Source: Tupaia tana
Lineage: Eukaryota; Chordata; Mammalia; Scandentia; Tupaiidae
Direction: 5' to 3'
NCBI GenBank assembly: GCA_026018925.1
Contig: JAKSZU010000026.1
Span: 19,707,127 to 19,771,126, forward strand
Length of the DNA: 64,000 bases
Of this stretch, positions 1-64,000 are shown in pieces. The first letter of the stretch is position 1. Every line of letters begins with the position of its first letter. Both the position numbers and the translations under genes were made by a program. The notes under the pieces are model-generated. The model saw nothing but the letters and a program-made list of their open reading frames with translations, made no database searches and was not told the DNA's origin.

Positions 1-200
1 CCAGCCGTGCCGCACAGGCCAGAGGATGCCGTTGCGCTGTGGCCTGTGTTGGTTCCTGGCCCAGCCTTGGCCAGGCGTGGTGTGGTCCTGGCGGGCTGGG
101 AGGCCATGTCCGGAGAACGGAGACATGGTGAGACTCTGTGAAAACACCCGATGTCACTCTGCCCTTCCTGTTCTCCCTCTTTCATTAAAAAATAAATTAC
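1..200 (+). repeat. Probable remnant of a type-2 tRNA-like SINE
   Basis: The stretch ends in a pyrimidine-rich part and CATTAAAAAATAAATTA, as in the type-2 SINEs elsewhere in the window (for example 56522-56745). The head is too diverged to be sure. Confidence 0.35.
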
Positions 201-518
201 GGGGCCAGCCAGTAACATGGTCGTTAAGGTGCTGGGTCCTCTGTGGCCAGCTGAGAGGTTCGAGTCCCAGACTTCACAGTTGAAGAATACGGGGGCCAAC
301 AGGTGGCGAGTGGTTAAGGCGCCGTCTCCCATGTGGTCAACTGCAGTTCAACTGGAAACTCAAGCCAGGTGTGTGTGTGTATGTGTGTGTGTGTGTGTGT
401 GTGCGCGCGTATGTGCCTAAAATCCCAAGAGGAGAATGGAGGAGAAGGGGCTGTGGTGTGGCCATCCCCTAGGGGGGATGGCCTTTGACAAACACACGCA
501 TACTGTAGCAAAAAAAGA
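201..518 (+). repeat. Two tRNA-like SINEs, short head then long-class copy
   Basis: A head (GGGGCCAGCCAGTAACATGG...GGTTCGAGTCCC) at 201-290 is followed by a long-class copy at 291-518 containing a (GT)n run at 369-410 and the typical GGAGAATGGAGGAGAAGGGG body. Confidence 0.8.
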
Positions 519-556
519 ACCTCTTAATAAACACACATACAAAGAACTGAGAGGAG

Positions 557-915
557 GGGACCAGCAGTTACCATAATGGCTACATCACTGGACTCCTATG
601 TGGTCAACTGTGGTTCGAGTCCTGGACCTAGTGGCTTAAGCTCACGCTGGGCGCATGTGTGTGCGTGCCCAAGATCCCGAGAGAATGGAGGAGAAGGGAT
701 TACAGCATGGCCATCCCCCCGGGGGGTGATTTCTCACTTCCTGTCTCTCTGTCTCTCTTAAAAAAAACCTCTCCAAAAAAAGAACTGAGAGGAGAATGGA
801 GAAGAGATTGCAGCATGGCCATCCCCCTGGGGGTTGATTTTCACTCTCCCTCCCTCTCTCTCTGTTTCTCTCTGCAAGCGCACACACCGTATAACAAGTA
901 AAAGAAAATAATAAT
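557..915 (+). repeat. Long-class SINE plus a second 5'-truncated copy
   Basis: A complete copy (GGGACCAGCAGTTACCATAA head, A-rich end near 770) is followed from about 787 by the body and tail of another copy without a head. Confidence 0.85.
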
Positions 916-2335
916 AACTAACACATTACAGGGCACATGGCCGGCCTTGCCGCAAGCCTGGTTTAAACCAAATCTCTCCAGGCCTCAATTCCTGTCACTG
1001 CCTGGAGGGAGAGTGCAGTGGTGTCCCCTCTTGCACTGTGGCGGGGTCACTGCTTGCTTTCATTTGACCGTGCTGAGTTAGAGGTGTCGCCTGCATCGTA
1101 ATGTACATCCCTTCCTTTCTAACCGAGGCCGATCTTTGGGCCCTGTGTCTGGGAGGCAGCGCGTCTTCCCGGTAGAGCTCTCCACCTGGCTCGGGGCTCC
1201 CGAGGGAGGTGTGGCCCCACGGCTGTCTCTGCGCTCTCACTGCCCTGGGTCTCTTCACTGTGCGTGTGCGCGCGTGTGCGAGTGCCCTGGGGCTGCAGGA
1301 GCAGTACACGGCTGTGATGGGGCCGAGCCTGCACCCAGGCGGCCACGGAAGTAGACTGGGCCGGGCGGAGGATGCGGAGGGACAGGTGAGGGACCGGCTG
1401 GGCTGGGAGAGCGGCTGGAGGAGCTGGCAGACACCGTGTGCGGCCGGGCGAGGGACCGCGTGTGCTGCAGCAGCTCGAACCGCAGGAAATGTGGTGGCCG
1501 TGGCCGGCTGCGGTAGAGGCAGAAGATCACGAGTGAGCAGAAAGGGAACTGGTGTGTGTGAGTGTGTGTGTGCGCGCCCTTGAAACACGCTTTGGCCAAG
1601 TTTCGTTAGGACGTCTGTGCCTTTTTCTCAAACTGTTCATCCCCCGCCACCTCTAAGGTCTGGGCAGGTGGGCTTCTCCCCCGCCAGAAAGCCTGTCGCG
1701 GCCGGAAGGAGGGTGAGAACCCCGTGAGGCAGAGTAAGCCCCCACCCCTAGCTTTGGGCCTGGTCTGCCAAGAGAGCCTGGAGAGCCGGCAGTGGGCGTG
1801 GGCAGAGCGGGGAGAGCCAAGTTCGCTCTAAACATGACTCATTCCCAGGGTTTCTCAGGCCGGCCCGTTTGATCTCTGAGCCTGACGATGAAGCCTGAGT
1901 TGACACCATGCCAACTGCTCCCCCGGGGTAAAAGCGATTCTTGAACTTCCTCTGGAGCAGAGACTTGTTTTGCAAAACTCGAGCCCGGGGTCTGCCCAGC
2001 TGCCGACTCCTGCAGGCACGGGCGTAGGGATCGGAGTCAGCGCAGCCACGGACGGAGCTCCGGAGGCGTGGAGCCCCGGACAAAGCCGCCCTGGAAACGC
2101 GTGGACAGGAAGTTGGCTCGCTCTCCACCAAGGGGGCCAGCACTCAGAGTGGCTGGCGTCTGGGCCGGTAGCGCCTGCCCAGCATGTGGGGCCGGCCTGG
2201 AGAGCAGCGAGACGGGCAGGAGCGGCGCGGCGGGCGCGGGGCGGCCTCCCGGGGCGGCCTCCCGGGGCGGCCCGGGCGTCAGGGCTACCGGGCAACTGGT
2301 GGCTTTCGGGTCTCGTCATGCTCCTGTTCTCGCAG
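916..2335. other. VPS37B intron 1, no gene recognised
   Basis: GC-rich sequence leading to the exon 2 acceptor at 2333-2335. Open frames here (for example on - at 995-1588) show low-complexity, Arg/Pro-rich translations with no known domain. I see no RNA gene and no clear young repeat. Confidence 0.5.
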
Positions 2336-4549
2336 GCGCAGAACGTTCAGCTGAGCAAAGAGATGACGCTCGCCAGCAACCGGAGTCTGGCGGAGGGGAA
2401 CCTGCTGTACCAGCCCCGCCTGGACGCCCTGAAGGCGCGCCTGGCGCAGAGGTACCGGGAGCTCCAGGCCCTCTTCGACGCCTACCAGATAAAGAAGACG
2501 CAGCTAGGTAACTCTGCAGGTGCTCTCGGGAGCAGAGGGGGAGGCCCGTTTCCGCGGTGCTGGGCTCCACGTGGCCGGCCGCGGTTGGGGTCCCGGGCCA
2601 GCGGCTTGCCTTCTCACTCCTCGCCCTCTCCCTGTCTCTCTGCGGAGCACACCTGCCCTGTAGCAAATTAGAAAATAAAAGATAAATAAAATCCAGTAAA
2701 TGGTAAGAAACGTCAGTCCACACGGCAGACCGTGCGCCGGATCACAGCACTCAGGAGGGCCAGGGACAGGCACGGCGGGGCCGAGGGCCTGAGGCCACAC
2801 CTGGGCCGACGCCGCGCCGAGGGCAGGGCACCTGGTGCTGATACGTGCCTGAGGCCACCTGGCCGGTCCCCCCAGGGCTGGCTCACTCGTGGTCTGTGCT
2901 TTCCCTCCCGGTGAGGGTGGGCGGCGGGCGGACGGTGGGCGTGCGGGTGTGAGGGTGGGCGGCGGGCGGACGGTGGGGGTGCGGGTGTGAGGGTGGGCGG
3001 CGGGCAGACGGTGGGCATGCGAGTGTGAGGGTGGGTGACGGGTGGACCGTGGGTGTGGGTGACAGGGGGACCATGGCATGGGTGACAGGGGGACCGTGGC
3101 ATGGGTGACAGGGGGACCGTGGCACGGGTGACAGGGGGACCGTGGGCGTGCCGTATGAGGGTGGGTGACAGGTGGACCGTGCGTGCAGGTCTGGAAAGCC
3201 CCGTCACGTGTGCCTCTTGCTCCCTCCAGATAAACAGCCGAGCAGCGCTTCCCTGGAGACCCTGCTGGCCCTCCTTCAAGCCGAAGGGGCCAAGATCGAG
3301 GAAGACACTGAGGTAGAGACAGCCTCCACCCGGTGCCCGGGCACACTCCTGGGACTTGGGCCATGTGGGCAGTCAGCGGGCCCAGCCTCCGGGGCAGTGA
3401 GCACGGTGGCCTGGCCTGCATGCTGGGGATGGGCCGGCCAGGGGCCCGGGGGCTGCAGGGGGCCAGTGCTGGGCCAGTGCGGGCGTGCGCACCACGCTCG
3501 GCATCCACGCCGGCCCGTGGTGCCAGTGGCGGAGCTGCTGTCTGCAGTGCTGAGTCAGCTGTGGCCACAGCTTGCCAGCACAGCCAGCTGAGACCTTGGG
3601 CTTGAGCCTCACAGGTGACAAGGACATGAGTCAGGTTGATTGTCATGTAGGGTGGCGGTGTGGTGCCCAGACCAGGCCCCGCTGGTCTGATTGGCGGTGC
3701 CCTGGTGGCGCAAGCAAACATCTGCTCCTGCGAACCTGGGCGAGTCTGTCGGGGTGTGGCCAGGCTGAAAGCAAGGCACTCCGAGGGCCAGACCTGGGAG
3801 GGACACGCGGGGGCTCCTGGGCCGGAAGCCCAGCTCCTGCAGGCCTGCAGCCCGTCCAGGCAAGGACGGCGGCTACACCTCGCAGCGGCCCTTCCATCAG
3901 CCTGAGCCCACCCCTCCAGGGCTGCAGCGCTGAGCAGGTGGCGGGTGGGGGGGGTGCAGCTGGGGTGCCGCCCTCTCTCTGGGCCCTGGTCGGCTGCAAA
4001 GGGAGCGTTCTCCTGTCGGCCGGCCAGCCCTTGACGAGGTTTCTCCTGCCTCCTCAGAACATGGCCGAGAAGTTTCTGGACGGAGAGCTCCCCCTAGATT
4101 CCTTCATCGACACGTACCAGAGCCAGCGAAAGCTGGCGCACATGCGCAGGGTGAAGATCGAGAAGCTGCAGGAGATGGTGCTGAAGGGGCAGAGACTCCC
4201 GCAGGCCCCGGCTCCGCTGCCGTCTAGGGCGCCTGAGGCAGCACCCACGGCCGCCGCCCCGTACCCCGCCCCGGAGGCCAGCGGGCCCCCCTCTGTCATG
4301 CCTCGGCGCATCCCTCCACCGCCACCCCCGGTGCCTGCAGGACGCTTAGCCACCCCGTTCACTGCCGCCATGGGCTCCGGACAGGCCGCTCCGTACCCGG
4401 GATTACAGTGCCCGCCCCTGCCTCCCCGCGTGGGGCTCCCCGCACAGCAAGGACTCGCTGCACCCTTCGTGTCCCCATACCCGCCGGCGCTCCCCCAGCG
4501 ACCCCCACCCCGGCTGCCTCCGCACCAGCCAGGCTTCATCCTCCAGTGA
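2336..4549 (+). CDS. VPS37B: VPS37B exons 2-4 (ESCRT-I subunit), separated from exon 1
   Basis: VPS37B is a subunit of ESCRT-I, with TSG101, VPS28 and an MVB12-type protein, and helps sort ubiquitinated cargo at endosomes. Three coding exons are visible: 2336-2507 (begins AQNVQLSKEM, ends in phase 1), 3230-3312, and 4058-4549 with the TGA stop at 4547-4549. All are flanked by AG acceptors and GT donors. The exon 3/4 part (SSASLETLLALLQAEGAKIE, then MAEKFLDGELPLDSF) is the Mod(r) domain that binds TSG101/VPS28. The C-terminal tail is proline-rich, with a run of prolines near 4311-4331, and ends PPHQPGFILQ. No initiator exon precedes exon 2 here. Exon 1 lies on the opposite strand at 28119-28229. 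Exon lengths 111+172+83+492 give 285 residues, the length known for human VPS37B. The reading frame is intact and the identification is near certain from residue similarity. Confidence 0.96.
2911..3186. repeat. Minisatellite in VPS37B intron 2 (38-bp then 23-bp units)
   Basis: Three to four 38-bp units (GTGAGGGTGGGCGGCGGGCG...) are followed by three to four 23-bp units (GACAGGGGGACCGTGGCATG + GGT), then a degenerate return to the first type. The array is strongly G-rich on + and ends about 45 bp before exon 3 at 3230. The rest of this intron is plain GC-rich sequence. Confidence 0.9.
3313..4057. other. VPS37B intron 3, no feature recognised
   Basis: GC-rich intron with GT at 3313 and AG at 4056-4057. 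No repeat or second gene is seen. Confidence 0.6.
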
Positions 4550-6090
4550 GCCAGCCCGCGTCCCCCCGTCCCGGGAGCCGCCTCCGCCCTCCGGCCCGGA
4601 CTCTAGGCCGCGAGATCTGACGCTGTGCGCAGGCTCTGGTGCCCTGGCTGGTGCGTCCGTCCTCCTAGAACTGTAGGTCAGTGGAGAGTAGAAGTAGGAA
4701 CCCAGGCGTGGTACCCAGGTCTGTCGGCCTGGCGTCCCCAGTGTCCCCACGCCCTGGTGTCAGCTGATCTGCGTCCTCGGTGATTTCTGCGTGCTGTAGC
4801 AGTGACGAACTCGTGCGTTTGGGAGAAAAGCCTCTCCCCATTCCCGTCCAGAGTCGTGGTCCTCCCATCGCAGCTCTCTGTAACAAGCATGGTTAGTTGT
4901 TTCCATTTTATTTTCAAGAGGTAGTTCTGAAGACCCCCGCCTCCCCGGAGGGTCTGCGAGCCCTCGGGCACCCGTGGCCAGACTAGGCCAGGCTAGGAGG
5001 CGTCGCTGTTCACTGAATCCAGGGGGGCAGGTCGCCCCAGTCCCCCAGTCCCCTGGCCTGGCCGTGTCCGGGGCTGGAGAGCTGCGGCCCGGTGTGAGCT
5101 GGACTTGCATGGGCACCTGTGTCCCCGGCTCCGCCGCCGCCGCCTCCCTCCAGGGCCCCTGAGGGTTTCTGGGTGGAAACTCTCACCCGACGTTTTTACT
5201 GTGTGTGTAACTTTCCTGTTTTACATTGGGAAAGAACTTTTTTGACACAAGACCATTCAGGGAAACTTTGTTTAAAAAAAAAAAAAAAAAAAAAAGGAAA
5301 AAAAAGGCAATGTCATTTTGTGTGAATTGAAGTGCGCGGAGAAGCGCGTTTCCTTGTCCCCCGTGTGCGAGCAGCACCGGTCACACCGCGTGCCCGCGCC
5401 GTGCCTTAGCTTCCCTGGCGCCAGGGCACCCATGCCACCCAGGGCGGCCCGCTAGGTGGGGGAGCCCGGCCACCTGAGCCGGGGTGCTCTTTGCCATCGT
5501 CACCGGCCCCTGGTGGCCGGGCTCAAGCCAGGTGGGCTCGGAGTGGGCAGTCGGGAGGGCTTGGAGAAAGCCCGCCCGCCGTGTCCCAGTACGTGCCAGC
5601 CCCCATCCGCTCCCTGCATCCCACGTCCGTGGCCATGTGTGCTCAGTGCCATGTGTGCTCAGCCTCCGGACCCGGCCTCCCGGAACCAGCTGCCAGTTGG
5701 CTGTTGCCCAGGGTGACAGAATCGAGGCAGAGTGGAAACAGGGTCCGTCCCAGCAGTTCGTGGGCGAGGCTGCCAACCTTTGTCCTCAGATACCGTACAC
5801 TCCTCTCCTGGACTTGAACTCTGCTGTGTCCTCACTGGTTTTTTTAAAGAAAACAAAGCCGTCTAGGACTGTTCGCTGCCGTGCCCGTCCTGTACATCTT
5901 CCAGTGGTGCCGCCCACCCGGGATACCTTTGCCGCTGCCAGCCGGCTCTCGGGAACCCGTGGCCACGGGAGCTCTGTGTTGTCACAAAGAGGCCGCGAGG
6001 CTGGCCTCGCCATCGCTGTCCAGGGCCACGTCTGGCGCTGTGGGTGTAAAGCCGTAGGACCTTTGTAATAAATAGAGAATTATTAATAAC
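4550..6090 (+). other. VPS37B: VPS37B 3' untranslated region
   Basis: The sequence between the VPS37B stop and the first good poly(A) signal carries no coding similarity. It has a run of about 20 A followed by a second A-rich run at about 5273-5307. No SINE is seen in it. I assign it as 3' UTR because AATAAA occurs at 6067-6072 followed by a GT-rich downstream element; transcript data would be needed to fix the end. Confidence 0.7.
6067..6072 (+). terminator. VPS37B: VPS37B polyadenylation signal
   Basis: Canonical AATAAA, followed about 45 bases later by a GT-rich stretch (GTTCATGGTGTGTCTGGTTC near 6118-6137), the normal layout of a mammalian cleavage site. Cleavage would be expected near 6085-6095. 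Confidence 0.65.
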
Positions 6091-6432
6091 CATCCCGTTG
6101 CTCATTTTCCTGGAGGTGTTCATGGTGTGTCTGGTTCTAGAACATCAGTGATCTGTATTACTGGAGGGGCAGAGTGGGCGTGTGCCCTCTTTATTTTTAA
6201 CTCACTGCGGCAGGGGAAGGGGCACCCTGAGCAGTGCCCCACCAGGCCACGATCCCCTGGCCCCTGCTCCCTGCCCTCCGGCTCCTCTGAATCTTGGGCA
6301 CGCTGCGGACGTGGCTGCAGGCAACCCAGGGAACCGGACTGAGGGCGGCCACGTGGCTTCCAACGCTGCAGTTCAGCTTGTCACAGCTGCACTAGTTGCG
6401 GGCCGGTGGCTGTTCTCAAAGTTAGAGACAAA

Positions 6433-7216
6433 GGGGGCCAGCTGTTAGCATTCGCGTCCCAGACCCGATGGCTTAAAACTCACGCCGGGCGCGTGTGCGT
6501 GCGTGCCCAAGATCCCGAGAGGAGAATGGAGGAGAAGGGATTGCGGTGTGGCCATCCCCCCTGGGGGGTGATTTCTTGCTTTCTGTCTCTATGTCTCTGT
6601 CTGTCTGGCGAGCGCATGCACCCTATAGTGAAAACCTCTCCAAAAAAAGAGTTAAGAGACAAACCACCGACAGGAGGACAGCAGCAGGGCCCTGCCTCGT
6701 CCTTTTCGTAGAGATTTTTGCCATAGATCACGTGCACTCGGTGGTAACGCAACGCAAGAAATCGCCCCCAGGACGGATGGCCACACTGCAGTCCCTTCTC
6801 CATCTCCTCTTGGGATTCTGAGTGCGTGCACGCTTGCATCCTGGCTGAGTGTCAAGCCACCAGGTCCGAGACTCAACCGTAGTTGGCCACGTGTGACTCC
6901 AGGGCCAGCACTTTGCTGCCTGCTGTCCTCGTTCCTCATCATCAGGGTCAGAAACAACAGGAATCGGGACCAGCAGTTAGCGTAATGGCTATGTCGCTGG
7001 ACTCCCACGTAGTCGACTGCGGTTCGCGTCCCGGATCCAGTGGCTTAAACTCACGCCAGGTACGTGTGCATGCGTGCCCAAGATCCCAAAAGGAGAACGT
7101 TGGAGAAGGGATTGCAGCGTGGCCATCCCCCTTGGGGGGTGATTTCTCGCTTTCTGTCTGGCAAGCGCATGCGCCCTATAGCAAAAACCTCTAAAAAAAA
7201 AAGGAACAGCAGGAAT
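6433..7216. repeat. Three SINEs between VPS37B and HIP1R
   Basis: Long-class copies: 6433-6650 (+, head shortened), 6703-6892 (-), and a clean copy at 6966-7204 (+). The last is flanked by a near-perfect 12-bp duplication, AACAACAGGAAT at 6953-6964 and AACAGCAGGAAT at 7205-7216. It retains pol III-type A (TAGCGTAATGG) and B (GGTTCGCGTCC) boxes. Confidence 0.85.
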
Positions 7217-8345
7217 GGACAGAAGGGTGCGCCTTCCTCTTGTGTGGACGAGAACGCGGCTTGGAATCACCGCCCCAGTGCCCGGGCAGGATAGGGTGAC
7301 CTCAGGGCTCGGGCCATCCCTGCTTCTGTCCACACGGTCATCACTATGGGTTCAAAACGTGCTGGCTTCAAATGGTGGCCTGTTGGGCTCAGTTCTGCTT
7401 GGAGCTTGGTGGGTGTCCGGGGTGCTGTGGTCGGGGAGTGCTCGCCCAGTCCGGGGTCAGCCGCTGCGCGGAGGAAGGGCCTGCGGCTCGGCTCCTGTGC
7501 AGCTGCCCGCCAGCCCCGTGTGTCCGCAGCCCTGTCCCGAGTTGTGTCTCAGTGTGGACACCATCCCCGCTAAGCCGTGTCCCTGTGCCCGCCGTCCCCG
7601 CTGAGCCGTGTCCCTGTGCCCGTGTGCCTGCCGTCCCCTCTGAGCTATGTCCCTGTGACATGCCTATGTGCCCACTGTCCCTGCTGAGCTGTGGGTCTGG
7701 ACCCCGTTCCCCCGAGGGCTGGGGCGCACTGGTTCAGCCCGGGCACCTCTCAGCACTCTCCCCTGAACAGTGCCCTCCTCACATCACTGTCCCGTGGGGA
7801 CAGACGGGGGCGTTTCTGGTCTTGCTGTCGGCAAGAGTGACGCTTCTGAAAACTCACTCCAAGGAAATCAGGTCCCTGCCCTCTGCCTCCCTCTGCCCTG
7901 CGGTGGCTGTGGTGCCTCCAGCCAGACCCGCGCCCCATCTGTTCCCCCCCACCCCATGCAGGAGCCTGGGAGGCTGGGCCTCAGAGCCCCTCCCCCTGAC
8001 CTGGAGAGGCAGGGCCCGATGGGTCAGTGGGGAGCAAGTGGTGGGGGTGCCCAGGCCAGACCCAGGGCTATGGGCTGAAGCCCGTGTACTCCAGGCTGGT
8101 CTCTGGGGGCCGGCCTCGGCAGAAGCGTTGGGCCGCGGCGTGTGAAGCTGCTTTGCCCTAGACAGGAGCCAGGGTGGGTGTGTCCACTCACCAGGCACTT
8201 CCCCGTGTGACCCCGCCCACCCCTGTGACCTGTGACCCCCTGGGTGCACAAGCCCTGAGCTGGGAGAGGGCCCAGCCCCTGGAGGGAGGTCTGAGGCCAC
8301 AAGTTCTCCTCCCTGCCCTGCACTGTCCCCGAAAGGCTGGTAAAG
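7217..8345. other. Convergent intergenic sequence, no gene recognised
   Basis: GC-rich sequence between the two convergent 3' ends. Apart from the tandem repeat at 7560-7690 I recognise nothing. The long open frames on both strands follow the composition. Confidence 0.5.
7560..7690. repeat. Degenerate GC-rich tandem repeat
   Basis: Several imperfect copies of GCTGAGCCGTGTCCCTGTGC separated by CCGTCCC-type spacers, between VPS37B and HIP1R. Confidence 0.65.
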
Positions 8346-8357
8346 GTGGGGGTGGGG

Positions 8358-8738
8358 GCAGTCTCCCTCCGGTGTGTCGGGGGAACAGAGGAGCGGGGTC
8401 ACAGCCTCCCTCTGTTGTTTGGGGGTCAGAGGGGCGGGGTCACGGCCTCTCTCCGGTGTGTCGGGGGAACAGAGGAGCAGGGTCACGGCCTCCCTGTGCT
8501 GTGTGCTGGGGGGGCAGAGGGGCAGGGTCACAGCCTCCCTCTGTTGTTTGGGGGTCAGAGGGGTGGGGTCACGGCCTCTCTCCGGTGTGTCGGGGGAACA
8601 GAGGAGCGGGGTCACGGCCTCCCTGTGCTGTGTGCTGGGGGGGGCAGAGGGGCGGGGTCACGACCTCCCTCTGTTGTTTGGGGGGCACAGGGGCAGTGTC
8701 ATGGCCTCCCTCCGGTGTGTGCGGGGCAGAGGGCGCGA
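8358..8738. repeat. Minisatellite with three-part higher-order unit
   Basis: Related units of about 41, 43 and 46 bp, each beginning GTCACGGCCTC or GTCACAGCCTC, recur in the order A-B-C-A-B-C-A with partial units at the ends. The composite period is about 130 bp. The period is not a multiple of three, and the repeat creates overlapping open frames in all + frames, none protein-like. It lies between the HIP1R and VPS37B 3' ends. Confidence 0.85.
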
Positions 8739-9069
8739 CGTCCTCTAACACGCACCAGGGCTGTGTGTGTCCACGGTAGTTGGGAGCTCGGTAGCCACCG
8801 GCCGTGACCACAGGCCACCCCGCCTCATCCTGACACATGGCCTCAGACGCGACTGTGTGGGGCTGGGGGAGCCTTGGGGAGGGAGGCCGAGGGTGGCCTC
8901 AGCTCCTACTCCAGGACTGTCCCAGAGACAGCCAGGCACCTCCGGGCAACACCGGCCCGTGATGCCAGTGCTCGGGGCCATCTGTGGAGACCATGGGGCT
9001 CCGTGCCCAGCGATCCCGTGTCCCGGGAGAAAGGAAGAGCCGGACACAGCCCCTACCTGGGGGCACAGC

Positions 9070-9898
9070 GACAACAGTCCAAGTGGGTTTTATTGCCAGT
9101 GGGACACGTCAGCAGCGACAGACAGGAGTGGGCGCCTCCTCCCAGCCAGACTGCGGGCCTTCCCGGGGCACAGGCTGAGGCTAAGGGGCACCAGGGGCCC
9201 TACCCCCCACGACGCCCCTCAGGCTCGAGAGGCAGACTCGAGCAGACCCAGCTGCCCTGGGCCGGCCGCCCTGAGGGGCCGTGTCCCGCCCCCCGGGCAG
9301 GCTGGGGCTCCCGGGCCCTGGTTCTTCCTGGCCGAGCTAGGGGGCTGGAACTGCCCCACGGCCCAGGAGCAGCAGGCCGGGGGTGGGAAACGGGACGGGA
9401 GGGTGGCCACAGGGCCTGCCTGGCGTGGGCACCCCAGGAGCGGAGGTGGCACCCGGGCTGGGGCTGCTGTCTCCCCACCCCTGCGCCTCGCGCCCCAGAC
9501 AGCAGTCGGGCCTGGGGACGGGTGACGCCCCAAGCCACCTCTTCCGGGACCACGGGACCCAGGAAATCTGTCGAGGGCCACGACAGGCCGTCTCCCCTTG
9601 TCTTGCCACCCGGCTTTCTGGTCACCTCTGACCTCAGGCCCAGAGCCCTGCTTCCCAGCTGACACCACCCGGGGGGAAGCGTGGAGAACCAAACGACGTG
9701 TCCCGGCGTGTCCCTGAAGTCGCAGCTCGGCCGCACCCAGCTGCTCGAGGTTCCCATCGCAGATAAATACACCGGGAGGGCCGTCCCCAGCGGCCCAGGC
9801 CCTTCAGGCACGGGGAGGGCCGGGGCCGGCCACCAGGTGCAGGGCCCGGGGACCCCTATGTTGGACATGAGGCCCGCCAGCTGCTGGCCCTCGGGGCC
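9070..9898 (-). other. HIP1R: HIP1R 3' untranslated region
   Basis: GC-rich sequence between the HIP1R stop and the AATAAA on the - strand at 9094-9089. Long open frames on both strands here come from the base composition and have no recognisable protein similarity. The 3' end is inferred from the signal only. Confidence 0.65.
9089..9094 (-). terminator. HIP1R: HIP1R polyadenylation signal
   Basis: TTTATT on + is AATAAA on the HIP1R strand, about 805 bases past the stop codon. It is the only canonical signal I noticed close downstream of the stop. HIP1R and VPS37B are convergent, with about 3 kb between their poly(A) signals. Confidence 0.65.
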
Positions 9899-12699
9899 CT
9901 AGTAGTTCACAAGCTGAGCCGCATAGATGCCATCCTTTCTGTCGAGCTGCGGGGTCAAAGGGTGGGGCTCAGCGAGGAGGCCGGGAGCCTGGCCTCACCT
10001 GCCACCGTCCAGGAGCCTGTGCCTGTGCCGCCACCTTCCCAGGTGTGTGCCCTGCAGGCCTGTGGGCAGAGACAGGCAGCCACCCCAGGGCCCCGCGCTC
10101 CCGCACTGACGCTGGGCACCTGGTGGTCCGGTCTGGGGGCCACGCTGGGCTTCTGGGCCAGGGGCGGCTTCTTGGTGGTCCCGCCTCGGGGGGCAGCGCC
10201 AGGCCGGCCGGCCTCCTCCTCGCCGGGCACACAGGCGGCCCCTGCCAGCTCATAGTGCTGCCGGCGCAGCTCCCCGAGCCGCACGCGCTCTGCCTCCAGC
10301 GTCTTCTCCAGCTCCAGGACACGCACCTGCGGCCAGCACCGCTCAGCACAGCGGGCCCAGGGAGCCCCCCGCCGTCCCCACCTGCCTGCACTCGGCCTGG
10401 AGGGGCCGCTCAGCAGCTGGGGGACCTACCTGGGTCTCCATCTCCTGCTTCTTCAGCTTGATGAGGGACAGGCCGGAGAAGTCCATGGTGTCTGTGGCCG
10501 GGGCGTGAGGGTCAGTGTCTGGGCGCCCCAGGAGGCCGCAGCCCCCACGCACCCCGGTGCTCACCCTTGTCTTCGATCTGCTCCTGGCCCGACTTGGTGG
10601 AGGCCACCACGTTGGCAGCCATCTCGTTGACGGTGCGCGAACACTCCTGCAGGCGACTCAGGTGACGGCTGTGCTTGTCGGCCTTCACCTGGGGGCGGGA
10701 AGGGGCAGAAAGGGTCGGGGGGAGCCGCAGGCAGGAGCGGAGACACCAGGTCAGGTGGCAACAGGGAGGCCAGGCAGACGGCAGCACAGAGGCCAGGCCA
10801 GGTGGCAGCGAGAAGGACACCAGGCCATGCCATAGCAGGGACACAGGTCAGGCTGCAGCGGGACACCCCAGGCCAGGCCGCAGCAGAGGGGACCCCAGGC
10901 CAGCCGGGCGTGGGGCCCTCACCTTGGAGGCTGCCACCAGCTGGGCCGTGCTGGCCGCGATCTCATGTGAGCACACGATCAGCTCCTCGTACTTGCCCGT
11001 GTGCAGCACCACCCGGTCCGCCGACTCCCTGCGGAGCCAGGCTGGTCAGGGGCAGGGCCACCGCCACACTCCCTGCCTCCAGGCCCTCTGCACCTCAGGC
11101 CCTGACCCCTCCGCCCCTGTTTGGGGCGACATACACCAGCTGGGTGGCTCCCCAGCCCACAGCCTTGGATGCCGAGATGAGCCCTTCTGTCCACCGCGAG
11201 TTCTTGGCGTAGAATTCCTGCTGCGTGGCTGCCCCCTAGTGGCGACAGGAAGACAGGGCAGGCCAGACCGGTCAGTGACAGGTTCAGTCCAGGTTCAGGG
11301 GGGCCCCTAGGAACCCTCTCAGTCCAGCCACAGGCACATTCCTGGGGCCTCCCTGGGCATGGCTGGGAATTCACTGGCGTCTCTGGCGTGTCCTGTGTGT
11401 GGGTGGGGGTGTCACACCCGAAGCAGTTCAGGGCTCGGGGGTCACTTTCTGGAGACTGGCCCTCAGGCTCAGCCCCGGAGGTGCTGCCGGAGCACGCTGC
11501 CCTGCTCACCCTGCCGCTGTCCACGATCTCCTTCTGCAGGCTGGTGGAGGTCGTCACCAGGAGGCGGATGGCCTGCCGAGACCAAGACAGTGTGACTCTG
11601 CGTGACCCTGGAGGGCCGGCGCCCCGGGTCTCTGCCACTCACCTTCATCAGGTCTGTGCAGGAGTTGAGGATCCTGGGGGAGAGAAGGGAGAGGCTGGGC
11701 TGACCCGTAGGGAGCGCGGCCCATCGCGCCCGCGTGGCCTCGGCAGGCGAGGGAGGCTCTGCTCGGTCCTGGGCTCCACTTCCTGGAGGGCTGAACACTG
11801 GGGGGCTTGGGCAGCACTGGGGCTCACCTCTCGTTCACCTCCAGCTTCACCCCCGAGCTCGCGTGCCGCGCCTGGTTCATCATGTCCTGCACCGGGAGAA
11901 AGCGTGAGCCAGCTGGGAAGCCGGGCCGCCACCCGGCCTCCAGCTCTGCCTGGGAAGAGGCCACGTGCAGAGCGGGTGCAGCCTGCCCCCGCCTCCAGCC
12001 CGGCCTGCAGCCCCCAGGTCTCCCCAGGAGCCGGCGGCCTAGCGCCCTGGCCCTCACCTCGATCCTCCGCACAGCATCCTCGATGGCCGCGGACGTAGCT
12101 GCCATCTCTTTGTCGACCATGGCCCCCAGTTCCTCCTGCCGCACGTCCAGGCTCTTGGGCTTCAGCTCCTGGGGGGACAAGGAGCAGGGGTGGGTTGGAC
12201 CCCGTCAAGCCCACAGCTGCAGGCCTGGGGCACAGACCCGCTGAACCCAACTGGACGGGGTGTGAACTCCAGGCGCCAGCTCCCCGGACGCTGGCCGTGG
12301 GCTCCACTCACCTGGCCCAGCTGCAGGATGCTCTGTAGGGGCTCCCGCACCAGGCTGGGCCGTGCCTGCACTACGGCCTGCCGGTCCTGCAGCCGTCCCA
12401 CCAGCTCCAGAGCCCGCGCCCCGCACTCCCTGCAGCAGTCCATCAGGCCTGGCGGGGGGTGAGCACAGCTGACATGAGACCCAGAGCCCCCCACGTGTGG
12501 GCTGCCAGCCCGACGCCTTGACCCATCTGCAGGCACCACACCCCCAACCCCCGCCGAGGGAGGCCAGACCCAGTGCCCAGGCGCCACTCACGGTCAGCGG
12601 GGTCGGTCGGTGCCAGGTGTGAGGTGGCTCCGCCGTTGATGATCGTGTCCGCAGCCAGGTGGGAGAACCGGGTCAGGGCTGCCACCAGGGCGGAGGCGT
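9899..12699 (-). CDS. HIP1R: HIP1R, last 12 coding exons (partial, cut by assembly gap)
   Basis: HIP1R links clathrin-coated pits to actin. The C-terminal third is present on -, as exons 12592-12699, 12312-12448, 12058-12168, 11828-11886, 11643-11673, 11510-11572, 11135-11235, 10923-11028, 10565-10688, 10430-10491, 10120-10326 and 9899-9946 (TAG at 9901-9899). All use AG/GT sites and the phases join without a break, giving about 384 residues of a protein usually near 1068. The exons from 12168 to 10565 form the talin-HIP1/R (I/LWEQ, THATCH) actin-binding domain, with EFYAKNSRWTEGLISASKAV and KYEELIVCSHEIAASTAQLV recognisable. A coiled-coil follows (RVLELEKTLEAERVRLGELR), and the end reads DGIYAAQLVNY. 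HIP1R is distinguished from HIP1 by this tail and by its VPS37B neighbour. The exons encoding the ANTH domain and central coiled coil are missing: the gene runs into the N gap, and none of them appears in the 50 kb to its right. Confidence 0.95.
10745..10905. repeat. Degenerate tandem repeat in a HIP1R intron
   Basis: Loose copies of a CAGGCCAGGCNGCAGCAGRG-like unit of about 30 bp, between the exons at 10565-10688 and 10923-11028. Confidence 0.5.
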
Positions 12700-12913
12700 C
12701 TGCGTGGATGGACGGGGTGAGGCTGTGGTCATGGGGGCAGCAGGAAGACCCTAACACCGGACCATCCCTTCCCGCCTCCCACCAAGCCAAGGCGAGCCCA
12801 GCACCCCCAGTTACGAAGAAGAGGGAGCAGGCGGCCCCCACCGGGTGTGTGACCGCAGCACGGGCAGGGCCAGTGTGCTGGGTGGGAGCAGGAGCAGAGG
12901 GCTCGGGGCCTTG

Positions 12914-13032
12914 CCTTTTTTGGGGGAGGCTTTTGCTACAGGGCACATGCGCTCTCCAGAAAGACAGAGACAGAGAGACAGAAAGCGAGAAATCATCCCC
13001 TGGGGGGGATGGCCACGCCGCAATCCCTTCTC
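12914..13032 (-). repeat. SINE truncated by the assembly gap
   Basis: The long-class SINE on - starts at its tail (GGAGGCTTTTGCTACAGGGC) and stops in the body (CAATCCCTTCTC) exactly where the N begin. Its tRNA head is missing. It lies in a HIP1R intron. Confidence 0.9.
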
Positions 13033-13132
13033 NNNNNNNNNNNNNNNNNNNNNNNNNNNNNNNNNNNNNNNNNNNNNNNNNNNNNNNNNNNNNNNNNNNN
13101 NNNNNNNNNNNNNNNNNNNNNNNNNNNNNNNN
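13033..13132. other. Assembly gap of exactly 100 N
   Basis: One hundred consecutive N, the usual placeholder for a gap of unknown size between contigs. The left edge breaks off inside a SINE on the - strand; the right edge is non-repeat sequence. HIP1R is truncated here, and VPS37B pieces in opposite orientation lie on either side. Confidence 0.98.
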
Positions 13133-13948
13133 AAGAACATTATGAAACTGTCCTAAAACACAGCAGTCCCGGGGGCTGTGCGAAACCACCTCCAAGGCGC
13201 CAGCCTCCTCAGGGAGGAAACTGACCAGCTGCTCATCAAGTCACCGAAACACCAGCTCAACCATGGGACGGCACACCTCCGAGTGCCAGCCAAGAGCTGT
13301 TCCCGATCGGGGACGGGCCGTCACGTCCTTCCTCGGGAAGGAGCAGCCCGCGGCACCTGGACGCCGACGACCCCGTCCACGTGCAGCTGGCTGGCATCTA
13401 AACGCACTCTGGCACTCGCCTGCAGTGCAGGTGACCACGGAAACGCACAAGGCTGGGCCTGAAGACAGACGGGCCGGGCCAGAGTCCAGGGGCCTCAGGG
13501 ACGCACGACCTGAAGGTTGTCTTGTTCTGCAGGTACGACGCGCCAGGGCTGGGGCTGGCTCTTCCTAGAAAACGAACTCCTGCTACTCAGAGGGCAGGCG
13601 AGTCCTCCCTACTTCTTGGACTTACTCAGTGAACAGGTGGGGAGCAGTTCTGCCGACGGCACACGCCACACTGCTCTACGAATACCACTGGCCTGAGGGT
13701 GACGCGGGACGCTGCAGGGCAGACGGGAGGGCTGAGGGGCAGAAGGCAGGCTGGGAGGTCCACACTGACCACGGTGTTAATGCCTCTGTTCCTAGTCACC
13801 CTCAGCCCTACCCCAGACCTGCTGAAACGAGCCTGGGGGCTGAGGCCAGAGAGCCGAGGCAGACGCCCTCCCAGCCCACACGCAGGCTCACGGAGCAGAC
13901 TGGCCAGGTGCACACACCCACGCGCGTAGAGGCTTAACCTTTTCCCTT
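13133..13948. other. First sequence right of the gap, no gene recognised
   Basis: No HIP1R exon is found on either strand. Open frames are short and unlike known proteins. In the corrected order this would be VPS37B intron 1. Confidence 0.5.
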
Positions 13949-14208
13949 TTTTTTTTTTGGAGAGGTTTTTGCTATAAGGCATGTGCACTTGCCAGAGAGA
14001 CAGAGAGAGAGACAGAAAGCGAGAAATCACCCCCCCCCCCGGGGGGATGGCCACGTGAGCAATCCCTTCTCCTCCATTCTCCTCTCGGGATCTTGGGCAT
14101 GCACGCACACACACTGGGCTTGAGTTCAGGCCATCGGGTCCGGGACACGAACCGCAGTCGACTACATGGGAGTCCAGCGACATAGCCATTACGCTAACTG
14201 CTGGGCCC
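13949..14208 (-). repeat. Long-class SINE
   Basis: Full-length - copy from the poly-T/GGAGAGGTTTTTGCTATA end to GCCATTACGCTAACTGCTGG, with an extended C10/G6 run at the central inverted repeat near 14031-14047. Confidence 0.9.
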
Positions 14209-15285
14209 TCAAAAAATTTTTTTGAAAGAATTATTTTATTGAACTTTACGTGTGCCCAGTTTTTTACTTAAGGTAAAGGTTTTTTCTTACGAGAATGGAT
14301 CTGTTAGCTCAAATTCCGAAAGCTCTGTTTTTGCACAGACCACATCCTTTCACGGAGCGAGAAGGCAGACACCAGACAAGAAACGAGGAGGAAGAAGCCT
14401 GGAATCCAATCCCCCACTCCAGGCCACACCTCACTCATCGGGAGGTTTTTATCTAATGAATCACTTCACGTTAACTCTGCCCAGAGCACTCGGCTTCCAG
14501 TTCTGCTGCTGCTGCTGCTTTTTAGATTTGCCAGAGGGTATGTACACTCCCTGGAGAGAGAGAGCGAGATCGAGGGGAGAGAGAGAGAGAGAGAGAGCGC
14601 GGAGAGAGAGCGAGAGCGAGTGAGAATGCACCCCCGTGGGACAAGATCACTCCGAAATTCTTCTCCTTGATTTCTCTCTCCTCTCGGGATTTGGGGGTCC
14701 CTGTGCCAGGCAAGTTTTCCAAGCCTCCAGGTCCAGGACTCCAACCACACCGCCAGCCCTGTGAGGCCCAAGCCCCGTAGCCACCAGGCCGCGGCTGGCC
14801 TGCTTCAGTTTTCACAGACACAACTCTCGCCCCTGCCGTGGCATCTAATGAGCCTGCGCATGACTCTAAGGGGACCAGGATGAGCCCGTGTGGGGACAAA
14901 CCCGATGCCCTCGGTCCTGCAGCCGCTGCAGAGTGGGAGCGGAACACCCAGACGCCTGCTCGAGACCCGGGGCGGGGAGCCCAGCGCCCTTCGTGGGGAC
15001 GGGCCGCAGGACCAGAACGCCACATCAAGTGAGAGGGGCTCAATCGGTGGCCCCTTCCGGTAATTTCAAGGTCAACCCCCCCCCCAAGCAGCCAATGGAG
15101 ACAGGATTTCTAAATTCTTATCAGCGGTTTCTGGCGGGACTGACAATCAAAGCATTCATTTGTTTCCTAAGAGTTTAGGGTTTCCCCCCTCCTATTTCCT
15201 TTTAACCACACTTTCAAGAAATTCGTATATGAGAATTTGTCAGACTCGTCTTTACACAGGTACAGACTAAGAAAATGTCTCCCAT
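14209..15285. repeat. GA-rich SINE relic plus unique sequence
   Basis: From about 14520 to 14790 there is a - tRNA-like SINE with a (GA)n tract (14555-14625) and a decayed head ending near CACCAGGCCGCGGCTGGCC. The remainder is unique sequence with no recognised gene. Confidence 0.55.
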
Positions 15286-15562
15286 GGGGCCAGCAGGTAG
15301 CATAGCGGTTAAGAAGCTGGACTCCCACGTGGTTGGCCACAGTTTGGGTCTGGAATCGGTGGCTCGAAACTCACACCAGGCGTGTGTGCATGTGTGTGCA
15401 TGTGTGTGCACGTGCACCCAAAATCCCAAGAGAATGGAGAAGGGACTACGGCATGGCCATCCCCATTGGGGGGTGATTTCTCACTTTCTGTCTCTCTGTC
15501 TCTCTGTCTCTCCGGTGAGCACACAAGCCCTATAGCAAAAAAATTTCTCCAAGAAAAAAAAA
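15286..15562 (+). repeat. Long-class SINE
   Basis: GGGGCCAGCAGGTAGCATAG head, TG-rich middle, CCATCCCCATTGGGGGGTGA inverted-repeat region and an A-rich end. Confidence 0.9.
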
Positions 15563-15612
15563 AGTCTCTCTATTATGGATCCTGGACTTAAGGTTATTAA
15601 GACTCTATCTTG

Positions 15613-15712
15613 GGGTGGCCAGCAGGTGGCGTGGTGGTTAAGGCACTGGATCCCCAGGGCCGACAACCTTCTATTTCCCCTAGGTGAGCACGTGTGCCCC
15701 CTAGCAAATTAA

Positions 15713-15743
<31 letters not shown>

Positions 15744-16061
15744 AATTAAATAATTCTTTTTTTTTTCTTTTTTTGGAGAGGTTTTTTTGCTGTAGGGCGC
15801 GTGCGCTCGCCAGACAGACAGAGAGAGACAGAGAGACAGAAAGCGAGAAATCACCCCCCAGGGGGGATGGCCACGACGCAATCCCTTGTCCTCCATTCTC
15901 CTCTCGGGATCTCGGGCACATGCGCCCGGCGTGAGTTTAAGCCGCCGGGTCCGGGACTCGAACCGCGGTCGACTACGTGGGAGTCCAGCGACATAGCCAT
16001 TATGCTAACTGCTGGTTCCCAAAATTAAATAATTCTTAAAAAAAAAAAAAAAGACTATCTT
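15613..16061. repeat. Short-class SINE (+) split by a long-class SINE (-)
   Basis: The outer short-class element runs 15613-15758 and resumes at 16021. The inner - copy fills about 15759-16020 and is flanked by a perfect 17-bp duplication, AAAATTAAATAATTCTT at 15742-15758 and 16021-16037. The outer element is itself flanked by AAGACTCTATCTT (near 15599) and AAGACTATCTT (16051-16061). The inner one is therefore the later insertion. Confidence 0.92.
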
Positions 16062-16282
16062 GGGGCCAGCAGGTAGCACGGCGGCTAACGCAGCCGGATC
16101 CCACCAGGCCGACTGTGTAGTTGGGGCCTTGGACCTGGCTGTTTGAAAAACATGTCGAATGCGTGTGCACGCGGGTTCCAAATCCTGAGAGAACAGAGGA
16201 GAAGGGATCGCAGCGTGGCCATCCCTTCTAGGGGGTGACTTCTCTGACCCTGCCCCTCCAGCGGGCACACATGCCATAGGGT
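16062..16282 (+). repeat. Long-class SINE
   Basis: GGGGCCAGCAGGTAGCACGG head of the GATCCCACC variant, ending near CCATAGGGTATAAC. Confidence 0.8.
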
Positions 16283-16419
16283 ATAACTAAAAACAAAACA
16301 AAAAGAACCTATATATTTTGATAGTTTTGCTTTTATGTTAAAACATACCATGACAGGCACGTTCCAACACCTGACTCACAATTGCGTTTAATGCGTAAAA
16401 TTTACCCTCAAGAGGCTGC

Positions 16420-16549
16420 AACTCCGCATCAGCGTATCCCCGCAACCCCGTCCCGCATCTGCGTATCCCCGCAACCCCACATCAGCGTATCCCCGCAACT
16501 CCACATCAGCTTATCCCCATAACTCCGCATCAGCGTATCCCTGTAACTC
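16420..16549. repeat. Short tandem array of about 24-29 bp
   Basis: About five degenerate copies of a unit like ACTCCGCATCAGCGTATCCC. It lies about 165 bp before the large minisatellite but shares no sequence with it. Confidence 0.8.
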
Positions 16550-16713
16550 ACTCAGTATAAAGGTGAAAATGCGGTTCCAATAATGAGGGTTCTTTTGTCC
16601 CCCTCACCCCCAGTCCATGGGTAGAGAGAGATTAGCCCAAGAATCAGTCACTATAGATTTTTCTACTTAAACTTGTCACACACACACAGCACGCGATTAG
16701 ATCTCATGTCGGG

Positions 16714-17749
16714 AAGCAGACACCCCACCTCCAGGGCTGCCTAGATGCTCAGCAGACACCCTACCTAGACTGCCTAGATGCTCAGCAGACACCCCACCTC
16801 CAGGGCTGCCTAGATGCTCAGCAGACACCTTACCTCCAGGGCTGCCTAGATGCTCAGCAGACACCCTACCTAGACTGCCTAGATGCTCAGCAGACACCCC
16901 ACCTCCAGGGCTGCCTAGATGCCCAGCAGACACCCTACCTAGACTGCCTAGATGCTCAGCAGACACCTTACCTCCAGGGCTGCCTAGATGCTCAGCAGAC
17001 ACCCTACCTAGACTGCCTAGATGCTCAGCAGACACCCTACCTAGACTGCCTAGATGCTCAGCAGACACCCTACCTAGACTGCCTAGATGCTCAGCAGACA
17101 CCCCACCTCCAGGGCTGCCTAGATGCTCAGCAGACACCCTACCTAGACTGCCTAGATGCTCAGCAGACACCCCACCTCCAGGGCTGCCTAGATGCTCAGC
17201 AGACACCTTACCTCCAGGGCTGCCTAGATGCTCAGCAGACACCCTACCTAGACTGCCTAGATGCTCAGCAGACACCCTACCTAGACTGCCTAGATGCTCA
17301 GCAGACACCCTACCTAGACTGCCTAGATGCTCAGCAGACACCCCACCTCCAGGGCTGCCTAGATGCTCAGCAAACACCCCACCTCCAGGGCTGCCTAGAT
17401 GCTCAGCAGACACCCTACCTAGACTGCCTAGATGCTCAGCAGACACCCTACCTAGACTGCCCAGATGCTCAGCAGACACCCCACCTCCAGGGCTGCCTAG
17501 ATGCTCAGCAGACACCCTACATCCAGGGCTGCCTAGATGCTCAGCAGACACCCTACATCCAGGGCTGCCTAGATGCTCAGCAGACACCCTACCTAGACTG
17601 CCTAGATGCTCAGCAGACACCCTACCTAGACTGCCTAGATGCTCAGCAGACACCCTACCTAGACTGCCTAGATGCTCAGCAGACACCCTACCTAGACTGC
17701 CTAGATGCTCAGCAGACACCCTACCTAGACTGCCTAGATGCTCAGCAGA
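16714..17749. repeat. Minisatellite, mixed 33-bp and 36-bp units
   Basis: About 30 head-to-tail copies. The 33-bp unit contains CTGCCTAGATGCTCAGCAGA then CACCCTACCTAGA; the 36-bp unit replaces the last part with CACCCCACCTCCAGGG. In the - strand reading 29 complete units can be counted, 16 of 33 bp and 13 of 36 bp, in irregular order. Both lengths are multiples of three, so a 340-codon frame stays open on - (17719-16697), encoding repeats of VSAEHLGSLGR and VSAEHLGSPGGG. One + frame is also free of stops. It lies in what should be VPS37B intron 1. I treat it as non-coding tandem repeat. Confidence 0.95.
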
Positions 17750-17902
17750 AACACGTTGGCTGCTGGTCGCCGTGAGACTGACTTAGACAGAAGTGAAAGG
17801 TGTTAACTGCGTTTTAATTGACGGCAGCAGAAAGCACACACCCAAACGCCCAGTAAAAGGAAGCGGTCCGTAAACGATGGTGACCGTGGCTGCTACACAC
17901 CA

Positions 17903-18376
17903 TGCCAGCCAGCCACAGGGGCACGGCTGTAACGCGATGCTCTACAGCGCTGAAGCACAACCACAGTTCTGGTCCCGAACCCGGCAGCCTGAAAATCACG
18001 CATGCTCATGTACATGGTACCCAAAACCTTGAGAGGAGACTGGGTAAGGAGGCACTGTGGCCTAGCCATCTTCCCTGGGGGGTGGATTTCTCTTCCCTCT
18101 CTCTGGTAAGCACACACACCCTATAGAGAGGCCTGAGGAGGTGATGGCGGAGACCAGCAGATGGCATAATGGATTCCCATACAGTAGACCATGGTTCGAG
18201 TCCCAGGCCTGGCGGTTCAAAACTCACGCCAGGCACGTGTGTGCGCACACCCATGATCCCGAGAAGAGAATGAAGGAGAAAGGATTGCAGTGTGCTATCC
18301 CTCCTGAGGGATTATTTCCCCCTTTCTGTCTCTCTGGCAAGCGAACGCACAGAAATCTCTCCACAAAAAAAGAAAG
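17903..18376 (+). repeat. Two diverged long-class SINEs in tandem
   Basis: Copies at about 17903-18128 and 18150-18376, both + with recognisable body and CCTGGGGGGTG or CCTGAGGGATT centres. Confidence 0.75.
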
Positions 18377-18543
18377 AAAAGAAAGAAAGGGTGACTGTGG
18401 AGAGCATGGGTGTAAATGCCAGCAACTGCAAGCGGGGGAGGACGGCGGGGTGGGTGGTGGAGAGTGGGTGCGAGGTGCCAGGGCAGGGAACATGTTCAGA
18501 CTGAAAAGTGTCAAGTTCCCTGTTGAAAAAAAAAACAAAAACA

Positions 18544-18772
18544 AGGACCGGCAGATGGAATAATGGTTCAAATCCTGGACCCAGTAGCTTAAAACCCTCA
18601 GCGGGTGCATGCGCGTGCATGCCCAAGATCCTGAGAGGAGAATGGAAGAGAAGGGACTGCGGCTTGGCCATCCCCCCAAGGACTGATTTCTCACTTCCTG
18701 TCTTTATCTTTCTCTGTCTCTCTGGTGAACGAACATGGCCTATAGCAAAAAATCTCTCTCTCTCTAAAAAAA
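18544..18772 (+). repeat. Long-class SINE with head deletion
   Basis: The head lacks the GCTGGACTCCCACGTGGTC segment (AATAATGGTTCAAATCCTGG). The body and tail are otherwise normal. Confidence 0.8.
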
Positions 18773-20499
18773 AGAATGAACAAAATCTCCTCTATATAGA
18801 AGCATCCCAACGCAAGGAAAAACAGACAGAAAATATAAAACATTCTCTTAACAGCATTTATTTCTGGGTAGTGGTATTATGTGATTCTATTTTTCTTTAT
18901 AGTTCTGTTTTCCAAATTTTCCACAACAAACACGTAAAACCATAAAATGTAATGTAGAAATATCTTTAAAGGTTTGACCAGCTGGGATCAGAAATAAATG
19001 ATACTGTAACATCGATGTCCCCGCCTTAACCAGAGTAGTGAGACCACTCTGGGAGCCTTGCAGGCCTCAGGAAGGCCAAGCACCAGGCCCCGCTGCAGGC
19101 TGGGAAACACCAGTCCTCGGGCTACACAGCAGATGGACCCGTTTATCCTCTAAATAAGCATTTGCCAAAGAATGCCCCAGGGCCCCCAGCCCGGGTCTCC
19201 AGAGTGTCAGCAATACTTTATGCAAATCCCTTCCTGGAGCCTCCCCTCACCCCACTGTAGGACAGAAACAAAGCAAAATAAAACCCACTTCTAACTGGCA
19301 GGTCCCACATTTACCAAGGAATCCTTTTTAATGCCGTCACCATTAACAGCCACAGAATTGGCTCCAAGGAAACCGATCTTGAATCACACGGCCCAAACCG
19401 CGGTACTATCAACAGAAAGTTTCCACTGATTCAGCTCCTGGGGTTGCCAGGCGCGGTGTGAGACGGTTCAGAAATACTACCTTCTGTCTCCTCCGGGAAG
19501 GATGGTATTATTAATACTCCCGTTTTAAAGTGAGGAAACTGATGTTTGGGGAAGACGAAGTACTTGCCCCCAAGGCTCCTAGCAACTCCTGCCTTGACCG
19601 TCCTGACAGTTGGTTTGTGTGTGGCTTTTATAACGTCGTCCTCTCCTTTCTCCGGCATGTGCTTACTCCTGGGTGATGTGAGCGGCTCCGCTGGTTCTCC
19701 CTGCACCCCTCTAACATGCCCCTGTGCATTACTGTCTGGAAAGCAGGCTCCGGCGGGCCAGCGCGGCGATGTGGCAGTGTGTCCCCGGTCAGCGACGGCG
19801 CTGAAGACCGCCTGACCACACTGACCCGGCAGCCACCTCCTGACCCATGTTGCTCCTGGCCACAAGGACCATCTACATAAACCACGTGTGACCAAGGACA
19901 GCCCCCCTCGCTTGGACACTCGGGCGGCCCCCCAGGGTAGAGGATCAAGCCCAAGCTCCTTAACACAGCGGCAGAGGCCATCTGGTTCCTGGAGAGGCCT
20001 CACCCCGTCTGGGCCGGGTCCCTCCCAGTGCCTGCAAGATTCCTGTGACACAGTCTCTCTCCTTCCCCAGAGCCTCGGAGCTCCCGCTGCTCAGCCCCCA
20101 CGCCTGGGGCCTTCTCTCATTACCTGCTTTCCCTTCTCTCTCACTACCCGGCCCTCCCAGTGACCACTCAGCTCCAGGAAGCCCCCTGGCCACCCCCCTC
20201 CTCCAGGCTTGCTGGGTGTCTCCTGATGGGGCACGCAGGCGCCCTACGTGTCCCGGCTGCACCTTTGTGGCATGGCCTTTACACACCCACTCGCTCCTCA
20301 GAGATGAAAACGATGTGGCTTTCTGGTTTCACAACCCTACGGGAAAGGCTGTAAACGAACAAACTTCCTGGGGCCTCACCCTCCGGGACGCGGGACCGCA
20401 CATATGTACAGAGGAGAGTCTTCAAAGAGCTTGTGGAGGGTGCATGCTATGATGAACTTTCAAGGATTTTAAAACCTTCTGCACCTAAAGAAACTCATG
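18773..20499. other. Mostly unique sequence with a MIR relic
   Basis: A MIR-like core on + at about 19504-19600 is recognisable (GTTTTAAAGTGAGGAAACTG, then ACTTGCCCCCAAGGCTC). The rest is unique. I see no exon with similarity to a known protein. Confidence 0.45.
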
Positions 20500-20773
20500 C
20501 TTTACTCTTATTTTCTAAGAGGTTTTGCTACAGGGCACGTGCACTTGCCAGAAAAACAGAGAGAGAGACAGAAAGCGAGAAATCACCCCCAGGGGGGATG
20601 GCCACGCCGCAATCCTTCTCCTCCATTCTCCTCTCGGGATCTTGGGCACGCACGCACACGCGCCGGCATGTGTTTAAGCCACTGGGTGCAGGACACAAAC
20701 CACGGTCGGCTACATGGGAGTCCAGCAACATAGCCATTACACCAACTACTGGTCCCACTTTACTCTTACTTTT
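20500..20773 (-). repeat. Long-class SINE with target duplication
   Basis: A - copy flanked by CTTTACTCTTATTTT (20500-20514) and CTTTACTCTTACTTT (20758-20772). Confidence 0.85.
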
Positions 20774-20787
20774 TTAAAAAAAAAAAT

Positions 20788-21534
20788 TTATTTATTTATT
20801 TATTTATTCATTCATTCCTTCATTTTTTAAACTTGACCAGAGAGAAAGAGGGGGGGGGGGGGAGTGAGAAAGCAAGCCACCAGGTCCAGGATTCGAACTG
20901 TGGTCGGCCATGTGGGAGTGTCCAACGCCCTAACCACCATGCCACCTGCTGGTCCCAACTCTTACTTTTTTTTTTTTAATGAACTTTTAAAGTTTATTTC
21001 TTCTGAGAGAGATTCACATAGACCTACAGCAGGGTCTTCACACCACAATATATCCCCTCTGCCAGCCGATATCAGGCAGGTGCGTATCTGGTGTGTACAG
21101 GGAGACCCGGGGACACGGACCCAGGGCCTTCCCACATGGACCCAGCATCACAGAGCACTGTGTTACCACTGTGCCACGCGGCCGACCGCAAACTTTTTTT
21201 TTTTAAGAATTATTTTATTGGGCATGGTGATTGGGGTGCTGGATTCCCACATGGCTGACCATGGTTCAAAGTCTTGGACCTGGCAGCTTATTCTCTCACT
21301 TTCTCTCTCTCTCCTCTCGTCAAATGAAAAAATAATAATAACGAATAAAATTAAATAAATATTTTCAAAAAGAATATTTAAGTTATTATTATCACTTTTT
21401 TTTTAAATTTGACAAAAGAGAAAGAAGGAGAAAAAGTGAGAAAGTGAGAAAACCAAGCCACCAGGTCCAGGATTTGAACCGTGGTTGGCCATGTGGGAGT
21501 CCAGTTCCTTAACCACCACACCACCTGCCAGCCC
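20788..21534. repeat. Cluster of four tRNA-like SINEs
   Basis: 20788-20956 short class (-, with G-run); about 20980-21190 a different tRNA-like family (-, CACTGTGCCACGCGGCCGAC end); 21217-21362 short class (+, 5' truncated); 21397-21534 short class (-). Confidence 0.75.
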
Positions 21535-23067
21535 CATCACAAACTTTATCAAGTACCCTCACACAACCCTGAGGTACCATTAGTTAATAAAAGGATTGAT
21601 TTCAAAGAAAACTGAACTATGACATGCTTGAACTATCACAGGTCATTCAAATGTGGACCGCAGGCTTGAACTCTTTGATACTGTTGGCTCTCCCCTACAG
21701 GACACTGTGATGTAACTGGAGACCACAAAGCCAGGCCCACCTCGCCACTCTGAGACCACGAAGAGGCCGGCCTCGCCCCTCTCCCTCCTCCCAGGAAGAA
21801 AGTGCGGGGCGGGAAGAGCAGGAGCCACTACACTCCTGTCTCAGCACGCCCTGAACCCCGTGGTCGGCCTTCCAGATAATCCTGCAGCGCGTACCTGGCA
21901 CAGATCCCCATAGCAACATTCTGCTACAAATACTGTAATAAAAGCCACGTAAGCAACCAGGCTGGCAGTCACTCCTTAGCTCAAGGACGCATGCACCCGC
22001 ACAGGACAGGGCCTGCGGTCCGCTCAGTTACGCTCGGAGCGGCTGGACTGGAAAACCGTGGCCGGTCTCGGGCTAGTTTCTCCCCATCCTCCCAGGTCCC
22101 CGCCACTCCCAACGGCCTCTCAAACTGCTAAATGCCCCTTGAGGTCGGCGAGCTCTAGGAGGACGCTGGCTCTATTCCGCATCTCCAAGCAGGCTGTTCC
22201 CGGAGCCCCAGAACCCCGCTTTCACTGCCTGCCTGCCAGACATCGCCATGTCAGCGCCCTGCCCACCCTCGCTCAGCCGCCCCACTCCTCCGGGCCTGCC
22301 TCTCCTGGCTCAGGTGGCTCTGGCCCGTCCTCCTTCTTCCTGCCCTTGCAGGGATCGTCACTCGCCTGGCAGCACTGTCTGGGCACATCGAGAGGGGCCG
22401 TGGGCACGAAAGTCCGGGACCGACACAACAGACAAGTCCACAGGAGGGTCTACCTCGAGGGAGGGACGAGGTCTGAGACCGAGAAGGCGGGGAGAGGGGA
22501 GGCCAGGCGGAGCCCTGGATGGCTGGGGAGGCAGGGGGTGGCCAGCCGGGGCTCCGCTGCTCCCTCCCAGAACCCCTTCACCTCCTCCGTGTCTGCCTCT
22601 TCTCCCCTTCCTAAGCCTCTTCACGCCTGCCCGGCCACAGGCCGCCGAGCCGACTGCGCCTCTGCTCTTCCAGAGCGAGCGGACGCTGCCTGCCTCCACC
22701 TCGCCCCGGGCTCACCCTGCTCACCCTGCCTCGGCCCTCTGCCCGATTTCCTGTCCCATCCCCACAGAGGACAGCCGCACCTGCTGGAAGTGGGCGGGGC
22801 TCGCTGGTCGGACCGGCCCCCTCCCGTGCTGGGCTCCTGCTGTCACCTCCTGGTTTGCTCTCTGCCCATCAGTCGCCAGCCAGGGCGGCGCAGAGACCAC
22901 GCGACACTCCTCAACGCGGAGGCCACACGGGAAGGTCCTGGGCTTGCTTCCCGTGACCCCGAGAGCTCCCTCAGCATGCCTGCCTGAGGCTGGGGTGGGC
23001 TGCAGAGGAAGAGGCTGCTGGGGTGTCTGTCTCCTCTTCTCCATCCTCCCTCTCATGGAGATCCATT
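21535..23067. other. GC-rich unique stretch, no gene supported
   Basis: Contains overlapping + frames (22058-22987 and 22248-23288). Their translations are Pro/Ser/Arg-rich, the second runs into the SINE at 23068, and no known domain is recognised. It would be VPS37B intron 1 in the corrected order. Confidence 0.5.
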
Positions 23068-23700
23068 CCTTTTTTTGGAGAGGTTTTTGCTATAGGGCAC
23101 GTGTGCTCACCAGACAGAGACAGACAGAAAGCGAGAAATCAACCCCCAGGGGGATGGCCACGCCACAAGCCCTTCTCCTCCATTCTCCTCTCGGGATCTT
23201 GGGCACGCGCACACTCGCCCGGCGTGAGTTTAAGTTACCAGGTCTGGGGCTCGACCACGGTCGACTACGTGGGAGTCCAGCGACATAGCCATTACGCCAA
23301 CTGCTGGTCCCAGAAGCAGTAAACTTTGAAAGATCCTACGTGGAGAAATACACACGGGCCAGCCCACGGCACGGTGGCGAGGGCCGCTGGACTCCACACA
23401 GCTCACAGCGCAGACCTGGTGGCTTGAGAGACACCGCGGGCACGTGTGCGTGGGAGCCCGAACTCTCCAGAGGAGACTGGAGAAGAGACTGCTGCGTGGG
23501 CGTGCCCGAGGGGTGCTTTCACACTCTACCTCCCCCACCCTGCCAGCCAACAATCCCTTCTCCTCCACTCTCCTCTCGGGACCTTGGGCACGTGCGGGCA
23601 CACCCGCCCAGCGTGAGTTCAAGCCACTGGGCCCGGGACGCGAACCGCAGTTGACTACATGGGAGTCCAGCGACATAGCCGCACGCTAACTGCTGGTCCC
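23068..23700. repeat. Three SINEs
   Basis: 23068-23312 long class (-, complete); about 23354-23530 diverged long class (+); 23550-23700 5' part of a long-class copy (-, tail missing). Confidence 0.8.
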
Positions 23701-23829
23701 GTGGTAACTTCCTTTCTCGCGGCTCACGCACCTATCAAAGTCCACCCCTGCTAGAAACGCAGTCTACTGAGCGCAACTTTGCTCCTGGTTTTCAATGCCG
23801 TTTATAGTGCCCATTTGGCTTTCTTATTC

Positions 23830-23990
23830 TCTTTCTAAAAACTTGTGGTAAAATCTACGTAACGTGTAATTCACCATGTGACCATTTCCAAGCGTGCGAG
23901 CCATGGCGTCCAGGACGCCCACACTCCTGGCCTGTCCCCACCTCCGCCTGCAGGACTCCTCTTCCCAGTCGGGCACTGTGGCCAGTCCGG
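23830..23990 (+). repeat. L1 3'-end fragment (old)
   Basis: Resembles the conserved L1 3' region (TTGTGGTAAAATCTACGTAA, then CACCATGTGACCATTTCCAA), diverged. Confidence 0.5.
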
Positions 23991-26522
23991 ATTACTCCCG
24001 GCTGCAGCATGGGGATTACGCCCTGCTGTTTCCGCCCTCCTCCCGGGAGGCCTGGGACTGACACAGGATCCCCGTTCGGGCACGCGGCGCACGGCTCCTC
24101 GGCCCCGGCGTGACTACCCTCCGAGCCCGCTCCTGCGAGGCCGCGGCTAAGCCTAAGCGGCTTACAGACTCACCTCACCTGACCCCGCCCCTGTGCCGTA
24201 GGTTACTGTTATCACCCCTTTATTTCCTAGGAGGAAGCAGCAGCTGTAAGGACTGAGCGCTTGCCAGAGGTCACACTGCTGGTACGGACAGCCAGCCCTG
24301 ACGCCAACCACTGCGCCCCACCACCCCGTACTTCAGTAAAAGCCGAAGGGCAATCTGGAGGAAGGAGAGTGGACCAAGTGTCACCTAAGCCAGTCCAACT
24401 CCGAAAAGCTCTTCTTAAAGGGAGGTGGGCATCCCCTACCGACCGCTTCCTCGGTGCCACGCACGCCTTCACCTGCTAGGACACCCGGCCTGGTGGGGAC
24501 CTCTGCGCAGACGCCGCTCCCACCTCAGCCTTCAGTGGGACCAAAGCACGGACATTTAGTAACTTAAACCAGGGCTCACAACCCTTAGCTATGTTCTTGT
24601 CATCAAATCTTATGCCTCCTTTAAAGCGAGAAGATAAAATGAGATGAAGCTGCATTTCAGAAGCTCTTCCTGGCCACCATCATTTATTACTATTATTATT
24701 TAATAATAGAAACTTAGTCTCTCACGTGTCTAGACGTTGGGGCAGTTATTTCTGACTCAGGAGATCAATGGGCCCGTGGAAGAGAAGCTGAAAATACAAA
24801 GTCAAAGCTTTCCCACAAACGGGGGCGACGGGACACCACGGGGAGAAAAACTCCAGCGGTTCCACGCTCGAGAGTTCAAACCCGCTTCTACCGCCCACGT
24901 CCTGCCAGCACCGTGAGTTCAGAGCCGCTGCTGGCCCCACAGCAAGGTCAGTACATTTTAATGAGCCATTATGATTCACAAGGCCCAGCGCCCCACACAC
25001 ACAAATCACACCCGAACACGCCTTAGGGAAACAGCTTCGTCCAAACCCGAGGCTTCCCGTTCCGCCCAGCAAGCCTTTCAGACCTGCGGGATTTTTGCAT
25101 ACGAGCATTTTCGCTCACCACAGGGACAAAGATCCTGAATGTGAATCCTCGGTGGCACCATCAGTTCGCAGGACCCCATCCGATGGCCTCAAAGCACTCT
25201 GGAGAAGGGACCTAAGAGGTCCTGTGGGGTTGCTTCATCCCCCAAACCACAGTTCCTTTTAAGGGAGTGCCCGCGAGTCCGACAGGGTTAACGTGGACAG
25301 AGAAAGGCGCATTCCACTGCCATGTAAAAATAACCTTAAATACAAATAAAAACCCGTGCCCGTGAAACGTCAGCCCGCAGCAGAGGAAGACAGTAAGATC
25401 GGTCAAGGACAGACTGATTCAGGAACTGCACATCGGACAGAAGGAACTGAAAAAACCTAACACGCACGCTCAGAAGATGAGAATGTCTACACTGCCAACA
25501 TCTGAACATCTTCTAGTGCTAGAACTGCACAGCGCAGTGAAAACAATGTAGCTCTGCAAACCGCAGCAGCGTTCAGGACCTCGCCACACTTCCCACTGCC
25601 ACAAAGTATCCCCTCCGGCTTGCAGAAGCCTCACTCTACAATTTCAAACACTTCCCTCTGCCAATTAAACCAAACAAAAAAAGGCCCTGGGTTTAGGTTA
25701 GGAGACTCCAGGCCGTGCGAGGCTTGTTCCACTTACCAGCTCAGCCTGGGCCTTGGAGACAGGATCATTTGGACCAGAGAACAGTACAATGTTGCCTATG
25801 TTAATAGCAAATCAAGATTTACTTAAAATTCTTCAAATGAGACCCTATTAACTTGTCAGGACGAACGACAAGTGATTTTGAATCACTGTCCTGACTATTG
25901 ACACGAGCCCGGATAGGGTTTGACAGGCATGTGTCACCTGACCCTCGCACCCACCCCAGGAGACCCTGTCATCCTAACAGATGCTCAGAGAGGCCAACCG
26001 CCCTGCCGGCAGACACAGAGCTGGGGCGCAGCCAGGCCCATCTGCTGTGTATGTGATCCCAAAGCCTGAAAGTTCTTCAACACCCTGCCGTAACGTCCTG
26101 TTTGGTCAAGGGTAGGCAGTTCAAACTATGTCCTCTCACTGTGTCTCGCCACCACCCCCCCAACCGACACACAACTTGGGCAGGTGAGTCGGAAGGTCCG
26201 AAATTTGGGTGGCTCATGTTACACCATTTATTTTAGAAACACACCGCCCAGGACCAGGGCAACAGGATCTGCAAAGTGTGCCCCTTGGCAGGGTGAGCTG
26301 ACCAAGGTTATGTTGTTTTTTAGAGTCAGTTTCCTTGTTTTATAAGCTCTACACCCAGAAAGCAAACTCCAGCTGGGCAATTTCACTCGAATTATCTGGT
26401 CCCACCGGTCTCTCCTCGCTATTCCTCGGAGGGTGCTCTGCTACGAAGACCACTTGTACTTAAAGACAAAAGCCCAAAACCCCTCTACATTTATCTGCTT
26501 TTCCCTTTAAGGAAAAACCCCA
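23991..26522. other. Repeat-poor unique stretch with MIR relics
   Basis: MIR-like cores occur near 24195-24320 (CCAGAGGTCACACTGCTGG) and 25975-26045. Most of 24.5-26.4 kb lacks SINEs. Open frames on either strand are short and without known domains. Confidence 0.45.
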
Positions 26523-26695
26523 GGTTCGGGGCGTAGTGGCCGAAGGCGCTGGAACTCCCACATGGGGGATAACGGTTCGAGTCCCAGACCTGGCGATTTG
26601 CCTTCTCACTCTCTCTCTCTCTCACTCTGCTCCTCTCTGGTCAAATAAATAAATAAATAAAGTTAAATAAAATAATTCTTAAAAAAAAAAAAAAA
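26523..26695 (+). repeat. Short-class SINE
   Basis: Head with AACGGTTCGAGTCCCAGACC, (CT)n, TCTGGTCAAATAAATAAATA and a poly-A end. Confidence 0.85.
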
Positions 26696-28118
26696 ACCCA
26701 AAGACCCAGGTTCTTAGGTAGAGGAGCCGAGTGACGCTGTCCCTAACAGCCTCAGAGTCACAACCACCCTGACCCTTCCACAATCCTCTACTCCACTAAA
26801 AGGAGTTGATTTCTATTAATGGTTCACCAGTACAGTGACAGGACTCCCTTCACCTACACCAAAATAACTCCTAGGTGGTGTTCCCCACTAGAAAATAGAC
26901 CTACTGCTTTAATACTGAACCAGAGAGGCCCTGCTGACAACCAACAAGGGTCTCCCAGCAACTGAGAAGCAGGGACAGAGCAAAGACTCTTTCCTTGGAA
27001 ACACGTAACTCTCATTCAGTCGGGAAAGAAGGAGTTTGTCACTTATTATTCCCTGACATGCAAAGCACCACACGGAGACCATAAATGGGGTGCACCGCAT
27101 CTCAGAGCACGCCGTGTCAAGTGACGGCCGGGAATACAAGGGGTGTATTAATGGAGAGCCCGAGCCGGCTGGCCACAGTGGGCTCTCTGTGGCTCTGCAC
27201 AATGATCCGTTGAGGGTTTTCCAGGGACTGTGAGTGTGCAGCCTGCACACCAGCCCCTTTGCAGGGGGCCGGCTGGGAGAGACAGCCGAGAGCCCCCTCC
27301 CAGCCCGGCGTGGGAAGGCTTAGCCCGGGAGACAAAGGCGGAGAGTGGGAGGTGGGCTGGGGAGCTGGCACAGCCTGGTCACCCGCCCGAGGGGACCAGA
27401 CTTTCAGAGTCCAAACCGTGGGCGACGTGGGGCAAGGAGGACGCCCACACTGCCAATCGGCGAGGGCAGTCGGTGAGGGCTGGGAGCAGACAAACCACGT
27501 CCGAGACACGAGGCCGCTGCGGAGCGGGCAGGGCTCCCCGGGGCTGTGGGTGGGGGCAGGCGGGCAGCCCCCCTCCAGGATCTCCCACAAACAGCCCAGA
27601 ACTGCGCGGCCCAGGGGGTGAGCCCAGGGGGTGAGCCCGGGCAGTGGCTGCCACACTCCAATCCCCGCACGCCCTCCTCCAGGAAGGGGCGCAACTTCTA
27701 CAGAAAGGGGTCCTGCTGCCAGCTCGGCCCACGGGCCCAGGAGCAGGGCCCCAGGGGAGCTGCGGCGGCCGGCGGGGCCCCCCAGCACTCGGGACCCCTC
27801 GGCTACACGGGCCCTTCAACCTCACCCGGTCACCCCCGCGCTCCAACCTCGGGGGCCCCGACCCTCGAGCCCCTCTGAGCGGCTCCCGACTCAGCTCCGC
27901 CCGGAGGCCCGCAAGCCGTCCCGGGACTCGCACTCTCCAGCCCCCCAGAGCTGACTCGCTCCCCGACGCCCCGACCCGGCCCGGCCCGAACGTGCCAGCC
28001 GCTCTAGCCCTCGGCTCCCGCAGACCTCCGCCCGCCGAGCCGATCCCGAGCGCCGCCGGGTCCACATCCCCTTCCCAGACGCTGATCCGGCGGCCCTCGG
28101 CCCGGCCGCGGCGCTCAC
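26696..28118. other. VPS37B: VPS37B intron 1 next to exon 1
   Basis: Unique sequence that becomes CpG-rich from about 27.65 kb toward the exon 1 donor at 28118. The long open frames on both strands in the CpG island are composition effects. Confidence 0.55.
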
Positions 28119-28229
28119 CTCCTCCATGCCCTGCACCATGGCGGCCAGCTGGCCCTCGTCCTCCAGCAGCTCGTTGAGCTGCACCAGCGACAGCCCCGCG
28201 AACCGGGCTTCGCTCCCGGCGCCCGCCAT
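28119..28229 (-). CDS. VPS37B: VPS37B exon 1 (start codon and first 37 residues)
   Basis: This first coding exon reads from the ATG at 28229-28227 through 37 codons (starts MAGAGSEARFAGLSLVQLNE, ends MVQGMEE) to a GTGAGC donor starting at 28118. It ends in phase 0, matching the phase-0 start of exon 2 at 2336 on the other strand. The start has G at -3 and G at +4, a good Kozak context, and sits in a CpG island. The N-terminal residues match the known mammalian VPS37B start almost exactly. There is no exon 2 downstream on this strand between here and the gap at 13132. The exon is therefore the 5' end of a gene whose remainder is assembled in inverted orientation. Confidence 0.95.
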
Positions 28230-28520
28230 GCCCGCGTCTGCCGCCGCCGCCGCTCCGGCCGCCAGGCTCCGCCGACCGGAAGCGCCGCCCTCAAGGCCCG
28301 CCCCCTGCGGGGGGGCACGTGACGCCAGCCGGGGGCCGTGACGTCATCATCGCGCGGGCGGGCGGACGTGACGTCGCGGGCTGCTGGTCTGGCAGGTGAG
28401 GACAGCCGGGATCGGCTAAGAGGAGGGGGACAGGCCTGTGACGCATTGGGCGCCTGGATGACGTCACCGCGTCACCAGAACGTGCGTCGTGACGTCAGAG
28501 AGCGGTCCCCGCTGAAGGAG
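28230..28520 (-). promoter_or_regulatory. VPS37B: VPS37B CpG-island promoter with CRE palindromes
   Basis: This lies just upstream (to the right) of the VPS37B ATG and is CpG-dense, with no TATA box seen. Perfect CRE palindromes TGACGTCA occur at 28339-28346, 28459-28466 and 28490-28497, with TGACGTCG at 28369-28376. A GC box (CCCGCCCC) sits near 28297-28304, an E-box (GGCACGTGAC, core 28316-28321) and a reverse CCAAT at 28445-28449. These motifs are seen directly. Their use by ATF/CREB, SP1, USF/TFE-type or NF-Y factors is inference from known motif preferences. The transcription start is not determined; the CpG-rich zone extends into exon 1 and the start of intron 1 (to about 27.65 kb). Confidence 0.8.
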
Positions 28521-29749
28521 GAGAGGACGCAGGCGAGGAAAGGCCCAGGCTGACCCAGGGAACCCCGGGGGAGGGAACTTTGTGGGGCGACAGCCCCAGG
28601 TGCCGCCGGGCCCCGTGCGGTGGCGGAGTCGCTGCCGGGCATGGACAGGCCTCGATCCCGGCTGGTCACGCTGCAGGGCCGGCGGGCGGACATGGAGCCG
28701 CGGGCCCGGCCTAAGGGAGCCAGCCCGGACACAGACCAGCGAAAGCAGCGCGGTGGGGACACGCGGGGACAGCAGAGGACTCCGTGTCCAAGGCCGAGGA
28801 CAGACGACCCTCGTGGAGAGCGGCAGGCGCTGGCGCGCTCGGGGAAGAGGGTCTCCGGAGACCTGGAGGGGGAGGCGGCAGCCGCGTTCCGCCCGCAGGA
28901 CTGGCCGAGGCCCGCAGGACGGCAGAGAGCCCGCCCGGCTGAGCCGTGACCGAGGCTGGAGGCCCCCGCAGGAGGCGCCACACCCGGCCCAGCTGCACTC
29001 GGACACGACCTGTTTTTGGGGGCGCTCGCTCAGCCTCCCCAGCCCTCCGGGAGCCCCTTGAGACCCAGGAGTCAGAGAACTCGGCCTGTGTGCAGCGGAA
29101 CCTGCAGCGTTGTGTTCCAGTCAGGAAGCTGGAGGCTCGGCTAACCTTGAGTCCCCTGTGTTCCACGTGGGGAAACCGAGGCCCTGGGAGGAGACGTTCT
29201 GTTGGTCTTGGTTTTTCCCAACATCAAGTAACTGGCAGGTCTCCTGGCTGCCATCCACCATGCTGGCCTCCTACCGCACTGAGCTCGCTGCATGGCTGGG
29301 CCCCCAGACAGTGCGGCCATTCAGCCAGCGCTCATTATCTGACTGCAGGCTTTGTGTACGAAGATGCGTCCGCAGGCAAGCCGCAGAACAGAAGGTCTGG
29401 TCATCCGCCCGGACGTCAGGCTGGGCTGCAGACCTGCTTTCTCTCCTGCCAGCGCATTGGACTAAGGCACACACGTGTAGGAAATGTGGCCCCGTTGGAC
29501 TGACAGCGGTGAGGGTCCCCACGTCCACTAGAAAACAGTGGGGCGAGTGGTGCATGCCCAGTTTCCTGACCAGCCCGACGGCTCTGAAAGGGAATTGTGG
29601 TACGGTAAGCCCCTGGGGAGGGTGCTCCCGGCGCTCCCTCTAGCACACTATCATAAATCAAATAAACGAAACTAAACAAAAATTTAAAAAAGTTAAATTA
29701 GAGGACGTGATTCATTACCTGGAAGCAAAGCGTTTCACTGAGTTCAGAA
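28521..29749. other. Upstream flank of the VPS37B promoter, no gene recognised
   Basis: GC-rich sequence grading to ordinary composition. Overlapping Arg/Pro-rich frames (28464-29166) have no known similarity. A weak MIR-like GGGGAAACCGAGGCCCTGGG is at about 29170-29189. Confidence 0.5.
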
Positions 29750-30388
29750 AGGGCTCTGTGAATGGTTAAGGCAGCTGGGTCCCACATGTCCGACCCCTCG
29801 GTTTAAGTTCTGGACCTGGCGACCTGTGCATGGGCCCCACACCCCAATGGGAGGAGGAATGGAGGAGCAGGGACTGCAGAGCTACCACACACCTTTGGGG
29901 GATGCTTTTTCCCTCTCCCTCTGTCTCTGGCAAGTTCAGGTGCTCTCTGGCAAAAAAGAAAAAAAAGTGGGAAGGCCACTCGATAGTTTTTTTTTTTTTT
30001 CCCTTTTAGATTATGCTTGCTCAAGGATGATAGCCCCAAAATTATAAGATTGATAGATTAAAAAAAGGAGAAGAAAGAGATGGCTGGGGCAGCTACTGAT
30101 GCTGTGATAGAGGCGGCTGGATCCCACATGGCTGACTGCACAGTTCAAGTCCCAGACCCAGCAGTATGAAAAACACTCCAGGGACCTCAGATGGCATAGT
30201 GGTGCCATTGCTGGACCCGCAGCTTGAAACTCACGACAGGTGCGTGTGCGTGCGTGCCTAAAATCCAAAGAGGAGAATGGAGAAGGGATTGCAGCGTGAT
30301 CCCCCCTGGGCAATAATTTCTCGCTTTCTGATTCTGTCTCTGAGGAGTACATGTGCCCTATACAAAAACCTCTCAAAAAGAAAAAAGA
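29750..30388 (+). repeat. Three SINE copies
   Basis: 29750-29965 long class (diverged); about 30086-30175 head only (GATCCCACATGG variant); about 30180-30388 long class with a deleted head. Confidence 0.7.
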
Positions 30389-31819
30389 AAGAGAAATAGT
30401 AGGTGTATTTCACAAATTCTCACCTATGAGATTTAAGATGTCTAAAAATTTCTCTCAGTCTTCACAGAAGAGGAAAATAAGGTTAGGGGTCAGGACATGT
30501 CAGACCAGAAAGGGGTGACATGATTGGGCCAAGAACAAACCCAGGAACGAGCCTGGTTTCTGGATGACACACCTGCGTCCAGTGACCTCTGACACAGTCT
30601 AAATGACACGCACCCAGCTTTGCCCGGTCCTTTGTGAACGCTTCTCAGACCCGTTTCCTGCACTGACCTATTCGAGTCACACACCACTTCCTTTGTCAAA
30701 CAGAGCAAGCCCCAGAAGCCTCTTGTTTTCTCTGCTCCAAAAGCTTCTCACCATTCGCTAAAGCGGTTGAGAGGAGAAGTGACCCCGGTGTCGAGGTGCC
30801 GATTGGACGCCCGGTGGACGTGGCCTTTTTCCTCCCTTTTGGGCTCCCCTGCACACCTCTGCCCGTCGGCACTGCCTGTGGGTTCGCCGGGATTTTGCTC
30901 TGGTGGAGCTAGGCTGGCATGTGTGCCTGCCGGGGCTTCTCAATGGGAGCATTGTCACCGAGCAACAAGTCTCCTGTTATACAAAATCAGGAACCGTGTA
31001 GAAAGCCCATGTTAAAAAAATAAATAAATAAATAAGCCACACACAGAGTTGAACCTTCACATCGTCCAGTCTCGGGATCAGAATTCTTCCTCTCCGATGG
31101 ACGCTGGTAGAATGTTTTCCAGTTTGACAGGCTGGAAGAAAACTTGATGACTTGATGGAAAAGTGTCCCAGGTATACTCTATACAGCTACGGGTGACACT
31201 GGAGGAATTACCGCCAGGCTGTCAGGTGGGACAGCCACACCCGTCTCAAATGCCTGACGTCACCACTGTGGTCACTGTCATATACCAACACCGACGTGCC
31301 CCAGATGCCCTACGTGCTAGTCACTGAGAAGAAAAACATTGTTTGAGCCCTGCTTTGTCTGGTGAGAGACGATCTGTCAATACAGGGCAAAGTTTCTCCA
31401 GTGGATTTAAGGCTCATGGTATATCGATGTGTAATGCAGGGGGAGGATGTGAGAGGCTGATGCTTTGGTGTGAGGTTTGGCTCTTTTAATCATTGTATTT
31501 TCCTTTGTTTAGTTTTGTGCTCCCATGGGGGGGTCAGTGTGATGAACGATTTATAATTTCAGGTACACGACGGAGACAGCAAGGAAGACTGGCAAGCGTC
31601 CGTGTGCTCACCGAGTCAGGGCGAAGCAGCACAGAGGGGGCGGAAGACCCGCGGTGTCTACCCTGCCTCTCAGCGCCGTGTCCTCTGTCCCTCTCTGGAA
31701 GGTAGCTGCTGTCATACTTGTCATTTTACCTTCTACGTGTGCAGCCGTGAACTATAAAAACAATAACACACACGGACGTGTGTCCTTCTGCCACGTGCTT
31801 TATTTACTTAAGGTTTATT
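30389..31819. other. Unique sequence, no gene recognised
   Basis: No SINE, exon or RNA gene recognised. A short (TAAA)n run lies at about 31014-31034. Confidence 0.5.
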
Positions 31820-31839
31820 TGCTTCTGTCTTTGTTTTTG

Positions 31840-32836
31840 TTTTCCATTCTTTCCAAGTTTTATTCAAAAAGAAAGAAAAGGGGTCTGTGTGGGGGGCTGA
31901 AGTGGTCCGGGACAAGTTACCATCACCCTGACAGCGAGGTACTCTGTGGGCAGGAAGGACAGGGACCCAGTTGGGTACGTGCATCCATTTCTCCACGGCA
32001 CACCTTGAAAACCTGGCGAATCCTGCCCAGCGTGGGAGCGTGGGACGGCTTACACTGGAACAGTGCCCCAAAGGAGTTCTAAATCTGACTCCATCTCCTG
32101 TTTATCCTCTCCTTCCCGTTCTTTTTCTTCTTCTCGCGCTCAGCTTTGGCTTCTTCTTCCTCGTGGTTTTTGATCAACTGCTCCACCTCCTTCTGTTTGA
32201 GAATTCTGGTCACCGCGGCAGTTTCCACTTTTCCAGCAGTTTACTCACACCCACGGTCGTACTTAGGATGTTGACAGCTCAGGCAAGGGCCGACTCAAAG
32301 CCATTTCTCCTTCTCCGTCGTTTTGTTCCAACACTGACCCAGCTGCGGCGCCGTGGTATCCAATCGTGTGGCTTTCCAGCCCCCGTAATTCCCACTAGGG
32401 TCACTCTGACAGAGCCAAAAGCCACAGTGCTTGTCCCAGCCAAGAACACCCACGGGACGTCTTCCTCCAAACTGTGTGTAAGCTGTTCGATCTCACCCCA
32501 CGCCGCAGCCACTGCTCACGAGGAATGGCTCCTGGTACTGCGGTCAGGCCTCTGAGCAGCGAGCCTCAGTCCGGTAGTGGGGACGCTGGCGTCGGAGGGG
32601 ACACCTGCCACGCTGCAAGCCATGTGCTCGCTGAGGTTATAAATCTTTTCAGGAGAAAAGACTTCATCCAGAAGCTTGTGGATGTCGCATCTCTCAGCTG
32701 CAAGCAAACCCTGTCGTTTGCTAAAATTCCCAGACAGGTGCCCCCATGTCCAATAGCTTCCATGGCACATTTAACTTGGGATAAGCGACTTCTGGAGGAA
32801 AGACAGTGGTGAGATGGAGCCATACCTTCAAGACGT
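31840..32836 (-). pseudogene. PSMA4: Processed pseudogene of proteasome subunit alpha type-4
   Basis: An intronless, decayed copy of the 20S proteasome alpha subunit PSMA4. Recognisable blocks in order on - are: [19 protein letters not shown] near 32770, then [20 protein letters not shown] and MACSVAGV near 32680-32600 in another frame, [14 protein letters not shown] near 32410-32370, and [20 protein letters not shown] near 32200-32130. The start codon is ACG (32836), the third codon is TGA, and several frameshifts separate the blocks. The normal stop is changed to CAG (32100-32098). Downstream sequence looks like the parent 3' UTR, with AATAAA near 31855-31864 followed by an A-rich tail toward 31820. 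Lack of introns plus an A-rich tail indicates L1-mediated retroposition. It is not expected to be functional. Confidence 0.9.
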
Positions 32837-32944
32837 GTTTGGTGAACTTTGTATAATAACGGAGGGGAGGCACTGAAGAGTCGTGATCTACACTGAGTGC
32901 TTTACTGCACAGAAGAGAAACCCTGCTTCCTTTTTAAAAAAGAG

Positions 32945-33397
32945 TTTTGTTGTTGTTGGTGTTTTGTTTGCTACAGGACGTATGTACTAGCTACAGAGAC
33001 AGAAAGCGAGAATCACCCCCCTGGGAGATGGCCACGCCGCAATCCATTTTCCTTCCTTCTCCTCTTGGGATTTTGGGCACGCATGCACATGTGCCTGGCG
33101 TGAATTTTAAGCCACCAGGCCGAGGACTCGAACCACGGTCAATTAGGTGGGAGTCCAGCCACATAACCATTAAGCCATCTACTCGTCCCACTTCCTTCTC
33201 TTAGGAGAGACAGAGACAGCACTCCCACAGGGTCCCTACACTGTGCTCCACCCACAACAGAGCCAGCCCCCAATCAGACACATGTGTACCCAGCGTGTTC
33301 TGGAAGTTCCTGGGCCTGAACTCAGAACTTTCCCACATGGGTCAGCCTGGCGGGGCCCTGCGCTATCGCTGCACCACTGTCCGTCCTGCCTTGGTTT
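32945..33397 (-). repeat. Long-class SINE and a different tRNA-like SINE
   Basis: 32945-33190 is a long-class - copy. About 33195-33397 belongs to the same separate family as 20980-21190 (CGCTATCGCTGCACCACTGT end). Confidence 0.7.
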
Positions 33398-33465
33398 TTC
33401 AGTCCACATTAAGTTTCTGAGATGGGTCCTTTTTGATTCATACTGTTTAAAACATCTATTTTTTC

Positions 33466-33655
33466 AAGCCAGATGGTGGCGTGGGGTTAAGACGACTGGA
33501 TCCCACCTGGCCGACCACATCATTTCTGTCCCGGATCCAGGAACGTGAGACATGTTCGGTGCATGCGTGTGCATGCCCGAAGCTCGCTCGCTCGCTCTCT
33601 CCAGTAAGTATGTGTACCCTCCAGGAAATTAACAAGTAAGTAAATAAATAAAGCA
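33466..33655 (+). repeat. SINE, GATCCCACC variant
   Basis: Head, TGCATGCC segment, then a shortened tail with (CTCG)n and AAATTAACAAGTAAG. Confidence 0.75.
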
Positions 33656-34020
33656 TTGTTTTTCACAACTGTATGTTTATATAGGGAAAAGCTTTTTTAC
33701 ACCCGTATGTACACATAGATGGGTATGTATGTGACAACAGAGTTGCTTTTTTTAATAATTAAAAGAACGTTTCTCCTTATGCATGGCAGCGCATGTGCAC
33801 ACGCATGAGCGTGAGGGACTGGGGGTGGGTGTTAGCAGGCCACGGCGTCCCATCACGTGGCCTCTTCATAGGCTGCCTGAGTGTCCTCTGATGTGACAGC
33901 TGGCCTCCCCCAGAGCGAGTCAGGAGAGGGAGGGGGTAGGGGGAGAGAGAGAAAGCTAAAATGGAAGTCACGTTGCCTTTTTTAATTTTTAAAATGAGAG
34001 CGAGAAAGAGGAAGGGGTAT

Positions 34021-34112
34021 TTTTGACAGGGTCTCTCCACGTGGTGACTCTCCTGTCCCAGCCTCTCAGTTAGCTAGGACCACAGGTATGCGCGCCCCAC
34101 GCCTGCCTGGCG
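34021..34112 (-). repeat. Possible 7SL-derived SINE fossil
   Basis: Read on -, the sequence has GCAGGCGTGGGGCGCGCATA, CCTGTGGTCCTAGCTAACTG, AGAGGCTGGGACAGGAG and GGAGAGACCCTGTC before an A-rich end. This follows the 5' and 3' parts of Alu/B1-type monomers with the middle missing. It could also be a fragment of a 7SL RNA pseudogene. Confidence 0.5.
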
Positions 34113-34164
34113 TGTCCAGGGTCTGGGACGCCATCCCCAGTCCTCGGTGAGGCTCCAGCGTTGC

Positions 34165-34400
34165 ACCCTAAGCCGTGCCGCTGCGCCTGGGCTCCATGCT
34201 GCGATTCGGCCAGTCAGAGACACACTGGGCACCCACGCAAGTGCCCAGGATCCTCCAAGGTCGAGGATAGGAGGAGGGAGGCTGCGGCCCAGCCAGACCC
34301 TGAGGAGGGTGCTGCTTCCCCTCGCTCCCTCGCACACTCTCACGTACAGGTGCGTGCCCTCGGTGGTGGACAAGGAAAAGTTCGCACTGCAAGACAAAGG
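34165..34400 (+). repeat. Diverged tRNA-like SINE
   Basis: Has a CTGCGATTCGGCC-like B-box region and a GGAGGAGGGAGGCTGCGG-like body. Weak match. Confidence 0.4.
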
Positions 34401-34757
34401 CAGAATATAGACCAGACCGTATGATGCTGGAGTGAACTGCGAGCCAGCCCTGTTTCTATAGCAACAAAGATTGGAGGCGGGGGAAACGTTTGGTGTTTTT
34501 TAAGTTGTTGATGGACAAGGTAGTAGACAACATTTTTTTCCTTTCACTTGAATAGTATTAAAGTTACAACAATGTCTATGGGTTGAATGTTTCGTTTTTC
34601 TTTTGACTGAAAGGGAAACTGATGTAGATTCATTTTGTCAGCTGCTAAAAACCTCAAAGAAAAGATTTTATTGATATCAATGCAAAGTCCAAGATAGTCA
34701 CCAAATAACAAACCTAAACTTTTGTGCTGAGCAAACTCACTATTGAACAAGTATGTT
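34401..34757. other. AT-richer unique sequence
   Basis: No gene or young repeat recognised. Confidence 0.5.
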
Positions 34758-35300
34758 GGGCTGGCCCCATAGCCTAGTGGTTAAGGGAGCAGGATCCCAC
34801 ATGGCCAGTTATGCTGTTCAAATCCTGGCGCTGGCAGCTTGAAAAACACATTGGGCTGGGACCAGCATGGTGAGGTGGTTGCATCACTGGACTCCCACGT
34901 GGCCGACTGCGATTTGAGTCCCAGACTCAGTGGCTTGAAACTCATGCTGGGCGCATGTGTGTGCATACCCAAGATCCCAGAAGGAGAATAGAAGAGAAGG
35001 ATTGTGGCATGGCCATCCCCCCAGGGGGTGATTTCTCACTTTCCCTCTCACCGTCTCTGTCTCTGTCTCTCTTTCTCCAGGAAGGGCACATGCCCTAAGG
35101 CTAAAACCTCTTAAAAAAAGAAAGAAAAGAGAAAAAACCGCACGGGGCCTGTGGGTATGTGTGCCCTATATCCTAACAGGATGGAGAGAAGGAGGAGAAG
35201 GTTTGTGGCATGACCACACCCACGTGGGGCTTGCTCTCTCCACCCCTGTCTTTCTCTGACCAGTGCAAGGACCCACTGGTAATTAAAATGGGAGGAATAT
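34758..35300 (+). repeat. SINE head, complete long-class SINE and a tail fragment
   Basis: 34758-34855 is a head of the GATCCCACATGG variant; 34856-35125 is a complete long-class copy directly after it; 35145-35300 is a headless body/tail of a third. Confidence 0.75.
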
Positions 35301-35337
35301 GCCATGAAACCGAGTAGTACAGGATTGTAACAGGCTG

Positions 35338-35600
35338 ATTTAATTTCTTTTTAAAATTTGCTCTAGGGGACATGTGCTTGCCACCAGAGAGAGACAGAAA
35401 GACAGGAGAGAGAAAGTGAGAAGGCATCCCGGGGGTGGGCACACCATAATCCCCTGTTCTCCATTCTGATCTCAGGATTTCAGGCGCACACACATACACA
35501 CCTAATGTGTTTTTCAAGCGTCTGGGTCCGGGACTCGAACCACACTGTTGGTCATGTGGGATCCAGCTGCCTTGACCACCGTGTCATCAGCGGACCCCAA
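35338..35600 (-). repeat. Long-class SINE
   Basis: Copy of the GATCCAGCTGCCTTGACCAC variant with a diverged tail. Confidence 0.8.
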
Positions 35601-36140
35601 GGCTGATTTGCTCTAAACTCCCTACTTCGGCACCATTGCAAATTTACTTTTCTTCCACTAATTACTTACAGGAAGCGGGTGCGTTTCTTGAGCTTGCTTT
35701 CTGTATCTTTCAGCAAAGTGCTAGTTTCGCAGCGTCGTTTCACATGGAAGAAGAGGTCCCAAAGCCACACTTGCCTCTCCTGCCGAGCGACCAGTCCCGT
35801 CGTTCGGAGGGAGCATTTAGAAAGGCACTTAACTCGCTTCTGTTCAGAGCTGTGTCTCTGGTCGCCCTTGGAAAGGGTCCCAACTGTTCTCACATCCTAA
35901 CATCTTCCTCATCAAAACTGCCTTTAGAAAGTGACCCTGAAATCCTTTGTTTGTTTGTTTTGCCTTGACACTAGAGGTAAGGCGCGGAGAGGATGTGCAG
36001 CTCTGCGCATGCACACGCTGTAAGAGCCGTTGTCGCCTCGGCTGTCAGGAATTCCGACACGTTTGAGAACGTTCAGTTCATGCACCGAGAGCACTCAGCG
36101 CTGCAGAAATCACTCCCAGCTCTGAGAACACTGAAAAATC
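35601..36140. other. Unique stretch with an unassigned 110-codon frame
   Basis: Open on + at 35636-35968 and on - at 35666-35893. Neither translation shows a domain I recognise. It may be an old retrocopy or chance; no call is made. Confidence 0.4.
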
Positions 36141-36144
36141 GAGC

Positions 36145-36525
36145 GTAAGAGCAGTGGTTGAAACACCCGACTCGGTGGCTAGGGCTCTGGATTCCGACAT
36201 GGCCGACTGCGGTTCGAGTCCTGGATTAGGCTGCTTGAAAATCATAATAAATAAATAAATGTCAAAACAAAATAAGACACCCTGAATTGGTTTACGTGCA
36301 GAACTAGAGACACGAACCAGCCTTGTGGCCTTGTGGCAGAAGCAGCCGGATCCCACACGGCTAACCACATAGTCAGTCCCAGAACTGGTGGCGAGAGAGA
36401 CATGCATGCCCAAAACCCCGAAAGGAAGCAGCGATTGGTGGTACCATTCCCCCCCGAGGGTGCTTTCCCTTCTCTTCCTCTGTCTCTGGGGAGCGGCTGT
36501 GTCCTGTAACAAAGCCAAACAAAGC
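36145..36525 (+). repeat. Two tRNA-like SINEs
   Basis: 36145-36260 short class ending AATAAATAAATAAATG; about 36315-36525 long class, GATCCCACACGG variant. Confidence 0.7.
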
Positions 36526-37139
36526 TGCAGAGATGGGACTTCCAGGCACTGGGGTTGCAAACTCTCTAGGGAGAATGAGAAACTGAAACTCGTTCAAGGT
36601 GCTATTTTTAAAAAAGAACCTTGATGAATTTTTTTTTTTTTTTTGGTCTGTTATGAAAGTAATTTGCATCTTTTAATACTTAACAGGGCAATGGGTCTCT
36701 TACGTTATTCTCAGTCCCGTTAGCAAATCTGAAATATTTCATGATGAAATATACAAATTAACATGCCAGTATTTACAAATAATGTTTGTTTACTCTAAAA
36801 ACTCTCCAAACATAAAATAAAAAGTATATAAACGGGGAGTTAGCAGCAAACCCTACGGATCCCACGTCAAGGACATGACCACAACGAACGATTTTGTGTT
36901 TCTGACTCCAGGATTTTTCTTAATACAGACTCGACTCGGGCACCTCCAGGCCTTGACCTCGAGTACAAGTGGGATCTTCCTGCTCTGCAGCCGGCACTGG
37001 GACTTCCAGCTCTAGCACTCCCTTTTCAATTGCTACATGGTGTGCAGGAGGCCTTGCCCCACACTGAGGACCCCTGCACCCCATGGCCTTGTGCAGGCCT
37101 GTAAGCACAAAAGCAGAAGCTGAATGATTCACTATGTTT
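36526..37139. other. Mostly unique sequence
   Basis: A diverged tRNA-like stretch may occupy about 36930-37100. No gene is recognised. Confidence 0.4.
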
Positions 37140-37368
37140 TTAGGTTTTTGCTAGAGGGCGCGTGAGCTCCCTGGAGACAGACAGAGGGAAAGTGAGAAAT
37201 CACCCCCTGGAGGGCATGACCACGCTGCAGTCCCTTCTCCTCCAGTTTCTTCTCAGGACTTCAGGCGCACGTGCACGTGCATCAGCGTGGGTCTCAAGTC
37301 AGCAGGTCCAGGACTTAAACCAAGGTCGGCTGTGTGGGAATCCAGAGCCTTCACCAGCATGCCAGATT
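37140..37368 (-). repeat. Long-class SINE
   Basis: - copy, CCCCTGGAGGGCATGACCAC centre, head end near CCTTCACCAGCATGCCAG. Confidence 0.75.
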
Positions 37369-37610
37369 TTGTTTCTCAGAACACAGTCTTAGATTTGCAA
37401 AACAATCATGAGGGAAGCTGAGGAAGTTCCTGTGGGCCTCCTCCCCCACTCTCCTGATCTTACAAGAGGCCTCAGATGGAGGAACCAGTGTGGACGCCTT
37501 ATTCCCGACTCGGCCCACGCTCTATTCAGATTTCTTTAGCCTCCCCCTGCTATCCCTTCTTGTTCTGGGACCCCACATTACTGTGGAGGGCTCATAAGAA
37601 AATAAACAAG

Positions 37611-37865
37611 CCGGCCGGCAGGTGGCATGGTGGTTAAGGCACTGGACTCCCACATGGTCTACTGCTGTTCAAGTCCTGGACCTGGCAACTTGAAACTCAC
37701 GCCAGACACGTATGCGTGCATTCCCAAAATCCCGAGAGGAAAAAGGAGAAGGAATTGCAGCATAAGCATCTCCCCAGGGGGAGCTTTCTCACTTCCTCTC
37801 TCTCCATCTCTCTCTGTCTCTCCAGTGAGTGTACATGCCCTACAGAAAAAAATCCCAAAAAAAAA
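37611..37865 (+). repeat. Long-class SINE
   Basis: GGCCGGCAGGTGGCATGGTG head, TGCATTCCCAAAATCCCGAG and an A-rich end. Confidence 0.85.
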
Positions 37866-38254
37866 GGCAAGCAAGAGTTAATAAAGAGGGCTTAAGAGGA
37901 GCCTTATCTAAGGACATAGGTAAGCTTGCCCTGGTAAAGGAGAACAGCTGCTCTGGACTTCCCTGGTACTCGTACTTGAGGCTCACAGATGCTTGGCATT
38001 CTTGAGGAACACCAGCCCCTCATCCGCCCTAGCCTGCAGAGTTTATCCTTACCCTCCCCTGCGACTGAGACCATAAAAAAGAAAACCCCCACAGCACAAA
38101 CCTGTGAACTGCGAACCTCCTCGGGTCTCACCCGGGCACTCTCGCCCGAGCTCGGAGCTCTAATAGACTGAACTTCTGTTCATGCTCATGTTTCTGTCTC
38201 TCGTAAACGCTGGTTGTTTTTTTTTTAAGGAATTATTCATTTTATTTATTTATT

Positions 38255-39019
38255 ATTATTGTTGTTGTTGTTGTTTAACTTGCTGTAGGGCACCCACACT
38301 CACCAGAGAGTAAAAGTGAAAAAGCAAGTCACCAAGTCCAAGACTTGAACTGCAGTTGGCCACGTAGGCGTCCAGTGCCTTACCCACCACGCCACCTGCT
38401 GGCCCCTTGGTAAATTATTTTACTGCCCATGCACTGGCCCTACCGCTCCCCCCGGCCCCCGCTGCAATTGCACGGAGTCCTCATGTCCCCTTAGGCTCCT
38501 CCAACTGCCCTTGCAAGGACAGTGTCCAGGAGCAGGGGCCAGGTGTGCTGCAGGGCGGTGACCACGGGGGACTGTCCAGTGCCCTTCTCGTGACTAGGCT
38601 GCAGAGGTGGGTCTAGGGGAGGAAGACCCGCAGAGCTACCAGGGCGTGTTCACACATCACATCCTGGCCACACGTTTTCATCGTGACCGATCACTGCCGA
38701 CCTCGGTCACACGCTGAGGTCGGGCTTGTCAGACTTCTGCACTGACGTTACTTTTTCTCACTTCCTATGTTGTTCTTTTCAGCAGGAAGTCACTATTTAG
38801 CTCATGCTTTAAGAGTCGGGATTTATATTCTTTTTAATTTTTTGAAGAATTATTTTATTTAACTTTATTTATTCTTTTATTTATTTTAATTTGATCAGAG
38901 AGGGACAGAGAAAGAGAGAGAGAGAAAGCGACAAAGCAAGCCATCAGATCTGGGACTCGAACCACAATCGGCCATGTGGGAGTCCAGTGCCCTTAACCAC
39001 CATGCCGCCTGCCGGCCCC
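38255..39019 (-). repeat. Two short-class SINEs flanking unique sequence
   Basis: 38255-38406 and 38866-39019, both - with head ends CCACGCCACCTGCTGGCCCC and CCATGCCGCCTGCCGGCCCC. The 460 bp between them is unique. Confidence 0.8.
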
Positions 39020-40018
39020 ATCCCCTTTTTAATTTTTACAAGGCATAAAATGGCAAAAATCAAGTTCAAACAGTAGAGAGGGGTAAAATAAAAACCATTG
39101 CTAACAGTTTCTCGCATTTTCCTCCAGGATTTTTCTCTAGGCCTGTTAAACCAACTGTCCACATGTCCACCCGCCCACTCACTACTCGCTTTTTTTTTTT
39201 CTTTCCTTTTCCTTTTTTAAAAGCAAGAGGATGGAAGGCTACTTCTGCAAAATGTGTCATTTTGAAATCATGTAGCAAAAGAAGACAAATCTACTTGACT
39301 CCTTACGCACCTTATCTGACCCTCAGGTGGTTCCCCAAAACTTGAAACTCAGTCACTAGACAACGCCTCAGTTACATTTCCTCATTAGTATTGAAAATAG
39401 TTTGGGAGGCTTTTTTTTTCCTTTTAATTCCATGCAGGGCTCCCCCAGCCCCCATCTAAGTGAAGATTCTTCTCAGCAGAAGGTGTTAATTCAGGCACTA
39501 AATCTGGAACATTCTAATCACTGTGAGATTTTGCATGTTGCATCTTAGGCAGAAAATGTGTGAAGATGTGAGTTTATTTCACCAGCACCCTAAGGTGGCT
39601 CTGCTGGAGCTTGGGGGGCTGACGTCATCTCACGCTTCAGCTGCACCCCACCCCCTCCACCTCATGTTCTGATCTTCAGGGTTCTGGATGCCTGCCTCGC
39701 TGGCCTTGTTTCCAGAACTGCCTTTTATCTGATGCACCCCAGAATTGGCTCTCTGCTCCCAGGTCTCTGGTCGTTTTATAAATAGTTTCGTAACGCTGAG
39801 TTTCCCGAGGGACACGTGAACCACCAGCTTTGGTTTTCCATGGCTGCTGCAGTAGACCACCATCCACCTGTAATAAACACAGGCCTGCTCTCTTACGGCT
39901 CAGGAGACGAAGCCCACGATCAGGAAGCCTCACGTCAAAGTCAGGCTCTGCTTCCACCTTCATGTCTGTCTCTGACCCTGACTCTCCTGCCCCCTACTTT
40001 TCAATGTGTTCCCTCCTA
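39020..40018. other. Mostly unique, possible L1 3' relic
   Basis: About 39835-39940 resembles an old L1 3' end (CCATGGCTGCTGCAGTAGAC, CTCTTACGGCTCAGGAGACG). No gene is recognised. Confidence 0.4.
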
Positions 40019-40760
40019 GGGCCAGTAAGTGGTGCGGTGGTTAAGGCAACGGACTCTCATGTGGCTGGCCAAGGTTTGAGTCCTGGACCCAGTGACTTAA
40101 AGCTCACACTAATGCATACATGTGCATGCCCAAATCCCAGGAGGAGAACGGAGAAGGGATTGCGGTGTGGCTGTCCCCTCCCCACCCCCTGGGGGATGAT
40201 TTCTCGCTTTCTGTCTCTCTCTGTCTCTGTCTCTCTGGCAGATGCACAAGCCTTATAGCAAAAATCCCTCAAAATGTTTTTCTCCCTTTTATTCATGAGC
40301 ATGTGTGCACAAGAGGAGGGCACCCTTCGTAGGATCTGGTCACTGCGACCCCTGTCCTCCAGTCCTCCTGCCCATCAGATCCTGGGCACTGTATCTCAGC
40401 TTGACTAGATTGGGGACTTGAACCATGATTGTCATGTGGGATCCGAGTTCTCTTGGACAGCGCGTTACCACTGCGGCCCACGGTGGCCCCTGCCTCCATC
40501 TTTTTTTTTTTTTTTTTTTTTTGAGAGGTTTTTGCTATAGGGTGTGTGGGCTCACCAGAAAGACAGAGACAGAAAGTGAGAAATCATCCCCCAGGGGGAT
40601 GGCCACGCTGCAATCTCTTCTCCTCCATTCTCCTCTCGGGATTTTGGGCACCCACGCTTACAGGCCCAGCGTGAGTTTAAGCCACCGGGTCTGGGACTCG
40701 AACCATGGTCAACTACATGGAGTCCAGCGATATAGCCATTACACCATCTGCTGGTCCCCT
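40019..40760. repeat. Three SINEs
   Basis: 40019-40275 long class (+); about 40285-40492 of the separate tRNA-like family seen at 20980 (-); 40500-40760 long class (-) with a 22-T end. Confidence 0.8.
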
Positions 40761-41121
40761 GCCTCCCTCTCCTAAGAACCTTTGTGACGACACAGGGCCC
40801 GCCCAGACAACCGGATAATCTCCCATCTCAAGTGCTTTAGCTTAAGTGCACCTGCTGCCATCCTTTTTCCACAGAGAGCACAATAACACCAGCGGGGTGA
40901 GGATTGGCTGTACTCGGGGCTGCGATTCAGCCTCCACATGACCCTGCTTTATCCGAACAAAGAGACCGAGGTCTCCTTGAACCACCTAACTGTTCATGGC
41001 GTCTCCTCAGGGGTACTGCAGCTAATTTTCCTCCACGTGTGTTTTTCCAGACCGTTTTTATTCTTGAACACAGGCACATATGAATATGTAACATTTATTT
41101 AGTGTTGCTTTTTGGAAGATT

Positions 41122-41385
41122 TAAAAAAAAAAAAAAAAAAAAAAAAAGGGATCGAGCCAGCCGGTGGAGTGGTGGTTAAGGTGGCCGGATCCCACACGGC
41201 CAACCACGCAGAGTCCCGGACCTGGTAGCTGGAAAAATACGCCGGGCACATGTGCGTGTGTGCCCCAAGTCTCAAGAGGACAATGTGGCAGAAGGGCCTG
41301 CCGAGTGGGCGTCCTCCCCAGAGAGAGCTTTCTTACACCCCTCCTCCTGCAGGTGGATGAGCCCCGTAGCAAAGAAAAAAAAGAA
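41122..41385 (+). repeat. A-run plus SINE, GATCCCACACGG variant
   Basis: A run of about 26 A (41122-41147) precedes a long-class copy starting near 41154. The 360 bp before this (from 40761) are unique. Confidence 0.75.
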
Positions 41386-41739
41386 AGGGAAAAAAAGGCA
41401 TTCCGCCCAGCAACCTGCTTCGCTCTCTGTTCTAAGCTCCGTTTCTATTAATACACATGGAACTCGTTTAACTGCCACTTTTTAAAAATAATTTCTGGCC
41501 CAGGCGTGGTGCCACCGACGGTAGCATACTGAACTGCAGAGCTGGAGCTGCCTGGCTGAGTACTACTAGCTCAGACCCCACGTTGGCTTGAAAACATGGC
41601 GTGTGGACCCGTGCCCAAGACCCCGACGAGCCGGAGGGCTGGGGGAGGAGGAGGTCGAGGGTGCCCCTCCCTCTCGCTCTCTCAGGTGTGCACATGCTCT
41701 CTCTCATGAATACAATAAATGCATGTAAAAATAAACAAT

Positions 41740-42160
41740 GTTATCGTGGTAAAACCACAACGCCCCACTTTAACCATGTGTAAAGCCCAGCCCCGCCGTG
41801 TGAACTCGCTCACACACAGTCGTGCTGTCTCCAGGATTCACGTCATGGTGACCGGAAGCTCCGGGCCCCTTCAACACGGATTCCCTAACCCCCTTTGCCC
41901 CGTCCTTGGGAACCTCTGGTCCACTTCCTGTTTCTATAAGTTGACCTCTTCTAGATGTTTCCCAGGAGCGGGGTCACACGCTCTCGGTGTGTTTGCGCCT
42001 GGCTTCTTTCACGGTCTTTCCAAGCGTCATCCGGCTTGTGGCGTGGGTCAGTCCTTAATTCCCTCTCAGGACCAAGTAGTGAGAACGTGCCATTGTATGC
42101 TGGGCCACATTTTGTGTAGTCATTCGTCTGCTGATGGACACTTGTTCTCATTTTGTTTTG
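41740..42160 (+). repeat. L1 3'-region fragment (old)
   Basis: Diverged but ordered match to the L1 3' end: ACTTTAACCATGTGTAAA, CTTCCTGTTTCTATAAGTTG, GCCATTGTATGCTGGGCCAC and TCTGCTGATGGACACTTG. Confidence 0.7.
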
Positions 42161-42164
42161 AATG

Positions 42165-42655
42165 TTCTATCAGGCACATGTGTTTGCCGGGCGTGGGGGG
42201 AGAAAGTGAGAAAGCACCCCCCAGGGAAATGACCACATCATAGTCCCTTCCTATTCCACCTCTGGGGTCTGGGGCCTGCACACACACCAGCCTGGCGTGT
42301 TTTTCAAGCCACGAGGTCTGGGCTCAACGTGTTCAGTAAAGTCTAAAGATCCATTTGGGTCCTCTTTACCCTGTCTAGAAAGAACACGAACAGAACTCGG
42401 AGCTGTGGCCTTTGCTCTGCCTTTTTCTCTTTTCCCCCTAATTTTGCTATAGAACTTGCTGGAATGAGAAAGTGAGAAATCACCCCCCAGAGAGAACGGC
42501 CATGCCTCAGTCCCTTCTCCATTCTCCTCTTGGGATCTTGGGCACGCACAGATGTGTGTCCTGGGTGATTTTCAAGCTGCCAGGTCAGGGACTCGAACCG
42601 TAAAGTTGGCTGTGTGGGATCTAGCTGCCTTAAGCTCTGCGCCACCTGCTGGCCC
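42165..42655 (-). repeat. Two long-class SINEs
   Basis: About 42165-42330 (-, head incomplete) and about 42425-42655 (-, ends GCGCCACCTGCTGGCCC). Confidence 0.7.
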
Positions 42656-42801
42656 TCCTCACCCTGCCTTCTAACTGCCTTCAAGGACTTGTGCAAACCC
42701 TTCAACATCCAGATTCATAACATGGGGATTAATATGTCTATGGGGATCTGAGAACCATGCCAAGTGCTATTGTATTTTTCATTACTACAGGGTATTTACA
42801 C

Positions 42802-43012
42802 AGGGTCCAGACGGTGGCGCAGAGGTAAAACACAACACCCGTGGGCCAGAGCTTACATGGGGAGGGGGCCGATTCACGTCTGGACACCATCCTGAACATG
42901 CCAGGTGCATGCGTGCCCGCGGTCCATGGCTAGTTGAACCTGGGAATGGATCGTGGAGTCAAACCCTGCCAGAGGTGCTGTCTCTGTCTCTCTTGTTCAT
43001 GGAATAAATAAC
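42802..43012 (+). repeat. Type-2 tRNA-like SINE
   Basis: Head GTGGCGCAGAGGTAAAACAC, GATTCACGTCTGGA box and a tail ending TCTCTCTTGTTCATGGAATA. This is a family distinct from the long/short classes. Confidence 0.7.
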
Positions 43013-43034
43013 TTTATTTAATAATTACTTATTT

Positions 43035-43189
43035 AATTTCATTTATTCATTCATTTAGTTTAATTTGACCAGAGAGAGAGAGAGAATAAAAGTGAGAAAG
43101 CAAGCCACCAGGTCAGCCATGACCACTCAAACCATGGTCAGCCACGTGGGAGTGTCCGCACCTTAACCACCACACTACCTGCTGGTCCT
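43035..43189 (-). repeat. Short-class SINE
   Basis: - copy ending CCACACTACCTGCTGGTCC. Confidence 0.8.
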
Positions 43190-43324
43190 GGGATAAATAA
43201 CATTTTAAAAAGAAAAGGGTATCTACATCTAAGAAATACTACAATGTGAGCTTCATATCTTCCTTTAAGCTTTCTTAAAAAAAAAAAAAAAAAAAAAAAC
43301 CCTCCCCTGTGTGCTTCCGTTCCT

Positions 43325-43560
43325 TCTTTCATAGAATTTTATAGACTGCTACTGTGCAGCAGGCACTGTCCTAGGCACCGAGACCAGAGCACCCTGCGAC
43401 ATGCACATCCCTCCGGAGAGAGATGACTGTCACATACAGCAGTTACACGGCCAAGGTGCTCCCGGGTGACAGACCTAGGTCATGCAGAGCCGCTTTATGA
43501 CAGCGGCAGAACTGGAATTCATTAGCACGGCAGGAAACCACGGAAAGTTTTCAACATGAG
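43325..43560 (+). repeat. L2/MIR-type ancient repeat
   Basis: GTGCAGCAGGCACTGTCCTA matches the conserved L2 3' motif. The following 150 bp fit poorly. Confidence 0.45.
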
Positions 43561-43569
43561 CGTGACCTT

Positions 43570-43835
43570 ATCTTTTTTTTTCTTTTTTTAAGTTTCGCTA
43601 TAGGGTGTGTGTGATCACCAGAGACCACAGAGAGAGACGGAGAGGAAAAGAGAGACGTCATCGGGGGGATGACCATGCCGCAGTGCCTCCTCCAGCCTCC
43701 TCTCAGGATTTGAGCACACACACACACACAGTGCCCAGCGTGACTTTTAAGCTGCGAGGTACGGGACTTGAACTGTGCGGTTGGCCATGTGAGAGCCAGC
43801 ACCTTAACCTCCGCACCACCTGCTGGTCGGACAAC
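43570..43835 (-). repeat. Long-class SINE
   Basis: - copy with an (AC)n stretch and a head ending GCACCACCTGCTGGTC. Confidence 0.8.
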
Positions 43836-44486
43836 TCAGATTTCGAGAGCATCCGTTTGTACTGAATAGTAACAATGAGAGAGGAGGCGGAGAGGCCACT
43901 GGCCGGGCGTTTGAGCAGCGTGGGCGAGGCTGTACGTGCGTCCCCATCCCAGCTGGTCCGCGTGTTTGCACTCACTTCGGAAGCCTGAAACTGCCCCGCC
44001 TGGATCTGACCACCCCTGCCGAGCTGTCAGTTCCGGGCTCAGGAAGACCCGAGCTTCCCTCCAGACCCCGGCACATGCGTGCGCACAGCAGAAACTCCAT
44101 TCGTGGTGGGAGGTGAGTGTGCAGCGGCCCGGAGGCCGAATGCCTGGCCCGAGTTACCCGGGTCCTGGCCGTCGAGAGGAAGTGATTCTTTTCAACTATT
44201 ACTAACAGAGAAAACCAAAAAGTAATTTCCTTCGTGGACCTCAGTTTTTCTGTCTAGAAGGTGGAACTAACTCTTGTCTCAGCTCCTTCCCAGCAAAACG
44301 AGGCGGTCTGTTTCCAGGACGGCACACACGGGCGGGCGTGCTGCCTCGGCACATCGGCGCGGGCAGCCTAGCCTGGACGGTGTGGGGTTCCCTGACAGCC
44401 GGTGGGGGCTCAGCGGGCGGGAGCAAACCCACCATCTCGCCCTTCCTAATCCTCTTCTCTTTTTCTGCCTAAAGGGTGCTTGGGTT
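43836..44486. other. Unique sequence, no gene recognised
   Basis: GC-rich unique sequence; short open frames only. Confidence 0.5.
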
Positions 44487-44758
44487 ATGGGACCAGCTGA
44501 TGACGTAATGGTTATGTCACTGGACTCCCACGCTGACTACTAGTCAACCATGGTTCGAGCCCCGGATCTGGCAGCTTAAAACTCAAGCCAAGTACATGTG
44601 TGCCCATGCCCAAAATCCCAAGAGGAGAATGAGGAGAAGAGACTGTGGCGTGGCCGTTCCCCGGGGCGGGGGTGGGAGGTATTTCTCGCTTTCTGTCTCT
44701 CTGTCTCTGTCTCTTTGGCGAGTGCACACACCCTGTGGCCAAAATCTCTCTGAAAAAT
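44487..44758 (+). repeat. Long-class SINE
   Basis: GGGACCAGCTGATGACGTAA head with a 10-bp insertion before the B box (GGTTCGAGCCCC). Confidence 0.85.
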
Positions 44759-45454
44759 AAGTGTGCTCGTGTTGCTTTTCTGCGTTTACAATGCTGCCAC
44801 AGGGCCTGTGCGCTCACCAGAGAGAGAGAGAGAGGGACCGTCCCCCTGTTCCAGGAAGGACTGCTGAACAGGTTGTGATAGTCCTCGTGGGGGTGGGGTG
44901 GGGGGGTTGGAAACTCCCCGAGGTTATAAGCCGGCTTGTCCCGCAGCAGTAGCCCAGAGGTGGGGCAGGGCAGGCGGCATTCCTCTCCTTCCAGCCGATT
45001 TTATACGCACAGATAACCAGGGAGGCAGAGGGACACAGCCAAGGCTGAGCCGGGGGCCGAGGGCATCTGGCCCGGGAGCTGGCGGGAGCCTGAGGCTTTC
45101 AGCACTGGACTGGTTCCACTGCGCGTGGGGCGGGCGCAGAGGCCTGTCTGCCCACCCAGCTCCCACTGGACCGGGCGGGAGGAGGCAGGGCGCACTTACC
45201 AGAACTGGCCCTCACTCACTCACCAACCATATCGGCCTCTTCCAATCGGGGGTCTTTCGCCGGTTCTAGGTAACGCCCGGCCGGCCGCTGGCTCTGAAAA
45301 TGGGTCTTCTACCCCTTCTCTCTAGTCCCTCTCTCTGAAATGCAAAAAAAAAAAAAAAAAAAGAGAGAGAGAAACTCTTCAACTGCTCCTGTCTCTTTGG
45401 TATTTTCCACCCTCTTTGTGTCTCTGTGTTCTATCCTAGATAATTTCTTCCCTT
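44759..45454. other. Unique sequence with A/GA tract
   Basis: No gene is recognised. A run of about 20 A at about 45343-45362 is followed by (GA)n. Confidence 0.5.
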
Positions 45455-46262
45455 TTTTAGAGAGAGATTTTTGCCATAGGGTGCGTGCGCTCACTGGAGA
45501 GCAGAAAGAGACAGAGAAATGGAAAGTGAGAACTCACCCCCTGGGAGGATGGCCCCGCAATCCCTGCTCCTCCACCCTCCTCTTGGGATCTTGGGCACAC
45601 ACACACACCTGGCATGAGTTTTAAGCCACCTGGACCAGGACTCGAACCATGATCGACTCTGTGAGAGTCCAGTGACATAACATGACTCCATCTGCTGGTC
45701 CCCAGCCTGCGTCATTTCTTTTTATAAAGCACCAGTTAGCGTAATGGCTATGTCGCTGGACTCCCACGTAGTCGACCGCGGTTCGTGTCCCGGACCCGGT
45801 GGCTTAAAACTCACGCCGGGTGCGTGTGCGTGTGCGTGCGTGCCCAAGATCCCGAGAGGAGAATGGAGGAGAAGGGATTGCGGCGTGGCCATCCCCCTGG
45901 GGGGTGATTTCTCGTTTTCTGTCTCTCTGTCTCTCTCTGTCTGGCGAGCACACGCACCCTATAGCAAAAACCTCTCCAAAAAAAAAAATCACATGTTGCT
46001 ATTGGTGCGTTAATTGTGACAGGTGTGCTGTACCAACATAAGGTGTCAGTGACAGGGGAGGGCCGGACGTGGCCCAGCAGTAACACAGGGCTCTGCGAGG
46101 CTGATCCGCGGGGGAAGGTGCCGGGTCTGGGTCCAGGGACCCCCCCTCTCCAAGGATGCAGGGTGCGTGTGTCCGTGACTGAGGGCTGGTGGAGCCTGGG
46201 GGTGGATCGCAGAGTGCAAACCTGGTGGAAATGCTGTCTTTCGTATTCATGGAAGAAAAAAA
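45455..46262. repeat. Three SINEs including a very clean copy
   Basis: 45455-45705 long class (-); 45729-45987 long class (+, nearly undecayed, A box TAGCGTAATGG and B box GGTTCGTGTCC); about 46060-46262 type-2 SINE (+) ending ATTCATGGAAGAAA. Confidence 0.85.
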
Positions 46263-46321
46263 TACATTAAAAAAATCATAATGGGGGATAATTTTCTGGA
46301 CAATCTTTTGTTTAAAAATTT

Positions 46322-46375
46322 TTAAATGTATTTATTCATCCATTTATTTTAATGTGACCAGAGAGAGACAAAGAA

Positions 46376-46419
<44 letters not shown>

Positions 46420-46825
46420 TAAGAAAGTTAAAAAGCAAGCCACCAGGTCCAGGACTCCAACCGTGGTTGGCGATGTGGGAGTGTCCAGCTCCTTAACCAC
46501 CACGCCACCTGCTGGTCCCCATCTGGATAATCTTTGTTATTTTTCAGTAAATCTAAACCTTTCTATAAAACAAAATCTAGTCTGGCCAGGTGGTTAAGCA
46601 CATGGGCCCCACATGGCCTGCAGAGTGGTTCAAGCCCCGAGCCTAGTGGCTTGAGAAGCACGCTGGGAGCTTGTGTGTGCCTGCCCCAGTCCCGACCGGA
46701 GGGAGGAGGGCTGCGGTGTGCCCACGCCCCGCGGGACGGGTGCTTTCTCTCTCCCCCTGCTCTTTCGCTCTGTCGCTTTCTGGTGAGCGTGTGTGCCTGC
46801 TGGAAAGTTCAATAAATAAAGTCTA
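46322..46825. repeat. Two SINEs and a GA tract
   Basis: 46322-46520 short class (-) with (GA)n at 46381-46415; about 46580-46825 long class (+). Confidence 0.8.
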
Positions 46826-47286
46826 GTCACAGGAAAAACAAAGATCTGAGCGGCCGCCATGTGGAGCAGGGATTAGGAGGGCGGGCGGGGGTAGGGGGGT
46901 GTTACAACGGGCAGCCTCGGGGCTGTGGCCGGCCAGCTCTGCACAGCGAGGGGAGGAAGCCGGGCCTGCCTCAGGAAGCCGGGCCGACAGGTCTTGCCAA
47001 GACGAGCTGTGGGCACGGAGAGGGTGGAGCCGGGCAGGAACCGGGAGTTTCCAACGTGAGGTGGCACCTGGGGTCATTCACTGACGCACGTGACCAGGAG
47101 GGAAACGGGTTTTGGGGGAAACCTCCAAGGCTTCGTTTCTGCCACGGCAGGACCGAGGTGCCTTCAAACACGGAGAAGGAGCTGTTGAGGGCGAGGAGAA
47201 GCATTACCTGGCCTTCCGGTGAGGGCCGGGGCACCGCCGAGAGCGGGAGCCCGCCTACTGTGAAGGCCCCAGGTACTGCTTTTAAG
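46826..47286. other. Unique sequence, no gene recognised
   Basis: GC-rich; the open frames have no known domain. Confidence 0.5.
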
Positions 47287-47586
47287 AAGCTTCTAGTACT
47301 TTTTTTTTTTTTTTTGGAGAGGTTTTCGCTATAGGGCGCGTGCACTCGCCAGACAGACAGAGAAAGACATAGAGATAGAAAGCAAGAAATCACCCCCCAG
47401 GGGGGATGGCCACGCCGCAATCCCTTCTCCTCCATTCTCCTCTCGGGATCTTGGGCACGCACACACACGCGCCCGGTGTGAGTTTTAAGCCACGGGGTCC
47501 AGGACGCGAACCGCGGTCGACTACGTGGGAGTCCAGCGACATAGCCATTATGCTAACTGCTGGTTCCCAAAGCTTCTAGTACTTTT
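47287..47586 (-). repeat. Young long-class SINE with perfect 17-bp target duplication
   Basis: Complete - copy with a T16 end and an intact head (GCCATTATGCTAACTGCTGG). The flanking duplication AAGCTTCTAGTACTTTT is at 47287-47303 and 47570-47586. Confidence 0.95.
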
Positions 47587-48374
47587 GAAAAGCAAGCAGC
47601 ATATTAGGGAAGCCCAGATGGGCCAAATAAAGGAGGATAGAGGAGACCAGCTAGGGAAGTAAGAAATCAGAGGAGACTGCCTGGAGGCGGTGAGGCATGC
47701 AGGATGTCCAATCTGGATGGCCCGTCATCTTCCTGTTCTGGAAAAGACATCAGTTGTGTGGCTGCCTCTGGCTTCCAACCAGCTCAGAGGGTAGGAACTC
47801 ATAGCTGGCTGCTGACCAGGCCTTGTCAACCAGGGCCTCATGCAGGGCTGAGGTAACTGCCGTGAGTCAGCCTTCCGGGTCACAAAGTCTCCCGTGGCCT
47901 CAGAGAGCAATCTGGGGCTAGAGTGGGGACGGGTCTCCGTTACTGCCCCAGGGCCTGCCGAGTGGCCGCGCTGTCACACACGGACAGATGTCCCTGCGCA
48001 CTCTCAGGGTGCTCCTTCAGTCCCGGTGACAGGACGTCCTGAGGGGTCCGCAGGAAAGCGAGCTGCACTTCCTGATCCGCAGAGCGGGTGTGCCCTGGCA
48101 CGGTGCCCGCCCGGGGGCAGGGCGCGCGCTCCAGCCCTGTGCGTACATTTCCACTCAGCCAGAGGAGCCTCTGCCGGCCGATCAAGCCGCCGGCGCTCCC
48201 CTGGTTCTCGAGGCCCACGCCATCCCTTCCTTCTCCGTCCTGCCCAGGGCCCCCCGGCTCCCGCCCCACCGCCCGCTCCCTGCCCCGCTCACAGTCTGCA
48301 GACTCCCCGGCCCACCCCCTGCGGCGTCCATCTCCAAGTTCACGTCACCATTGCCCCGTACATGTCTTCGTTTC
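47587..48374. other. Unique sequence, no gene recognised
   Basis: Pro/Arg-rich frames on + near 48.0-48.5 kb run into the adjacent SINE and are not credible genes. Confidence 0.5.
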
Positions 48375-48760
48375 AGGCCAGCCGGGGATGGTGGGTGGAG
48401 CAGCTGGGCCCTACGTGGCCAGGTATACAGTTCAAGTCCCAGATCCAGAGCCCTGAAAAACTGTCGGGCATGTGTGCGTGCATGCCCAAAATCCCGAGAG
48501 GAGGCGGAGAAGGGATTGAGGTGTGGCCGTTCCCCCTAGGGGTGCTCTCTCACCGGCCCTCTGTCCTATCTGCCGAGTGCACACAGTCTCAAGCAAATTA
48601 AAATATATATACACACACATATATACACACACATATATACACACACAGAATTTATTACACACACACGTATAATGTGTGCAAATGGGGCCGGCCCTGTCGC
48701 CTGCTGGTTAAGGGAGCTGGATCCCACGTGACCAGCCACGGTTCAAACCCAGGCCCCTTT
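48375..48760 (+). repeat. SINE with an AT/AC microsatellite, then a SINE head
   Basis: Long-class copy at about 48375-48600 ending in (TA)n/(AC)n at 48603-48668, then a type-variant head at 48685-48760. Confidence 0.75.
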
Positions 48761-48915
48761 CGGCTCTGATGACAAAGCCGCCACGAACACTCGTGCACAC
48801 GTTTCGGGGCGGACGGGCTCTCATTTCTTTGGGGTACATAAACACCTCAGAGTGGGACTGCTGGTCCTACGGCCACTCCATGTTCAATGTTTTGAGGAAC
48901 TGCCAGACCACCATC
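48761..48915 (+). repeat. L1 3'-region fragment (old)
   Basis: TCATTTCTTTGGGGTACATA, GAGTGGGACTGCTGGTCCTA and TGTTTTGAGGAACTGCCAGA follow the order of the L1 3' region. Confidence 0.75.
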
Positions 48916-49394
48916 TAGATCATTCCTTCCCCAGACGCCCAAGGCTGGGGCCTCCCCACGCCCCGTTTGGTCTCGGCTGTCACTCCTGAGACCACGCTGG
49001 CTCAGACAGTGCCCCCCCCCCCCCCCCAGGTCGTGCCTTTGCTGTCGTCTTCCTATTCGGGCTCATCACCCGTCAGAATGCAGGCGGTCTTGAACCTCCG
49101 TTTCCCTGCGACCCGCAGCTTACGCAGTGCCTGGTGTGCGGGTCCACGTGCGCGCTCGCAGGGCGGCCTCAGCTTGTCAGAGGTAAAGGGCTGCAACGTG
49201 AGTTGTGTCACTGTCACTGCAGGTCGCTCTTAGGACAACCCACAAGTGACTCAGCTGCTTAAATGGCCGACTTCCTCCTGCCCTAGGGAAAGACAAGAAC
49301 CAACGAAGGGGAACGTTGGCTGGTGTTCTGCGTCCTCCCCTGTGGCGGCCGGTCTGCGACCTGGGCTACTCTGCTGGCCCAGGTAACCTTAGCG

Positions 49395-50075
49395 ACATCC
49401 AGTGTGGCCATCCCCCAGGGAGTGAGTTCTCGCTTTCTGTCTCTGTCTCTCCAGTGACTGCGTGCGCCCTATAGTTAAAAAAAAAAAAAAAAAAAAAGGA
49501 GCTGAACTGATATAAAGTCTCGGGCTAGCGTGTGAAAATGTCTGATCACTATAGTCTTCACCACCCTCATCCTCGGCCCATTTCAGGACTGCCATCTGCA
49601 GGCTGCTCATTCAGATGGAAGATACGAAGTGAGCTTCTACAAAGCTAAGGGAGGGGCCAGTAGGTGTCATGGTGGTTAGGGTGCTGGGTCCCACACGGCC
49701 AACTGTGTGGTTCTAGTCTCGGACCCGGTGGTTTGAAAAACATGCCAGGTGTGTGTGCGTGTGTGCCCGAAGTCCCGAGGGGAATGAAGGGGAAGGAACT
49801 TTGTCTCTTTCCTTCTCTCTCTCTCTGGCAAGCACTCTACAGCAAATTAAAACAAGATTTTTTCAAAGTTACAGGAGGCTTGGTCCATGGCCTAGTGGTA
49901 AAGAATCCAGATCCCCCATGGCTGACTGCAGCTTAAATCCTGGACCTGGAAGCTTGGAAACATACCACGCACATACGTGTTCATGCCTGAAATCCTGAGG
50001 GGGTGGAGAAACGGAGGGGAAGGGATGGGGGCGGGACCGTGTCCCACGGCGGAGCGCTTGCCCCTGTCCCCTCTC
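49395..50075 (+). repeat. Three SINE copies
   Basis: About 49395-49499 headless long class with A19; about 49652-49870 long class; about 49878-50075 diverged long class. The stretch 48916-49394 before them is unique. Confidence 0.7.
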
Positions 50076-50242
50076 GGTCCCGCATGCCTTCTGCTAACTA
50101 AGAAGGGAAGAGGTTAAAGGAGACATCGCAGTGTCCCTGAGGCCACTGAACCGTATGACCTGAAATGGTCAAAATGGCCGCTTTGGCGTTACCTGTTTTT
50201 ACCACAATTTTGGGAAGTAAACTTTAAAAACTAAGCCTTCTG

Positions 50243-50463
50243 GGGCCCGCCAGTAGCACAGCAGCTAAAACGCGGTGTTCGGTAGGGCAGTTCCACCCAG
50301 GAGGGTCCCGATTCAAGTCTGGAGGCCTCCCCGAGGGTGCCGGGCCCACGCTCGCCCAGGAGTGGCGTGTCGAGACCCTTTCAGGGGTGCCGTGTCCCTC
50401 GCTTGTTCTCAGAAGAGATAGGTAAACTTTTAAACAAATTAAACTTTTCCTGAGACCCTTGCC

Positions 50464-50494
<31 letters not shown>
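50243..50494 (+). repeat. Type-2 SINE ending at a (CA)n microsatellite
   Basis: GCCAGTAGCACAGCAGCTAA head and GAGACCCTTTCAGGGGTGCC tail, with (CA)n at 50465-50494. Confidence 0.75.
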
Positions 50495-50496
<2 letters not shown>

Positions 50497-51130
50497 CCGT
50501 TTCCTGTGTTATTATTTGAAATGATAGGCGCTGGGCCAGAAACCCCCTCAGCAGTAATGGCTGTTTCCAGAGTCCCTCTCTGTGGAATTTTCTAGAATGC
50601 CCGACCCTTTTCCCAGCCCTAGAGAAGGGTGGACTGCCAGCGGTTCTGAGAGGAGGTGGAAGGTTGTCTAGTACCCGCGGGTTTAAGCGCTCTGGTGAAG
50701 CGCACAGAACATAGACGCGGACCCAGTCGGCCATCTGCATGGCCAGACTCGGCGTCTAACCCGGACCCGGGCCGAGGCCGCCGGGCCGCCGGGCGCACCT
50801 GCACTGCTGGGCGCTTAGCGTCCAGTTCCAGGCCCCAGCAGAGCCCCAGGAGGTCCTCCCCGCACTGCCCATGCCGGTTGTTCACTTGGGTTTGGATGCT
50901 CCGACCCCCTGGGGAAAATTTAAATATTAAAAACGTACACGAGGCAATACCGTCACCCCCACGCGACGCGACTCGGAACGGCAGCTGCAGACACGCCGAT
51001 GGTCCCCGCGAGCGGCTGCTGAACGGCTCCGGGCATCCTCACGTGGGACACAGGCCTTACTGGTGAGATCCAGGCGTGTGCGCTGAGGCTGGCGTGGCCC
51101 ACCCTCCGTGCTGCCAGGCCTGAGAAATGC
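50495..51130. other. Unique sequence, no gene recognised
   Basis: GC-rich around 50.75-50.85 kb; no known domain in any frame. Confidence 0.5.
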
Positions 51131-51139
51131 AGCGCACAG

Positions 51140-52270
51140 GCCTCCTAGCCTGGGGGTCGGGGCGTCGGATCCCACAGGGCCGACTGCACAGCTCGAGTCT
51201 CGAACCTGCGGCTGGAGAAACACGCCAGGCACGTGCGCGTGCGTGCCCGAAATCCCGAGTGAGGAGGGAGGGGTTGCCCGTGGCCATCCCCCTCTGTCTC
51301 TGTCTGGAGAACACATGTGCCGATGGCAGACTGAAGCTGAAAGAAGGCACACAGCCACGGGCGATCGGTGACAGGCGGCCGCGGTGACAGGCGACTGCGG
51401 TCTGGTCCGGGCCTGCTCGGTGTTGCTGGGACGAGGTAACCGAGCCAGAGCCATTCGTGAAGAAAAGAGGCTTGTTCTGCTCACGGGTCGGCAGCCAGGA
51501 GAGGTCAAGGTTGGGCCGGCTTTTGCACACGGCACCGTAAGAGGAGGATGAGGAAGGGGCCTCGCCATCGAGGCCACCTCGCGGTGCGACAACCCGCTCT
51601 CACAGTGACTGCGACAACCTCGCGAGAGCAGAGCTCACTCCCCACCCGGAAACATCCCCCACGCGACCTCGCTGGGGCCCACCTCTGCACGGTCTCTTCC
51701 ACTGAGCCGAGCCTCATACCGGGTTTCTGTGGGGGCAAACCCCAAAACCACGACACTGAGCAGCAAAAGCCCGGCACAAGCGCACCCCGGGCCCCCTAGA
51801 TCGCAGGCAGTGTCCCGAGCTGGCAACTCCGGAGGCCGGGCAGACGGGGGGCGGGCGGGCGCTGCGGGAGGGCAGGGGTGCTCGTGCCCGTCTCTTTGGG
51901 GTGACGATGGTGTCCTGGAAGTAAGTGGGGGGACGGCTGCACAGCGCTGGCAGTGTACTGCGTGTCACTGATGATGGCCTCCCCGTTCTGTGTCCCATAT
52001 CACAATAAAACAAGTAAAAATGGATCGTGCCTTGGGACCAGCAGGCGGCGGAGCGGTTAGGTCGCTGGACTCCCACATGGCCGCCCCTGGGTTGAGGCCC
52101 GTCCCGTGTCTCGAACATCACCCTGGGCGCGTGTGCGTGTACCCGAGACCCAGGAGGAGACTGGTGGGGAAGGAATGAAGCGTGGCCTTCCCACTGGGGC
52201 GATTTCTCACTTTCCCTCTCGCCGTCTCTCTCTCTTCAGCACATACGCTCTAGGGCAAAACCTCTCTCAA
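51140..52270 (+). repeat. Two long-class SINEs around unique sequence
   Basis: About 51140-51350 (GATCCCACAGGG variant) and 52036-52270 (GGGACCAGCAGGCGGCGGAG head). The 51351-52035 interval is unique. Confidence 0.75.
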
Positions 52271-53171
52271 AATGTACACACGCACATATATTCGTACATA
52301 CGTGTTTCTGGGCACAGCTGTTACCCTGGGGTGGATCCTGGGGTGGAAAGGCACAGGCGGGAAAACGGGTGAGATAAAGCGAAGTAGGCGCCCCACTGGC
52401 TGGGAGGCCGGGTCGTCCAGCGGTGGCCGGTCAGCGGCCCGTGATGCTGGACGCCGACTGTGAGGCTAAGTGATGGCTGCAAGGTGGGAGTGTCCCTCAG
52501 ACCCCCCGGGGCCAGCACGTTCTTCCCTGCCTGGGTTTAAGGCTTCATTGAGTCCTGAATAGGTAGGAGGCTCGAGGCCGGCCCAGCTCTGGGGGCGGGC
52601 GGAGGACTGGGTGGGCCGGGGTCGGGCTGTCGGCCTCCACTTCCTGTGAGATGCGGGTACCGGCAGTTAAAATACCAACATTTTTCTACTTTGAGCTCAA
52701 GGATCAAGCTACCCGCACTCCTTCTGCCGCCTCAGGCTTCTCTACAACCCAGCAGCTAAATCCCCCGGGGGCCCTCTGTGTCCAGGCCAGTCCTCCGCCC
52801 TGACGGAGCTGTCCCACTGGTGGCAGCTCTCTGCACCCCGGGCTGGGCAGCGTGGGTGCCAGACCTGACAGAAAAGAACAGAGGCCGTTTGGGGGGCCTT
52901 GGCTACCCCAGGAGGCACAGACGTCCCTGAGATTTACAGAAGGCCCTCCTGTCACCCTGCACCAGGCCCACAGAGACAGACACAGACGCCTGCGCTGGAG
53001 AGTCTGGGGTCGCGAGGCGCACAGAGGGGTGCTCCTGACTGCGGGAGGCCGAGACCGCCCGGAGTCTCTGACTCGGCCAGGCCAGGCCAGGCCAGCCAGG
53101 AGGAGAGCTGGGTCTGCTGGGAAGACCTCACCAGGTGATGGGTGGATGGCCCAAGTAGAGGTCAGAGGTCA
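52271..53171. other. Sequence downstream of ABCB9, no gene recognised
   Basis: GC-rich unique sequence with a short CAGGC repeat near 53080-53097. Confidence 0.5.
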
Positions 53172-53190
53172 GGGCTCAGAGGTAGTACAC

Positions 53191-53196
53191 TTTATT
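53191..53196 (-). terminator. ABCB9: ABCB9 polyadenylation signal
   Basis: TTTATT on + gives AATAAA on the gene strand, about 900 bases past the stop. Confidence 0.65.
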
Positions 53197-53575
53197 GACC
53201 GGCGGGTTCTCCCAACATCTCGCAACCCCGGGGCAAAGCCAGTCCCGTCCACCAAACAGAAGAGGATGCATCCCGCAAACATCCGGGGCTCCAGCAGCAG
53301 GGTGGCAGGGGCGGGGAGGGCGGCTGCCAGCCTTGGGGAGGGGTAGGCAGGGCCACAGGGGCTAAAAGCATGGGGTGCCCAGCCCGGGCCACCCCTCAGG
53401 CCCTGCCAGGCCTGGTCAGCCCCTCGCTTCCCCAGCCAAGGTTCCTCGGGGGTCACAGTGAGACTGGCTTAGACTGGGGGGGCAGAGGGGGCCCCCGGGC
53501 AGACAGGGCCTCAGGCCCCCGCCACCCTTGGCCGGACTCACAGAGCTGGGAAGAGGGAGCGACAGAAAGGCCTGT

Positions 53576-53719
53576 CACTCCTGGCTCAGAAGTTTCTAGA
53601 ACATCTGGGTAAGCCCCTTCTCTGGGAGTAAAGGGTAGAGACCAGTTCTGTTCTGACATCCCCAGGCTGTAGGGAAGGGCAGTTCACTCCTGGCTCAGAA
53701 GTCTCTAGAACATCTGGGT
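53576..53719. repeat. 35-bp direct duplication in the ABCB9 3' UTR
   Basis: CACTCCTGGCTCAGAAGTTT and the next 15 bases (53576-53610) recur at 53685-53719 with a single T/C change. The offset is 109 bp. Confidence 0.95.
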
Positions 53720-54091
53720 GAACTTGCCCTCCGTTACTCCCAATTAGAAAAATGTTTTTGAAATCTAGGAGTTGACGGGGGTGTGTCAAACCGGGCAGTA
53801 AAAAACCCGGGGAGATCCTGGTTTAAAAAGGTGTCCTGGCAAGGAGCCCGGGGAGACCAGGTGGGAGGCCAGCAGACGGGGGTGTATGGCAGCGCGGGGC
53901 TGGCGGTGCCCAGGGACAGGGCGGGAACCGGGGCGAGATGCAGAAAGCGGTGATTCGTGGGCCATGGCAGGTCGCCAGCCAGCGCCACGGGCCTGGGCTC
54001 CCAGGGCAGCTGGGGGCTGCCGGGGGGCCCCGCGGGCACATCTTCCGGGCGGGAGCTGGGGCCTCTGCCCCAGGAGACGCGGGGCTGCGGG

Positions 54092-57000
54092 TCAGGCCTT
54101 GAGGCTGCCGTTGCCGGGCGGCTCCTTGCGGCTGGCTGTGTAGTCCGAGGAGGGCTCGAGCCCCAGCATCTGCCGCTGCACCAGCTTGGCGTAGAGGCCG
54201 CCCTGGGCCAGCAGCTGCTGGTGCGTGCCCTGCTGCACCACACGGCCCTTGTCCAGCACCACGATGAGGTGCGCCCGCTCCACGGTGCTCAGCCGGTGCG
54301 CGATGATCAGCACCGTGTGCTTCTGCAGGTTGCCGTGGATGGCCTGCTGGATCTGCGGGGACAGAGGGGCCAGAGGGGCCAGAGGGGCCGGGCTCGCAGG
54401 GCAGCTCCGCCCACAGCCCCAGGACCACCCTCTGCGGCTCAGCAGCCCTCACATGGAATGCTTGGGACCATAGGTGTTTCGGATTTCAGATTTATTTGTC
54501 TATATGCGCTCACCAGAAAGACAGAGAGAGAGAGAGACAGAAAGCGAGAAATCACCCCCCAGGGGGGATGGCCACGGTGCAATCCCTTCTCCTCCATTCT
54601 CCTCTCGGGATCTTGGGCACGCACGCACATGCACCCGGCGTAAGTTTAAGCCACTGGGTGCGGGACTCGAACCACAGTCAACTACATGGGAGTCCAGTGA
54701 CATAGCCATTATGCCATCTGCTGGTCCCAGATTTTTTTTTTAATTTTGAACTATCTGTATCTACATAATGAGACACCTTGTCTACACAGGAACTCATTTC
54801 TGTCTCACACACGCCTTAGAGGCATGGACAGAAGGTCATTTTATACACTAGTTTTATACTGCAGTGTTTTGACTGCAACCCATCACATGCGGTCAGGTGT
54901 AGAGTTTTCTACTTGGGATGTTGATGCTTGAAACATTTCGGATTTGGGAGCATTTCAGATTTCGGATTAGGGGTGCTCAGTCTGTAGCTGACGCTTAACC
55001 TCTCTGAGATTTCGGTTCCTCATAAGGCTAGCCCAGGACTTGGTTCTTGGGCTTCTGTCTGAAGGAAACCGAGGGGAATGGGAGAGCAGCCCCTACCCCA
55101 GGTCCTCTAGCCTTCCGGTTCCTTTTCTGACCGCCAGCATGGTGGGTTAACTGCGTAAGCCTCAAAGCTGACAAAACAGGACATCACACTCGGTCCCTCG
55201 CCTTTCCGAGAGTGCCCAAGGCTGGTTCTTAGCCAATCTTGCAGCCCCGGCTGCCCCGCTCTCTCACCCCGTTCCTCCCTTCGCCACTGTTCTGCTCCTC
55301 TGAATGCCACTAACCCTCCTGCCCGGAGGGGCCCCTTATCCGTTCCCCACATGAATTTAAAATAGTGTAAGCAGTTCTAACGACACTTCTGCTCCAAACC
55401 CTCGAATGGCGTCTTAGGATAAAATGCGAACTGAGGACTTTGTCAGACAGAAGTTCTTCTGCATGACGCTGTGACAGTGGGTACATGACAAATGCGTTGG
55501 TCAAAATTCATAGACCTGTATGCACCAAAACGGACCCCTGTGCACACTATAGATTTTAGCTAACGAGAGTGTATTCATGTAGGGGCCAGCAGGTGGCATG
55601 GTGGTTAAGGCACTGGACTCCCACAGGGCTGACCACGGTTCAAGGCCCGGACTTAGCGGCTTGCTTTCGCACTCTCTCTCTCTCTCTGGTGAGTGCACGT
55701 ACCCTATAGCAAATTAAGAAATAATAATACATAAAAAAAATAATTATTTAAAAAAGACTGCATTCCTGTAGGCTCATCAGTTGTAACAAATGTCTCACGT
55801 GAACACAGACGTGCTGATAATAGTGGAAATGAGGGGGTAGGGGAGTGGACGGGGCTGCCGGAATTCTGTACCTTCTGCTCAGTTTTCTGTAAATCTAAAA
55901 CTGCTCTAAAAATCAAGACTAGGGCCAGCCAGTGATGTAGGGGTTAAGGCGCTGCATCACATGGCTGGCTCCACGGTTCAAGTCCCAGACCCAGCGGCTT
56001 AAACATCACACCAAGTACGTGTGCGTGTGTGCCCAAAATCCTAAGAGGGGAATGGAGGAGAAGGGACTGCAGCATGGCCGTCCCCTCTGCCTGTGTGTCT
56101 CTCTCCAGTGAGCACACAAACTGAAAACAGAAAACGAGTTTCACAAGAATCCAGACTCAGTAGGGCCCCAGGGGCCTGCTTCTCCCTGCCTCAGTGTCCT
56201 CGCCTTTCTCTGCTCACCCCGCCCACCTGCCACATTGGCCTTTGGCTTGACTCGAACTCGCCAAACTCACGGCCCTCTCCAAGCCACTGCACCCCTACCC
56301 GTCTTCCCAGGATTCTCGTGGCCCCAGAACTCCCACAGCTGCCTCCCCTACTTTCGGTCTCAGCTCAAATGGTGCCTGATGTCCCCGGTTCCACACCGAG
56401 AGCCTCGAGCCCGGCAGTCATGCCTCCATGCAGACGTCTGCCCTGGGGGGCGAGGAAGCCCAGCGCGGCTCCCCTTCTGGTGACATGTAATCCTGTCTAG
56501 GATGTTCCCAGCCTCCCTAAAAGGCCTGCCTGACCGACTGCAGCAGTGGGATGCAAGCCCGCGAGGCTGACCCACGTGGGAAGGCTCTGGGTTCGCATCT
56601 GGAGCCCTCCCTGCACGTGCCAGGCACAAGTGGGCCCACGTTCCAGGGCTGGCTGGGGCTAGGGTGGAGGTGCTTTCTCTCTCGCTCATCATGGAAGAAA
56701 GAAATTAATAATAAATTTTAAAAATAAATAAATAAATAAATAAGGCCTGCCTGAGGAAGCTCAGTGTGGCCAGATGTGCCTGGGCTCTAGCTGAGGCCTG
56801 GTGACCGCCCCAACCACCTTCCTCCGAGCACTTATTGAAAAGTGCTTACAACTCTTCAGACCAGCAGATGGCACAGCAGTTATGTTGCTAGACTCCTACG
56901 TAATCGACTGTGGTTCAAATCCCAGACCTGGCGGCTTAAAACTCATGCGGGGCGTGTGTGTGTGTGCATGTATGTGTGTGTGTGTGTGCGCGTGCCCAAG

Positions 57001-60000
57001 ATCCCAAGAGGAGAAGAGATTGTGACGTGGCCATCCCTTCTGCGGAGTGATGTGTCACTCTCTGTCTCTCTGCGTCTCTGGCAAGCACACACACCCTAGA
57101 GCAAAAATCTCTCAAAAAAAAGAAGTCCTTATGACTGTGAGTCCGTCTATGCTCTTTGAGAGGTGTGAGAGGACTTCAAAAAGGTTGTGAAAAATGAAAT
57201 TAATTATGAGGCTATTTATTTATTTGGTTCATCCATATGGCACGTGTGCTTGCCGGAGAGAGACAGAGAAAGAGAGAGGGAAAGTGAGAAATCCCCCGGG
57301 GGGCATGGCCACACTGGAATCCCTTCTCCTCCTGAGATCTCGGGCACGCACGCACATGCACTGGGTGTCAGTTTCAAGCTGCCAGGTCTGGGACTCGAGC
57401 TGCAGTTTTCCACATGGGAGTCCAGCGACATAATCACAACGCCATCTGCTGGCCCCATGAGAGTTTATTTTGAGCTGCGCAGAGTTTCTTCGTGAGCTTT
57501 TGAAGAGTCCACGTGAGCATCCACTACAGTGGGGGGCACCCCGGGGAGCTGAGCCCCGCCTGGAGATGCCGGCAGGAAGGACGGAGGCTCACAGTCCTGC
57601 CTTCGGTCGTGGCCAGCTGGACACAGGCGGCTTCCCAACACTCCCCCTGCGCACCCTACGGCGGCTCCACCCCGAAATACCCACCACCGCCGCATGCGCA
57701 CACGTCAGAGGAGTTCCGCTCTCCGGGCAGCAGCTGCTGGCTGGCATCTGTGTCCAACCTTGACCATGCTCCCCCCCACCCCGACTCTCCCCACCCGGGA
57801 CCGTTTCTCTCTCGTTGTAGCACAGGCCATGGGTCAAGTTCATGCTTCTGTCCCCGTTAATTATCTGTCTTCCCCGCCGGGAGGGAACCGCCACAGGGGT
57901 GGGGTCTGGTCTGGTCAGCCCACCACTGCACCCCCTGTGCCCAGAAGCGTGCCGGTGCCTGGAGGGGCTGGGAAAGTGTCTTCACCGTGGGTGGATCAAT
58001 CCGCAGACCCGATGAGGAGCACCCAACCCTGAGCGCACCCCTGGACCTTCTCTTCCAGCGAAACGAGGCTCAGGGAGGGGCAGAGACCTGCTCCAGGTCG
58101 CCCGAGTCTGACTTGCCTTCCCCTACCACCAGAGTCCGGAGGCTGAGCCCAGGGTGGCCCTGCCTCCCCTTCCCTGGCTCTCAGCCTCCACCCCAGTCCA
58201 GGAGGCTGCTGGCCTCTCAGCCCTTCGCAGCCCGTCTGCTGGGCTGGGGACTCTGGCCTCCTGGAGCGGCTCCTGCCAGGCCAGTCTCTGCTGCCAGGCC
58301 AGCCCGCGACTCACCAGGTACTCGCTCTCTGCGTCCAGCGCGCTGGTGGCTTCGTCCAGGATGAGGACAGGTGGGTTCCGCACCAAAGCCCGGGCCATGG
58401 CCACCCGCTGCTTCTGGCCTCCAGACAGCTGCGCGCCCTTCTCCCCTGTCTCTGCGGGGCAGAGACACAGGGGTGAGTTAGCCGGAGGGGAGGCCACACA
58501 GCCCGGGGAGAGGAGGAGACTCTCCAGGACGAGCCCCCGAGGGCACGGGATGGGACTGCCAGAGCGCCACTGCTCCCCGCCCCACTCAGAGCAGACACGC
58601 AGCTACGCCTACTCGCCACCGGAGACCAAGACCACGCCCCAGCTCTCACCCGCTGCTCCGCAGAAACGTGGCACCTGATTACACGCTGCACTGGCGCGGC
58701 TGCAGGGAGATGGCACTCCCCCACTGCCCCGGAGTAAATGCAGGGGTGCGGTCCGGGCCGCGCGAGCCAGCCGCACCACGCAGCCCCGTGCCTCCCCGTC
58801 TGTGCAAAGGCCATGTACGTGGCACAATCGCAAACGCGTGACCCCAGCCTGCTAAACCAGTTCCAGCAACTTCCCCTAAGCGTGGCTTCCTCCAGGCACA
58901 AAACAGCCCGGGGCACACGGCGCCCATGGGGCCCACGGCGCTGTGGTTGCAGAAAGCAGAATAAAAATAAATCGAGGGGCCTGCAGGCGGCACGGTGCCT
59001 ACGGTGCTGGGTCCCGCGTGGCCACCTCTGCTGTCCCAGTCATGGACTCAATGGTTTGAAAACACATGGGCATGGGGACCAGCGGTGGTGGAGCGGTTAC
59101 ATCGCTGGACTCTCACATGGCTGACTGTGGTTCAAGCCCTGGACCCGGTGACTTGAAAACCACATCAGGCACATGTGTGTGCTCCAGATCCCAGGAGAAA
59201 TGGTGGTACGGCCATCTCCCCAGGGGTGGTTTCTCACCTTCCCTCCCACTGTCTCTCTCTCCCCAGCAAGTGTACGTGCCCCAAGTCAAAAACCTCTAAA
59301 AAAAAAAGAAAGACACACCGGGTACATGTGGGTGCAAGCCCCACACCCCGGGAGGAGGGTGAGAAGGGATCGCGCGTGGCCGTCCCCTGGGGGTCGCTCC
59401 CTCACTCTCCTCTCTGTCTCTCCCTGGTGAGTGTGCACGCCTCTGGGAAACATTACAACGGAAACAGCAGTGACACTGGGAGGGGCTGTCGCGGCCCTGC
59501 GACTTGCTCACTGTCACTTTGTGCTCCGAAACCTGGGTCAAGCCAGACCCCACGCGGTGACTGCGGGTCAGAGCCCCGGCCAGGTCGGGCACTGTGCGAG
59601 CGCCGAGACCCCACGGGCTGCAGGGCTGCAGGGCTGGAGGAGGAGGGCTGAGGTGTGACCAGACCCCGGCCCGGAGCTCCTCTCTCTGCCACTCACACCC
59701 AGGTGTGGGCCGATGCGCTTTATCGTGAATAAAGAAAAACATTCTAGAAAAATCCTTTAAAATAATCACGCTTGTGTTACGTGCATTTCGTCTCCAGGAA
59801 GGAGAAGCAGGGGGAGGGCAGGTGGGGGGCCAGCCTTGGGGCGGCCGGGCGCAGTGGGGTGGCGCCGTACCTGTGCTGTACCCGTCCTGCAGCTCCATGA
59901 TGAAGCCGTGGGCGTTGGCCTTCTGCGCCGCCTCCACCACCATCTCGAAGGGCACGGTGGGCAGGCCGTAGGAGATGTTGTCCGTGATGGAGCGGGCGAA

Positions 60001-60030
60001 CAGCACGGGCTCCTGGCTGACCAGGGAGAT
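54092..60030 (-). CDS. ABCB9: ABCB9 (TAPL), last three coding exons (partial)
   Basis: ABCB9 is a homodimeric ABC half-transporter that moves peptides into lysosomes. Exons on -: 59871-60030, 58315-58451 and 54092-54352 (stop 54094-54092). Junction phases agree and the three encode 185 residues of the nucleotide-binding domain. They carry the Q-loop ([12 protein letters not shown]), the signature [15 protein letters not shown], Walker B with catalytic Glu and D-loop ([18 protein letters not shown]), and the H-loop ([12 protein letters not shown]). The tail [16 protein letters not shown] and the ending NGSLKA identify ABCB9 rather than TAP1/TAP2. The Walker A exon and the transmembrane exons would lie beyond 64000. 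All visible catalytic residues are intact. The two introns (about 4.0 and 1.4 kb) are filled with SINEs and older repeats. Confidence 0.95.
54448..54985 (+). mobile_element. Fossil DNA transposon interrupted by a SINE
   Basis: The left part (AATGCTTGGGACCATAGGTG, TTTCGGATTTCAGATTT) and the right part (CATAATGAGACACCTTGTCT, CATTTCGGATTTGGGAGCAT, ATTAGGGGTGCTCAGTCTGT) fit one old mammalian DNA-transposon repeat whose ends read CAG..TGAGCA. A long-class SINE (-) sits inside at 54490-54728. I do not name the family. It lies in the last ABCB9 intron. Confidence 0.65.
54490..54728 (-). repeat. Long-class SINE inside an older transposon
   Basis: - copy, tail slightly truncated (TATATGCGCTCACC), intact head end GCCATCTGCTGGTCCC. 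Confidence 0.88.
54986..55580. other. ABCB9 intron, unique sequence
   Basis: No additional exon or repeat is recognised. Confidence 0.5.
55581..56150 (+). repeat. Short-class and long-class SINEs
   Basis: 55581-55738 short class; 55922-56150 long class, shortened tail. Confidence 0.8.
56151..57458. repeat. Unique segment, then type-2 and two long-class SINEs
   Basis: 56151-56521 is unique; 56522-56745 is type 2 (+) ending (AAAT)n; 56855-57122 is long class (+) with (TG)n at 56953-56992; 57210-57458 is long class (-). Confidence 0.78.
57459..58314. other. ABCB9 intron, unique sequence with a MIR relic
   Basis: A MIR-like core at about 58055-58125 (AGCGAAACGAGGCTCAGGGA). No extra exon is recognised. 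Confidence 0.5.
58452..59870. repeat. ABCB9 intron with SINE pieces
   Basis: About 58978-59070 SINE head; 59075-59310 long class (+); about 59320-59450 headless long class (+). The flanks are unique. Confidence 0.7.
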
Positions 60031-60394
60031 CTGCGGGGAGGGGCGCGGCGTGAGAGGCCCGCGGCGTCCAGCCCACCGTCACCGCAGCCTCGCAGCCCCG
60101 GCCGGGTGACGCCAGGACCCTCGGGGCTGCTGCGGGCGCTCTCCTCACACGCTGGGCCCACTAAACTGCTGCTCTGGGCCGGGCCGAGTTCTCTGGGCTC
60201 CAGAGAAAGTGCTGCCCGGCCTTGTCCTGGGGGCGGCGAGGAGCGGGGCACAGCTCGGTGGACACAGCTGCCCACGTCAAGGAGGAAGAGGCCCCAGCCG
60301 GCCCCAGACCGCAGGGTCCTCCCTGGCAGATGTCCCTTCCACTCGAAGAGAACGATTCAGAGGAGCTGAGTCGGGGGGGCTCAGCTCAGTTTAT

Positions 60395-61280
60395 AGGTGG
60401 CATGGCGGGTAAAGCGCTGGAGTCCCACATGGGCAACTGCAGTTCGAGTCCCAGATTTGGCGGCTTGCTTTCTTACGTTCCCTCTTGCTCTGTCTCTCTC
60501 TGGTCAAATTAATAGGTAAAGAGTTCTTTAAAGAAGTCATGTCCCATGATCCCAGCTCTGGACATCTAGCCTCAGTAATACTACTGGGGCTAGGCAGAAG
60601 AACAGTCATAATGCAGCTGGACTACAGGGGCAAGGTCCTGGGTTCAAGTCCTGAGTCCCCCTTAAGCACATCGGGCACACGGCCCAGGAGGGCTGAGATG
60701 GGCTGGATCGGGGTGAGGACCTGCTGGGGTGCATCTCTCTCTCACATGGAAGAAATAAATAAACGACTTAAAAAAAAATAACATTATGGGGGGACCAGCA
60801 GTTGGCACAATGGCTATGTCACTGGACTCCCATGTAGTCAACTGTGGTTCGAGTCCCAGACCCAGTGGCTTAAACTCACACTGGGTGTGTGTGCGTGCGT
60901 GCCCAAGGTCCCGAGAGGAGAATGGAGGAGAAGGGATTGTGGCATGGCCATCCCCCTGGGGGGTGATTTCTTACTTTCTGTCTCCGTCTTTCTGGCGAGC
61001 GCACACACCCTATAGCAAAAACCTCTCCAAAAAAAAAATAAAATCACGGGCCACCCATTCAGATGGCTAAACCCACGTGGCCAATAGTGCAGCTCAAGTC
61101 CTGCAGCTGGTGGCTCGAAAACCACACTGGGTGTCAGCATATGTGCCCAAGATCCCAGAAGGAGGGAGAGATGGAGAAGGGATTGTGCGTGACCACAGCC
61201 CAGGGGGTGAGGGGCTTTCTTCTTTCTCTTTCTCCCTCTCTGGGGGACGCATACGTGCCCTTTGGCAAATTAAAAAGAAA
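60395..61280 (+). repeat. Four SINEs in the same orientation
   Basis: 60395-60535 short class; about 60590-60780 type 2; 60788-61042 clean long class; about 61050-61280 long-class variant with ATTAAAAAGAAA end. The intron stretch 60031-60394 before them is unique. Confidence 0.8.
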
Positions 61281-61394
61281 AGCATCACAGATAGCACTGG
61301 AACACGATAAACAGCAGAAATAAGTCAATACTAAAACAGAGAACGAGACAAGCTGGCTGTCCTTGTGGGTCAGTTAAATCACAGTGTACCCACG

Positions 61395-61995
61395 AGACCG
61401 ACCTGCAGGGCCCGCTGTGCGGCTAGTGGTGGGGGACAGGCTCCCACGTGGCTGACCACAGTGTGAAGATCGGCCCAGTGCTTGGAAAACACACCAGGCC
61501 CGTGTGTGCGCGTGCCCCAAATCCCAGCAGTGTGGAGAGATGGGAGAGAAGGGCTTGCAGAGCGACCGTGCCCCGCCGACGGATGCTTTCTCTCTCCCCA
61601 CCTCCCTCTCTCTGGCTCTCTGACAAGTGCATGTACCCGCTGACAATTAAAAAAATAATAAAATTCACTAAAATATGGGAATATGCTTATATTGTGGCTT
61701 TTACTGTTTTGTGCTTAATGGAAATGGAGTTGTTTTTTTTTTTTTTTAAGGTTTTTGCCTTAGGGCATGTGCATTTGCTGGAGAGAGAGAGAGAGACAGA
61801 GACAGTAGAGAGAAAGTGAGAAATGACTCCCCAGAGGGATGACCATGCTGCAGTCTCTTCTCTGTCTCCACTTGGGATCTTGGGCATGCACACACATGAC
61901 CCTGGTGTGAGTTTCAAGCCGCCAGGCTTGGGATTCGAACCACAGTTTACTACCTGGGGGTCCAGTGACATAACCATGACAATCTGATGGTTCTG
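61395..61995. repeat. Two long-class SINEs
   Basis: About 61395-61660 (+, diverged) and 61735-61995 (-). Confidence 0.72.
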
Positions 61996-62559
61996 GAAAT
62001 TGAGGTTTTTAATGTAAATTGAAGATTAGTCAGTCGCAAAAAAGGAAAACCAAACTGCCAATAACTTTACGGAAAGATATTAGTTGATGCCTTTAGTCAA
62101 TCGGAAAATGTAAAGAGCCACACAGTCAGCAACCAGAGGCCCGGGAGCCAGCGTGTCGCGTACCTGAAACCCTGCGCGTGCTCCCTGCGGCCAGTCTGAG
62201 CAGCTCTGCCCAGGCCTCACCCAGAACTGGTGGACGGCAGCCGGGGGGTCCACACTCGGGGCCCCTGACCGGCCATCTACCTCTGGTGAGATGCCCACAG
62301 TGCAGGGAGATTTCGGAGCCCGGGGCCCTGCCAGCACCTGCGACTGGACGCCACGTCTGTCCGGGCTCTCCGGGGACTACGTGCACGCCGTGATGTAACT
62401 GGCAAAGCCCTGAGGCTTGGTGTTTCCTGGGTCGTGTGCAAGGACAACCCTCCAGGGCGTCCCGCTCTTGCACCGGCTCAGGCTCCGGGTTTGCGGCTCC
62501 TTTGCTGGTAGGATTACCCGAATCTGGTCACGAACGGCTTCTTTGGGGTACTAGAGGTG

Positions 62560-62830
62560 ACCTGACTCTCATCCACTGCTGGGGGAATAGAAACTCAGCC
62601 AACCGCCGTGGAAAACGGAGACTGCTAACGGGGGCATGCGCCCACCCTCGCCGTGCTTTTCTACCCCGAGGGCCACACCTCAGAAGAACATACCCACGGA
62701 AACACGCATGAAATGGTCCACACCCCAATCGCCGTTGCGGGTAATGGCGGGAACCGGGGACCCAAAATGCCTACCGAGACGGAGTGCATGACTAGATTGT
62801 CTACACTGTGGATTAACCTCCAGTGAGGGG
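62560..62830 (+). repeat. L1 3'-region fragment (old)
   Basis: CATCCACTGCTGGGGGAATA, CGCCGTGGAAAACGGAGACT and ACACGCATGAAATGGTCCAC follow the order of the L1 ORF2 end and 3' region. 61996-62559 is unique. Confidence 0.65.
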
Positions 62831-62924
62831 GAGGGTGGGCACAATCACAGCTGCACTCTGGAGTGACCGGTGCACACTTTGGGCTTCCTTCTAGATGGTT
62901 CCAGCAGAGCGGTGTGTTTGGGGT

Positions 62925-62925
<1 letters not shown>

Positions 62926-62958
<33 letters not shown>

Positions 62959-63850
62959 TCGACGGATGAACAGCAAGAAAAGGATGATCGGGCGAGCCAG
63001 TGGTGGTGTGGAGGTTAGGGTGCCAGGTCCCACATGGCTGGCTGTGCAGTTCGAATCCCAGGCCCAGTGCTTGAAAATCATGCCAGGGAGCCAGTAGGGC
63101 CGTGGTGGGTGAGATGCTGGACTCCCACGTGGCTGACTGTGGTTCAAGTCCCAGGCCCAACAGCTTGAAAATCACCCCAGGTGCTTGTGTGTGCATACTC
63201 AAAGCCCCAGGAGGAGAACGAAGAAAGGATTACAGTGTGGCCATCCCCTTTGGGGGTGATTTCTCACTTTCCCTCAGAGCTGGCAGGTGGTACAGTGGCT
63301 AAGGTGCTGGACTCCCACATGGCCAACCACGGTTCAAGTTCCAGACCCGGTGGCTTGCTTTCTCACTTTCTCTTTCTCTCTTTCTCTGGGCAAATTAATA
63401 ATAATAATAATTATTATTAATAATAATAATAATAACAACAACAACAACAGCAACTAAAAGTAAATAATCCTTTTTAGAAAAAAAGAAAGAAAGAAAATCA
63501 CTCTGGGTGCATGTGTGTCTGTGCCCAAAACCCAGAGAGGAAAAAGGAGGAGAAGGAAGTGTAGCACAGCCATCCCCCGGGGTAATTTCTTGCTTTCCAA
63601 CAAGAAAAAAGAAGAGAAGGACGACCACCAAGGTCAGGCAAGGGGCCAGCAGGTGGCACAGCGGCCATGCAAGGCTCTGCGATGCTGGGCCCACAGGGAA
63701 GGTCCCAGGTTCGCATCCTGAGGCCTCCCTGTCCCCGTGATCTGAGCCGGCTGTGGCTGGGGTAGGTTAGGGCATGAAGACCCTTTCGGGGGTGACTGTC
63801 CCTGTCACTCTCTCTCTCTGTCTCTCATAGAAGAAACAAATTAACTTGAC
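62926..63850 (+). repeat. (CA)n followed by five same-strand SINE pieces
   Basis: (CA)n at 62926-62956; head 63000-63085; long class about 63088-63275; short class 63280-63470 ending in (AAT)n/(ATT)n/(AAC)n; headless long-class body about 63485-63615; type 2 at 63643-63850. 63851-64000 shows no feature. Confidence 0.8.
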
Positions 63851-64000
63851 AAAAAAGAGAGGCGAGGCGTTATTTCTGGAGGGAAGAAAGTCGCTTGGGG
63901 AGTGCCTAGACCGCTAGTGCCTTCCGTGTCGACCCGGGCGGCCACGCTGGCCATATTCTCACACACTCGTCCGCGCGCCCTGCCCTGCCCGCCGCCCTCC

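What the first reader, a model, noticed from the sequence alone, without database searches (positions are those of the whole stretch)
2336..28229. VPS37B is split onto opposite strands across an assembly gap
Exon 1 is on - at 28119-28229; exons 2-4 are on + at 2336-4549. Phases join exactly and the total is 285 codons plus stop, so these are pieces of one intact gene. No intron can connect opposite strands. If the whole contig left of the gap is reversed, VPS37B reads exon 1 to 4 on one strand and the order HIP1R(+), VPS37B(-), ABCB9(-) known from human is restored. The best explanation is a contig scaffolded backwards. Any annotation pipeline will report two partial VPS37B models here.
Basis: partly seen in the sequence, partly recalled or inferred. 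Interest (0 to 1): 0.9.

Follow-up and report, generated by a model that had tools for sequence, protein, structure and literature searches.

The report
Misassembled scaffold cuts VPS37B and HIP1R
Two ordinary mammalian genes look broken here because pieces of this draft genome were joined in the wrong order and direction, a mistake that also splits the antibody lambda locus, so this is an assembly error and not new biology.

Summary
VPS37B exon 1 is on - at 28119-28229 and exons 2-4 are on + at 2336-2507, 3230-3312 and 4058-4549; joined, they give 285 codons plus stop. A search of the whole assembly found exon 1 once. "A contig scaffolded backwards" is only partly right. The left contig (C) is 26,124 bp with 100-N gaps at both ends. 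Its left neighbour is an immunoglobulin lambda V array, not HIP1R. HIP1R's 5' exons lie at the extreme start of the same scaffold, 19.7 Mb away, running off its end. C holds residues 668-1056; residues 181-667 gave no HIP1R match. The IGLV array resumes at 24.82 Mb, with IGLC at 25.83-25.93 Mb, so about 5.1 Mb of 12q24-like sequence (C plus the ABCB9 block D) is wedged inside the IGL locus. The order that reunites VPS37B, HIP1R and IGL is: D reversed, C, X (scaffold start to IGLV), Y (IGLV-IGLC onward). P2X receptor genes fit it. Flipping C alone mends VPS37B but leaves HIP1R and IGL broken. An assembly artefact; reads and Hi-C were not available.

The parts
1..2335 (+). 3' part of VPS37B intron 1 as held on contig C (C begins 13,092 bp left of the window, at scaffold 19,694,035)
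   Evidence: GC of C's whole intron side 0.552 against 0.553 for 13133-28118; other genes were not searched for here
2336..2507 (+). VPS37B exon 2
3230..3312 (+). VPS37B exon 3
4058..4549 (+). VPS37B exon 4 with stop codon
9902..12712 (-). HIP1R 3' exons (residues 668-1056 of human P0227, including the I/LWEQ domain) and their introns; the gene is cut on its 5' side by the gap
12915..13032 (.). Interspersed repeat (SINE-like) in which contig C ends; the scaffold start, where HIP1R's 5' part breaks off, lies in the same repeat family
13033..13132 (.). Gap of exactly 100 N between contig C and block D; inferred false join
13133..28118 (-). 5' part of VPS37B intron 1 as held on block D; no match to HIP1R residues 1-670
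   Evidence: other genes were not searched for here
28119..28229 (-). VPS37B exon 1 with start codon; only copy found in the assembly
54095..60030 (-). ABCB9 3' exons (residues 582-766 of Tupaia P0332); the other exons continue right of the window to window-equivalent 78256

Best explanation
VPS37B and HIP1R are ordinary single genes cut by wrong joins in the scaffold. The scaffold is laid X - C - D - Y, where X = 1-19,693,934 (HIP1R 5' exons at its left end, IGLV at its right end), C = the 26,124-bp contig with HIP1R 3' exons and VPS37B exons 2-4, D = 19,720,259 to somewhere between 24.29 and 24.82 Mb (VPS37B exon 1, ABCB9, a P2X gene), and Y = the rest of IGLV, IGLC and onward to 30.1 Mb. 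The true order is D reversed - C - X - Y. Shown: the pieces of each gene, their strands and where they lie. Inferred: that the joins X|C, C|D and D|Y are false, and that the scaffolder inserted an end piece of the chromosome into the hard-to-assemble IGLV array.
For: VPS37B is complete only across C and D. HIP1R's 5' exons (1-192 of P0167, 20-180 of human P0227) lie at scaffold 16,626 down to 1,357 on -, running towards base 1, while residues 668-1056 of P0227 are on C, also on -; residues 181-669 matched only C275, at two places, which I read as the paralog HIP1, as expected if they fall in the C-X gap. IGLV hits, all + in these ranges, occupy 19.46-19.69 and 24.82-25.77 Mb with no scored hit in between; IGLC, also +, lies at 25.83-25.93 Mb. 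X|C and C|D are 100-N gaps and X's left end is the scaffold end. C ends, and X begins, inside the same repeat family. P2X genes: two on - at 1.18-1.25 Mb, one on + at 24.28 Mb, one on + at 28.17 Mb, which fits P2RX4/P2RX7, P2RX2 and P2RX6 in the proposed order (human positions recalled). Short contigs are the hardest to orient in Hi-C scaffolds (passages of PMC7672694; PMC6719893).
Against: No reads, Hi-C map or AGP file could be consulted. X was sampled only at its start, at the P2X pair and at its IGLV end, and D only near its left end and at one P2X gene, so further rearrangement inside them is possible. 13133-28118 and 1-2335 were not scanned for other genes. The ABCB9-to-P2RX2 distance is about 4.5 Mb here against nearly 10 Mb in human (recalled), so D is shorter than a plain copy of the human segment. 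A 5-Mb misplacement is large for Hi-C scaffolding, where big blocks are normally easy to place; how the scaffold was made is unknown. Contig ends show no overlap that would prove adjacency. The IGLV and HIP1R genome searches scored only part of their candidates (150 of 760, 44 of 305, 87 of 493).
Confidence: 0.93

Rival explanations
1. Only contig C is backwards; flipping it in place repairs the region.
For: Flipping C joins VPS37B exon 1 to exons 2-4 on one strand and turns HIP1R's 3' part to +.
Against: It leaves HIP1R's 5' exons at the far end of the scaffold and an IGLV array next to HIP1R's 3' part, and leaves IGLV split by about 5.1 Mb.
Confidence: 0.04
2. A real chromosomal rearrangement in this animal moved the segment with ABCB9 and the P2X gene into the IGL locus and broke HIP1R and VPS37B.
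For: The sequence as assembled says so; the exons themselves are intact, so a recent event cannot be excluded from sequence alone.
Against: The three breakpoints that could be read fall on 100-N gaps or on the scaffold end; HIP1R residues 181-667 were not found rather than moved; VPS37B has an intact frame; it would need several breaks and would disable two conserved genes and part of the lambda V array at once.
Confidence: 0.02
3. The gene really is split and the mRNA is made by trans-splicing of two opposite-strand transcripts.
For: Splice sites and phases are intact on both pieces.
Against: The split falls on an assembly gap, and HIP1R is split by the same contig.
Confidence: 0.01

Closest known systems
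Contig orientation and order errors in scaffolded draft genomes (HiC-Hiker, PMC7672694; SALSA2, PMC6719893; passages seen)
   Same: A short contig between fixed-size gaps is misplaced or turned; genes are cut at contig ends. Both papers' passages say that short contigs are hard to orient; [quoted passage not shown]
   Different: Here the misplaced unit is about 5.1 Mb, with a reversed block D, and lies inside an immunoglobulin V array; which scaffolding method was used is unknown.
The mammalian HIP1R - VPS37B - ABCB9 neighbourhood
   Same: The same three genes in the same relative orientation once D, C and X are rejoined.
   Different: In this assembly HIP1R is in two pieces 19.7 Mb apart with its middle not found, and VPS37B is on two strands.
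Immunoglobulin lambda locus (IGLV-IGLC; human 22q11, recalled)
   Same: An array of IGLV-like V exons on one strand, followed by IGLC copies on the same strand.
   Different: The array is interrupted by about 5.1 Mb of unrelated sequence as assembled.

Membership tests
VPS37B orthologue | Full-length open protein matching VPS37B end to end | tested here: met
   285 aa, 87% identity over 100% to P0001
VPS37B orthologue | Match to the solved VPS37B chain of ESCRT-I | tested here: met
   6vme_C, E 7.3e-37, residues 97-167
VPS37B orthologue | All exons on one strand in order | tested here: not met
   Exon 1 on -, exons 2-4 on + in this scaffold; met only after re-ordering contigs
Scaffolding misjoin | Breakpoints coincide with gaps or scaffold ends | tested here: met
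   For 3 of 4: X|C and C|D are 100-N gaps and X's left end is base 1 of the scaffold.
Scaffolding misjoin | Genes cut in complementary pieces that rejoin under one re-ordering | tested here: met
   VPS37B, HIP1R (middle not found) and the IGLV array all rejoin in D reversed - C - X - Y
Scaffolding misjoin | Read or Hi-C support contradicts the present order | not testable with these tools
   No reads held
Single contig scaffolded backwards | Flipping that contig alone restores the neighbouring genes | tested here: not met
   HIP1R stays split, IGLV stays split
Real chromosomal inversion or transposition | Breakpoints lie within continuous sequence | tested here: not met
   3 of 4 breakpoints are gaps or the scaffold end; the fourth was not read

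The most novel reading that the evidence does not exclude
This animal really carries a transposition of about 5 Mb of 12q24-like sequence into the middle of its immunoglobulin lambda V array, separating part of the IGLV genes from IGLC and breaking HIP1R and VPS37B.
Probability: 0.02. Interest if true: 0.8.

Novelty: not a real feature. Interest (0 to 1): 0.18.

Why it matters
Anyone who uses this assembly would report broken VPS37B and HIP1R, a false synteny break, and an IGL locus interrupted by 5 Mb; the last would mislead studies of antibody genes in this species. The case shows that a small cut gene inside one window can expose a misplacement of megabases, and that a flip that mends one gene can still leave the real error in place.

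Tried and rejected
Rejected: an alternative exon 1 left of exon 2 (none convincing). Rejected: HIP1R 5' exons right of the gap, which would have supported the present orientation. In the window the best hit of residues 1-670 had E 1.6 and of residues 1-300 alone E 0.16; over the 304 kb there was none at E 0.01 or below. The same kind of search found these exons at the scaffold start, which serves as a positive control. Rejected: sequence overlap between contig ends as proof of adjacency (none for any of six pairings; the matches between ends look like interspersed repeats). One search missed exon 1 with composition-adjusted statistics; rerun with other settings. No run of telomere repeats in the last 10 kb of the scaffold. 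Rfam (gathering thresholds) and tRNA scans found nothing. Pfam scans of the three - strand frames at 29000-49000 found nothing. The + strand of the window and 13133-28118 were not scanned for domains. Paper searches on the 12q-22q association gave nothing useful (passages of PMC1914331). A search on treeshrew Hi-C assemblies gave one paper, a marmoset genome (listing only); one on misorientation gave two (listing only); one with HIP1R, VPS37B and ABCB9 together gave five (listing only). An early notebook entry put D's end at 30.1 Mb; searches replaced that.
Full report
What is there. VPS37B is encoded in four coding exons, one on the - strand at 28119-28229 and three on the + strand at 2336-2507, 3230-3312 and 4058-4549. 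The acceptors are AG and the donors GT, the phases join, and the sum is 858 nt, 285 codons plus stop. That Tupaia record lacks exon 1, as do 8 more of the 68 hits aligned. Exon by exon, the median identity to hits P0001-P0068 is 0.89, 0.81, 0.93 and 0.83. Residues 97-167 match the solved VPS37B chain 6vme_C. The gap at 13033-13132 is 100 N.

The neighbours. HIP1R exons for residues 668-1056 of human P0227 lie on - at 12712 down to 9902, between VPS37B exon 4 and the gap. ABCB9 lies on - and its 766 residues are covered by 11 matched blocks from window-equivalent 78256 down to 54095. Residues 1-670 of HIP1R have no convincing match in the window (best E 1.6; 0.16 with residues 1-300 alone) nor, at E 0.01 or below, within 200 kb to its left and 40 kb to its right.

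The scaffold. The window is C386:19,707,127-19,771,126 of a 2.95-Gb assembly; C386 is 30,099,760 bp. Left of the window there is a 100-N gap at 19,693,935-19,694,034, so the contig C with VPS37B exons 2-4 and HIP1R's 3' end is only 26,124 bp (19,694,035-19,720,158), with 100-N gaps on both sides. The two contigs left of C carry immunoglobulin lambda V-like exons: 14 candidates in the 132-kb one (which holds three shorter N runs) and 8 in the 35-kb one by a motif scan, none in C or in the 50.9 kb of D scanned. One of them matches antibody light chains in the PDB, an entry named IGLV5-37 among them, and both of two tested match Pfam V-set. GC is 0.483 and 0.487 in these contigs, 0.552 in C's intron side and 0.553 in 13133-28118, which fits C and D being neighbours better than C and the IGLV contigs.

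Where the rest of HIP1R is. A search of the whole assembly with human HIP1R found its first exons at the very start of the same scaffold. Read closely, exon 1 is at 16626-16531 (residues 1-32 of P0167) and the following exons run to 1416-1357 (residue 180 of P0227, 192 of P0167), all on -, in order, towards base 1. A search with residues 181-669 found only two matches, on C275, where further HIP1R matches of 47-76% identity also lie; I take C275 to hold the paralog HIP1. So the middle of HIP1R is missing from the assembly or below detection, and it belongs between the right end of C and base 1. Both of those ends lie in copies of one interspersed repeat family, a natural place for an assembler to stop.

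The IGL locus is cut by the same block. IGLV-like hits on C386, all + in these ranges, occupy 19,461,119-19,690,540 and 24,823,895-25,771,021, with no scored hit between (150 of 760 candidates scored, so counts are lower bounds). IGLC copies, also +, some with stops, lie at 25,827,562-25,930,166. By this reading the roughly 5.1 Mb between the two V clusters, that is C and D, does not belong there.

An independent check. P2X receptor matches in this assembly fall into seven clusters, grouped by eye, four of them on C386: two on - at 1.18-1.25 Mb, one on + at 24.28 Mb, one on + at 28.17 Mb; the others are on C486 (two) and C231 (one) (all 64 candidates scored). Human has seven P2RX genes; P2RX7 and P2RX4 lie 1.6-1.7 Mb from HIP1R, P2RX2 near the end of 12q, and P2RX6 on 22q11 (recalled). 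So X runs from HIP1R towards P2RX4/7 and on to IGLV, and D runs from VPS37B through ABCB9 towards P2RX2, as expected if X and D meet at HIP1R-VPS37B. Distances do not agree closely: about 1.2 Mb here for the P2X pair, and about 4.5 Mb here against nearly 10 Mb in human (recalled) from ABCB9 to P2RX2. Which P2X gene is which was assigned by place, not by sequence.

The layout. The scaffold is X - C - D - Y. The order that makes VPS37B, HIP1R and the IGL array whole is D reversed - C - X - Y. Seen from X and Y, C has the right orientation and is in the wrong place; D is reversed and misplaced. Seen from D, both C and X are reversed.

Is it real or artefact? The breakpoints that could be read are two 100-N gaps and the scaffold end. 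The VPS37B frame is intact and no second copy of its exon 1 was found. A real event would need several breaks, at least three of them on gaps or the scaffold end, and would disable two conserved genes and part of the lambda V array. I put the artefact reading at 0.93 and a real rearrangement at 0.02. Published passages say that short contigs are hard to orient in Hi-C scaffolds and that inversions are common when input contigs are short (PMC7672694; PMC6719893; passages only). I do not know how this assembly was scaffolded, and a 5-Mb block is larger than the errors those passages stress.

These were counted by eye, the lists hold the best 120 hits each, the column gives the longest contig of a cluster, and the same contig does not prove adjacency.

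Noticed in passing
G000:C386:24,823,895-24,824,221 and 19,532,493-19,532,819: Two IGLV hits with identical score, identity and query range (residues 31-139); the one at 19.53 Mb is cut by a 64-N run. They may be one gene assembled twice (uncollapsed haplotypes) or a recent duplication.
   Followed up: no
G000:C353:41,061,783-41,194,250: Four pairs of IGLV-like hits in mirror image on opposite strands with near-equal scores, centred near 41,128,000: a large inverted duplication of lambda-like V genes outside the IGL scaffold, or another assembly artefact. Further V-like hits lie on C66, C260, C432, C629 and C786.
   Followed up: no
G000:C531:127,237,554-127,356,052: Two pairs of weaker V-like hits in mirror image on opposite strands with equal scores, perhaps a kappa V inverted duplication.
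   Followed up: no
G000:C386:19,697,943-19,699,339 (left of the window, in VPS37B intron 1 on contig C): A minisatellite with a repeated motif of about 11-12 codons, open over 447-462 codons in three frames; a gene finder could call a false gene there.
   Followed up: no
window 12915-13032: SINE-like repeat with 18 further matches in the window at 74-91% identity. Two of the contig ends read, C's right end and the scaffold start, lie in such copies; no repeat match touched the first bases right of the gap (13133-13300).
   Followed up: partly
window 2900-3190: GC-rich tandem repeats in VPS37B intron 2, seen by eye.
   Followed up: no
G000:C386:27,223,241-27,262,572: Isolated V-like hits on both strands and one IGLC-like hit on - about 1.3 Mb past the IGLC cluster, possibly surrogate light chain genes.
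   Followed up: no
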